In this document: positions 1-31,120 of the stretch, piece after piece
Position numbering within the stretch: position 1 is the stretch's first letter
How the letters are laid out: each line of letters begins with the position of its first letter
Source of the DNA: a virus
Virus record (IMG/VR): IMGVR_UViG_3300005329_000153
Location: 1-31,120 of that record
DNA length: 31,120 bases
Reading direction: 5' to 3' (one strand)
Notes under the pieces: model-generated
Told to the model about the DNA's origin: nothing
Database searches by the model: none
The model's input: the letters and a program-made list of their open reading frames with translations, nothing else
Program-made: the position numbers and the translations under genes

Positions 1-243
1 GTGGTTGTTTCGACAGCCGCACTTTGTATTATCTCTTTGGCATTGACTTGGGTTACTTATTTGGTACACAAAGACGCTAAAGAAGAACATAAGACAAGCG
101 TTTCAGCTCTTTCGCACGACAATGACAATATGTACCAGATTGCTAAAGACGAAATGGATTATCACCACAAACATACTCAAGCTGTTCGTGACATTAAGAG
201 AATTCGGTACAACAAAGGCAAGCCACAGAAAGCTCTAGATTGA
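1..243 (+). CDS. Small membrane-anchored protein, 5' end possibly cut by window
   Basis: The reading frame is open from base 1 (GTG) to a TGA at 243, giving 80 residues. Residues 3-24 form one hydrophobic membrane segment (Ala/Leu/Ile/Trp-rich), followed by a hydrophilic, Lys/His/Asp-rich tail of about 55 residues. This is a single-pass topology with a cytoplasmic or extracellular charged domain. The frame may extend upstream of the window, so the true start is unknown. It heads a run of small plus-strand genes, two of which also encode short membrane proteins. I recognise no family. A lysis-related or membrane-remodelling role is only a guess from topology. Confidence 0.6.
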   Translation: MVVSTAALCIISLALTWVTYLVHKDAKEEHKTSVSALSHDNDNMYQIAKDEMDYHHKHTQAVRDIKRIRYNKGKPQKALD

Positions 244-307
244 TGATTGCTTGAGGTCACAGCCCAACTGTGGCTTCACTGAAGTTATCAATCAATAGGA
301 GGACGAA

Positions 308-409
308 ATGAGCTACTTATTGCTAAGTTTGGTATGCGGATTCGTCGTACTATCAGCAATTGATTGGCCCTCACTGTGGCGGAATTGGACTAAAGGACAA
401 ATAAAATGA
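308..409 (+). CDS. 33-aa hydrophobic small protein
   Basis: An AGGAGG Shine-Dalgarno at 298-303 lies 4 nt before ATG 308, which decides the start. The product is 33 residues: a hydrophobic stretch at residues 3-18 and a Trp-rich, Lys-ending tail. It is probably a single-pass micro-membrane protein. The TGA at 407-409 overlaps the ATG of the next gene at 406 (ATGA), a translational-coupling arrangement. A CTGTGGC heptamer lies inside the gene at 374-380. No family recognised. Confidence 0.6.
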   Translation: MSYLLLSLVCGFVVLSAIDWPSLWRNWTKGQIK

Positions 410-561
410 TGAAGATTATGGTTTGGTTTGCACTTGCTTATGGTTGTCTATCTGGAGGAATAACAGCACTAATTTATAGCCTATACTATCAATTGCCTTA
501 TTGGGGTGTTGGTCTTGTGCTTTTCTCTACTATCTTTTTAATTAGATATCAGAAGATGTAG
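406..561 (+). CDS. 51-aa two-helix membrane protein
   Basis: ATG 406 overlaps the stop of the upstream 33-aa gene. The 51-residue product has two hydrophobic segments, about residues 4-24 and 29-45, joined by a short Tyr/Gln/Pro turn and ending in a basic tail. A two-helix hairpin of this size is compatible with a small holin or antiholin, but the gene does not sit beside the endolysin, so function is not assigned. Translation is probably coupled to the upstream gene, since no independent strong ribosome-binding site is seen. Confidence 0.6.
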   Translation: MMKIMVWFALAYGCLSGGITALIYSLYYQLPYWGVGLVLFSTIFLIRYQKM

Positions 562-591
562 CAAAAATCGACCGGAATTAGGAGAATTTCA

Positions 592-786
592 ATGAAAATG
601 TACAAACATATTGAAACAGTTAAATTCCCATTTGGCATTACTGTGTCAACATGCACTTCTCATACTCACAGTTTTATTGGAAAACACCCGTTCGGTGGAA
701 CTGTTCGCCAAACAATTACTCTAGTTGGTATTTGCAGTGACTATTGTCCTTTGAAGGGTCGTGTCCATCGTGGAAATCTCATTTGA
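592..786 (+). CDS. 64-aa hypothetical protein
   Basis: ATG 592 is preceded by an AGGAG-type site at about 580. The product has 64 residues, is soluble and His/Thr-rich, and contains three cysteines (one in the middle and a CxxxC pair near residues 49-53). A metal-binding role is possible but unproven. The gene overlaps the next candidate reading frame, which starts with GTG at 770. No family recognised. Confidence 0.5.
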   Translation: MKMYKHIETVKFPFGITVSTCTSHTHSFIGKHPFGGTVRQTITLVGICSDYCPLKGRVHRGNLI

Positions 787-940
787 CTATGAAACAAAAC
801 AGAAAGTAATGAAACTTAGTGCCGAAGAAGAAGGATTGCTTTTAGCTGCATTGTGTAGTGCACAATGGCACACATATGTTTCCAGGGTAGCGGAATTCTG
901 TAAAGAGTTGCGTGAAGAACTGAAAAACGAGGCTAATTAG
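770..940 (+). CDS. 56-aa hypothetical helical protein
   Basis: The frame runs from GTG 770 to TAG 940 (56 residues), with a GAAGGG-like site about 12 nt upstream. An in-frame ATG at 809 would give 43 residues. The GTG start is preferred because the added N-terminus is coding-like and charged. The protein is acidic and helical: an Ala/Leu-rich middle, then a Lys/Glu-rich amphipathic C-terminus. It overlaps the upstream gene by 17 nt and its TAG overlaps the GTG start of the HTH gene downstream. No family recognised. Confidence 0.5.
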   Translation: MEISFDYETKQKVMKLSAEEEGLLLAALCSAQWHTYVSRVAEFCKELREELKNEAN

Positions 941-1566
941 TGGTGTCAACTCATGAAAGATACTACTTACCCATTGAAAGCCTACTAAAGGCTAATGGAT
1001 CAATGGGAGTTAACGCAATTGCACGTGAATTGGACGTGCCGGTATCCACAATTCAGAAATGGCTTGAACGTCAAAGGTATTTTGTCAAGAATGAAAAGCG
1101 TCAGTGGGAATTGCCTGGCACTAAGAGCACAGTTCGACAACTTAATGGAGAAATTCGAGAAGTAATCAATTCTCAACTGGTTACTATCGAGCGTTTGCAC
1201 CGAACTTTAGCCGATCAATTAGAAGCCACTGTTGATTTCATTAAAGACTATGAAATTAAACAGCCACAGGGAACTAAGCTAGACGAAGTTGATCGACCTG
1301 TGGCTGATATTGATCCTCGTCTAATTCAATTACAGGAAGACGCTAAGAAACTGAAGGAAATCTTCAATAAGAAAGATATCAAATCAAATATTCCTGAAGA
1401 ATACAAGGCTTTACTTAATGGTTATGACCACGTCGGTCTTGTCCTTAAAGAAGGAAAAGATTTTACCACTAAGTTTTTGGAAGATGAAATCTTTTCCCTA
1501 CTATCGGGCCGCATTTCCTCTCTATCAGAAGGAACTGTGGGAATATTGAAGGAGAATCAGAAATGA
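940..1566 (+). CDS. HTH and coiled-coil DNA-binding protein
   Basis: This 208-residue protein has an N-terminal helix-turn-helix at about residues 24-48 (the NAIARELDVPVSTIQKWL stretch has the A-x3-G/D-x4-I-x2-W pattern of MerR/transposase-like HTHs). It is followed by a short basic wing and then a long helical, Lys/Glu-rich region that is probably an oligomerising coiled coil. GTG 940 overlaps the stop of the previous gene, and a second GTG at 943 is possible. Alternatives are an early transcription regulator or a small-terminase-like protein; no large terminase is in the window to support the latter. Two CTGTGGC heptamers in opposite orientation lie inside the gene, at 1263 and 1298. Confidence 0.7.
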   Translation: MVSTHERYYLPIESLLKANGSMGVNAIARELDVPVSTIQKWLERQRYFVKNEKRQWELPGTKSTVRQLNGEIREVINSQLVTIERLHRTLADQLEATVDFIKDYEIKQPQGTKLDEVDRPVADIDPRLIQLQEDAKKLKEIFNKKDIKSNIPEEYKALLNGYDHVGLVLKEGKDFTTKFLEDEIFSLLSGRISSLSEGTVGILKENQK

Positions 1567-1754
1567 GTAAATGGACACATTCTATTTGTGTTAAAGATTT
1601 CGAAGACTTAACTGGTAAACCGGCAAAATCTGCTGTGAGAATGAAAGATCCTGAAGTTGAAGTGTGTTGCTTTTGTGGTAAAGATACAATCTCAGGAATC
1701 TACATTCGCCACGATCCTAGTAATTTGAACTACTGTGAGCATAAAGATGCCTAA
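1563..1754 (+). CDS. Small zinc-finger-like protein
   Basis: ATG 1563 overlaps the TGA of the HTH gene (ATGA). The 63-residue product has a CCxxC knuckle near residues 36-40 and a later Cys plus several His near the C-terminus (YCEHK). This is the pattern of a small zinc ribbon. It is one of more than a dozen short Cys-knuckle proteins in this genome. Function unknown. Confidence 0.65.
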   Translation: MSKWTHSICVKDFEDLTGKPAKSAVRMKDPEVEVCCFCGKDTISGIYIRHDPSNLNYCEHKDA

Positions 1755-1998
1755 GATTGATTACAGACGTTATGCGGAGCGCCGTCTTCGTATGAGGCAC
1801 CCCGAAGAACTTACAGAATTGTATGTCAAGGAACGAGGCCCTTTGGGACGTAGAGAGAACGAAACACCAAAAGAATATAATAATAGATTAGCTAATGCAT
1901 ATAGCCGAGCAACAACTACACTTAGAAAACAATATCCAGAAGAATATCGTAAACTTTTTATTGAAGTAGTTAGAGATAAACGACTGGAATTGCGTTAA
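1747..1998 (+). CDS. Basic helical protein, 83 aa
   Basis: The start is taken as ATG 1747, which overlaps the upstream stop by 8 nt; an in-frame GTG at 1735 would add 4 residues. The protein is very Arg/Glu/Tyr-rich, with a YPEEYRKLF segment near the C-terminus. HPEEL/YPEEY-type helices of this kind recur in small basic proteins of actinobacteriophages, where they are thought to bind nucleic acid; that comparison is from memory and not tested. It is the last gene before the bidirectional terminator at 2006-2041. Confidence 0.6.
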   Translation: MPKIDYRRYAERRLRMRHPEELTELYVKERGPLGRRENETPKEYNNRLANAYSRATTTLRKQYPEEYRKLFIEVVRDKRLELR

Positions 1999-2005
1999 GG
2001 CACAA

Positions 2006-2041
2006 AGAAAGGCCCGGATCAATTAAGATCCGGGCCTTTCT
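2006..2041. terminator. Bidirectional intrinsic terminator
   Basis: A perfect 15-bp inverted repeat (2006-2020 with 2027-2041, loop AATTAA) is GC-rich in the middle and flanked by A-run/T-run ends (AGAAAGG...CCTTTCT). It lies 7 nt after the stop of the plus-strand operon and 11 nt after the stop of the minus-strand gene 2053-2898, so it can end both transcripts. The AGAAAGGCCC/GGGCCTTTCT outer stem is shared with the terminator at 19822-19860. Confidence 0.9.
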
Positions 2042-2052
2042 AGTACAGCTGA

Positions 2053-2898
2053 TTACTTCTTGGTGATCACGAAGTGCAAATCGTTGTCATCGAACTCAAC
2101 AGGGTTGGTCTTAGTCTCCTCGGGAGAATTGCCAGCCTTTTCCCAAACCTCACGGAAAACATCAGCCTTAGGCGCCTTACCGCGCTCGTAGAACTTAGTA
2201 AGAGACATCGCCGTCTTGCTAAAACCATCCTCCGAAAGGATTTCCTTGCCATCCTTGTCAGTAACAACAACAGTAACACGGTACTTAGGAGTAGACTTAC
2301 CAGAATCACTAAAAGAGTGCTCCTGGTCCCGACCAATCATCGGAAGCTTAAACTCATTGAGGAAAGACTCAACAGCTTCAGATGCCTGAGTATTGGTAGT
2401 CATATCAGCCATCATCTTCAGCTGAGTACCAATAACATGAGCGGTCTTACGCTTCTCCTTAAGAGGAGCCTCAATCTCAGGATTACGATCGGCCGTAGCA
2501 GAAAGAGTAATACCAATCTTCTTAGACGTCACGTCGAGGACAGCGCGGCGAGCAAGATTATAAGCATCCTGCGCTGCCTCATACTTCTTAATGGCATCCA
2601 GAATCGCAGAATCAGGATCACTCTTGTCAGTCGGGCGCGCAAACTCGCGAGCCTTTTCCATAACCTTGTGAGCATTCCACTCAGCAGACTTCTCTGCCAA
2701 AACATCTTTGTTGTACGAAAGAATCTCGTCAACGGTCTGAAGATACTTATTGCAAAACTCAGCAAGGATAGGGTTTTCCATGAGAACAGCAGGAATACGA
2801 GAAGCCGGAGCCTCTACATTCTTGGCATTCTCAAGCTCTGCAGGCTCTGTCTTAGGAGCAGTAGCCTTAGTAGCCTTAGCAGCAGTCTGAGTAGACAT
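2053..2898 (-). CDS. Isolated reverse-strand protein, 281 aa, unknown
   Basis: This is the only minus-strand gene inside the plus-strand arm. The start ATG at 2898 has an AAGGGG site about 8 nt upstream. The N-terminus (residues 1-32) is Ala/Lys/Thr/Pro-rich and probably disordered. Residues about 40-165 are helical and probably coiled coil. Residues 200-281 look like a compact beta-rich domain ending in an acidic stretch and a Lys-Lys tail. The DNA is visibly richer in G+C than its neighbours and avoids the A/T-ending Leu and Arg codons common elsewhere. That suggests high expression or separate origin. No CTGTGGC heptamer occurs in it. I do not recognise the family; an abundant early DNA-binding or host-directed protein is conceivable. 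Confidence 0.85.
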   Translation of the reverse strand: MSTQTAAKATKATAPKTEPAELENAKNVEAPASRIPAVLMENPILAEFCNKYLQTVDEILSYNKDVLAEKSAEWNAHKVMEKAREFARPTDKSDPDSAILDAIKKYEAAQDAYNLARRAVLDVTSKKIGITLSATADRNPEIEAPLKEKRKTAHVIGTQLKMMADMTTNTQASEAVESFLNEFKLPMIGRDQEHSFSDSGKSTPKYRVTVVVTDKDGKEILSEDGFSKTAMSLTKFYERGKAPKADVFREVWEKAGNSPEETKTNPVEFDDNDLHFVITKK

Positions 2899-3125
2899 TT
2901 ACGTTTCCCCTTTCAAGGGAATAATTAAATGAGCAAACCCAAATGCTGCCCTGAAATCAGCCTTTTGTAAATATCCAATTGTCACATTTACAGCCGACCC
3001 CAGGGCATCATCTGTCCTGCTCGGTACCCCTCAAGTCTACATCATGACCTGCCAAAACACCACCTGTGGCGGAAAAATTCTTGAGAAAGTTATGTCCGTT
3101 TTGCCCGATTCTTTATTTGGAACTT

Positions 3126-3134
3126 TGATATAAT
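3126..3134 (+). promoter_or_regulatory. Extended -10 promoter candidate
   Basis: TGATATAAT is a perfect extended -10 element (TGn plus TATAAT) in the 362-nt divergent intergenic region upstream of the long plus-strand operon. No good TTGACA-like -35 is found at the usual 16-18 nt spacing, which extended -10 promoters can tolerate. Position and orientation fit transcription of the genes starting at 3261. Confidence 0.45.
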
Positions 3135-3208
3135 TAATGAAGAAGCTCAACTTTGCAAAAAGAATAATGTATTAGTCATCGATGGGTGTCGATTTGGCAG
3201 ACTTTATT

Positions 3209-3217
3209 TGGTATGAT
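3209..3217 (+). promoter_or_regulatory. Second extended -10 promoter candidate with dyad
   Basis: TGGTATGAT is another TGn-plus-hexamer match, embedded in the dyad GGTAT-G-ATACC (3210-3220). The dyad could be an operator overlapping the promoter. It lies 43 nt upstream of the first gene of the operon. The rest of the 2899-3260 intergenic region holds one CTGTGGC heptamer (3064-3070); I see no gene in it. Confidence 0.35.
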
Positions 3218-3260
3218 ACCATAGAGGGGTCATGGGAAGTCCTGCGTAGGAGGAAATAAT

Positions 3261-3371
3261 GTGAGAGTCTTGAAGTTTATTAGAGATGTTTTTTATTTCT
3301 ACGTACATCAAATTACTTGTAAAGAATGCAAACAAAAATCTAACAAAAATTTCGTAGAGAAATTGAGATGA
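3261..3371 (+). CDS. 36-aa first gene of the replication operon
   Basis: GTG 3261 follows an AGGAGG site at 3249-3254. The nearer ATG at 3259 runs straight into TGA, so GTG is the start. The 36-residue product has an aromatic/hydrophobic N-terminal half (Phe/Tyr/Val, residues 3-16), a CxxC pair (residues 20-23) and a Lys/Asn-rich tail. The stop overlaps the next ATG (ATGA at 3368). The strong ribosome-binding site and the coupling support a real gene. Function unknown. Confidence 0.6.
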   Translation: MRVLKFIRDVFYFYVHQITCKECKQKSNKNFVEKLR

Positions 3372-3712
3372 CAATGATTTACAAATTTACTAATCCTCAA
3401 ATGATTCCTGAAGATTTGGTACCCGGCGAGTACACTACTCGTGTAATTGAAACTGGTTGGGAAGACGGAGATTTTGTAGTTATTCTTGAATATTTGGGTG
3501 AAATTAATAATGACAATAATCGTTGTCTCTTTCCTCTAGTAAAGCACGCCACAGGATGGCAGCCCACTTATTCAGATACCTATGTTGACGATATTACTGA
3601 TTATCATATTTGGGACTCTTATCGTAATCTTGACGAAAGTCATTATCAAGAATTTAACGATGATTTTAATGAAATCGTTGAATCTGAAAATTTGACTGGA
3701 ATTGAGAATTAA
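3368..3712 (+). CDS. 114-aa acidic hypothetical protein
   Basis: ATG 3368 overlaps the stop of the upstream 36-aa gene. The product has 114 residues and is strongly acidic, with many Asp/Glu/Asn and Tyr, particularly after residue 70. Low-pI small phage proteins are sometimes DNA mimics or host-factor inhibitors, but nothing here proves this. A GCCACAG heptamer is at 3548-3554. No family recognised. Confidence 0.6.
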   Translation: MTMIYKFTNPQMIPEDLVPGEYTTRVIETGWEDGDFVVILEYLGEINNDNNRCLFPLVKHATGWQPTYSDTYVDDITDYHIWDSYRNLDESHYQEFNDDFNEIVESENLTGIEN

Positions 3713-3713
3713 T

Positions 3714-3905
3714 ATGCTAGATGTTAACTACATTTCAGAAGACAACGAGAAGATTTCCTTTTCAGGTGTACTCAACTTTTTCGACCAAATAGTAACAGAT
3801 TTTCCAGATACTTCTTTTGAGCTTCAATATTTACCAAACACACAGCGTATAGTGATCAAATCTTGGGATGATCGTTTTAAATTTGTTTTTATGGAGATTA
3901 AATGA
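3714..3905 (+). CDS. 63-aa hypothetical protein
   Basis: ATG 3714 begins just after the upstream TAA. An in-frame TTG at 3702 is a weaker alternative. The 63-residue product is a mix of short hydrophobic strands and acidic turns, typical of a small alpha/beta fold. It overlaps the next gene start (ATGA at 3902), so it is part of the same coupled series. No family recognised. Confidence 0.55.
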   Translation: MLDVNYISEDNEKISFSGVLNFFDQIVTDFPDTSFELQYLPNTQRIVIKSWDDRFKFVFMEIK

Positions 3906-4198
3906 AGCATTTAGTGTCTACAGAAGTTGCTAAATCTAGACTTGCTAAATGGATAGCTCAGGCACAACCAGTAAAACCAGGAATTACGTGGACTGAACGC
4001 CGAATGGCGATTAAATTTGGAGGACATACGTACCTTGTCGAGCAGGATCAAATTTTCGCATGTGCGCATTGCGGCCATTATGATCCTCAATGGAAGACAA
4101 CTGAAGTTCTAAACTTCTTTTTAGAAACCTTTGGTATTAAGCCTGAGGAAGTAGAAATCGTTTGCTCTGTGGCGGGTGTTGACAATGATGAGTCATGA
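3902..4198 (+). CDS. 98-aa protein with CxxCGH knuckle
   Basis: A GGAG site immediately precedes ATG 3902, which overlaps the previous stop. The 98-residue protein has a basic N-terminal half, including an RLAKW...RRMAIKFGG region, and a single CAHCGH knuckle at about residues 54-59. A second Cys (near residue 88) could complete a metal site. Possibly a small nucleic-acid-binding protein; no family recognised. A CTGTGGC heptamer lies near its 3' end at 4167-4173. Confidence 0.6.
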   Translation: MKHLVSTEVAKSRLAKWIAQAQPVKPGITWTERRMAIKFGGHTYLVEQDQIFACAHCGHYDPQWKTTEVLNFFLETFGIKPEEVEIVCSVAGVDNDES

Positions 4199-4421
4199 TT
4201 TAGCAAGAGAACTTTTAAAGCGACGAAACAATGATATTAGATTTCTTCTTGAACTTGATCAAAAAGGTAAAGATACTTATAATATACATATTAGAATGCG
4301 AGATGATAGTGAAGAGCCTGATTGTGTAATTTCTCCGCAGGAGGCTATTAACTATTATCCTCCGGGCAATTATATTTTAGTTGAATTGGATATTTTGGAA
4401 TTAGGTTATGGAGGTGACTGA
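4185..4421 (+). CDS. 78-aa hypothetical protein
   Basis: Tandem ATGs at 4185 and 4188 are possible starts. 4185 is chosen because a GCGGG sequence lies 9 nt upstream; both starts overlap the upstream gene. The product is small and Arg/Asp/Glu-rich with a hydrophobic C-terminus and no recognised motif. Its TGA (4419-4421) overlaps the ATG of the next zinc-ribbon gene. Confidence 0.5.
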   Translation: MMSHDLARELLKRRNNDIRFLLELDQKGKDTYNIHIRMRDDSEEPDCVISPQEAINYYPPGNYILVELDILELGYGGD

Positions 4422-4543
4422 TGGCTGAAAAGACTTATTGCACTAGTTGTGGTCATGCTCGTACTTCCCATTCTAAAGAGGGATGTGTCGAATGCCCGTG
4501 CCCTGTCAAGTATATGGACAAAGATATGTTTGCTCCAAGATGA
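4421..4543 (+). CDS. 40-aa zinc-ribbon micro-protein
   Basis: ATG 4421 shares its A with the upstream TGA. The 40-residue product is dominated by metal-ligand residues: CTSCGH (about 7-12), a His at 17, then C-x2-C-x-C (residues 22-27). This is enough for one zinc site. The next gene has a GAGGAG site at 4542-4547. Comparable CxxCGHxR...H...CxxCPC peptides are found in phages, from memory. Likely a small nucleic-acid- or protein-binding zinc peptide. Confidence 0.6.
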   Translation: MAEKTYCTSCGHARTSHSKEGCVECPCPVKYMDKDMFAPR

Positions 4544-4553
4544 GGAGTAAATA

Positions 4554-4697
4554 ATGTCAAAAGAAAAGCAGCCACAGCCCCCACCGCAGCCCGTTAAATG
4601 TAGTAATTGTGGAGGTAGCGGCACGCAGATTATTCATGAGAACGGTAAAGCAAAAGCCGTTACATGTGGAGTCTGTGGCGGAAGTGGTTATGTCTAG
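4554..4697 (+). CDS. DnaJ-type CxxCxGxG zinc-finger micro-protein
   Basis: A GAGGAG site precedes ATG 4554. The 47-residue product carries two CxxCGGSG repeats (residues 16-23 and 39-46), the Cys-rich zinc-finger pattern of DnaJ/Hsp40. A Pro/Gln-rich N-terminus precedes them. There is no J domain, so it is not a chaperone partner itself; it may bind unfolded protein or simply bind zinc. Two CTGTGGC heptamers in opposite orientation lie inside the gene (4571, 4673); the second spans one of the CxxCGG repeats. Confidence 0.65.
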   Translation: MSKEKQPQPPPQPVKCSNCGGSGTQIIHENGKAKAVTCGVCGGSGYV

Positions 4698-5001
4698 AAA
4701 GACTGAAATACAATCTAAGATTGCTAATCTTCAGGCTGAGTTGAATATATTAAATCGTGTCGGAGACGACACATTTAACTTAGGAACTGTACTTGTTTTT
4801 GCGGCTAAGAACAATACAGTTCATTGGTACATCCGTAAGACAAATATTGACACTTGGATTTCAATGACTACAGTTAATCCTACTCCGATTCTATCTAAGG
4901 ATTTATTTAGTTTTATTAGTGATGCCTTAGAATCGGATATTGGATATTTTGAGGTGTACGAATTGAGGGTTCAACCTAATCCGTTTTTTACCTCGGAGTG
5001 A
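4690..5001 (+). CDS. 103-aa hypothetical protein with N-terminal coiled coil
   Basis: ATG 4690 overlaps the TAG of the zinc-finger gene. A longer frame exists upstream but overlaps that gene completely, so it is not used. Residues 3-24 form a heptad-like helix (Ile/Leu/Ala spacing). The rest looks like a beta-rich domain with a WYIRKTNIDTW stretch, similar in style to small phage proteins of unknown function. It ends 57 nt before the structured noncoding RNA. Confidence 0.6.
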   Translation: MSRKTEIQSKIANLQAELNILNRVGDDTFNLGTVLVFAAKNNTVHWYIRKTNIDTWISMTTVNPTPILSKDLFSFISDALESDIGYFEVYELRVQPNPFFTSE

Positions 5002-5002
5002 T

Positions 5003-5053
5003 ATGAAGAGATATATGATTCCACGAATTGCCCATTGCGGAGCAGGTTCTTGA
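5003..5053 (+). CDS. Possible 16-aa leader peptide
   Basis: ATG 5003 follows the stop of the upstream gene by 1 nt, with GGAG at 4995-4998, and reads 16 codons to TGA 5053. It ends 4 nt before the first helix of the structured RNA at 5058. It could be a regulatory leader peptide, or chance. Confidence 0.25.
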   Translation: MKRYMIPRIAHCGAGS

Positions 5054-5057
5054 ATTT

Positions 5058-5221
5058 ACTTTGGTAGTGTCCTAATAAACAGCAGTCGCCAGTTTATTAG
5101 TTGAGGGAGCAAGCCTCGTGATTTAGGTGGGGATCTTACGAGAATAAGCCTCCCGTATCTTAGAGAGTAACAGACACTACTCAACCGCCAAAGTGTCTTA
5201 AACCTCTTTAGGGTACGGGAG
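5058..5221 (+). ncRNA. Structured noncoding RNA candidate with interlocked helices
   Basis: No good gene lies here, yet the segment is full of long perfect complementarities. They are: 5058-5064/5188-5194 (7 bp); 5065-5071/5173-5179 (7 bp); 5072-5080/5092-5100 (9 bp, 11-nt loop); 5101-5105/5180-5184 (5 bp); 5105-5109/5150-5154 (5 bp); 5115-5119/5138-5142 (5 bp); and 5150-5157/5214-5221 (8 bp). Several cross, so pseudoknots or alternative folds are implied. The order hairpin, helix, nested pair, then the 3' strand resembles the P2-P3-P4-P5 series of group I introns. However, I cannot show a P7/guanosine-binding site or splice junctions, so the class is left open. It ends 4 nt before the tRNA-like element. 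Confidence 0.5.
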
Positions 5222-5225
5222 CATT

Positions 5226-5321
5226 GAGGGTATAGTTTAATTGGGAAAACACTGATGGGTTGTATCGGAAAACACTTTGCCGACAAGTCAGTAGATGTAG
5301 GTTCGATTCCTACTACCCTCG
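5226..5321 (+). tRNA. tRNA-like element with 23-nt expanded anticodon arm
   Basis: The body is canonical: 7-bp acceptor (5226-5232 with 5314-5320), D arm GTTT/AAAC with a GG-containing loop, 5-nt variable loop, T arm GTAGG/CCTAC with a TTCGATT loop, discriminator G, and no encoded CCA. The anticodon stem CTGAT/GTCAG closes 30 nt instead of 7. That interior can itself pair (TTGT/ACAA and CGG/CCG), making a long hairpin. A 10-nt direct repeat GGAAAACACT (5244 and 5267) has a 23-nt period, exactly the excess length. The acceptor/D-arm sequence and G discriminator resemble tRNA-Trp, but no CCA anticodon loop is present, so the isotype cannot be assigned. It may be an intron-bearing, degenerate or non-decoding tRNA mimic. 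Confidence 0.6.
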
Positions 5322-5351
5322 CGTAATAGAATTATCATTAGAGGTGAAGTT

Positions 5352-5612
5352 ATGAATCTAAAAGTAGGAACTAAACTAAAATCAAAGCATTCTGGTAAAG
5401 TATGTACTGTTATCGATATTGATGAGAAATGGGACAGGTTTGGAGTAGAATGGGATGTAAAAACTAGGGGCTGTAAAGCTAATCATGAGATTAGTAAGGC
5501 ACATCTATACTTTACGATAGTTAAAACCCTTACTAAAGATATTGAAAGAGCAGATGAATTTTTGAGTAGGGCGAATCGGGGATTAGATGATAATTGGAGA
5601 GAATATGACTAA
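5352..5612 (+). CDS. 86-aa hypothetical protein
   Basis: ATG 5352 is preceded by AGAGGTGA. The 86-residue protein begins with a KVGTKLKSKHSGKVCTVIDID segment typical of a small SH3-like beta-barrel (compare KOW/Tudor-like 'G-x-x-V-x-x-I' strands), and ends with an acidic helix. A nucleic-acid or protein-binding barrel is plausible. It is translated between the two tRNA-type elements and overlaps the next gene by 8 nt. Confidence 0.55.
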   Translation: MNLKVGTKLKSKHSGKVCTVIDIDEKWDRFGVEWDVKTRGCKANHEISKAHLYFTIVKTLTKDIERADEFLSRANRGLDDNWREYD

Positions 5613-5841
5613 AGAGTATACGGGGATGCTGTTAGGTGGGCCGGATGATGGTAGTTTTGTTACATCTTCACTTCCTAAATTTCCAGCAAAACAGGTTGTA
5701 ATTCTTTATCTTGATGGTAAAGACAAAGATTCTAACGAAGTCATTACTGAAGGATTCTACGTTTGGCATGAAAATGGTCCATGCTTTAAATGGGAGCCAT
5801 ATTCCGAAGCTTACTACACACGCAAAAAAGTAGAAGACTAG
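5605..5841 (+). CDS. 78-aa hypothetical protein
   Basis: GGAGAG just upstream selects ATG 5605 over the in-frame ATG at 5587. The 78-residue product begins TGMLLGGPDDG and has a YxWHENGPCFKWEP segment near its C-terminus. 'LxGGPxDG' openings are common in small conserved phage proteins of unknown function (recalled, not searched). It is followed by a hairpin and tRNA-Leu. Confidence 0.6.
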   Translation: MTKEYTGMLLGGPDDGSFVTSSLPKFPAKQVVILYLDGKDKDSNEVITEGFYVWHENGPCFKWEPYSEAYYTRKKVED

Positions 5842-5850
5842 TAATAGAGT

Positions 5851-5870
5851 GCTACTATCAAGGTAGTAGC
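5851..5870 (+). other. 7-bp hairpin before tRNA-Leu
   Basis: GCTACTA (5851-5857) pairs perfectly with TAGTAGC (5864-5870), with loop TCAAGG. It lies 4 nt upstream of the tRNA 5' end, where it could mark a processing site. It lacks a long T-run, so it is not a convincing terminator. Confidence 0.4.
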
Positions 5871-5874
5871 CTTT

Positions 5875-5957
5875 GCGGATGTGGCGGAACGGCATACGCA
5901 GTTGACTTAAAATCAACCGCTCGAAAGAGCATACGGGTTCGAATCCCGTCATCCGCA
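5875..5957 (+). tRNA. tRNA-Leu(UAA)
   Basis: This is a complete class II cloverleaf: acceptor GCGGATG/CATCCGC, anticodon stem GTTGA/TCAAC with loop CTTAAAA (anticodon TAA at 5908-5910), long variable arm GCTC-GAAA-GAGC, T arm ACGGG/CCCGT with TTCGAAT, and discriminator A. CCA is not encoded. It reads UUA (and UUG by wobble), codons that this A+T-rich genome uses frequently, which fits compensation for a host poor in that tRNA. Confidence 0.95.
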
Positions 5958-5971
5958 CTGAAAGGATTTAA

Positions 5972-6166
5972 ATGGTACGTAGACCGGTTAAGCCCCAGAT
6001 TTTTAGCAGGAATCCTGATCATTTTAAGGATTATAGATTATCTGTTTGCACTAATTGTAGTACAGGTATTTTTGCAGACCATAAATATGTTTGGTCGTCG
6101 AAAGGATTAATCCATATTGACTGCAATGATAAGGTAGGGGTCAATGCACTTGAAGATGTATCGTGA
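5972..6166 (+). CDS. 64-aa zinc-ribbon-like protein
   Basis: AAAGGA upstream supports ATG 5972. The 64-residue product has a basic N-terminus, a CTNC knuckle at about residues 26-29 and a later His/Asp/Cys (HIDC) that can complete a metal site: the layout of a short treble-clef or ribbon. It overlaps the next small gene by 23 nt. Function unknown. Confidence 0.6.
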   Translation: MVRRPVKPQIFSRNPDHFKDYRLSVCTNCSTGIFADHKYVWSSKGLIHIDCNDKVGVNALEDVS

Positions 6167-6323
6167 GCATTACACTAGTACCGACAATCGATTATGGAAA
6201 CCAAAACGCGGTTTCATTTCTGAAGAGCAAATTAAAGAACAATTAGGTTTTGATCCTGCAAAATGTAATATTTATAGGTGTACTTTTTGTGATATGTTAC
6301 ATATGGGTCGGGGAACTAAATGA
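6144..6323 (+). CDS. 59-aa Cys-rich small protein
   Basis: An AAGGTAGGGG site precedes ATG 6144. The 59 residues include a basic, aromatic N-terminus, a helix around SEEQIKEQLGF, then C41 and a CTFC knuckle (C46, C49) followed by a His. Its TGA overlaps the ATG of the SNF2 gene (ATGA), so it is cotranslated with it. Possibly a small zinc-binding accessory protein. Confidence 0.55.
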   Translation: MHLKMYREHYTSTDNRLWKPKRGFISEEQIKEQLGFDPAKCNIYRCTFCDMLHMGRGTK

Positions 6324-8059
6324 CAGCCACAGAGGACCACAAAGCTATTCTAGATCAGATTGATCATTATGTAGTAGATCTCAGAGAAACAGATGCTCAG
6401 GAAGCCCTTCTCAATGACCAATTAGCTCAAATTCGACTAGAAATAGCTAAGCTAAGAGATAAACGTTATCAAACTCGAATTAGGCTACGTGAAGCCGTCA
6501 CTAATAAAGAATCTATTGAGCGTCAAGTTAGTCTTGAAGAAGAAGCTGCCGCAATTAAAAAGCGAATTGAAAAGAAAAAAGCTGAAGCTAAAGAACTTCT
6601 TGAAAATGCACCTTGGAAAGATATTGCAAAGGATTGGCAGGTATCGGGGGCAATTCAACTTCCCGAGCGTGCACTTCTTGGAGATAAACGAGGGCTAGGA
6701 AAAACTCTAAGTTCTCTTATTTGGCTCCGGCTTCAGAGGGCTAAGAAGACTCTTGTTTGTCTTCGTAAAGAAGTGGCTGAAGATTTTATTAAAGAAATCA
6801 GCATTCGAGAACCTGATAAATTTGTTTATCCTCTTATTGGCGCTACACCAGAGACTCGCAGGATTGCTGCGATGCTTCTCAATGGACACAAGGAATTTAT
6901 TGTAGTTACTAATATTGAATCATGGCGCAAAAATATTGAGACGACAACCAATGATCTTCTCAAAATTAATTATGACACAATGATTCTTGATGAAGCTCAC
7001 CATATTAAGAATGCTAATAGTAGTACAGCTCTGGGTTTCTTTAAATTGGCGGATACAGTACCTAAAGTACTAGAACTTACAGGTACTCCGATTAAGAATA
7101 AGCCACAGGAGATGTTCTCACTACTACATGCTTTATATCCTAATATTTTTCCGTCCGAAAGAAAATTCCAGAGAGATTTCTGCACTCAAATTACTCAAAA
7201 TAAGTGGATGTTCACGCCACAGGGACTGGTTAATCTCGTTGAGAGAATTAAACCTTTTTATCTAGCACGTAGTCCGGAGGACGTAGGGAGGGACGTTCCT
7301 CCGCCTCGTATTATTGAATACAAGCTAGACTTTGAGAATCATCTTAAACAAAAAGAAGCATATAAGATTATGACAGAGCGCAGTATGGCTCTACTTACAA
7401 GTGGTAAAGTAATTCCAATTGTAAGTCAGCTGGCCATTATGACTCGTCAGGCACAAGTAGTAAGTTGGCCTGCTGGTATTCGCTTTGTTGATCCAGAAGA
7501 TGGACAAGTCTATAAATTTGACGTTGAAGAATCTGTTAAAATGGATTGGGCTGAAGAGTTAATTCAAGAGCTAGTAGGCGAAGGAGAAAGAATTCTTCTC
7601 TTCTCTCGATTCAAGCCTGCTATTTATGAACTACAGAAGAGACTAACACAAGCAGGTCTCTCTGTGGCTGTTATCACTGGTGACGAGGATAAAACTAATA
7701 ATAGGGAAATCTTTAATGATTTTGATTTAAAGACAGCTGATCCAGATGATTACAAATATCAGGTGCTTCTCGCAACATATCAGACTGTAGGTGAAAGTGC
7801 TAATCTAAATGCAGCACGTCATGCTATTCTCTACGATCGCTTCTGGAATCCAGGAAATGAAGATCAGGCGATTGGTAGAATTGACCGACTCAATTCTATT
7901 GATCAAGCAACCGTGCACGTTCCAATTGTAGATAAATCTATTGATGTCTATATGTCAGATTTAATTGATGAAAAGAGAAATATTATCACAGGATTCAAAG
8001 CAGCATCCGACATGCAAACAAGCTTGGCAAAGCATTTAAGTGAAACTGTTAAAGGATAA
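6320..8059 (+). CDS. SNF2-family DNA-dependent ATPase/helicase
   Basis: This 579-residue protein has an N-terminal coiled coil (about 8-95) and a superfamily 2 SNF2-type ATPase core. Visible motifs: Walker A GLGKT (125-129) preceded by ALLGDKRG, Walker B DEAHH (about 224-228), motif III LTGTPIKN (about 252), helicase lobe 2 from about 415 (LLFSRF, VITGD), and motif VI QAIGRIDR (about 515) with the downstream RFWNPG neighbourhood typical of SNF2. SNF2 proteins translocate on double-stranded DNA and remodel protein-DNA complexes; in phages they often sit with replication/recombination genes, as here. The long N-terminal coiled coil is not part of the usual core and may be a tethering or oligomerisation arm. 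Three GCCACAG/CTGTGGC heptamers lie inside the gene (7102, 7216, 7662) and a fourth (6326) is at its start. Confidence 0.92.
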   Translation: MTATEDHKAILDQIDHYVVDLRETDAQEALLNDQLAQIRLEIAKLRDKRYQTRIRLREAVTNKESIERQVSLEEEAAAIKKRIEKKKAEAKELLENAPWKDIAKDWQVSGAIQLPERALLGDKRGLGKTLSSLIWLRLQRAKKTLVCLRKEVAEDFIKEISIREPDKFVYPLIGATPETRRIAAMLLNGHKEFIVVTNIESWRKNIETTTNDLLKINYDTMILDEAHHIKNANSSTALGFFKLADTVPKVLELTGTPIKNKPQEMFSLLHALYPNIFPSERKFQRDFCTQITQNKWMFTPQGLVNLVERIKPFYLARSPEDVGRDVPPPRIIEYKLDFENHLKQKEAYKIMTERSMALLTSGKVIPIVSQLAIMTRQAQVVSWPAGIRFVDPEDGQVYKFDVEESVKMDWAEELIQELVGEGERILLFSRFKPAIYELQKRLTQAGLSVAVITGDEDKTNNREIFNDFDLKTADPDDYKYQVLLATYQTVGESANLNAARHAILYDRFWNPGNEDQAIGRIDRLNSIDQATVHVPIVDKSIDVYMSDLIDEKRNIITGFKAASDMQTSLAKHLSETVKG

Positions 8060-8070
8060 AGGAGACTGGT

Positions 8071-8250
8071 ATGGACTTGGAAGAGCTTAAGGTAGCAGTT
8101 AATAAACTTCTGCTTCATGAGCATGACTTTCAGCCGGATGAAGCGGAAGAGTTGATCGAGCAGTCAGTAGCAGAAAACCCTCTGTTCTGGAATGAGAATG
8201 CCATTCCAGAAGATCTCGCTAATCTACTTGCGACAGGCGATGACGACTAG
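8071..8250 (+). CDS. 59-aa acidic helical protein
   Basis: An AAGGAGA site lies upstream of ATG 8071, 11 nt after the SNF2 stop. The 59-residue product is very acidic (DDD at the C-terminus) and almost entirely helical. It probably acts with or next to the SNF2 protein, given its spacing. No family recognised. Confidence 0.6.
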   Translation: MDLEELKVAVNKLLLHEHDFQPDEAEELIEQSVAENPLFWNENAIPEDLANLLATGDDD

Positions 8251-8266
8251 TAAGCTATGAGGTAGC

Positions 8267-8299
8267 GGGCCTCACCTCAAGCAATTGGGAGTGAGGCCC
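8267..8299 (+). terminator. Strong hairpin, possible attenuator/terminator
   Basis: GGGCCTCAC (8267-8275) pairs perfectly with GTGAGGCCC (8291-8299) over a 15-nt loop, followed shortly by a CTTTTG run. It lies in the 155-nt gap before the ParB-like gene, where a partial terminator or mRNA-stabilising hairpin is plausible. No gene other than the leader frame at 8344 is seen in this gap. Confidence 0.5.
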
Positions 8300-8343
8300 C
8301 AGGCTTTTGTGCCCAAAATCAGGCTCTGCGGGGGAGGTTGATC

Positions 8344-8400
8344 ATGGCCAGACAAGCCTACCCTACGCAAATCAAATCGAATTTATTGAAGGTAAGGTAA
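8344..8400 (+). CDS. Possible 18-aa leader peptide
   Basis: ATG 8344 has a very strong GGGGGAGG site 6 nt upstream, better than that of the following gene, and reads 18 basic codons to TAA 8400. The next gene starts 5 nt later. The strong initiation site on such a short frame suggests a leader peptide that couples or regulates translation of the ParB-like gene. Confidence 0.4.
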   Translation: MARQAYPTQIKSNLLKVR

Positions 8401-8405
8401 AGTAA

Positions 8406-9224
8406 ATGTATTTTAGAGAAGAAGTTATTACCCCTGCAAAAGCTAAGAAATATTTGAGCTTGAATATTCCAAATAACCGTACTACTTCTCCAATAACTAT
8501 TAGTACTTATGCTTCTGATATTAAAGAAAAACTATGGATTTCCAACAGCGGAGACAATATCAAATTTAATACTCAAGGTGAACTTATCGATGGACAGCAA
8601 CGTCTAATGGCAGTAATTGAAGCGAATACTACAGTAACAATGTGGGTAGCTTACGATGTTTCAGACGAAGCTTTACCTGTGATTGATACTGGGAGAGCTC
8701 GTACTTTTGCACATACACTTAAAATGCAGCATGCTATCAATACGCCACGTACTAGTGCAATTGTAAAGTGGATATACCTTTTCGATAAGGGTTATCCAAT
8801 GAACAAGGGAGCAGCCAAGCCCTCACATTCGCAGCTTAACATTATTTTTAAAAAATCTCCCACTGCTTTTGTTGAAGCTTCACGCAGAGCAGACGATGTT
8901 AAGCGAACTGGTATGGCCGCCAGTGGTGTGGCTGGAGTTGCTTATTATCTATTTAATAGAATTAGTCCTTCAATTACATATAATTTCTTCGACCAGTTAG
9001 TATCGGGCGCAAATGTTCCTGAGAAGAGTCCTATCCTTACTCTTAGGAATAGATTATTTAAGGTTTTGCAGGATAGACTCACATTACCAGAGGTTCTTGC
9101 CCTTTATATTAGGGCTTGGAATAATTATTTGGAAGATAAACCAGTAACTATGTTGTATTCTAATGGTACAGATAAAAAGAAGCTTAACAATTCTAATTTC
9201 CCTCAAATCAAGATGCCTAAATGA
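8406..9224 (+). CDS. ParB-like/sulfiredoxin-fold DGQQR protein
   Basis: This 272-residue protein carries the ParB-superfamily signature GELIDGQQRLMAVIEA at about residues 58-73 (DGQQR corresponds to the GNHR/DGHR box). It is followed by an all-helical C-terminal half. Such stand-alone ParB-like proteins are widespread in phages near replication genes; some bind DNA or have CTPase/nuclease activity. It is a candidate reader of the CTGTGGC repeats only by association, since the gene itself contains no heptamer. The start ATG 8406 lies immediately after the leader frame. It overlaps the next gene by ATGA. Confidence 0.75.
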   Translation: MYFREEVITPAKAKKYLSLNIPNNRTTSPITISTYASDIKEKLWISNSGDNIKFNTQGELIDGQQRLMAVIEANTTVTMWVAYDVSDEALPVIDTGRARTFAHTLKMQHAINTPRTSAIVKWIYLFDKGYPMNKGAAKPSHSQLNIIFKKSPTAFVEASRRADDVKRTGMAASGVAGVAYYLFNRISPSITYNFFDQLVSGANVPEKSPILTLRNRLFKVLQDRLTLPEVLALYIRAWNNYLEDKPVTMLYSNGTDKKKLNNSNFPQIKMPK

Positions 9225-9412
9225 AACCACCAAGAATTTTTAATGTAGATCCTAGAAAACATGGTTATTCTGAATGTTTGGCTTGTGGTAAATTCAAGTT
9301 TAATTTAAGATTTAGGAATGATAAAATCGACTGGATTTTATGTGAGCTCGACTATGTAGATTATTGGGAGAATACTGATCACCTCTCCCCCGACTATAAG
9401 GTGTATCCATGA
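9221..9412 (+). CDS. 63-aa small Cys-knuckle protein
   Basis: ATG 9221 overlaps the stop of the ParB-like gene. The 63-residue product contains ECLACGKF (CxxC, about residues 19-22) and a later Cys (about 41), with many aromatic residues in the C-terminal half. Its stop overlaps the next start. A small zinc- or nucleic-acid-binding protein is likely; function unknown. Confidence 0.6.
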   Translation: MKPPRIFNVDPRKHGYSECLACGKFKFNLRFRNDKIDWILCELDYVDYWENTDHLSPDYKVYP

Positions 9413-9777
9413 GTGATGATCTTAAGCGTTACAATAAAGTTCCTATTGATTTATACCATAGGGACCAATTAGTTAAGGATTACGCTCCCTGGTATTTGGG
9501 TGTATGGGAATACACAGAAGGACATAAAATTTGGGGATTAGTTCATGGTAATTCAGAAACTCATATGTGTTATCGTGTTGAAGATAATCCATTAATTCGT
9601 ATAGCTGAGAGTCGAGAACGTTATACGACGGATCCCAATCCCGACTGGCTTCGTTGGTATTTTGACGTGGGTGCCAGAATCTACATGACAATTGATGATT
9701 TGGAAAAGGCATGTAAGGAGTTAGGAATTTGGGATGTTCATCCTGCGGAAGAGGATTCCACTCCGAGTGTGAAATAG
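9409..9777 (+). CDS. 122-aa aromatic-rich hypothetical protein
   Basis: ATG 9409 overlaps the previous stop. The 122-residue product is rich in Trp, Tyr and acidic residues (several WY/WW-like pairs) and ends with a short Ser/Pro tail. Its 3' 49 nt are also read in another frame as the zinc-ribbon N-terminus of the HNH gene. No family recognised. Confidence 0.6.
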   Translation: MSDDLKRYNKVPIDLYHRDQLVKDYAPWYLGVWEYTEGHKIWGLVHGNSETHMCYRVEDNPLIRIAESRERYTTDPNPDWLRWYFDVGARIYMTIDDLEKACKELGIWDVHPAEEDSTPSVK

Positions 9778-10223
9778 GTTGTAAGAACTGTCACACCACT
9801 ATAGAACAAGCAACTAAGGTTTTAAGCCTTGGTACTGGAAAAGGAGCGCCTATAAAGGAAGACGGGGATGTTAATGATCCCTTGTCGACAGGACGAAAGC
9901 GAGCCGCGATTAAATATCCGCTTCACAAAACTAATCCTTGTGAGTGGCGTGGCAAAAAGAATTGTGGCGGTGGATTAGAACCTATTATTGGATGTCGTGA
10001 TGGGTTTCAACGCCACAGGCACCATGGACCTGTTAAAAATCCATTAAGGAATGAAGTAGGTAACGTACATAGAATTTGTTTTCATTGTCACACTAGATGG
10101 CATGCCAAAAATGATCATGTGTATGATGAAACTATCTATGAAGGACTCCCCCACTCACCTGTGGCGGCTACTGATGCTGAATTAACAGCTAATGAAATTC
10201 AATGGAGCAAACATGTCGCTTGA
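9729..10223 (+). CDS. HNH endonuclease with N-terminal zinc ribbon
   Basis: The 164-residue frame begins with TTG 9729, with AAGGAG about 9 nt upstream, and overlaps the upstream gene by 49 nt. Residues 3-21 form a CxxC...CxxC zinc ribbon (C3, C6, C18, C21), which argues that this overlapped N-terminus is truly coding. The core has C71 and C79, HRHHG (96-100), a conserved Asn at 112 and a CFHCHTRWH segment (117-125): an HNH beta-beta-alpha-metal nuclease with structural zinc Cys. It may be a free-standing homing-type nuclease or act in recombination or packaging. It carries heptamers at 10012 and 10159. Confidence 0.75.
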   Translation: MGCSSCGRGFHSECEIGCKNCHTTIEQATKVLSLGTGKGAPIKEDGDVNDPLSTGRKRAAIKYPLHKTNPCEWRGKKNCGGGLEPIIGCRDGFQRHRHHGPVKNPLRNEVGNVHRICFHCHTRWHAKNDHVYDETIYEGLPHSPVAATDAELTANEIQWSKHVA

Positions 10224-11070
10224 AGTTATTAGTTATTCTGAACTGGCTAAGTTTGACACATGCAAGCGTCAATATTTTTACACTTTTGAATTAGGTTTAC
10301 GTCCTCTTACAGAAACTGAAGCAATCGCCACAGGGATCAAGGGACATAAGCTCCTGCAATCGTTTTACGAATGCATGAAAATGGGAAAGACTCGCGAAGA
10401 GTCTATTGATATTATTCAACATAGAGCTAAAGAGCTTATTAAGAGCATGCATCCTGTGGAAGTGGGTGCAATTTTAAAAGCTTGGAATATGGTGGACAAT
10501 TACATTAGAAAAACTGATTTTGGTACTAAGAAAGTAGCTTTGGTCGAGAATCGTTTTTTGCTCCCTGCTTCTATCCTATCTCCTGATAATCCAGTTCTTG
10601 AACATATTCAGATTGGATTCACTCCTGATGTTGTTTTTGAACGTACAGGAGGTTGGCTAGATGTAGAGGATTCTAAGTTTATTGGCAAAGCATGGCCTGA
10701 AGCAAAACTAGAACATTTTCGGCAAAATAAGCTATACTACATTTTTCTTAAACAGATGGGATATAAAGTATCTAGGTGTAGTGTTCGATTTTTTAACACT
10801 ACAACAGGTAAAGTATCTGAGAAGAACGATACAATATCTCTCACTGAAGAATTTAATATTATTCAAGACTTCATTCGCGGTCTAGAAGAGGTTGTTGCTT
10901 ATCGCAATTTGTCTTATGAAGAGAAAGAGTTGTCGCGACGTACAATGAATTATCATACATGTCAGTTTTGTGCTTTTTATCGTCCCTGTAAGCTAGAAGA
11001 GCAGGGCAAGGATGTTACTAATATGCTTAAGCATCAATACCAGGTTACTGATTATGATTATACCAAATAA
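10213..11070 (+). CDS. Cas4/RecB-like PD-(D/E)XK exonuclease
   Basis: ATG 10213 is chosen over the in-frame ATG at 10192 because the conserved domain begins there (YSELAKFDTCKRQYFY, which contains the first iron-sulfur Cys, C17). About residues 150-160 give the nuclease motif (an acidic residue, then LDVEDSKF with Asp-x-Lys). The C-terminus has CQFCAFYRPC, the three-Cys part of the [4Fe-4S] cluster typical of Cas4/AddB-type nucleases. Length (285 aa) fits the family. In phages this nuclease pairs with Sak4-type ATPases for recombination, and the Sak4-like gene follows with a 17-nt overlap. Confidence 0.88.
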   Translation: MSLEVISYSELAKFDTCKRQYFYTFELGLRPLTETEAIATGIKGHKLLQSFYECMKMGKTREESIDIIQHRAKELIKSMHPVEVGAILKAWNMVDNYIRKTDFGTKKVALVENRFLLPASILSPDNPVLEHIQIGFTPDVVFERTGGWLDVEDSKFIGKAWPEAKLEHFRQNKLYYIFLKQMGYKVSRCSVRFFNTTTGKVSEKNDTISLTEEFNIIQDFIRGLEEVVAYRNLSYEEKELSRRTMNYHTCQFCAFYRPCKLEEQGKDVTNMLKHQYQVTDYDYTK

Positions 11071-11815
11071 AGAAGAGCTAGTTAAAGAAGCAAATAAAGA
11101 TGCAACGGTGGATCCTAAGTATGTCACGGTACTCTATGGTGACTACGGGAGTAGGAAGACTACTACTGCTGTTTCAATGGTACAAGAAAAGGGTTTATTA
11201 CTCAGTGCTGACGACAGTTGGAAAGTTCTTTTAAATCCACGACATTCTGGTATTTACTCTAAGGTTCAGGGAAATGTCAAGCATCTTACAGGTATAAGTC
11301 AACTAGACTACATTGACTTTAATGATGGATATGACACCATCATTTGGGATACAGTGAGTCAAACAGTTGACAGTTTTTTAGATTTGCTGTATGATGAGGC
11401 TGGATGGTCCGGCACACAAATCAGACAAAGAATTAATTCAAAAAATCCAGAACTAAAAGATTTAGAAGTACTTGCGGCCATGGATTATCGTGTAACACGA
11501 GATAAACTACGGCCAACTTTTAATCGACTATTTAAGGAGACTAAAGCTCACATTATTTTTACTTCTCAAATGACTGAACCGTTGCCAGGACTTAGCCAAA
11601 ATCAACAAAAACGTCCATCTATCCCACAAGCTACTTTTAAAATTATTGGAACTAGGGCTGATATCATTGCCCATACTAAAGGTAATGGTAGTAGGTTCAC
11701 TGCGGATGTTACGCAGAGCCTAACTCAGTTGGGCAAAAGTCGTATTGAAGGTATTCAAGGCGCCATGGACCTTGAGTCTTTTGTTACTAAGTACAAGGAG
11801 ATCGTTTTCAAATGA
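11054..11815 (+). CDS. Sak4-like RecA-type recombinase ATPase
   Basis: The start ATG 11054 is inside the end of the nuclease gene; the longer frame from 11012 is less likely. The 253-residue product has a Walker A GDYGSRKT (29-36) and a Walker B IIWDT (96-100), a RecA-like ATPase core without the extended RecA C-domain. This length and order match the Sak4 single-strand annealing/recombinase family. Its neighbours, a Cas4-like nuclease before and an SSB-like protein after, form a typical phage recombination cassette. The Arg before the Walker Lys is unusual but seen in AAA_24-type phage ATPases. Confidence 0.85.
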   Translation: MIIPNKEELVKEANKDATVDPKYVTVLYGDYGSRKTTTAVSMVQEKGLLLSADDSWKVLLNPRHSGIYSKVQGNVKHLTGISQLDYIDFNDGYDTIIWDTVSQTVDSFLDLLYDEAGWSGTQIRQRINSKNPELKDLEVLAAMDYRVTRDKLRPTFNRLFKETKAHIIFTSQMTEPLPGLSQNQQKRPSIPQATFKIIGTRADIIAHTKGNGSRFTADVTQSLTQLGKSRIEGIQGAMDLESFVTKYKEIVFK

Positions 11816-12276
11816 GCATTTTCGGACAGATCGATGCTGCTACTATCAAGACTAATCAGTATTTTATTGAGGCTGGAGAGTACAGCGCTGAGGTTACTAA
11901 GGCCTACTTTAAGGATAATCGTAACGGACAGAAGCAGCTAGTCATTACTTATACTATTAATAATGAAGATTCTATTTACCTCGACAAGCCTGTTTCTCAG
12001 TACTTTACTCTTCCTGACCCTAATCTTACCGCAGAATCTTTTGAACTTCTTCCTGTTGACGAGAGGAAGAAGATTCAAGGGACGCTTTCTTCAATGAAGC
12101 GCACTCTCTGTGGTAATGCTGCCAATGCTCGGCAGAAGGGTTTGGGAGTTAACCCTGACGATTTGAATGATGCCAATTGGGACCCGGCTGTCCTTATTGG
12201 ATCTAAGGTGGATCTCAGTATTGGTAATTATGGTGATGAGGGTGTCAGTATTCGTTGGGTTAATTTGGCTGAGTAA
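11812..12276 (+). CDS. SSB-like single-stranded DNA-binding protein
   Basis: ATG 11812 overlaps the Sak4 stop. The 154-residue product begins with an EAGEYSAEVTKAYFKDNRNGQ segment and continues as alternating strands (QLVITYTI, VDLSIGNYG), compatible with an OB-fold. Phage proteins of this type follow Sak4 genes and act as SSB-like partners. It is codon-biased compared with its neighbours, as expected of an abundant DNA-binding protein. The family assignment is by context and fold style, not by a diagnostic motif. Confidence 0.65.
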   Translation: MSIFGQIDAATIKTNQYFIEAGEYSAEVTKAYFKDNRNGQKQLVITYTINNEDSIYLDKPVSQYFTLPDPNLTAESFELLPVDERKKIQGTLSSMKRTLCGNAANARQKGLGVNPDDLNDANWDPAVLIGSKVDLSIGNYGDEGVSIRWVNLAE

Positions 12277-12502
12277 TTAATATAGATAGGGCTGGGTATC
12301 TCGTTGCGGGAGATAGGAATCAGTAATTACCGCCCTGCTTATTACTGATTAAGTTTTATTCCCAGGAGTGGGAGACTTGGTACCCCACATTTAATAATGG
12401 ATAGGGGGTTTTATATGGGAGGTAAGTAGCCCTGAGAAAGACCCTGAGTGAAAGGAAGACTCTTGACTGTCCCCAAGAGTCTTCCTCCTAAAAGGAGGTA
12501 AT
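12277..12502 (+). promoter_or_regulatory. Structured 5' leader upstream of primase-helicase genes
   Basis: No gene is seen in this 226-nt gap. It holds several strong hairpins: 12297-12302/12310-12315 (6 bp), 12318-12327/12341-12350 (10 bp, perfect), and 12453-12465/12474-12486 (13 bp, perfect). The loop of the second can pair with 12288-12292 (AGGGC/GCCCT), a pseudoknot. The AGGAGG ribosome-binding site (12493-12498) is complementary to CCTCCT at 12484-12489. That segment overlaps the 3' arm of the 13-bp hairpin, so the two pairings compete. This looks like a switch for translation of the gene at 12503, or a transcript-processing site. Confidence 0.5.
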
Positions 12503-12697
12503 ATGAGTAAAACTGAGGCGCTGACTGTACTAGTTAGGCGTCATCAAAAAGAGTTCAATGAAGCTGTTTCTTCTCTTACTGCAACTACCGGTGCTCCTAG
12601 GAGTTTGGCAAAGAAGGAAGCAGTTAAACTTTTAGCTAATAAATATCAGACAGAATATGTACATCTTCGCGGAAAGGATTTGAAAGGGAGGCTATGA
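12503..12697 (+). CDS. 64-aa basic helical protein
   Basis: ATG 12503 lies 4 nt after AGGAGG. The 64-residue product is rich in Lys/Arg/Ala/Leu and probably a helical nucleic-acid-binding protein. Its TGA overlaps the start of the primase-helicase (ATGA at 12694), so the two are probably made together. Its leader contains the competing hairpins described at 12277-12502. No family recognised. Confidence 0.6.
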   Translation: MSKTEALTVLVRRHQKEFNEAVSSLTATTGAPRSLAKKEAVKLLANKYQTEYVHLRGKDLKGRL

Positions 12698-14400
12698 CAA
12701 ATGACTTCTTAACTGATCTTTTCGGAGATCAGGAAGGGATTGTCTACTCTCCTGTTAAAGGTAAAATTTGGGAACAATATTTCTTTAAATGGCCACATGA
12801 GGCGAGTGCACTTGAGGCTCATATCAACGACTTCCAGCAACGAGATGTATACGTTTCTCCCGTATTATTTACTGAAGCCAGAATTGCGCCTGAAACATTC
12901 AAGGGAACTAACTATCTCTGGACAGAGTTTGATGGAACGTTACCGACAAATGTTGAACAACAACCAAGTATTCGCATTGCCTCCTCTCTCCCAGGACACG
13001 AACACTGGTACTGGAAATTAGATCATTTTGAAACTGACAAAATTTTAGTTGAAGATTTAACTAGGAGAATCGCTTTCCATTATGGTGCTGACCTTAGCGC
13101 TTGGGACTATCAGCAAGTTTTGCGTCCTGTTGATACTTGGAATCATAAGCGTAATAAGCCTGTCACTCTTCTTACTAGTAATGACAGAGTATACTCAATC
13201 GAAGAATTTCTTAAAGTACCAATTCCTCCTGCTGGTTCTCGTGTCAATATCATTCTTAGCGATTTGCCTCCTCGCGAGCAAATTCTCGCTAAATACAACT
13301 TCAAATTAGGCGCCTTAGATTTACTATTTAAAGTAGTCCCCCAAGGCAAACGCTCCGATGCTCTAGTTCGATTAGCTCACGAATGTATCGAATCTGGTGC
13401 TAGTAATGAAGAAACTTATGTTCTTTTAGAAGAGCGTGATTCTGTATGGGGTAAATTTGTAGGACGCTCTGATAGACAGAAACGACTTGAAGCTATTATC
13501 GCCGCAGTAAGACGCTCTAAAGCAACTACAGCTGAAATTGTACATGGCGCTCCTGAAGTTTACCGCTTTGGTGACTTTATGAGAACCAATATTAAGCTTA
13601 AGTGGGCAATAGAAGGCTTACTTCCTGTGGCTGGTTCTATGGTTATCTTTGGAAAACCTGGTATTGGAAAAAGTACTTTCTCTTTAAGGCTTGCAATGAA
13701 TCTAGCCACAGGGCGAGAGAAATTTTTACTTTGGAATATTATCAATAAGCAACGTGTGCTTTTTGTTTCACTAGAGATGCAGCATTATGAAGTAAAACAG
13801 TTCTTTGAAGATATGGAAATATCCGAAGAAGAAACTATTCAACTTCAGGAACAATTCTTTATTTGGCCTATTGGAAATCCTTATCCCTTCGATACTCCTG
13901 ATCAGCAAATAGAATTAATCAAATATATTAAACTACATAAAATTGAATGTGTAATCATTGATTCTCTTAGTATTGCAATGTACGGATCAGTTAAAGATGA
14001 TGATGCAATTAAACGTTTGAATAGCTTTTTGAACGAGGATGTACGTAGAGATTTAAAATGTAGTTATATTTTTATTCACCATCCCCGTAAGCAAGGTATT
14101 GGGGAAGATAGAAAGTCTGAAAGTCAAGATGATATGTTTGGTTCAGGTTATATTACAGCTAATGCACAAACTGTTCTGGTCTTGTCGTCTAAAACAGGAT
14201 CGGGAAGAATTCATGTAAGATTTCTTAAGTCTCGTATGTCTATTGGTTTACAAGATTTCTATATTGAACGAACACCCAATAGGGGGTTTACACTTGTCGG
14301 ATCAACTAGTCTTACCCATGACACACCTAGAAATGAAGGGAGTGGATCTTCCGACAAAAAACCAGCAACTGGCTCACTTGGAAGCTTGCTCAACCTTTAA
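12694..14400 (+). CDS. Primase-helicase (AAA/RecA-like, DnaB-type function)
   Basis: This 568-residue protein has two parts. The N-terminal half (about 1-270) carries a TEFDG acidic motif near residue 80, followed by helical regions; this arrangement fits an archaeo-eukaryotic-type primase or its remnant. The C-terminal half is a RecA-like/RepA-type ATPase: Walker A GKPGIGKST (320-328), Walker B VIIDSL (Asp at about 423) and a HHPRKQG sensor-like segment near 465. The C-terminus is low in complexity (Gly/Ser/Pro/Lys). It follows the structured leader at 12277-12502 and overlaps the exonuclease gene. It carries an adjacent pair of opposite heptamers at 13625 and 13705. Confidence 0.8.
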   Translation: MTNDFLTDLFGDQEGIVYSPVKGKIWEQYFFKWPHEASALEAHINDFQQRDVYVSPVLFTEARIAPETFKGTNYLWTEFDGTLPTNVEQQPSIRIASSLPGHEHWYWKLDHFETDKILVEDLTRRIAFHYGADLSAWDYQQVLRPVDTWNHKRNKPVTLLTSNDRVYSIEEFLKVPIPPAGSRVNIILSDLPPREQILAKYNFKLGALDLLFKVVPQGKRSDALVRLAHECIESGASNEETYVLLEERDSVWGKFVGRSDRQKRLEAIIAAVRRSKATTAEIVHGAPEVYRFGDFMRTNIKLKWAIEGLLPVAGSMVIFGKPGIGKSTFSLRLAMNLATGREKFLLWNIINKQRVLFVSLEMQHYEVKQFFEDMEISEEETIQLQEQFFIWPIGNPYPFDTPDQQIELIKYIKLHKIECVIIDSLSIAMYGSVKDDDAIKRLNSFLNEDVRRDLKCSYIFIHHPRKQGIGEDRKSESQDDMFGSGYITANAQTVLVLSSKTGSGRIHVRFLKSRMSIGLQDFYIERTPNRGFTLVGSTSLTHDTPRNEGSGSSDKKPATGSLGSLLNL

Positions 14401-14890
14401 ATATTTAGCAGTAGATACGGAAGGCTATGCTCCGAATATTCTTGGTATTAGTGTTGCTCATCCTGGTCTTGGTTCTATGTATTTCCCTATTGGGCATAAA
14501 GAGAATGTTAACATTGATCCCGACGTCCGAAAAGTCCTGGAAACAGTTTTACAAAGTGTCCCTTACAGAATCTTTCATAACGCGGGTCATGATATTAATT
14601 CTTTGCCTTATCTTTGGGATTTACCTTTTATTTGCACGATGATCATGGGTCATATGATTGATGAAAATCTTATGTCCAAAGGTCTTGATTATATGCATAA
14701 GCATTACTGTAATGGAGAGGGTAAGAAAAGACCAGATATTATGGATTCAATCATTAAAACTATGGGCTGGGAGTATGTCCCATATGCTTTAATGTATGGA
14801 TACGCCACAGAAGATGCAAAAATCACAATGGAATTGTTTCAAACAATTAAACCGTTGTACGAAGAGCAGTTTGGGCCTATCTGGAGTTAA
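14318..14890 (+). CDS. Stand-alone DEDD 3'-5' exonuclease (PolA proofreading domain)
   Basis: The start ATG 14318 lies inside the primase-helicase gene; the upstream frame from 14243 is probably not used. The 190-residue product shows the DEDDy exonuclease motifs: I VDTEG (D33, E35), II HNAGHDINSL (N88-D92) and III YATED (Y162-D166). This is the size of the proofreading domain of DNA polymerase I. The matching polymerase domain is a separate gene 2.6 kb downstream (17501-18697), so DNA polymerase I is split, with the lysis genes and others in between. Confidence 0.88.
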   Translation: MTHLEMKGVDLPTKNQQLAHLEACSTFKYLAVDTEGYAPNILGISVAHPGLGSMYFPIGHKENVNIDPDVRKVLETVLQSVPYRIFHNAGHDINSLPYLWDLPFICTMIMGHMIDENLMSKGLDYMHKHYCNGEGKKRPDIMDSIIKTMGWEYVPYALMYGYATEDAKITMELFQTIKPLYEEQFGPIWS

Positions 14891-14892
14891 GG

Positions 14893-15075
14893 GTGCTATA
14901 TCTAATCTTAGTAATTGTACTTCTTATATTGACTATAGCCTGGCTAGCTGTTTACGGTGCCAGTTTATACGATAGAGGTGAAAACTCAAATGCTCGCCAC
15001 AGGGTGGGTTGTGGTTTAAAGAATGTCGACGAACTGGATGAAGTATTAGATGATTCGGTCGTCGTAGGAGAATAA
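14893..15075 (+). CDS. Small membrane protein with acidic tail
   Basis: GTG 14893 is preceded by GGAG and begins 2 nt after the exonuclease stop. Residues 2-24 are a strong hydrophobic segment; the C-terminal half is hydrophilic and acidic (DELDEVLDD). A single-pass membrane protein of this type beside the endolysin could be a lysis accessory, for example an antiholin or spanin-like protein, but this is inference. A GCCACAG heptamer is at 14996. Confidence 0.6.
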   Translation: MLYLILVIVLLILTIAWLAVYGASLYDRGENSNARHRVGCGLKNVDELDEVLDDSVVVGE

Positions 15076-15081
15076 TAAAGA

Positions 15082-15267
15082 GTGACAACACATATCTATA
15101 AGGGAGAAGTTCGCACGGGGAATCCTTATCAACAAGCAGGTAAACATCGATATGGAGTCGCTTTGATTCCACTAGGAGATAGACAGAGGGCTGTCTTTGA
15201 ATATGGAGATAATGTAGCAGAAGAAAGAGAATCCATTGATGCTTATGAGAAGTTTCTCAACAAGTAA
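15082..15267 (+). CDS. 61-aa hypothetical protein
   Basis: TAGGAG upstream supports GTG 15082. The product is small and soluble, with a Gly/Tyr/Arg-rich first half and an acidic helix at the end. It sits between the membrane protein and the endolysin; function is not recognised. Confidence 0.5.
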   Translation: MTTHIYKGEVRTGNPYQQAGKHRYGVALIPLGDRQRAVFEYGDNVAEERESIDAYEKFLNK

Positions 15268-15278
15268 GGAAGGTATTA

Positions 15279-16010
15279 ATGGTAAATAGTTATGCTGGCT
15301 GGGTAGCGGACGGTTCTCCTTGGAAGCCCGCAGTACCTGTGGATAATTTGGCAAAGGTTCTAAGGGGTTATGATTACACTGTCTATATTCTTGGCAACAA
15401 AGCACATTTAACAGCTAGCCCTCCGGAAGACCACACTCCTTATAGTCATACTCCTTGGCCAGGTGCTCAACCTTATCCATATATTTTGGCTATGGATATT
15501 ATGCCGGGAGGTAAGTGGGATATTGATGTTTTAGGTGCTAAGATTCTTGCCGATAAACAGGCAGGGGCTCCTGGCGTGGCTGGTCTTAAATATATGAATT
15601 GGACCGATCCTAATGGTAATTGCTGGCATGAGAAATGGACACCTAATTATTCTCGGTCAGCATCCAGTGATCGCGGACATATTCATTTATCCTGGCGGAC
15701 TGACTTTGTAACTAATACTACTCCGTACGATCCAATTGCTCCTGCGAAAGGTTACGTTATGGACATTGATCTTGATGGCTATAAGCTTCCAACCTTACAT
15801 AAGGGAGATGATGACAACGTAAAAGGAGGATATAACTACGTCAGTCGTGCTCAGATGTGTCTAAATTTTACTAAAGGCCTTCATCTTAAGATTGACGGAG
15901 TTTACGGAAAAATAACCGCAGATGCTGTTAAGTCGCTTCCAAGCAACTCTGATGGTAATACGATCACCATTAATGAGTGGGTCTATCTTTACGGATTGGC
16001 TAAGGGGTAG
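15279..16010 (+). CDS. Endolysin: M15-like peptidase plus peptidoglycan-binding domain
   Basis: This 243-residue protein has an N-terminal metal-peptidase-like domain with His/Asp ligands HTPYSH (H52, H57), an Asp in AMDI (D73) and GHIHLSW (H134, H136), the pattern of M15-type DD-peptidases. A C-terminal peptidoglycan-binding domain at about 185-235 has the AQMCLNF...LKIDGVYGKITADAVKS pattern (PG_binding_1). It cuts peptide cross-links of the cell wall at lysis. The holin-like gene follows directly. AAGGAAGG precedes ATG 15279. Confidence 0.85.
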   Translation: MVNSYAGWVADGSPWKPAVPVDNLAKVLRGYDYTVYILGNKAHLTASPPEDHTPYSHTPWPGAQPYPYILAMDIMPGGKWDIDVLGAKILADKQAGAPGVAGLKYMNWTDPNGNCWHEKWTPNYSRSASSDRGHIHLSWRTDFVTNTTPYDPIAPAKGYVMDIDLDGYKLPTLHKGDDDNVKGGYNYVSRAQMCLNFTKGLHLKIDGVYGKITADAVKSLPSNSDGNTITINEWVYLYGLAKG

Positions 16011-16015
16011 TAAAG

Positions 16016-16339
16016 ATGCGTAGCTCTGTTACTAAGCTATTGAATGATAAAACCCCAGCCACAGAGCCTGCCTTCAAATACGGTACGCTAGTAACCCTCG
16101 TAGTGAGTTTACTCGGTTTAGGTTTGAGTTACTTTTTTCCACATCTCAGTGTAGATGCTAAGTACGCAATTATGACAGCTGCAGCCGTTTTTGTTCCTGT
16201 TATCACAGGTCTTCTTATTCGTTTTAAAGTTTGGTCACCTGCTACTGTTCAGGCTGTAATCGAAGAAATTCAGAACGACTACACGCAGGTCCAAGGAGAA
16301 ATTAAACCTACTAAGTCGCAAACTCCAAAACTGCTCTAG
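16016..16339 (+). CDS. Holin
   Basis: The product has 107 residues with two transmembrane helices (about 21-42 and 49-68), a short basic connector, and a hydrophilic, coiled C-terminal tail of about 35 residues ending in Lys-rich sequence. This is the class II-like holin layout. It starts 5 nt after the endolysin stop, so it is almost certainly its membrane partner. Heptamer at 16058. Confidence 0.75.
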   Translation: MRSSVTKLLNDKTPATEPAFKYGTLVTLVVSLLGLGLSYFFPHLSVDAKYAIMTAAAVFVPVITGLLIRFKVWSPATVQAVIEEIQNDYTQVQGEIKPTKSQTPKLL

Positions 16340-16345
16340 CTTGAG

Positions 16346-16372
16346 GAGAGACCTATTTAAGTTAGGTCTCTC
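16346..16372 (+). terminator. Hairpin after the lysis genes, just upstream of an AGGAGG site
   Basis: GAGAGACCTA (16346-16355) pairs perfectly with TAGGTCTCTC (16363-16372), loop TTTAAGT, immediately downstream of the holin. No T-run follows. Instead TTAAAAGGAGG leads into the next gene. It may be a weak terminator, an RNase-processing hairpin or a translation-control element. Confidence 0.55.
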
Positions 16373-16396
16373 CACTTAAAAGGAGGCTAAGTTCCA

Positions 16397-16558
16397 ATGC
16401 CAATCCGCTGTCCTTTTTGTGGCACTTCAAGCGTAGCTAAACATTGTGAAAAAGGAGCCGGATGTACTTGGTTTATTTGTCACTGTAAAAAGACAGCAAC
16501 TACGCATTATCTAGTTTTTAGTATTAGCGGTCGATCCTTTTTGGAGCCAAAAAGATGA
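16397..16558 (+). CDS. 53-aa Cys-rich zinc-ribbon protein
   Basis: AGGAGG at 16381-16386 lies 10 nt upstream of ATG 16397. The 53-residue product contains CPFCG (C5, C8), C17, C23, C29 and C31 (CHC): enough Cys and His for two zinc sites or one complex ribbon. Its TGA overlaps the next ATG. Possibly nucleic-acid binding; no family recognised. Confidence 0.65.
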   Translation: MPIRCPFCGTSSVAKHCEKGAGCTWFICHCKKTATTHYLVFSISGRSFLEPKR

Positions 16559-16830
16559 GTGAAGAAATCATCGGGGTAACTACTCGATCTACGGGATTCA
16601 CTGAGAGAATTGAGGACACCCGACACAAAATTCCCGAGTTTGATTTTCGCACAGGTGATCATTTCTGGATTATGATTACATCATATAAAGTAGATCCTGT
16701 TAAAGCCATGCAAGGTGAACAGTTAATGGACCACGAGAGTCTCGTTTCTGTGGCGGGACCTTGTTGTTATTATTGTGAATTGCCTTATACTAAAACTTTA
16801 GCTTCTAGGCGTTGTAAGGGACATCCGTAA
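16555..16830 (+). CDS. 91-aa protein with C-terminal Cys cluster
   Basis: ATG 16555 overlaps the previous stop. The product has 91 residues. The C-terminal 25 residues hold CCYYC and RRCKGHP, a treble-clef-like metal site; the first 65 residues are soluble and include a FDFRTGDHFWIM stretch. Heptamer at 16748. No family recognised. Confidence 0.6.
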   Translation: MSEEIIGVTTRSTGFTERIEDTRHKIPEFDFRTGDHFWIMITSYKVDPVKAMQGEQLMDHESLVSVAGPCCYYCELPYTKTLASRRCKGHP

Positions 16831-16859
16831 ACAAAGAACTTGTAACTTCAGTAGGTATT

Positions 16860-16964
16860 ATGAGCGTAACAGCTATTATTATTATTTTGTCCATTGTTAT
16901 GCATGGGGCGCAAATATTGTATCTTCTACTTCTCTTTCTTTTCTTTTTCGCGCTAATCTTCTAG
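16860..16964 (+). CDS. 34-aa membrane micro-protein
   Basis: ATG 16860 to TAG 16964 encodes 34 residues that are almost all hydrophobic (Ile/Leu/Phe), a single membrane helix. No clear ribosome-binding site is seen (GTAGG at about 16851). It lies just upstream of the C-rich tract and structured segment, so it may also be chance. Confidence 0.35.
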   Translation: MSVTAIIIILSIVMHGAQILYLLLLFLFFFALIF

Positions 16965-16976
16965 CCAAGGCATCCT

Positions 16977-17005
16977 CCCCCTCTCCCCCACCCCCGACCA
17001 CCCCC
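16977..17005 (-). other. G-quadruplex motif (four G5 tracts)
   Basis: The plus strand has four C5 runs at 16977-16981, 16985-16989, 16991-16995 and 17001-17005. The minus strand therefore reads G5-N5-G5-N1-G5-N3-G5, a textbook quadruplex motif. This is exceptional in an A+T-rich genome. The plus-strand RNA would be C-rich (i-motif capable), so DNA-level folding is more likely than RNA folding. Confidence 0.75.
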
Positions 17006-17100
17006 AGGAATCCAGCCCTATGAGCCGCTGAGCCAAGATCACGACCTCCCAGGTGTCTCAGGTGGGGTCGATCGGCAGAGGGGCTCTCAGGGCGATTCCT
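17006..17100 (+). ncRNA. GC-rich long hairpin next to the G-quadruplex
   Basis: The segment folds on itself: 17006-17012/17094-17100 (7 bp), 17015-17019/17089-17093 (5 bp) and 17022-17026/17082-17086 (5 bp). Inside are CTG/CAG and GACC/GGTC helices. It is far more G+C-rich than the neighbouring genes and contains no credible gene on either strand. It ends 22 nt before the start of the HTH gene at 17123. It could be a structured leader, an origin-like element or a foreign insert. Confidence 0.5.
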
Positions 17101-17122
17101 CTTATATGAAATGTGAGGATCG

Positions 17123-17275
17123 ATGGCTGGTACAAGACTCACCGAAGAAGAAAAAGCTAACATCGCTAAATTATATCTAGAGGGTCATTCTATCAGTAGA
17201 ATAGCAGGATTGACTGGCCGATCTAGTTTTTCAGTTAAAAAAGTAATTAGAAAAGATTGGGTAAATCGAAAGTGA
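17123..17275 (+). CDS. 50-aa HTH protein
   Basis: A GTGAGGAT sequence lies upstream of ATG 17123. The 50-residue product is essentially one helix-turn-helix (LTEEEKANIAKLYLEG, then HSISRIAGLTGRS...VKKVI), like the resolvase/Hin-type DNA-binding domain standing alone. It starts just after the G-quadruplex/hairpin region and could act there. The stop overlaps the GTG of the next gene. Confidence 0.65.
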   Translation: MAGTRLTEEEKANIAKLYLEGHSISRIAGLTGRSSFSVKKVIRKDWVNRK

Positions 17276-17511
17276 CTTCTCTTCTTGAAGTACCAGAAAT
17301 TATTGAACCTAGGCCCATTTGGCTTAAAGAACACGAAGAATGCGATAAAATGTTTACGCCACAGGAGGTGGTGCATTTGAGTAGTACTAGAGGTAAACTA
17401 CAAATTACTGTTTGTCCTGCCTGTGGCTATGAGGATGTAGTGTGTTTGCACATCTATAATGATGTTGATACTAGTACTGTTACAATTAAATGTTTACTTT
17501 GTGGCGGATAA
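17272..17511 (+). CDS. 79-aa zinc-ribbon protein
   Basis: GTG 17272 overlaps the stop of the HTH gene (GTGA). A TTG at 17257 is the longer option. The 79 residues end in a two-knuckle zinc ribbon: CPACGY (about 48-53) and CLLCGG at the very C-terminus. Two opposite heptamers (17358, 17421) lie inside, the second spanning the CPACG codons. It overlaps the start of the polymerase gene by 11 nt. A polymerase accessory role is suggested only by position. Confidence 0.65.
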   Translation: MTSLLEVPEIIEPRPIWLKEHEECDKMFTPQEVVHLSSTRGKLQITVCPACGYEDVVCLHIYNDVDTSTVTIKCLLCGG

Positions 17512-18697
17512 AGTAGTGACTCAAACTCTATGGGAAATTGAGTCTGACTTTATTAGACAGATTGCGGGGATTAAACGTCGTGGTATTAAAGTGGATACGG
17601 AGTTTTCTCGTAAGAAGGCTATCGAGGGAACCAGGATTCTCAATCAAATATCTTCGAGCTTGGGATGGAATCCCGGTAGTCCACAGCAACTCGGTAAGTA
17701 TCTCATTGATGATCTTGGTTTACCTATACTCAAGAGAACACCAGCGGGTAAAGCTTCTTTTGACAAGGAAGCCCTAGAAGAATATGAAATTTATCTAGAC
17801 GCCACAGGTGACTCTACAGCTCAAAAAGTCTTAACTTATCGAGGTTGGCAAAAAACAGTAAGCTCTAATTTCCAAGCTTATCTTGATTTGAAGGACGATA
17901 ACGATGTCATACATCCCAACTACAAAGTACATGGTACTCGCAGTTGTCGTCTCAGTTGTGAAAAGCCTAATCTTCAACAGATTCCACGGGAAAGCGTAAA
18001 ACCTTGGAATGGTGATGTTAAAAAAGCGTTCATTCCTCGTGAGAGAGAATTATACCTGGCACTACTGGGATCGAAAAAAATTCAGGGAACCGGCAAACTC
18101 TGCCTTAGAACGTTTGACTTCAAACAGGTTGAATTCCGTTTGGCTGCTGCGTATGCCAAAGAAACTGAACTCTTGGAAGTATTCAACTCGGGTGCGGATA
18201 TCTTTACGGAGATGTCCACCCGATTGGGACGTCCACGCCATCAAATTAAGACGTTTGTGTATGCCACCCTCTATGGTGCAGGTAAGAAAAAAATTGGATT
18301 AATTCTTAAAGTTCCACAAGATGAAGCTGACGATTTATATGAGGAATACCATGGAACCTGGCCAGGTTTTCATCAAATTAGTGAGCGAGCTACAAAACTT
18401 GCTCTCAACAATGGATATATTGATTATTGGACAGGACGACGAAGACATTTACCTAAGGCTGAAGCACGAAAAGCCTTTAACTCCATTATTCAAGGAGGTG
18501 CTTTCGAAATTGTTAAACGGAGAATGTTGGCTTTACGAGAAGAACCTATTGTTCTTCAAGTGCACGACTCGATCACTATCGAAGACGACGATTCTTGCGA
18601 TACCGAAAGAATCAAACGTGTCCTTGAAGACGTACCTGAGTCAAACGAATTCGGTGTAAAGTTCGAAGTTGATATGGTTGTAGAAGGAGAAAAGTAA
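17501..18697 (+). CDS. DNA polymerase I family, polymerase domain only
   Basis: The start is uncertain: GTG 17501 or GTG 17516; the frame from 17459 overlaps the upstream gene too far. The 398-residue product contains the family A polymerase motifs: A TFDFKQVEFRL (D206 and E211), B with K250 and YG (RHQIKTFVYATLYGAG), and C LQVHDSI (D356). The exonuclease domain is absent; it is encoded separately at 14318-14890. Motif C normally reads VHDE; here the Glu is Ser (S357). The product copies the phage DNA together with the primase-helicase. It is followed directly by the csrA-like gene. Confidence 0.9.
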   Translation: MADKVVTQTLWEIESDFIRQIAGIKRRGIKVDTEFSRKKAIEGTRILNQISSSLGWNPGSPQQLGKYLIDDLGLPILKRTPAGKASFDKEALEEYEIYLDATGDSTAQKVLTYRGWQKTVSSNFQAYLDLKDDNDVIHPNYKVHGTRSCRLSCEKPNLQQIPRESVKPWNGDVKKAFIPRERELYLALLGSKKIQGTGKLCLRTFDFKQVEFRLAAAYAKETELLEVFNSGADIFTEMSTRLGRPRHQIKTFVYATLYGAGKKKIGLILKVPQDEADDLYEEYHGTWPGFHQISERATKLALNNGYIDYWTGRRRHLPKAEARKAFNSIIQGGAFEIVKRRMLALREEPIVLQVHDSITIEDDDSCDTERIKRVLEDVPESNEFGVKFEVDMVVEGEK

Positions 18698-18859
18698 TTG
18701 TTAGTATTAGGAAGGTTTCTTGGAGAAGAAATATACATAGGAGATGCTATTACTATTCGAATATGTGATTTAGGAGATAAACGAGTTAAAATAGGTATAA
18801 CTGATCCAAAAGAATTAAAAATTAGTAAGTCACAAGAAGTAGTAGAAAGGGAGAAGTAG
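18698..18859 (+). CDS. csrA: CsrA-family RNA-binding regulator
   Basis: TTG 18698 begins right after the polymerase stop, with AGGAG 10 nt upstream. The 53-residue product aligns with CsrA without gaps over its first 40-odd residues: L2, L4, R6, G9-E10, I14-G15-D16, T19, V30, I32-G33 and P37-K38-E39 are kept. Of the RNA-contact positions, L4 and R6 are kept, V42 is Ile, R44 is Lys and R7 is Phe. CsrA dimers bind GGA motifs in mRNA leaders and control translation and decay. The phage copy could redirect host mRNAs or act on the phage's own GGA-rich leaders. TAG overlaps the next GTG. Confidence 0.85.
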   Translation: MLVLGRFLGEEIYIGDAITIRICDLGDKRVKIGITDPKELKISKSQEVVEREK

Positions 18860-19137
18860 TGGTACATTTTAACTACGATGATCTTATTCCTTTTGTGCAA
18901 ACTCAAGTTGATAAAGTCGAACATGACTTTAGTAAAACATTCGAAGAGGTATCTGATAACATTGCTGAGTATCATACAAAACGATGCAAGGCTGAAGGAA
19001 AAGATAAAGAAGAATGCTTGAGAGAGTTCATGATTATGTTCACCAGAATCTTAAAAAGTGAGCTGTACAAACGCGAGAATGCTAGAGACCTAAAAGGTTT
19101 TGGTTATATCATTAAACCTATGAATACAGGAAGATAA
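18859..19137 (+). CDS. 92-aa hypothetical helical protein
   Basis: GTG 18859 overlaps the csrA stop. The 92-residue product is helical, Lys/Glu-rich, with two Cys in the middle (KRCKAEGKDKEEC) and a basic C-terminus. Heptad-like spacing in residues 12-40 suggests a coiled coil. Cotranscribed with csrA; function unknown. Confidence 0.6.
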   Translation: MVHFNYDDLIPFVQTQVDKVEHDFSKTFEEVSDNIAEYHTKRCKAEGKDKEECLREFMIMFTRILKSELYKRENARDLKGFGYIIKPMNTGR

Positions 19138-19143
19138 GAATTA

Positions 19144-19299
19144 ATGTTATCTTTTATTTGTGACCCCTGTAAAGAAGCAGGGAATGTAAAAGAAGAGCAT
19201 AGCCTCCTTCGGAAAATGGCTAAAGAAAATTTACATATGCAGTGTAAAGGCGGCACTTGGTGCTTTTGTCAACACAGGGTAGGTAGAAAGAATGTATGA
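19144..19299 (+). CDS. 51-aa zinc-finger protein (CDPC...CxCQHR type)
   Basis: The 51-residue product has CDPC at residues 6-9, His at 18 and His at 30, then CKGGTWCFCQHR at the C-terminus (C33, C39, C41, H43). Small proteins ending in a WCxCQH motif are familiar from actinobacteriophages (recalled). It probably binds one or two zinc ions. Its TGA overlaps the start of the RuvC-like gene. Confidence 0.65.
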   Translation: MLSFICDPCKEAGNVKEEHSLLRKMAKENLHMQCKGGTWCFCQHRVGRKNV

Positions 19300-19822
19300 G
19301 GTGCTCACAAAAGAAGATATAAATAAGATTGAAGATTACATAAATAGAGATGCAAATCCTGTAGTTTATCTATCCATCGATCCTGGTACAAAAAACGGTG
19401 TCTGTGGCTATGATAAAAAAGCCTATCTAGTTTTTATGTTTACAGTTCATGCTGATGATATGACAGCCTTTTTAGAGAAATTTCATAAGGTAAAGAAATG
19501 CATCATTGAGGATTTCGTATTATATCCTAATAAGACCCAAGACCAGGTCTATTCTGATATGCTCACTTCTCGCGTTATTGGTAGGGTTGAGATGTGGGCA
19601 GAGAGAAAAGATGTAGAACTGATTAAACAAGGTGCTAGGATTAAGCCTACAGGCTACAAATGGATTGGACAAAAGCCACTACCGAAGAGTAACCCAAAGA
19701 ATCACTCACTTGACGCCCATGTTCATTTCATGTATTGGGCTATTAAGAATAATGTAATTAGTGCTTCAGAAATCCTACGTGACCATAAAGTACAAGTTAA
19801 TAAAAACGATTTACAGAAATAA
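19292..19822 (+). CDS. RuvC-like Holliday-junction resolvase
   Basis: This 176-residue protein has the RNase H-fold catalytic acids in RuvC order: SIDPGTKNG (D30), CIIEDF (E73, D74) and HSLDAH (H138, D141). RuvC resolvases cut four-way junctions made by recombination or branched replicating DNA before packaging. It is the last gene of the plus-strand operon; its stop lies in the 5' edge of the terminator hairpin. Heptamer at 19402. Confidence 0.85.
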   Translation: MYEVLTKEDINKIEDYINRDANPVVYLSIDPGTKNGVCGYDKKAYLVFMFTVHADDMTAFLEKFHKVKKCIIEDFVLYPNKTQDQVYSDMLTSRVIGRVEMWAERKDVELIKQGARIKPTGYKWIGQKPLPKSNPKNHSLDAHVHFMYWAIKNNVISASEILRDHKVQVNKNDLQK

Positions 19823-19864
19823 GAAAGGCCCTGGACTGAGGAATAGTCCAGGGCCTTTCTTTTT
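19822..19864. terminator. Bidirectional terminator between converging operons
   Basis: A perfect 16-bp inverted repeat (19822-19837 with 19845-19860, 7-nt loop) is followed by CTTTTT on the plus strand and by a T-rich run on the minus strand. It separates the plus-strand replication operon from the minus-strand virion operon. It shares the outer stem AGAAAGGCCC/GGGCCTTTCT with the terminator at 2006. Confidence 0.93.
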
Positions 19865-20117
19865 AACAATGGTATCTTTTAGTAAGTCTATCAAATTCTT
19901 TAGACAACTGTTGTCCTGTCGGTGAAGAAGGTGGATGGGTTTTATATGAATCATTCGATATCTTGACCACTCCACATAGCTGTCTAGCAACATACATCGT
20001 GTATTGGAAAGATGCACCAATAGCAATAAACTGTCCTACAGTTATTAATAATAAAACCATGATTAATTTTTTAGGAACCATTAAATAAATAATTTGTTTT
20101 CCCTTTTTCTCTACCAC
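19863..20117 (-). CDS. 84-aa single-pass membrane protein, last gene of late operon
   Basis: GTG 20117 lies 8 nt after the stop of the upstream holin-like gene. A hydrophobic segment spans about residues 18-40; the rest is hydrophilic (Ser/Pro/Lys-rich) and ends in Cys. An N-terminal anchor with an exposed tail would fit a spanin-like or lysis accessory protein, but this is inferred from topology and position only. An in-frame ATG at residue 13 is an alternative start. Confidence 0.55.
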   Translation of the reverse strand: MVEKKGKQIIYLMVPKKLIMVLLLITVGQFIAIGASFQYTMYVARQLCGVVKISNDSYKTHPPSSPTGQQLSKEFDRLTKRYHC

Positions 20118-20124
20118 TTATTAA

Positions 20125-20373
20125 TCATTTCTGTGATGGCTTGTCCGATTCCAATTCCGAAGATTCCGAAGGAGAGGATGGTAATTGCAATACTGTTGGT
20201 GAATTCCTTATCAGTGATATAAGCGTAGCGAGTCCCGGGACTCCTGCCATCAACCCAAATATAATTGACAAAATCCAATACACTTGTCCTGTATACTGTT
20301 GCGCAGCAAGCCCTAGTAAGCCTCCGAATAGGAGAACCCAGCTTTTTATCTTGTTCTCGTCTTTCTTGCTCAC
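20125..20373 (-). CDS. Holin-like two-helix membrane protein
   Basis: GTG 20373 gives an 82-residue protein: a basic N-terminus, hydrophobic segments at about 10-26 and 30-53, and a Ser/Pro/Glu tail. This is a small holin or phage membrane protein layout. A competing frame on the same strand (20111-20377) encodes a less convincing protein and is not used. With the lysin gene just upstream, this forms a second possible lysis pair besides the one at 15279-16339. Confidence 0.6.
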   Translation of the reverse strand: MSKKDENKIKSWVLLFGGLLGLAAQQYTGQVYWILSIIFGLMAGVPGLATLISLIRNSPTVLQLPSSPSESSELESDKPSQK

Positions 20374-20400
20374 GCAATTGACCTGTCTCCCAGCGTGAAA

Positions 20401-21120
20401 TTAGCTATTGTAGGAAACGTGAACATGGTCCGTGTGTGGAGAAGGGCCATGATACCTTCTCCACCCTCTACTCGGTGACCAGATATAACGATTCCAAATA
20501 ACGTATTTTACATTCCATTGTTTATAAGATGAAATAATATTATTAGCAAGGCTCTGTCCTACGTTATGACCATTTTTAATGTTATTGATCATAAAGTCAG
20601 TTGCAAGACCTTTAGGGTGATCTGATCCTGGAACAGAGCCAGGACCTAAACCATAAATGGTTTTAATTCCGTATTTAGATCCCCAGTAATCAGCGGCAGC
20701 TGAAACGTCGCTTGCAACACCTTTTAGCTTATAATGGTGAGATGCTCCGCTAGTGTTAACATCATTATTTCCATACGTGAATTGAGGATTAACACCATTA
20801 AGTGCATTTGCTAAAGCATCCTGATTAGCTTGGGCTATTTTATTAGCATGATTCTGAGCTATAACTTGAGACACAGTAGTTGCAGCTGTTGAGAAGTTTT
20901 TAATCTGGCCTAGTTGATTATAGTACGAACTAGGATCAAAAGGGTCTCTTTGAAAGTTAAATCCAATAGGATGTCTATCTGTCTTACCTTGCGTAGAGCT
21001 CTGCCTTTGTGCAATCATATCTTGTACCCAGCTCGGCTGAGCCTGTGGCTGCATTAAAGTTTGAGTATCTTGTTTCTGGTTCTGATTAATTAGCTGATTC
21101 AAATCTTCTAAGATAGTCAT
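20401..21120 (-). CDS. Virion-associated lysin with M15-like peptidase domain
   Basis: Of the 239 residues, the first 110 are Gln/Asn-rich and probably disordered. The C-terminal domain has the zinc-ligand pattern GSDHPKGLATDFM (H168, D175) and PHTDHVHVS (H232, H234), with a KYVIWNRYIWSPSRGW stretch between. This is the actinobacterial-type M15-like (DD-carboxypeptidase-fold) domain. It lies in the virion operon, so it may be a tail-carried wall-cutting enzyme used at entry, distinct from the endolysin at 15279. Confidence 0.78.
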   Translation of the reverse strand: MTILEDLNQLINQNQKQDTQTLMQPQAQPSWVQDMIAQRQSSTQGKTDRHPIGFNFQRDPFDPSSYYNQLGQIKNFSTAATTVSQVIAQNHANKIAQANQDALANALNGVNPQFTYGNNDVNTSGASHHYKLKGVASDVSAAADYWGSKYGIKTIYGLGPGSVPGSDHPKGLATDFMINNIKNGHNVGQSLANNIISSYKQWNVKYVIWNRYIWSPSRGWRRYHGPSPHTDHVHVSYNS

Positions 21121-21122
21121 AG

Positions 21123-24100
21123 TTACGTGTAATCACCTCTATTCTTTTTAGCCATTTGCTTGATAAGATCTTGAATTTCAATACGTGATTGAGAAGTATA
21201 TGGACCAGTGCCCGTAACACCCATACCGGTTAAATAGTTAATTAGTTGCTCAGGATTATAAGGTTCATTATCTCTATTCATACCAGACAAACGCAATCCC
21301 AATCCAACAGCAGGTACCTGAGAAGCCAGATAACCTGCCGTGCCTCCCTCTTGACTGGAAAGAGGAATACCAAGTGCAGTATTACCCGTTAATAATTCTA
21401 ATGGGATTCTTGCTGCTGGCGTGAGTCCGCTAAGTAAAGTCTGTTTCGGATTGCCAAGTTGTTGTAACTGATCAAGGAACGGCGTCGACGGATTAACAAT
21501 AGTATAACCGGGCGAAGAACCTCGCCAAGTTGCTTGTCTTCCGAGTCCGGAACCCGGCTGTAAAATAGGTCCAATTCCTTTTTCCTTTAACCAATCTGGA
21601 AACATTTGATCCATAGGGAAGGGATTTCCAGGTCCTTGAGATTCAACACCTGTAGCAATTTGAATATCTGCCATTGCCTTCGGAAAGGCTAAAGTAACCT
21701 GAGGACGCATAATTGCGCCTTCAATAACTAAAGGTGTAGCTTTTCTCAACCAGGAATAGAAGGGAATGACTCGTCGTAAAACATTCTGTTCAAATCCCGT
21801 GAGGTCCATTCCATCTGGATGAAATTTCTTAACTCTTCGAGTAGCTTGTTCAATAGCAATAGGTAAAGGTGAACGAGATTTTTCTAGGACGTCAACAAAA
21901 TGAGCGAGCCTTACCCAGTGTTCTCTGAGTTCTGAGGCCTTTGTAGCTGTGTCATAGACCCGTCCACCAAAGGGCTGAAATTTAGATCCAAAGGTTCCAA
22001 ATGCAGGAGATTGGTCACCAACTAAGTCTTCGAGGTTCGTAGCTCGGGGAAAAAGGCCACGAGACTCGGCTGCTTGATAGATTTGTTCTGCTGTTAATTT
22101 ATCTCCGTGGCGTGTTGTAAGAACGGTGTTACCAGGCCTAGCACGTAGAGCAGACTCACGTAACTTAGGATCCATAATGTTAAAGACAGATTCCAAACTC
22201 TTATATCTCGTTGGAAACGCATGTAAAACTTTGGTAGCAATTGCATAAGGCTTAGGACTGACAACGCCATCAAGAGCAGACAGATAAATATCTCCATTGA
22301 GATTTCTAATATGGTGGGAAGGAGAATAAATAGTAACACCGGTTTTCCACATCCTTTGTACTTTATCAAATAACTCAATAGCTTTGTGCGGAGACTTAAA
22401 TATGTCCCGGTCCAGCTGTCTCTGTAAATTACTTAACTGTGTAGCGATCTCTTTAGGAAAGTACGTACCTTTAAGTCTTGGAATATTATCTACGGCATGC
22501 TGGAATTCTGCAGTTCTCTTTGGTAATCCCCAACGAGCAATGGCGTCATCCCACATACTATTCTTACGGGTGACTAACTGTAAAGATCGTGTAAGTTGAT
22601 ACAGAGCCTCTGCCGGCTCCTGTGGTGTCCATTCTTTCCATGAATGCATCCATTGACCATTTGTATAATCGAATTCCCTTCCAAGTTTATCCATACCATG
22701 CGTATTAATGAACTGAAATTCTTTAGGCATTACCTCATTAAGTTCTTTCATTACAGTACCACTACGATATAAAACAGATTCAGCATTATCTGTAATACCA
22801 TGAGTACCTAGAAGTCGTTCTACCATATATTGGAATTGCTGAGCTAAAGCTGCTTCTTTAGTAGATCCTGCTGTAACCTTACCAGCAGCCACAGAGAAAG
22901 CAACCTGTCGTTCAGTTTTAGTAGACATTCGAATTAAAGGCTTAATAGTTTCTGCGAAGGCTGCTGCTACATTTCGTGCAGTATCTATGTATTCGCGAGA
23001 GAATGGCTTAAGATCTTTAGCGTTCCACCATGTGGCGAAACGAGTCATAATCCCTTCGACAACTTTATTTTGCGTAAGTTCACGTCCGAGTACTTTTGGA
23101 TTAGAACCAAGCGCTTTATAGACATCAGTCGAGACTTTATATAGCGTTTCGGGATTAACAACACCACTAGCAGACTGCCGAACAAGATTACGCGCTTCTT
23201 GCTGAACAGTGCTATAAAGTTGATCACGATTAGGATTAAATAGTTCATCAACGAAACGCTTAGCGGTACCTGCTTCTTTACTTGATGCACCTGCATTCTC
23301 TGCAATCTTTGCTAATTCTTTACTTACTTCACTACCTAAAGCAGCTGTTTGGCTGGGGGGAATATCCTTTGTAGCTTCGGCGATATCCGCACCAGTCTTA
23401 ATTACAGGATCAAGAGTTTCAGTTACAGTTTTTGGAACAGTAACTGCTTTAAGATTCTCAAGTGCTTGGTTCGGTCGAGCTTTTCTGAAGTCATCAACTA
23501 ACTTACTAGAAAGAGCTCGATGTCCACCCATCATATTTGCGAGATCACTTAATCTTACACTGACACCTTCACTGTCTACTAGGTGCCGTCCCTGAGATAA
23601 AATATGATCTTCAGCCACACGCAGCATCTGCATAACAGTGAAAGAACGGCGATCCTTACGAACCTTACTAGCAGCATGGACTAATTTATTATAAAGATTT
23701 GTCTGGCCCACAGGATTAATATTTTTAAGTCGATTAGTCTTCATAAACTGTTCTGCAGCTGCCTTAGCTGTGTCTATCCATCTAGATCCGATAGTAACAG
23801 CTGGGAACTCCACAGGTGTTTCACGTACTGCAGTTATCATATCTGCAGGTTCGACACCAGCTTTAAGTTTATCAACTTGTTTACGTAACATACTTCGGGT
23901 AATAGGACTCTTAGCTGCTTCAATCTGCCTATTCAAATTTTTGATGTTATTTAGAGGATTAAATAATGTTTTTAACTTGTCTTCTTGTGAAACTACAGAA
24001 GGTGCTTTATTGATAATAGGTTCTAATGCTTTTAATTTGCCAGACTCGTCTGAAAGAGCAGTTACTAAATTACTCTCACGTGTAAGTTCTCCTGCCAAAT

Positions 24101-24767
24101 CTACAGGGTGGTATTCAGGAACTGGTTTTAAATCTTCAGCCTTTTTAGCAGCATCCTTAGCAATATTTCCAGCAAGTTCTTGGGAAGCCTTGCCCGTGCC
24201 TTCTTCAACTGCTTTAAGAGCCTCAGTACTAGCCTTAGCACCTTTACCTAACTTGGGAAGTAGTCCAACACCTCCGGCATAAGTTAAAGGATCAGCAAGG
24301 ATATCTAAACCAAAACTAACTGCAGCTTTAGCAGGTCCCGGTAAAGTTCTTCCAGATTGATTCTCAAAATCTCCTACAACATCTTTACCTGTAGTTTTTT
24401 CTTTACCCGATAAACCTTGCCATAAAGCACTTAATTCACCTGGGTTAGTCGCAGGACTTAATGCTCGTAAACCACTAAGTAACTGCTCAGGAAGAGGTTC
24501 ACCTTTATGTTCTTCTACGGTGCTTTTAACTGCGTTAAGAGTAGCATAAAGAGGCCTAGACATAAGATCAAGAATGCGATTAACCACGCTGGGACCCCTT
24601 GGATCGGCATGGTTAATTTGTCCTGTAGTGTACGGTTTTTGAAGTGGTACACTAGAAAGAATAGCGTTAGATAATCCTTTAACTGTTTGAGGAGACGCCA
24701 AAGCACTATTATTCGCATTCGCCTTAGCAAGAGCAAATAAAATATCAGTTAGCTTTTGATCTGCCAT
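21123..24767 (-). CDS. Large internal/ejection virion protein, 1214 aa
   Basis: This is the longest gene. It is helical and low in Cys, with a short hydrophobic, Gly-rich segment near residues 147-172 (FGLDILADPLTYAGGVG). Later come SPSHHIRNLNGD and a C-terminal VIPFYSWLRKATPLVIEGA segment. These resemble the large polyvalent-type proteins that podophages carry inside the capsid and eject with DNA. Length and place (after the tail-tube genes, before the lysin) fit an internal virion/ejection protein. No transglycosylase motif is seen. The family call is by style and context. Confidence 0.7.
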   Translation of the reverse strand: MADQKLTDILFALAKANANNSALASPQTVKGLSNAILSSVPLQKPYTTGQINHADPRGPSVVNRILDLMSRPLYATLNAVKSTVEEHKGEPLPEQLLSGLRALSPATNPGELSALWQGLSGKEKTTGKDVVGDFENQSGRTLPGPAKAAVSFGLDILADPLTYAGGVGLLPKLGKGAKASTEALKAVEEGTGKASQELAGNIAKDAAKKAEDLKPVPEYHPVDLAGELTRESNLVTALSDESGKLKALEPIINKAPSVVSQEDKLKTLFNPLNNIKNLNRQIEAAKSPITRSMLRKQVDKLKAGVEPADMITAVRETPVEFPAVTIGSRWIDTAKAAAEQFMKTNRLKNINPVGQTNLYNKLVHAASKVRKDRRSFTVMQMLRVAEDHILSQGRHLVDSEGVSVRLSDLANMMGGHRALSSKLVDDFRKARPNQALENLKAVTVPKTVTETLDPVIKTGADIAEATKDIPPSQTAALGSEVSKELAKIAENAGASSKEAGTAKRFVDELFNPNRDQLYSTVQQEARNLVRQSASGVVNPETLYKVSTDVYKALGSNPKVLGRELTQNKVVEGIMTRFATWWNAKDLKPFSREYIDTARNVAAAFAETIKPLIRMSTKTERQVAFSVAAGKVTAGSTKEAALAQQFQYMVERLLGTHGITDNAESVLYRSGTVMKELNEVMPKEFQFINTHGMDKLGREFDYTNGQWMHSWKEWTPQEPAEALYQLTRSLQLVTRKNSMWDDAIARWGLPKRTAEFQHAVDNIPRLKGTYFPKEIATQLSNLQRQLDRDIFKSPHKAIELFDKVQRMWKTGVTIYSPSHHIRNLNGDIYLSALDGVVSPKPYAIATKVLHAFPTRYKSLESVFNIMDPKLRESALRARPGNTVLTTRHGDKLTAEQIYQAAESRGLFPRATNLEDLVGDQSPAFGTFGSKFQPFGGRVYDTATKASELREHWVRLAHFVDVLEKSRSPLPIAIEQATRRVKKFHPDGMDLTGFEQNVLRRVIPFYSWLRKATPLVIEGAIMRPQVTLAFPKAMADIQIATGVESQGPGNPFPMDQMFPDWLKEKGIGPILQPGSGLGRQATWRGSSPGYTIVNPSTPFLDQLQQLGNPKQTLLSGLTPAARIPLELLTGNTALGIPLSSQEGGTAGYLASQVPAVGLGLRLSGMNRDNEPYNPEQLINYLTGMGVTGTGPYTSQSRIEIQDLIKQMAKKNRGDYT

Positions 24768-24774
24768 GTTTCAT

Positions 24775-26058
24775 CTAACCTCCCGAACTATTACCGTAAT
24801 AAAGCTGTAAGTACATTAAAAGAGCTTGATGGGTTGCTGCATCAATCTGGCCATTTTGAAACATTTTATCAGCTTGCTCAGCGTACCATTGAGGAGTTGT
24901 AGAAACAAAAGTACCAGGAACCGGACTACGAGGATCTTCTACTTTACCATAAATGGCTTCAGGACTACGCTGTAATTGAGTAAATGCACCAGCCACAGAC
25001 TGCTGAACATTAGAAGGAAGACTACCCATAAACTGATCTAAGGGGCTAGCTTGTGATTTATTACCTTGAAGCTGACTCTGTAAAATCTGCCACAGCATGT
25101 CCTGTCGACGATTAGTTTCTTGAGATGCCATTTGCTGCTGCTGTAAAAGTTGGTTTTGTGCTTGTCCCAATTGATCCATATAGCCGCTTTGAATGCCAGA
25201 AGCTCGCTCTGACTCGTTCTGATTTAAGTAATCAGTAAGCTGACTTAGTAAATTAGCTGCTTGTTCATTGCCTGCCATAATGGCAATTGGAGAACCTTCA
25301 TTGTAATAAGTCTGATCGGCTTTACTAGTGTCCTGATAATATTGCTGCTGTTGTGCTTGATTAGCAGATGCCGCATTTAGAGCATCCATCTGTGAGGGCT
25401 GCTGTTGTTCGGTAACTGCAGGAAGAGCGTCTTGAATTCCTAATTGTTGAAATAAATCTGCTTGATCCTGATTAACTCGGCCATAACTTCCTTCAATATT
25501 ACTACGTAGCTGTCCATAAATAGCTGCTACATCAGCTTGATTCTGTGCGTTCTCTTTAGCCTGTGCTGCCCCTGTGGCTTTAAAATCATTAGCTAAGGCC
25601 TGAGCCATTCCTTTAATATCAGCTTCTCCACGAGCATCTTGAGCTTTGGCCGTAGCTGCCCTTTGATCATAAATTGGATTAAGTGCTGCTTTAACTTGGT
25701 TCATTAAATCATCTTTATTAATACCCGTAGGAGCCGCCACAGGCTGTTGCAACTGATCTAAAAGCTGGTTATAAAGTTGGGTCATAGGATCGTTTTGCTG
25801 TTGCATTAATTGCCCCAGCTGACCACTAATACCTAGAACATTACTGAGTGCATTTCCAACAGCGTCGCTCTGTGGGCTTCTAAATTGTCCAACAACGGGG
25901 GAAGCGCCAGAGCCATAGCTTTTATTTGGAGAAACTAACGGCCCCGTGGCTGTAGGTAAAAGGTGCTGAAATCTATTATACCCATATTTAGCGGTAGGTA
26001 GTACGCTAAGTAACTTGCTGATTAATCCTGGATCATATCCAGCACCAAATAATGACAT
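24775..26058 (-). CDS. Gln-rich minor virion protein
   Basis: 427 residues, exceptionally rich in Gln, Asn and Ala, with long helical/coiled stretches and poly-Gln runs. Its place between the Gly-rich protein and the 1214-aa protein suggests a tail or internal virion component. It carries the densest group of heptamers (24992, 25089, 25572, 25736). No specific family recognised. Confidence 0.65.
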   Translation of the reverse strand: MSLFGAGYDPGLISKLLSVLPTAKYGYNRFQHLLPTATGPLVSPNKSYGSGASPVVGQFRSPQSDAVGNALSNVLGISGQLGQLMQQQNDPMTQLYNQLLDQLQQPVAAPTGINKDDLMNQVKAALNPIYDQRAATAKAQDARGEADIKGMAQALANDFKATGAAQAKENAQNQADVAAIYGQLRSNIEGSYGRVNQDQADLFQQLGIQDALPAVTEQQQPSQMDALNAASANQAQQQQYYQDTSKADQTYYNEGSPIAIMAGNEQAANLLSQLTDYLNQNESERASGIQSGYMDQLGQAQNQLLQQQQMASQETNRRQDMLWQILQSQLQGNKSQASPLDQFMGSLPSNVQQSVAGAFTQLQRSPEAIYGKVEDPRSPVPGTFVSTTPQWYAEQADKMFQNGQIDAATHQALLMYLQLYYGNSSGG

Positions 26059-26063
26059 CTAAA

Positions 26064-26744
26064 TCACCCGATTTGATACTTAGCAGCTCGACGAGCTAAC
26101 GCCTCCTGCTTAGCCTGCTGGACAGCTAAATCGTATTCACGCTTATAGTTATTCTGCTGAGACAGAAGATCAGCGAGTAAACCACTCTGCTGCTGACCAA
26201 GAGCATTTAATTGATCATTGTATTGCTGCTGAAACTCTCCCTCTTTCTGACCGAAAAGGCCAGAGTTAATAAGACCACGAGATGCATATTCTTGACGAAG
26301 TTGATCTAACTGGGTAGTCCTATCACGACCCATGCTATCAACAGTATTATTATATTGAGTAGTTGCTTCGCCCTTACGACGAGTAATATCTGCAATATAA
26401 TCAGCTAATGTCCGCTTACCTCCACTTACTGCTTGCTGATAAGCAGAATCAGTTCCTAGATAAGCATTAATAGAAGGGATTACAGGAGCGGCAGTATGGG
26501 ATACAACTGCTCCACCACCACCGCCACCTCCGCCTCCTCCACCGCTACTCCTTCCAACATTCCTACTAAAGTTACTTCCTCCACCGCCTCCTCCTGAACT
26601 ACGACTGCTTCCACCGCCACCGCTAGAGCGTCCAACACTCTTACTTTTTGTACCTCCAGATTTCCTAACAGCTACCGTAGTTTTATGAACAGCCTTACCT
26701 AGATTGCTGACCCAACCAGGACCACTCGGCTCCGGAGGTAACAT
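26064..26744 (-). CDS. Gly/Ser-rich virion protein
   Basis: 226 residues. Residues about 35-80 are Gly/Ser tracts, including a run of about eleven glycines encoded by GGN repeats; the C-terminal half is Gln/Ala-rich and helical. Low-complexity Gly regions act as flexible linkers in tail proteins. The trinucleotide repeat DNA may vary in length between related phages. It overlaps its upstream gene by 1 nt. Confidence 0.65.
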   Translation of the reverse strand: MLPPEPSGPGWVSNLGKAVHKTTVAVRKSGGTKSKSVGRSSGGGGSSRSSGGGGGGSNFSRNVGRSSGGGGGGGGGGGAVVSHTAAPVIPSINAYLGTDSAYQQAVSGGKRTLADYIADITRRKGEATTQYNNTVDSMGRDRTTQLDQLRQEYASRGLINSGLFGQKEGEFQQQYNDQLNALGQQQSGLLADLLSQQNNYKREYDLAVQQAKQEALARRAAKYQIG

Positions 26745-26956
26745 TAAAAAATCCTCCCAACATCAGAACTCATATAATTTTGTGCCTTTATCGCTTTCAA
26801 ACGCCGTAACATTGCATCACGGCGAGCTTGATACTTTAAATCTCTTGTAGCATGTCCCATAGGATCTACAGGACCATTATTTGGAGCGTCACTTCCACCA
26901 CCGTAAATTTTTCCACCGGCGGCATAAGGTAAATACTGCTGGCCTTGAAAAATCAT
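26744..26956 (-). CDS. 70-aa small virion-operon protein
   Basis: 70 residues with a Tyr/Gly-rich, Pro-containing first half and a basic helical second half (DLKYQARRDAMLRRLKAIK). Its start overlaps the stop of the 524-aa gene and its stop overlaps the next start, so it is firmly in the operon. Function unknown; possibly a head-tail or tail linker. Confidence 0.6.
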   Translation of the reverse strand: MIFQGQQYLPYAAGGKIYGGGSDAPNNGPVDPMGHATRDLKYQARRDAMLRRLKAIKAQNYMSSDVGRIF

Positions 26957-28527
26957 GAAATCCTCGCAGAGACTAGCTCCTTAACAGACACAATTGCAGT
27001 ATACTGGAATATCTTTGTTGGTTGAGTTGTGGAACCATCAGTCTCTAACTGAAGTGAAAAGTTAGCTTTCCTAAAGCGTAACGTTTTACCAAATTTAACC
27101 ATCTTATTAGTATTTGAAATATCGTCACCAGCTACTGTTTCTGTATTAGTTGTGGCACCTAATGTTGGATTTCCCCATGTATTAAGATCTGCCCATGTTT
27201 GCGTAGTTAGTGCATTCCACGTTGTTGAGCTAATTAACGTAATTGGAGTGATAGAGCCGATTACCTGTTTTCCTGAAAGAATATCAGCGCCCCACCAGAA
27301 AAGTTTCTTATATCGAATAGGATCTGCAATATCATAGCTTTTAGTAGTTGCGATACAATAGAATTTATGCGTACCTGCACCCTCCGTTGAACCGCTTGAT
27401 CTTCCATCAATAATCTTTAATAATTTGTAACCCGTAGAACTAACATCAAAGGAATAAGAAGTATAATAACTATCAAGACCAGAACCAGATAAATCACGTG
27501 CTCTAACTAAAGGACCAAAGATATGCCATTCAGTTGTTGCTGTTGTATCAGTTTTACGCCACTCCCCCCAAGTGCGAGTGCGTAACTGAAAAGAATAAGT
27601 TCTATTATAATAACGAACAATTAAACGTTCTCCAAGGGTACTTAAATGCTGATTCTCATATCTAGCAATTGCGTTAGTGGGTAACGAGTTATCAAAGACA
27701 AGAGGCACCTTAAGATTAAGTAAAGAAAAGTTATAATTCGTAATTTCATAAACTTTATTTCGATGCATCGTGTATACCGTGTTTTCATACTGAACTAGTC
27801 CTAAGCTGCCCGTGGAACCAACTACTGGATTGATTTCTCTAAGAATCGCGTCAGCTGGATCAAGATCATATGCAAGAACATGAGTACTTTCACCTTTAAA
27901 TAACAAAACAGAATCTTGATAAACGATAAGATTGTTGAGGGTATCCCCGTCCCCGTTCTGCACATCAATGAAATTTGTACCAGGCCATGTGGTAAAATCA
28001 GCTGACTGAGAAAATGTAAGTCTTGAAGAGTTAGACGTTGCATTTTCACCAGGAACCACATACAATCTATTTTTATGAACTACACACTTTTCAGCCCTTG
28101 GGATTGCAGCCTGCGCCACAGCCCCGCCGCCTGGTGTCCAAGAAATTCCACCATTAGCACTAGCTGAAGTAGCAGGAAGCCAAACAGTAGAAGCATAAAC
28201 TTCCATACAACGACATTCACGAGAAAGACCACCAGGATTTAATTCAGTCCAAGAACTACCAGCGTTAGAACTTACATAAGTTTTACCGTTCTGAGTACCA
28301 AAAAGATATAGAGTTCCACTGAAAACTACAGAACCGAAGATAAAAAGACGTTGGTTAGTACCACCATTAAACGTAATCTGAATGGCAGGCCGACTTACTA
28401 AAGCACCATCAATATCCAATTCCAAGTTTAAACACGTACTAAGTTCGGTATCTCCAATAAGAACAGGATCTGATCCTGTGTTTAATCCCCCATTAAAAGG
28501 TCCTAACCGTAGAATCTGAACAGCCAT
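26953..28527 (-). CDS. Tail tubular protein B-like / tail stabilisation protein
   Basis: 524 residues, almost all beta-strand, with a FNGGLNTGSDPVLIGDTELSTCLNLELD start. That N-terminus is characteristic of podophage tail-hub/tubular proteins that open with 'GGlNt..dP..i...e...c.N.......G'. Repeated blade-like segments follow. It overlaps its neighbours by 1-4 nt and follows the tail tubular A-like gene, the order known from T7-like virions. Homology was not tested by search. Confidence 0.7.
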   Translation of the reverse strand: MAVQILRLGPFNGGLNTGSDPVLIGDTELSTCLNLELDIDGALVSRPAIQITFNGGTNQRLFIFGSVVFSGTLYLFGTQNGKTYVSSNAGSSWTELNPGGLSRECRCMEVYASTVWLPATSASANGGISWTPGGGAVAQAAIPRAEKCVVHKNRLYVVPGENATSNSSRLTFSQSADFTTWPGTNFIDVQNGDGDTLNNLIVYQDSVLLFKGESTHVLAYDLDPADAILREINPVVGSTGSLGLVQYENTVYTMHRNKVYEITNYNFSLLNLKVPLVFDNSLPTNAIARYENQHLSTLGERLIVRYYNRTYSFQLRTRTWGEWRKTDTTATTEWHIFGPLVRARDLSGSGLDSYYTSYSFDVSSTGYKLLKIIDGRSSGSTEGAGTHKFYCIATTKSYDIADPIRYKKLFWWGADILSGKQVIGSITPITLISSTTWNALTTQTWADLNTWGNPTLGATTNTETVAGDDISNTNKMVKFGKTLRFRKANFSLQLETDGSTTQPTKIFQYTAIVSVKELVSARIS

Positions 28528-29180
28528 TAAGCATCAAACTCCAATACTGTAATAGTTGGATAGGTATTCGTATCTTCCTTAGTATCGCTATTACTAAGTT
28601 CCCTAACATCATCCATAAAATTAGATTGATACATAATAGCTGGATCGTGATCTTCATCTAACAAACTAGCTTGCCACATACAATACTGCCAAATAGTGTT
28701 GTGGTAAATCAAAGGAAGAGAAAGAGCGTCCGATGTAAGTACCACATCAGTAGGACGTTTATTGTGAAGAATCTTTAATCCACCTGTGGCTGATTGGTCA
28801 GGTGTTGGAAATAAGATAACTTGACCTTTATCCATAGTATAGTAAATAGGAGCACCGACACCATATGCAGTACCATCCCAGCCATCCACAAGCTCATCAA
28901 ACTCTTGCATACTAGCATATTTAATCTTATTAAAACTTAGCATGCTTGTATACTTATAACGCAGAGCTCTAATAATTAATAAGGTAGCAGGCATTGTATA
29001 CGTAGATTGATTTGCCACTAGATCCATAAACGTTGTTTCTTGTAAAGCGCTATCATTACGTTTTACAATTTCTATTTGTGCATCATTAATCCAACGAATA
29101 ACATCTGCATCTTGAACCTGAACTGCAGCCTCGTCACCAAATGTCCGTCGGACTCGTGTAATAATATCAGATACAATCAT
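28527..29180 (-). CDS. Tail tubular protein A-like / head-tail adaptor
   Basis: 217 residues beginning IVSDIITRVRRTFGDE...IRWINDAQIEIVKRN, a pattern of adaptor/tail-tubular proteins in which an N-terminal helical bundle (D-x2-R-x6-D...W-I/L-N-x-A) is followed by a mixed domain. It immediately precedes the tail tubular B-like gene. This two-gene order is the strongest hint that the virion has a short tail. Confidence 0.72.
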   Translation of the reverse strand: MIVSDIITRVRRTFGDEAAVQVQDADVIRWINDAQIEIVKRNDSALQETTFMDLVANQSTYTMPATLLIIRALRYKYTSMLSFNKIKYASMQEFDELVDGWDGTAYGVGAPIYYTMDKGQVILFPTPDQSATGGLKILHNKRPTDVVLTSDALSLPLIYHNTIWQYCMWQASLLDEDHDPAIMYQSNFMDDVRELSNSDTKEDTNTYPTITVLEFDA

Positions 29181-29620
29181 TTATCAATCACAGACCTAAC
29201 CGGACCTAGATCTCTAAATTGATCGTCTCTCATTCTTCCGTCATGACGCCAACGACTCTTTGTGTTCCCAGCAACAAACTTTACAAAATCTTTAATCTCT
29301 TCGCGTCTATCTAGTTCTTCTTTTAACTTTAAAGCTTCAATAGCTGCATTATGAGCATCCATTCTTGCAACTACATCCCCATGCTTTAAATCAATACTCC
29401 ACAATTTTTCAAGAATAGCCACAGGATTGCTTAAGGAATCTGCATACATAACGATAGTTTTAGTACGATCATCTACGATACGAAAGCATTGTTTCTTATC
29501 TACTAGGTCAACTTGTCGTTCAGGAGGGATCCATTCTAGAAATAAGTTAGGATCATAATCCTGAATGACCTCGGCAAGTCTTTGGAACTCGGCTGAAACC
29601 CATTCATCCACGTTTGGCAT
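29177..29620 (-). CDS. Conserved small virion/head protein, 147 aa
   Basis: 147 residues. An amphipathic N-terminal helix (VDEWVSAEFQRLAE) leads into a DLVDKKQCFRIV...TIVMYAD domain and a long C-terminal coiled helix. Similar small proteins occur beside structural genes in many phages (recalled; no function known). Its first 17 codons are repeated, silently diverged, at 29771-29821. ATG 29620 lies inside the end of the preceding frame. Confidence 0.65.
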   Translation of the reverse strand: MPNVDEWVSAEFQRLAEVIQDYDPNLFLEWIPPERQVDLVDKKQCFRIVDDRTKTIVMYADSLSNPVAILEKLWSIDLKHGDVVARMDAHNAAIEALKLKEELDRREEIKDFVKFVAGNTKSRWRHDGRMRDDQFRDLGPVRSVIDK

Positions 29621-29762
29621 TTATCAACTCCCAACCCTTAAAGTTATCTAAAGCCGTATAAGCCTGATCTCGTCTAATAGGACTAAGTAGGTGCCAAAGA
29701 CTAGAAATAACACATTGCACATCTGCAAAACCAGAAACCCTATCTATTTTAGATGCCCACAT
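29604..29762 (-). CDS. 52-aa small protein, coupled to duplicated leader
   Basis: ATG 29762 overlaps the TAA of the 19-aa duplicated peptide (TAATG). The 52 residues are Trp/Leu/Ile-rich in the first half and basic at the end. A longer same-frame start at 29804 (66 residues) would overlap the 19-aa peptide. It may be the broken remainder of an old duplicate, or an independent gene. No family recognised. Confidence 0.4.
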   Translation of the reverse strand: MWASKIDRVSGFADVQCVISSLWHLLSPIRRDQAYTALDNFKGWELINAKRG

Positions 29763-29821
29763 TAGGGAAACTCCGCCAAGCGTTGAAACTCGGCGGAGAC
29801 CCATTCGTCAACTTGTGACAT
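29762..29821 (-). CDS. 19-aa peptide duplicating the start of the 147-aa protein
   Basis: ATG 29821 overlaps the stop of the acidic gene (TAATG) and reads 19 codons to TAA. Residues 4-17 (VDEWVSAEFQRLAE) are identical to residues 4-17 of the protein starting at 29620. By my count at least 8 of these 14 codons differ, and all changes are silent. That implies both copies were kept under protein-level selection, or that the duplication is old. Confidence 0.55.
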   Translation of the reverse strand: MSQVDEWVSAEFQRLAEFP

Positions 29822-30306
29822 TACTCGTCTTCGTCTCGCTTCAAATTCTTGTCATCATTCTTGTTTTCAGGAGCAAACTCACTCGTAGAGCTCTCATCTA
29901 ACTGCTCTTCATCTGGATCCTGCTCTGGGAAACCCTTGTCATCATTAACATTAACACCAGCAAACTGAGTCACATGTACCACCTTAGAAGTTTGAGCCTG
30001 ATGCACGGGGTCAGGCTGAGGTAAAACATCAGGATGAACCTTACCTAAATTATGTTCTGGATTCTCCTGCCAGACGGGAATAGTAGAAACCTGCCCGTCA
30101 TCCCCCACATAAGGTTCAGTCTTTCCTGCCATAGGATCAGGTAAAATATTAGTCTCTACCCTGTCGTTACCCTCTACATCCACATCGTTAGGCTTATCAA
30201 CAACTACGGGCTCATCAACAGGAGTAGTAACTTCTTCATTCTTATCGTTACCCAACATTTCAGATAACGACTTTGCTGGAGCTGCTGCCTTCTTAGCTGG
30301 TGCCAC
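29821..30306 (-). CDS. Acidic, disordered virion-operon protein
   Basis: 161 residues: a Lys/Ala/Pro N-terminus, then a very acidic, Pro/Asp/Glu/Asn-rich body with no hydrophobic core, ending in a Lys/Asp/Glu tail. It lies just downstream of the capsid-type genes, so a scaffolding-like or chaperone role is possible but unproven. AGGAGG (minus strand, 30312-30317) precedes the ATG at 30306. Confidence 0.6.
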   Translation of the reverse strand: MAPAKKAAAPAKSLSEMLGNDKNEEVTTPVDEPVVVDKPNDVDVEGNDRVETNILPDPMAGKTEPYVGDDGQVSTIPVWQENPEHNLGKVHPDVLPQPDPVHQAQTSKVVHVTQFAGVNVNDDKGFPEQDPDEEQLDESSTSEFAPENKNDDKNLKRDEDE

Positions 30307-30320
30307 TTTTCCTCCTTTAG

Positions 30321-30363
30321 TAAAGTTGGCTGCACCTGTGGCGACAAGGAACAGCCAACTTTA
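30321..30363 (-). terminator. Strong hairpin in the late operon with heptamer in its loop
   Basis: TAAAGTTGGCTG (30321-30332) pairs perfectly with CAGCCAACTTTA (30352-30363): 12 bp, 19-nt loop. The loop contains CTGTGGC (30336-30342). On the minus strand it lies between the stop of the Cys-rich gene and the AGGAGG of the acidic gene. It may act as a partial terminator (setting a lower level of the downstream genes) or as a processing hairpin. Confidence 0.6.
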
Positions 30364-30364
30364 T

Positions 30365-30592
30365 CTACTTATGCGTTTCTTTGTTCTTACACCTGCAACC
30401 ATCAACCGGTCCCCAGGAGGGACAAATTGAAGTAACATCCGCTGTATGCTCACAAGGAAAATTATAAAAAGGATCATTACATTTAGGTCCGCAACGATTG
30501 GGATCATGCCAGTAAGGAACTTTTTCCTTGCACTCATCACAGACTAAAAAGGGATTAGCAAAGCCAATTTGTACATGTTTACTGGTAAGCAT
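30365..30592 (-). CDS. 75-aa Cys-rich protein
   Basis: 75 residues with CDEC, RCGPKC, a PCEH and C-x-C near the end: at least eight Cys/His potential zinc ligands. Its stop lies 2 nt from the 12-bp hairpin. The start overlaps the stop of the 110-aa gene. It is the only zinc-ribbon-like protein in the virion operon; function unknown. Confidence 0.65.
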   Translation of the reverse strand: MLTSKHVQIGFANPFLVCDECKEKVPYWHDPNRCGPKCNDPFYNFPCEHTADVTSICPSWGPVDGCRCKNKETHK

Positions 30593-30924
30593 TAATGATT
30601 AATCGATTCTAAACAGATTACGGCAGAAGCCGTATCTGAAGCCCCAGTAGCCTGATTTAAAGAAACGTTAATAGTTGTAACAGCAGGTAGGTCAAAAACA
30701 ATAACGGGAAATGCAATTGTATCTCCCGGTCCCCCAGGAATAACAACAGTACCTACTGGTGACGGAATACCTGTAACTTTTAAACCATCAGCTAATGTAT
30801 GTCTCCCAGAACCTGTCATTCGATAACGGCCTACAGGTACATTTACGCAAGAAGCCACAGCGGTGTTAGCTGCTACGTTATTACCTTGTGTACCGCTACC
30901 AACAACAGTAGTGTTGGTACGCAT
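30592..30924 (-). CDS. 110-aa small virion protein, possible capsid decoration
   Basis: 110 residues, mostly beta-strand, rich in Gly/Val/Thr/Ala with almost no charged residues. Such a composition is typical of capsid-decorating or head-fibre proteins. It starts 1 nt after the end of the probable capsid gene and is codon-biased like an abundant virion component. Heptamer at 30854. Confidence 0.55.
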   Translation of the reverse strand: MRTNTTVVGSGTQGNNVAANTAVASCVNVPVGRYRMTGSGRHTLADGLKVTGIPSPVGTVVIPGGPGDTIAFPVIVFDLPAVTTINVSLNQATGASDTASAVICLESINH

Positions 30925-30925
30925 A

Positions 30926-31120
30926 TTATGCCTCGATAATACTCGTCATAAGACCGTGCGAGTTACGCCGATGAGTACCAATCTGCCAATACTTAAACAG
31001 ACGTGCACGATAAGCATCGTACTCACCAGTGGAGTCAATTAAACGCTGCCACATATTTCCATCACGGTTCATCCAAGACCAGTCAGCATTCTGATAAATA
31101 GTAATCTGCTTCTCGTTCAT
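30926..31120 (-). CDS. Probable C-terminus of the major capsid protein (cut by window)
   Basis: The frame is open at the window edge; the Met at 31120 need not be the true start. The 64 residues visible are aromatic- and Arg-rich and end YWQIGTHRRNSHGLMTSIIEA. An 'L/YxxxGxxxRNxxGLxT' ending is seen in major capsid proteins of several phage groups (recalled). Its position at the head of the virion operon supports this. The identity can only be settled with the rest of the gene. Confidence 0.5.
   Translation of the reverse strand: MNEKQITIYQNADWSWMNRDGNMWQRLIDSTGEYDAYRARLFKYWQIGTHRRNSHGLMTSIIEA

Follow-up and report, generated by a model that had tools for sequence, protein, structure and literature searches.

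A CTGT-type word scattered through the genomes of a phage family tracks a predicted primase-helicase and may mark its priming sites

In a phage DNA stretch of 31,120 nt (the window) the heptamer CTGTGGC ranks first among all 7-mers by over-representation. The gene that tracks this word among related phages is a primase-helicase that an earlier note on the sequence had not named. Five features of the word were observed: its excess, its confinement to phages encoding a member of this primase family, its co-variation with the primase on a tree, its spacing along each strand and the conservation of its sites. We consider it likely, with a probability of roughly three in four, that the heptamer serves the primase-helicase as its recognition site on the template, where primers are started.

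Excess of CTGTGGC in the window

CTGTGGC occurs in 38 exact copies, compared with 1.8 expected from base composition, within the one to two copies estimated earlier, and 2.4 expected from an order-2 Markov model (Poisson −log10P 31). The earlier note had counted 37 copies (16 and 21 in the two orientations); the strong excess it reported held, but one minus-strand copy (222–228) had been overlooked. The 16 plus-strand copies lie at 268–274, 374–380, 1298–1304, 3064–3070, 4167–4173, 4673–4679, 7662–7668, 10159–10165, 13625–13631, 16748–16754, 17421–17427, 19402–19408, 21043–21049, 25572–25578, 28784–28790 and 30336–30342. Besides 222–228, the 22 minus-strand copies occupy 1263–1269, 3548–3554, 4571–4577, 6326–6332, 7102–7108, 7216–7222, 10012–10018, 10327–10333, 13705–13711, 14804–14810, 14996–15002, 16058–16064, 17358–17364, 17801–17807, 22888–22894, 24992–24998, 25089–25095, 25736–25742, 28115–28121, 29418–29424 and 30854–30860. 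Many equally enriched heptamers were not seen against the Markov background, no single-mismatch variant showed comparable enrichment in the window, and the control word (CTGTGGC reversed but not complemented) occurred once. A single word stands out, which rules out general k-mer inflation.

Coding sequence contains 30 copies, compared with 3.25 ± 1.6 in synonymous-codon shuffles (maximum 8 in 300), ruling out a codon-driven excess. These copies are divided equally between sense and antisense (15 each), and the remaining 8 of the 38 lie outside the ORFs taken as genes; the non-coding fraction is 17%. The proposed flank preference YCTGTGGCK was also borne out, with C/T before the word in 32/38 copies and G/T after it in 37/38. 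The longest gaps (10327–13625, 25736–28115, 7662–10012 and 1298–3064) are those listed previously, but the largest is within the range expected by chance. CTGTGGC is a DNA-level signal and not a product of codon bias, as had been argued: codon shuffles fail to reproduce the count and the heptamer sites themselves are conserved in relatives. The sites resemble the stoperators of cluster A mycobacteriophages in being short asymmetric words scattered genome-wide. Stoperators are mostly intergenic and in one orientation relative to transcription, whereas 30 of the 38 window sites are coding and both orientations are used.

Variation of the word with the primase

The comparison set comprised some 60 related phages, isolates included, whose homologues of the window primase-helicase are 27–83% identical to it. 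We scored 56 dereplicated contigs with a primase-helicase for CTGTNN(N) words at −log10P>5; 44 carried a word passing this threshold and in 37 the single top 7-mer included CTGT. Only 2 of the 40 PolA-anchored contigs lacking the primase-helicase, which served as background, passed the same threshold. Within the PolA-anchored sample alone, a rank test did not separate carriers from non-carriers (P=0.26; 7 carriers, several very distant), which counts against priming, as does the lack of any CTGT word in Gordonia phages L032 and L033, the most distant primase homologues.

Of the 16 CTGTNN words, usually a single one was prominent in a given contig, with the runner-up mostly near background. The 3′ suffix varies between lineages, which use CTGTGGC, CTGTAGC, CTGTAG, CTGTCG, CTGTAAAG or CTGTGG; among isolates, the word is CTGTGG in Jasmine, CTGTAAAG in Shocker and CTGTCG in DS1. 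On the primase tree the suffix changed 7 times, compared with 24.0 times for shuffled labels (minimum 17), and the CTGTGGC lineage is nested inside CTGTAGC. Both the presence of the word in the contig comparison and its variation on the tree match the primase. A search for fixed primase differences that would explain the GG suffix shared by the window clade and Jasmine gave no clear convergent residue. The 5′ flank of the word is A-poor and pyrimidine-rich, most strongly in the CTGTGGC, CTGTAGC and CTGTCGG sets.

Conservation of the sites, a check suggested at the outset, bore out the reading of a DNA-level signal: at about 71% identity, 22–50% of aligned CTGTGGC copies were kept in relatives, compared with 5–13% of GC-matched 7-mers. 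Sites lost in relatives showed no sign of nearby replacement, a further observation that counts against priming. Phage isolates contained no near-identical DNA to the window, and bacterial genomes searched for prophages with primase relatives yielded none.

Strand-wise spacing and candidate readers of the word

In the CTGTGGC clade, same-strand gaps shorter than 800 nt numbered 41, compared with 83.6 ± 6.3 expected, whereas copies on opposite strands were spaced at random. Shuffling strand labels with positions fixed gave P=0.015 in the window and P=2.4e-6 combined over 14 lineages. The arrangement is strand-specific, although several lineages (G007, L029 and L031) lack the effect, which again counts against priming. 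This pattern resembles that of a signal recognized on single strands and would not be expected of a double-strand signal, and the nucleoid-protein site offered by the earlier note is unsupported.

That note had also raised a Chi-like site for Cas4/Sak4. The word would then halt or redirect an end-resecting nuclease (host RecBCD/AdnAB/AddAB or phage Cas4-Sak4), protecting the DNA and promoting recombination. Like Chi, the word is short (6–8 nt), asymmetric, strand-specific and scattered genome-wide in both orientations, and the window encodes Cas4-like and Sak4-like proteins. However, Chi is host-determined and shared by phages of one host, whereas Korra, Circum, Gordon and Galaxy, which share with Jasmine the host strain Arthrobacter sp. 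ATCC 21022, have no CTGTGG excess and no such primase (CTGTGG counts are 20 versus 25 expected in Korra and 101 versus 16 in Jasmine). Because Korra has Cas4 and Sak4 on the same host strain without the excess, the Chi reading is unsupported; the word, moreover, is not the same in all phages but changes in step with the primase tree, and we regard this explanation as unlikely.

Korra also encodes SNF2, PolA and RuvC homologues, which bears on the idea that a replication protein linked to the primase (PolA, RuvC-like or SNF2 helicase) reads the word, for example as a site where a polymerase pauses or restarts. Nearly all phages that have both the primase and the word do encode PolA, Cas4 and RuvC. 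Yet Korra has PolA, RuvC and SNF2 without the word, and SNF2 is missing in G006 and G013, both of which retain it, making such a reader decidedly improbable.

The window carries genes for a ParB-like protein (8406–9224) and an HTH protein (940–1566), either of which might bind the word, as might an HNH, nucleoid or partition protein, in compaction, packaging or partition. A parS-like site would be expected to accompany its cognate gene; the ParB-like mark proposed earlier is unsupported because G001–G005 lack that gene yet have CTGTGGC at a similar density. The HTH gene is missing in all lineages outside the CTGTGGC clade, where a CTGT word persists; HNH is missing in G006 and L028, and SSB in most lineages. 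ParB-like, HTH, HNH, SSB and SNF2 proteins were rejected as readers, since none is consistently present alongside the word. Together with the strand-wise spacing, this leaves another DNA-binding protein very unlikely.

The word could also owe its abundance to mutation or repair, or be a modification site, with no priming role. A fixed word of similarly high abundance is known in cyanobacteria (HIP1). However, one-mismatch intermediates are not in excess, the word is non-palindromic, and neither the strand-wise spacing nor the primase linkage is predicted by such a process; we give this explanation hardly any weight.

The primase-helicase and the proposed priming sites

The primase-helicase (568 aa; 12694–14400, plus strand) is predicted from its AF2 model, Foldseek and profile matches to be a RepB′-like primase fused to a RepA-like helicase. 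The model (pLDDT 84 overall, 90 for the N-terminal 291 aa) places an archaeo-eukaryotic primase domain at about 12694–13218, a helix bundle at about 13273–13536 and a RepA-like hexameric helicase at about 13561–14298, all on the plus strand. The N-terminal model matched RepB′ (3h20, E 1.7e-9), S-2L PrimPol (6zp9, E 4e-8, TM-target 0.71) and RepB′ with initiator DNA (3h25, E 6e-7), and thus has the predicted catalytic fold of archaeo-eukaryotic primases. Residues 194–284 form five helices in the model, with full-length RepB′ (3h20) as the top match for the whole, although superposition on 3h20 was poor (rmsd 19 Å), perhaps reflecting domain orientation. Among candidate active-site residues, putative counterparts of D77/D78/D134 of RepB′, D80, H104, D133 and R144 are invariant in 29 primase homologues and E78 is D in some. 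The C-terminal part corresponds to RSF1010 RepA (1g8y/1nlf) by profile and fold, with AAA_25 above the Pfam cut-off, indicating a hexameric RecA-fold helicase domain.

We propose that the template strand is read 5′-to-3′ as CT|GTG|GC. Recognition of the 3′ part of the word (GTG, GTA or GTC plus one to three lineage-specific bases) would fall to the helix bundle. Synthesis would begin in the catalytic domain with the dinucleotide pppA-G, formed across from the CT that immediately precedes the bound part on its 5′ side; the primer would then be extended into the pyrimidine-rich 5′ flank. Selection may maintain one site per roughly 1.5–2 kb per strand, so that both strands could be primed repeatedly as lagging-strand templates, giving the sites a putative role in Okazaki fragment synthesis. 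A change in primase specificity would entail replacement of the genome's entire site set.

Known primases mostly recognize 3–5 nt, and sites of that length leave no visible trace in a genome; Okazaki fragment start positions are rarely readable from sequence. Across the whole phage family, priming sites probably make up a genome-wide code that evolves, with primase-defined words of 6–8 nt recurring semi-regularly on each strand. On the same reading, shifts in specificity (AGC to GGC, AG to CG, AAAG) are likely to have rewritten dozens of sites. If this is true, the priming specificity of an uncharacterized primase is readable straight from genome sequence, template words are predictable for dozens of such enzymes, including those of Jasmine, Shocker and DS1, and an enzyme has co-evolved at genome scale with dozens of its own sites. 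The natural series CTGTAG, CTGTAGC, CTGTGGC would offer a route to how the helix-bundle domain reads DNA. We found no earlier report of such priming-word carpets in the open-access literature searched.

Two other phage archaeo-eukaryotic primases, both proteins different from the window primase-helicase, are the NrS-1 primase-polymerase, with template sites TTTGGTTA and GTGA/GTGG, and GP55 of Lactococcus phage 1706, with site CCAAC. In its own phage, CCAAC shows no enrichment (93 copies versus 84 expected); carpeting is therefore not general to such primases, a further point against priming. Other primase-polymerases use 5′-CCTG (PMC8718748).

On the pRN1 primase template 5′-CTGTGCTCA, the helix bundle binds GTG and the dinucleotide forms opposite CT (PMC11009956, PMC8076596). 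The window word, CT-GTG-GC, has the same GTG and 5′ CT as that of the archaeal plasmid enzyme, ORF904. ORF904, however, reads a 3-nt motif, too short for a visible genome-wide excess, whereas the phage core is 6–8 nt, hyper-abundant and changes its suffix between lineages. In RSF1010, too, a GTG lies where priming at ssiA is proposed to start (PMC4434180). The third base of this pRN1/RepB′ GTG varies across the phage lineages (GTA, GTC), which counts against priming.

RSF1010 (IncQ) is a close likeness in protein architecture, with RepB′ (3h20/3h25) matching the predicted N-terminal fold and RepA (1nlf) the C-terminal one, and its ssiA and ssiB provide sequence-specific priming of the kind proposed here. 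RepB′ and RepA are separate proteins in RSF1010 but fused in the window phage. In RSF1010 each strand contains a single 40-nt hairpin site and the mode is leading-strand, whereas the window phage has a bare heptamer in 16–22 copies per strand within 31 kb.

Abundance and conservation of CTGTGGC

CTGTGGC and its complement GCCACAG occur as 38 exact copies in the window (16 on the plus and 22 on the minus strand), compared with 1.8 expected from base composition and 2.4 under an order-2 Markov model. The excess described in the earlier note was thus borne out, its count of 37 having missed the copy at 222-228. Against the Markov background CTGTGGC was the most over-represented 7-mer in the window, and none of its 21 one-mismatch neighbours was comparably enriched, indicating that the word is kept almost exactly. 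Codon bias, already discounted in the earlier note, does not account for this: shuffling synonymous codons within genes gave 3.25 ± 1.6 coding copies compared with 30 observed, divided equally between coding and template strands (15 each). Consistent with the earlier description, copies lie in several codon phases, with eight outside the ORFs taken as genes, and are preceded by C/T (32 of 38) and followed by G/T (37 of 38).

No close DNA relatives of the window were found among phage isolates and no relatives in bacterial genomes; metagenomic contigs matched its primase-helicase (568 residues; 12694..14400, plus strand) and DNA polymerase at 64-83% identity. When words containing N were ignored, CTGTGGC was the top 7-mer in contigs L001-L007 and L020-L027 (fourth in L027), at a density of ∼1 site per kb. 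At ∼71% nucleotide identity, 22-50% of aligned sites were kept in relatives, compared with 5-13% of equal-GC 7-mers. The sites themselves are therefore selected but turning over, and preferential replacement of lost sites nearby was not seen in the relatives. Relatives are actinobacteriophages, Jasmine among them being podoviral (PMC5513430). Window positions 1-31120 yielded no recognisable terminase, portal or major capsid gene, and near-complete relatives measure 43-47 kb, so the record is probably a fragment.

Lineage-specific words and gene content

More distant relatives carry another CTGT word in place of CTGTGGC, and one of the 16 CTGTNN words usually stands out per contig. CTGTAGC characterizes contigs L008, L073 and L085 (36 versus 1.6 expected in L085), CTGTAG G007 (134 versus 24.8) and L028 (98 versus 28), and CTGTCGG L078 (43 versus 2.4) and L082. 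Cellulosimicrobium phage DS1 is rich in CTGTCG (116 versus 28), Arthrobacter phage Jasmine in CTGTGG (101 versus 16) and Microbacterium phage Shocker in CTGTAAAG (45 versus 0.1). Second iterated words were also present: TAGGGTA in Shocker (25 copies versus 1.1), concentrated within 2 kb of either genome end but also scattered elsewhere, GGTAAAG in Jasmine-like phages and AGGCTAT in DS1 (27 versus 3.9).

A CTGT word reached −log10P>5 in 44 of 56 dereplicated contigs encoding the primase-helicase; as the prefix was picked after the data were seen, the fairer figure is the 37 of 56 in which the overall top 7-mer contains CTGT. Among contigs found through DNA polymerase and devoid of the primase, 2 of 40 passed the same threshold; one, L152, is a 10-kb fragment whose primase may have been cut off at a contig end. 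The two-letter suffix changed 7 times when mapped on the primase tree, compared with 24.0 changes (minimum 17) when labels were shuffled, and CTGTGGC falls inside the CTGTAGC group. A word other than these goes with the Gordonia Emalynvirus primases (24-25% identical): Emalyn has TGGTGTGG in excess (26 versus 1.6), and GGTGTGG is strongly strand-biased in that phage (34 to 9). These words are possibly the distant primase's equivalent, or possibly a product of coding bias.

Gene presence was compared across complete or near-complete genomes by profile search. The ParB-like protein, earlier proposed as a reader, is not supported in that role, its gene being limited to the window and Gordonia phage Fribs8. 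The HTH gene was confined to the window and relatives sharing its heptamer (the CTGTGGC clade) and SSB to a few genomes, while primase-helicase, PolA, Cas4, Sak4 and RuvC were found in all CTGT-bearing phages covered by this search. Korra, an Arthrobacter phage, tells these candidates apart. It grows on the strain that Jasmine infects, Arthrobacter sp. ATCC 21022, and encodes SNF2, Cas4, PolA and RuvC homologues and a weak Sak4 but no primase-helicase homologue detectable by profile search, and has no CTGTGG excess (20 versus 25 expected). The primase-helicase is therefore the best candidate for the reader of the word. CTGTGG was likewise not in excess in three further phages of that strain, Circum (10 versus 14), Gordon (13 versus 21) and Galaxy (20 versus 15); CTGTAG showed a mild excess in Circum (38 versus 17). 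Because phages of one strain differ in this way, a host-determined signal such as Chi is unlikely.

Strand-wise spacing of the sites

In the CTGTGGC clade same-strand gaps average ∼2 kb, and gaps below 800 nt were depleted (41 versus 83.6 ± 6.3 expected); the nearest site on the opposite strand lay at random distances. As the clade genomes are related, single genomes were tested by fixing positions and shuffling strand labels. Same-strand avoidance was seen in the window (P=0.015), G001 (0.002), G004 (0.0002) and G005 (0.006), and in other lineages (G013, G014, G015 and Jasmine); it was not detected by this shuffle in G007, L031 or Shocker. Over 14 lineages the combined Fisher P was 2.4e-6. 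Such spacing would be expected of a signal read one strand at a time and needed at intervals per strand, and disfavours a double-strand binding site, which would be indifferent to strand. In Shocker the CTGTAAAG sites are balanced between strands in the middle of the genome, but minus-strand sites are crowded in the terminal 5.7 kb, making up 7 of 8 sites at the start and 9 of 9 at the end.

The primase-helicase and neighbouring features

In AF2 models of the primase-helicase (pLDDT 84 overall, 90 for residues 1-291), an alpha/beta domain is followed by a bundle of five helices (194-284) and then by a RecA-type helicase. Foldseek matched residues 1-291 to RSF1010 primase RepB' (3h20, 3h25) and cyanophage S-2L primase-polymerase (6zp9), and the C-terminal part to RSF1010 RepA (1nlf, TM-target 0.76). 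In contrast to RSF1010, where the RepB' and RepA halves are encoded separately, the window fuses them in one protein. Residues D80, H104, D133 and R144 do not vary among 29 homologues. Actinophage annotators name the protein DNA primase/helicase.

Template sequences are recorded for several other enzymes. The proposed start of RepB' contains GTG (PMC4434180); GTGA/GTGG serves NrS-1 primase, and CCTG several primase-polymerases (PMC8718748). The pRN1 primase template is 5'-CTGTGCTCA, on which the helix bundle binds GTG and the first dinucleotide forms opposite CT (PMC11009956; PMC8076596); beside it the window word parses as CT-GTG-GC. CTGT is constant across lineages and the 3' side variable, a pattern that would arise if the catalytic start were fixed and the helix bundle set specificity. 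The 5' flanks are A-poor and pyrimidine-rich, most strongly in the CTGTGGC, CTGTAGC and CTGTCGG sets; on the 3' side, most of the information lies no more than two bases from the core. We suggest that primers begin at these sites and that both strands are thereby copied in repeated, Okazaki-type fashion, with priming perhaps every 1.5-2 kb per strand; the balanced orientations would then imply either many start points or the use of each strand as lagging template at a different time. Abundant priming sites are not a shared trait of such primases, as the known site of the phage 1706 primase GP55 is not enriched in that phage's genome.

In the window, DNA polymerase I is encoded in two pieces, a 3'-5' exonuclease gene (14243-14890) and a polymerase gene (17459-18697), with lysin-like (15279-16010) and holin-like (16016-16339) genes in between. 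The pieces lie 2.5-5 kb apart in the window and in G001-G006, which share the split, and are contiguous in G007, L028, L030 and L031. A tRNA-Leu gene (anticodon taa; 5875-5958) overlaps predicted ORFs. A strong stem-loop of 17 pairs with a T-rich tail (19821-19861) directly follows the RuvC-like gene, at the point of convergence of the two transcription arms, and is likely a terminator.

Follow-up and report, generated by a model that had tools for sequence, protein, structure and literature searches.

The window analysed here is a 31-kb virus record (31,120 nucleotides). As the original prediction of a gene-free stretch had it, no plus-strand open reading frame lies between the stop of the upstream frame at 5001 and the start of the next at 5352; this segment carries several hairpins and a tRNA-like element, with a normal tRNA gene further downstream (Table 1). 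Relatives were collected by way of the adjacent helicase gene and then the primase, and the gene order round the site is common to them. The close relatives are L002/L017 (one phage record), L003, L004, L005 and L022, the close clade being six phages only, and L055-L068 are more distant. No relatives were found in the bacterial genomes searched, and the nearest named relatives of the phage family infect actinobacteria. Just 5′ of the conserved gene at 4690-5001, two open reading frames (4421-4543 and 4554-4697) encode tiny Cys-rich, probably zinc-binding proteins of 40 and 47 aa; the 47-aa protein shows a weak likeness to the DnaJ zinc-finger domain (E 0.001), which is below the family cut-off.

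Table 1. Features of the structured leader, the tRNA-like element and the nearby tRNA gene (window coordinates; the perfect helices are given as they are present in the sequence).
Feature	Position	Strand	Description
Leader 5′ part	5058-5109	+	hairpin 1 (5072-5080/5092-5100), then GTTGAGGGAG at 5100-5109
Crossing-set helix	5058-5064/5188-5194		7 bp
Crossing-set helix	5064-5071/5173-5180		8 bp
Hairpin 1 helix	5072-5080/5092-5100		9 bp
Crossing-set helix	5100-5105/5180-5185		6 bp
Hairpin 2	5115-5142	+	stem CTCGTGA/TTACGAG, loop TTTAGGTGGGGATC
Hairpin 2 helix	5115-5121/5136-5142		7 bp; 5115/5138 in the original prediction
Hairpin B	5150-5221	+	18-bp stem 5150-5167/5204-5221, 36-nt loop
Hairpin B helix part	5150-5157/5214-5221		8 bp, inside the 18-bp helix with G.U
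tRNA-like element	5226-5321	+	acceptor 5226-5232/5314-5320, D arm, T arm; 32-nt insert, no normal anticodon loop
Second example hairpin	5851-5870	+	GCTACTAT/GTAGTAGC; ends 4 nt before tRNA-Leu(UAA)
tRNA-Leu (anticodon TAA)	5875-5957	+	normal tRNA

The tRNA-like element matches the full Rfam tRNA model (positions 1-71) with 52.8 bits in an Infernal search, which bears out the earlier placing of a structured RNA beside such an element; ARAGORN did not call it at 5226-5321. The acceptor arm, the D arm and the T arm with its loop are canonical. No CCA is encoded, and an anticodon loop of 7 nt carrying U33 and a conserved anticodon is missing. The anticodon loop is 32 nt long in the window and 8 nt long in L005 and reads UUAGGAU in L004, and L017 has an extended anticodon stem (CTCAATACT/AGTATTGAG). 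The anticodon arm thus differs among phages, and the element is probably not a decoder. In order to read it as a decoding tRNA after all, a small anticodon-loop intron would have to be removed by some other route. The inserts of the window and of L017 do occupy the expected anticodon-loop position, but no hand-made placement recovers a 7-nt loop containing U33, and the insert-free relatives have unrelated loops (the 8-nt loop and UUAGGAU), which leaves this reading very improbable. In L003, a possible degenerate tRNA-like element was seen by eye at 8854-8990, with a T arm (ACAGGTTCGATTCCTGT), a 5-bp acceptor and about 90 nt with two hairpins instead of the D and anticodon arms; this candidate has no Rfam tRNA match.

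The RNA of 5058-5221 folds more stably than its shuffled versions (z -2.9). Perfect helices of 7 bp or longer number five, compared with an expectation of 0.78, and only 3 of 1000 shuffles contain as many. The helices listed in the original prediction are present where it put them or a few bases off. The main component of the nested fold is hairpin B, whose 3′ edge lies 4 nt before the tRNA-like element and whose loop could form an inner hairpin (5172-5178/5192-5198). In L017, L004 and L005, both a long hairpin directly before the tRNA-like element and the element itself are found at the equivalent place. Across four phages, 14 of the 18 hairpin B pairs show two-sided change and 95.8% of the cells are paired, far above the slid controls, none of which comes near, although the arms were positioned by hand and the counts are thus biased somewhat in favour of the hairpin. 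A search of viral contigs with the hairpin B pattern returned two true relatives and two chance matches inside a coding gene. For hairpin 2, which lies at the equivalent place in the leaders of L017, L003, L005 and L022, all six tested pairs show two-sided change in at least one of five phages. The compensatory changes therefore favour the nested hairpins 2 and B and lend no support to a pseudoknot.

The crossing helices behind the predicted pseudoknot do exist as strings, but 5058-5064/5188-5194, 5065-5071/5173-5179 and 5101-5105/5180-5184 were not found in L017, L003, L005 or L022. They could still represent a real lineage-specific pseudoknot (5058-5071 with 5173-5194, and GTTGAG with CTCAAC) that serves as a regulatory RNA or ribozyme. 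The shape of a bulged helix plus a pseudoknot was matched in only 3 of 3000 shuffles, although it is one shape among many that a reader could pick. Most crossing helices avoid the bases of the hairpin B stem, so coexistence is possible, and in L017 a 7-bp pairing joins the hairpin 2 loop with the hairpin B loop (p 0.03). In contrast, the fold with 5058-5071/5173-5194 forced (P1) reaches -47.0 compared to -60.6 for the nested fold, a penalty of about 14 kcal/mol with any pseudoknot bonus excluded, and for pairing between the hairpin B loop and the RNA upstream the duplex-energy p is 0.16 in the window and 0.29-0.36 in L005 and L004. We consider such a pseudoknot improbable. A new ribozyme, as had been suggested, fares no better, since the Rfam search returned tRNA alone, with no match of the window structure to the HDV-like family, and the crossing helices were not found in those four relatives.

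The helix order had also been taken to echo a group I intron core. The crossing helices can be mapped onto such a core if it is circularly permuted, with the order P7′-P9-P3-P4-P5-P7-P3′-P8 writable onto the window, and the target of such a core would be the insert that the tRNA-like element carries in its anticodon arm. Over 14 nt, the hairpin B loop (5186-5199) and the insert (5269-5282) show 86% complementarity, but this pairing is not significant by duplex energy (p 0.15). In addition, J8/7 is lacking (5058-5064 and 5064-5071 are contiguous), as is J7/3 (5173-5180 and 5180-5185 overlap), a C-C stands at the expected P7 pair, no splice or exon junctions can be placed, and covariation of the core is absent. 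The Infernal search against Rfam showed nothing except tRNA above the cut-off, and even with E values of up to 10 allowed no group I model matched; a pattern search of viral contigs for an S/P3-like motif gave no match, and the core was not found in L017 despite its tRNA insert. On the missing joining segments, the lack of an Rfam match and the lack of conservation, the permuted group I core was rejected, and we regard it as scarcely credible. Taken together, these results show that the helices are real as strings but do not make up a single pseudoknotted group-I-like RNA, and that the 9-bp helix of hairpin 1 and the 8-bp helix within hairpin B are ordinary nested hairpins.

The 5′ hairpins form a module of their own. 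Hairpin 1 has counterparts of at least 7 bp at the equivalent position in L017 (AGATATA/TATATCT) and L022 (TCTATAA/TTATAGA). The sequence that follows it is letter-identical in L017 and is able to pair with CUUUGG (5059-5064) in a weak, G.U-rich lower helix. The GGUGGG of the hairpin 2 loop is invariant in five of the six close phages. In 725 kb scanned on both strands, GGTGGG occurs 107 times, of which 10 lie in a comparable hairpin and 5 at the hairpin 2 site; a search with the hairpin 2 model R2 returned its five training members and no others. At L022 4354-4460, a two-hairpin GGUGGG leader was seen directly 5′ of a short gene with a Shine-Dalgarno-like sequence, with no tRNA-like element. 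Since L022 has the module without that element, hairpins 1 and 2 must have another role, and our guess is a protein-binding or translation-control site. A quite unlikely extension is that a non-decoding tRNA-like RNA, with its anticodon arm as a free insertion site, is released together with the GGUGGG hairpin module as a stable regulatory RNA, which in the window could be held by pairing of the hairpin B loop with upstream or tRNA-insert sequence. Kissing of that loop with upstream RNA or the tRNA insert was tried and set aside, as it is not significant except, weakly, in L017.

Hairpin B appears to be one case of a wider rule. For 29 tRNA or tRNA-like genes in 15 phages, we measured the best uninterrupted helix ending 0-6 nt from the tRNA end. 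Within 6 nt on the 5′ side, 18 of the 29 genes have such a helix with 9 or more Watson-Crick pairs, and on the 3′ side only 3 do; at random positions, helices of this length occur at 1.4%, and those of 13 pairs at 0.03%. Ten of the 5′ helices have 13-16 Watson-Crick pairs (G.U allowed between) and loops of 3-92 nt. Examples are L058 (13 Watson-Crick pairs closing 92 nt), L063 (13, or 15 with G.U, closing 76), L065 (14 and 13), L068 (14), L067 (15) and, in the annotated phage MW202795, a helix of 15 pairs that stops 3 nt short of the tRNA-Leu. The helix sequences and loops differ, so what is kept is the position and the pairing rather than the sequence. No such helix was found at L059 Arg, L063 Gln, L068 Gln, L087 Ile and Arg, or L088 Glu, and in phages with at least two tRNAs the remaining tRNAs often go without it. 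The leading gene of the T4 tRNA cluster, tRNA-Gln, likewise has a helix of 9 bp that reaches the tRNA 5′ end. These sequence comparisons support a family rule, of which hairpin B is an instance, that a long helix precedes the tRNA and leaves 0-5 nt up to its 5′ end; this regularity, that a long 5′ helix tends to adjoin tRNA genes in this phage family, takes the place of the ribozyme guess. Possible crossing helices were also seen in two tRNA-Leu leaders, CTAGC/GCTAG with ACTTGAAT/ATTCAAGT at L022 5438-5528 and ATTAATGG/CCATTAAT with GTGGTT/AACCAC at L059 8900-9045.

The anatomy of the site is well supported from sequence; this covers the hairpins with their covariation and position, as well as the lack of a constant anticodon arm. 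We propose that a chain of hairpins, with the long one directly before the tRNA-like gene, an arrangement also present in related phages, probably governs release of the tRNA-like RNA from a longer transcript. Of the options named in the original prediction, a processed partner of the tRNA-like element is the best fit. Specifically, 5058-5221 would be the untranslated leader of the tRNA-like gene within a long phage transcript, with one module of leader hairpins (5058-5142) and another formed by the long hairpin (5150-5221) that adjoins the element. RNase P would cut at 5225/5226. Because the tRNA-like element retains what RNase P recognises and has lost a constant anticodon arm, it would act as a cutting signal rather than a decoding tRNA. 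After the cut, hairpin B would become the 3′ end of the upstream RNA and could shield it against 3′ exonucleases; by delaying RNase P, it could in addition leave some transcripts uncut for long enough to be translated. We give this account, in which RNase P punctuates the transcript and the hairpin caps its end or slows the cut, an even chance.

The published behaviour of leader stem-loops bears on the second of these roles. RNase P acts about tenfold more slowly when a stem-loop lies 2 nt upstream of the pre-tRNA, and in E. coli valVW leader stem-loops set the processing order (PMC10731613). Since a proximal leader stem-loop inhibits RNase P, the hairpin may work as a brake no less than as a cap. 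On this comparison, a brake would fit the published inhibition better than a plain processing aid; the cap and brake readings are mutually compatible. The stem-loops of bacterial pre-tRNA 5′ leaders such as valVW are likewise stable, lie a few nucleotides from the RNase P site and there alter processing (PMC10731613), whereas the phage-family case concerns isolated tRNAs between protein genes, with helices of at most 18 bp and structured loops of at most 92 nt. Among open-access publications on permuted group I introns of phages, on the leaders of phage tRNAs and on how T4 tRNAs are processed, none settles the mechanism. If the helix caps the RNA or delays RNase P, the phage could keep tRNAs in protein operons with the mRNA not wrecked, and a kept tRNA fold with a lost anticodon arm would clearly exemplify a tRNA that serves as a processing signal.

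The main rival is that RNase III cuts the long helix before the tRNA and so opens the leader ahead of RNase P. Several of the phages have helices of 13-18 bp, and RNase III has a part in the 5′ processing of the T4 tRNA cluster. However, several helices have only 8-11 bp (the tRNA-Leu of the window, L017, L004, L005 and L003), which is short for RNase III and weakens this explanation, and helix lengths range widely; we hold it to be possible though unlikely.

Several known systems are comparable in part. In MALAT1/mascRNA, which is eukaryotic, RNase P is directed by a tRNA-like element to set where the upstream RNA ends on its 3′ side, and a triple helix protects that end; its likeness to the punctuation proposed for the window is an analogy only. 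Theta ribozymes, which are HDV-like, adjoin the 3′ end of phage tRNAs and have their cleavage site there (PMC10879173). They are also structured RNAs next to a phage tRNA, but the window structure lies 5′ of the tRNA-like element. T4 species 1 RNA (rnaC), a stable phage RNA from the tRNA cluster, has a T arm (CCGGGTTCGAATCCCGG) but nothing that can be recognised as an anticodon arm, and it is perhaps a similar anticodon-less tRNA-like RNA. It has no Rfam tRNA match, whereas the window element has one, and the likeness is not based on sequence relation. At L099 (T4) 1409-1547, rnaC is annotated as a small stable RNA (species 1 RNA) and ends in a canonical T arm.

Follow-up and report, generated by a model that had tools for sequence, protein, structure and literature searches.

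The window analysed here is a 31,120-nucleotide stretch of DNA that resides on a phage contig from IMG/VR (IMGVR_UViG_3300005329_000153). Its replication genes, together with weak similarities to phages of Arthrobacter, Microbacterium and Cellulosimicrobium, suggest an actinobacterial host. At 5226-5321 lies an element with the body of a tRNA and a long hairpin where the anticodon arm should be. The features of the region are as follows.

5115-5142, + strand: leader hairpin with a GGTGGG loop, found in five of six related contigs, including one without the tRNA-like element
5151-5220, + strand: 17-bp hairpin just 5´ of the tRNA-like element (folding z -8.8), conserved in three relatives
5226-5321, + strand: the whole element, a tRNA-like RNA that appears non-decoding (RF00005 52.8 bits; body covariation with three syntenic relatives)
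5226-5232, + strand: 5´ strand of the acceptor stem, paired with 5314-5320 at 7 of 7 positions, with double changes in four of the seven pairs among relatives
5235-5250, + strand: D arm with the G18G19 elbow, stem GTTT/AAAC, fully paired in the three relatives as well
5252-5291, + strand: hairpin of 40 nt replacing the anticodon arm (CTGAT/GTCAG, TTGT/ACAA, CGG/CCG), with no usable anticodon
5297-5313, + strand: T arm, stem GTAGG/CCTAC, fully paired in the three relatives as well
5352-5612, + strand: 86-aa ORF starting 30 nt after the element, with a homologue in three of the four relatives that keep the element or a remnant
5875-5958, + strand: ordinary tRNA-Leu(TAA), the only normal tRNA in the window (ARAGORN, Rfam)

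The Rfam tRNA model RF00005, which has a gathering score of 29, spans the element over its full length (E 8e-9 for the window), with 32 nt of the anticodon arm left unmodelled. By direct reading, the bases of the tertiary contacts are all canonical (T8, A14, A15-T48, G18G19, A21, T54T55C56 and A58). The acceptor is GAGGGTA/TACCCTC, followed by G73 at 5321 with no encoded CCA, and the variable loop is TAGAT. Cloverleaf and tertiary-contact bases are those of a decoding tRNA, but the anticodon arm of such a tRNA, a stem of 5 bp around a 7-nt loop that contains U33 and the anticodon, is missing. The CTGAT/GTCAG stem encloses 30 nt, in which TTGT/ACAA and CGG/CCG prolong the helix and no U33 arrangement was found. 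ARAGORN does not call the element by default and, with introns allowed, forces a "tRNA-Cys(aca)" with a 25-nt intron. Among known RNA families, Rfam found only tRNA near 5226-5321, and by the defining tests the element is a member of no family, its tRNA body excepted.

The preliminary description of this locus had placed the element and its acceptor, D, T and anticodon-arm stems correctly, and had rightly singled out the canonical body, the overlong arm and the lack of a CCA anticodon. It had also suggested that the extra length may stem from a 23-nt tandem duplication, marked by the 10-mer GGAAAACACT at 5244 and 5267. The repeat is indeed present (P = 0.0026 in mononucleotide shuffles), but the other 13 nt of the unit match at 3 of 13 positions, which is the level of chance and gives such an origin no support.

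Relatives were found through the helicase at 6320-8059; of five contigs, four have identities of 65-67% and one has 62%. A tRNA-like element occupies the corresponding place in three of them (G001, G003 and G004, with RF00005 scores of 51.3, 54.0 and 54.8 bits), and these form with the window a series of four full members. In G002, a remnant keeps the T arm and the 3´ strand of the acceptor, while its 5´ part is different and RF00005 gives no hit; in G005, no tRNA-like element lies at the corresponding place. The body pairs of the four full copies are formed in 64 of 64 cells, with double compensatory changes at 9 of the 16 pairs (0 of 500 shuffles), and sliding the alignment as a control brought pairing down to 41-52%. 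Given this compensation across relatives, the fold of the window element exceeds chance. The stretch from D stem to T stem is longest in the window (46 nt), followed by G001 (40 nt), G003 (20 nt) and G004 (19 nt). The arm of G001 is a 9-bp stem with a 17-nt loop, and that of G003 has a loop of 7 nt that includes U33. The G003-G004 pair is the only one among the four copies whose arms are similar above chance. Because the tRNA body is paired and compensated and the arm is not conserved, we conclude that the shape is under selection and the anticodon arm is not.

A uniform synthetase identity, as judged from N73 and the acceptor, is likewise missing from this series: N73 is G in three copies and T in G003, and the acceptor pairs vary. 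The same variation undercuts the earlier suggestion that the element is tRNA-Trp-like, which had been based on G73 and a few acceptor letters. Further members were sought in several ways. No close homologues by DNA similarity were found in named phages, and a pattern written strictly for the body of the window element gave no matches. A looser, acceptor-specific pattern returned two relatives only, both among those already found. The 98-aa upstream protein added no relatives from IMG/VR and had one weak match in a bacterial MAG.

The surroundings of the element are conserved as well. In the four full copies a hairpin of 17-18 bp stands 2-5 nt before the tRNA-like RNA (folding z -8.8, -6.2, -5.8 and -6.1), and its stem, with rows aligned by helix position, has double changes at 12 of 16 pairs (0 of 500 shuffles). 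A kissing interaction between the loop of this hairpin and the odd arm was considered by eye and set aside; the window has a 5-nt complement that is not kept in the relatives. Downstream, wherever the element or its remnant persists, a start codon follows after 27-32 nt. In four contigs, the one with the G002 remnant among them, this codon opens the 86-aa ORF or a homologue of it, and in G003 it opens a different ORF. Since hairpin and tRNA-like RNA precede a different gene in G003, the two travel together. The leader hairpin with the GGTGGG loop is possibly an antitermination or processing signal. Copies of it were seen in L013 (about 1415-1445), L004 (about 4820-4850), L006 (about 640-665) and L014 (about 4410-4440), and TATAAT-like boxes precede some copies.

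A second series came from the family of phage phiC31. At one and the same gene boundary, an element is present in phiC31, phiBT1, Vash, Lilbooboo, Samora, Euratis, Heather, Sebastisaurus, RemusLoopin and the contig L097 (the Streptomyces phage Vash corresponds to the IMG/VR match L062). RF00005, run on ten records of the family, scores 48.9-55.8 bits in eight. The phiC31 copy lies unannotated between genes 13 and 14 (31424-31510), and among the records examined only Lilbooboo has the element annotated, as a tRNA-Gly. RF00005 has exactly two matches in phiC31, the element and the annotated tRNA-Thr, a separate gene (NC_001978.3, 40702-40777), which may itself be non-standard. The arm in this series has three parts: the outer stem, the sequence CCCGGG or TCCGGA, and an inner hairpin whose loop is GAAA, GCAA, GTAA or UUCG. 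Body and outer and inner arm stems covary, with double changes at nine pairs (1 of 500 shuffles) and in 21 cells (0 of 500).

The layout is not fixed throughout this family. The phiBT1 element has lost the inner hairpin, and in TG1 and Shawty the acceptor and T arm surround a very short hairpin. AbbeyMikolon has two "tRNA-OTHER" genes, one of which has the phiC31-like arm layout. Separately, the arm CCCCCGACGTTCGAGGGGG, with a 9-nt loop, is common to the phiBT1 element (L177, 573-647) and the AbbeyMikolon tRNA-Thr (L185, about 711-787).

We also scanned IMG/VR with a pattern for a tRNA D arm and T loop separated by 31-61 nt, counted from the D stem. At least 81 matches were obtained, and about 30 of those listed belong to class II tRNAs whose anticodon loop is normal. 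At least 39 non-redundant bodies combine abnormal arms with six or more of seven acceptor pairs; this selection demands long arms, and the numbers are counts, not a frequency. In the 39 listed bodies, acceptor positions are paired in 37-39 cases, by all pair types, and the pattern itself fixes G7 alone there. The Levitt pair 15-48 is present in 33 of the 39, compared with 18.2 in shuffles. N73 is unrestricted (19 A, 10 C, 6 T and 4 G), and CCA is encoded in eight. The arm mostly prolongs the anticodon stem, with a perfect 5-bp stem in 11 of the 39 listed bodies and 0.9 expected. These bodies occur in many unrelated phages and next to many different genes, mostly as the sole tRNA gene nearby and in some cases within tRNA arrays. 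Reading of the neighbouring ORFs, which are mixed phage genes, revealed no association of the listed bodies with integrases or att sites. The same pattern gave two matches in 395 control genomes of one phylum (Bacteroidota by record title), one of them with an intact acceptor. This single intact-bodied match (L170, 1480-1570, a bacterial contig) is tRNA-Asp-like, with a loop enlarged to about 21 nt.

Two features of the arms in this set were considered as general signals and rejected. Palindromes that might serve in dimerisation, such as CCCGGG and TCCGGA, are striking in the phiC31 group, but were counted in 18 of the 39 listed bodies with 17.3 expected, which is chance. An enrichment of GTAA in the listed set (14 versus 4.3) reflects, at least partly, the tetraloops of related phages. 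Several matches deserve mention in their own right. A group including L050, L052, L053, L055, L056, L057, L063, L065, L069 and others combines a CTTATAC-type anticodon loop (UAU, Ile) with an encoded CCA and a long class II variable arm, which is unusual for an isoleucine anticodon. L066 and L083, which sit in apparent Lactobacillus prophages, have tandem odd-armed tRNA-like genes with the arms CTCCTTTGAATTG and TTCCTTTAATTC, in which some sequences resemble the anti-Shine-Dalgarno tail of 16S rRNA. Others lie in late regions, between the apparent small and large terminase genes in L100/L128 and directly after the apparent major capsid gene in L127.

Among known systems, the closest in layout are mascRNA and menRNA of the mammalian transcripts MALAT1 and NEAT1/MEN-beta (RF01684). 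They too keep the acceptor, T arm and elbow, have a longer stem for the anticodon arm and lack an anticodon, and they lie inside a longer transcript, as the phage elements would. Both RNase P and RNase Z are recruited through elbow mimicry, and mascRNA does not become charged with an amino acid (PMC11693755). A free anticodon arm next to a kept elbow and acceptor was found in both the window and the phiC31 series, and the TG1 and Shawty elements are of similarly reduced size. We claim no homology. The elements belong to phages rather than mammals, their D arm is complete in most copies, and their processing is a prediction. RF01684 has no match in the window even at E 5; elsewhere one member, Shawty, gave a weak match of 24.3 bits, below the cut-off of 42.5, which is suggestive only.

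Bacterial and phage precedents differ in other ways. The Bacillus cereus tRNA-Other is a pseudo-tRNA, described as the tRNA-like portion of a larger regulatory RNA (PMC3399842). It is a chromosomal island gene, and its abstract describes no repeated series with replaced arms, whereas the phage elements recur in syntenic series. Phage tRNAs with altered anticodon loops are also phage-encoded and have true tRNA bodies (PMC10264068), but they retain an anticodon and presumably decode, while in the mimics the entire arm is replaced. The tRNA-like domain of tmRNA likewise joins an acceptor and T arm to other RNA. We rejected tmRNA here: ARAGORN found none in the window, there is no tag frame, and every one of the four copies in the window series has G-C at pair 3-70, not G3:U70. 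To our knowledge, Allo-tRNA, tRNA-Sec, tRNA-Pyl and class II tRNAs invariably present an anticodon in a 7-nt loop. They share non-canonical arm lengths with the phage elements (PMC7609411), but do so through lengthened acceptor, variable or anticodon stems, whereas in the mimics the anticodon loop is gone.

These data allow several explanations to be weighed. That the RNA decodes, with an unusual anticodon arm or one restored by splicing of a short intron or by cutting and religation, seems very improbable. ARAGORN can be made to assign anticodons when introns are allowed, as in the window, and G003 has its 7-nt loop with U33; however, no excision from the window copy yields U33 and a sensible anticodon, no two homologues receive the same forced assignment (Cys, Gly, Pro and none), and N73 and acceptor identity are unconstrained. 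An unspliced intron, one of the options in the preliminary description, is unlikely for related reasons: no contiguous excision of about 23 nt gives a 7-nt loop with U33, the arms of relatives are both shorter and longer, and the bulges in the window arm are one-stranded, so that the opposing bulges of a bulge-helix-bulge are absent. An intron of group I or II was rejected as well, the insert being far too short and Rfam giving no such hit. Slightly less improbable, though still hard to sustain, is that the element is a decaying tRNA pseudogene or an annotation curiosity without function. The missing anticodon, the lack of an element in G005 and the remnant in G002 are what decay would leave, and prokaryotic genomes commonly contain fragments of tRNA genes (PMC9897764). 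Decay, however, should strike all arms equally, and here two unrelated phage groups have a fully paired and compensated body, the Levitt pair persists as a tertiary contact, and the adjoining upstream hairpin is conserved and covaries, all of which contradicts the decayed tRNA that had also been proposed.

The two remaining alternatives accept a functional, non-decoding body and assign it a different job. As a natural tRNA scaffold, the body would stabilise and deliver a variable hairpin payload, antisense or protein-binding, at the anticodon position. The frequent prolongation of the anticodon stem in the listed bodies, and the conserved layout and tetraloop of the phiC31-family arm, are consistent with this. 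We nevertheless consider it doubtful, given that no arm sequence is common between families, or within them beyond close relatives; that GNRA and UUCG loops are freely swapped, suggesting that the sequence of the tip is irrelevant; and that phiBT1 does without the inner hairpin. A trans-acting decoy, although on balance unlikely, is a more serious contender. A mature tRNA-shaped RNA whose altered arm is uncleavable would titrate or block a host factor that binds tRNA bodies. Candidates for this factor are a defence nuclease or toxin directed at tRNAs, a modification enzyme and a synthetase. The elements occur in many unrelated phages and gene contexts, the hairpin and tRNA-like RNA of G003 before a different gene look like an autonomous unit, and phage tRNAs have been proposed to evade host tRNases by changes in the anticodon loop (PMC10264068). 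On the other hand, the part that anticodon nucleases read, the anticodon arm, is not conserved in these elements, and we identified no defence partner and found no arm motif shared among the odd-armed elements. Versions reduced to acceptor and T arm, moreover, would make poor decoys for most tRNA binders.

With moderate confidence, and from sequence comparison, we therefore favour the reading of 5226-5321 as a phage non-decoding tRNA mimic, probably kept because processing enzymes or other body-binding factors recognise the body. Such a mimic would work in the manner of mascRNA or the Bacillus tRNA-Other. Shape without decoding is well supported in two phage groups, and a non-decoding mimic, as the preliminary description had also entertained, agrees with compensatory evolution of the body and with an anticodon arm that is freely replaced. 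Every version keeps the acceptor stem and T arm, and nearly every one the elbow, with the codon-reading end and the discriminator left free. We favour an excised mimic because the kept parts are those that RNase P and RNase Z recognise (PMC11693755). In this model, selection would keep the L-shaped body (acceptor, T arm and the elbow of D loop and T loop), and the anticodon arm would be replaced by a hairpin that needs only to fold, leaving an RNA unable to read codons. The element would lie inside an early polycistronic transcript, from which host RNase P at the 5´ end and RNase Z at the 3´ end, reading elbow and acceptor alone, could excise it. Excision would detach the RNA upstream, so that the leader of the downstream mRNA would start just before the ribosome-binding site, and would release a stable small RNA, probably with CCA added and uncharged.

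We presume that processing, rather than a job in trans, is what brings the benefit. The selected product may be either the cut or the released RNA; the Bacillus pseudo-tRNA (PMC3399842) is a precedent for the latter. Some observations count against the reading as a processed, non-decoding mimic. The element is absent from G005 and is therefore dispensable, a 17-bp hairpin so close to the 5´ end could impede RNase P, and the 7-nt loop of G003 could pass for a tRNA-Pro(AGG) anticodon. The varied gene contexts of the listed bodies, and their presence in tRNA arrays, fit a role in trans as well as they fit punctuation.

Why phages carry tRNAs is a long-standing question, and the usual answer is codon supply. 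Phage tRNA bodies that keep the L shape and discard decoding indicate that selection can act on the body alone, which points to use of the host machinery that processes or binds tRNAs. We found no description of non-decoding tRNA mimics as a recurrent phage class in the open-access literature, and standard annotation either misses the elements, as ARAGORN does in the window, or forces an isotype on them, as with "tRNA-Gly" in Lilbooboo and "tRNA-OTHER" in AbbeyMikolon. Since phiC31 is cultured and genetically tractable, the idea is directly testable there. We tentatively suggest that these elements may represent a widespread and overlooked class of phage RNA, spread over unrelated phages including the kin of phiC31. 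Such RNAs would have the shape of a tRNA, have dropped decoding and let the arm evolve freely, and, whether processed or acting in trans, may manipulate the tRNA machinery or the defences of the host.
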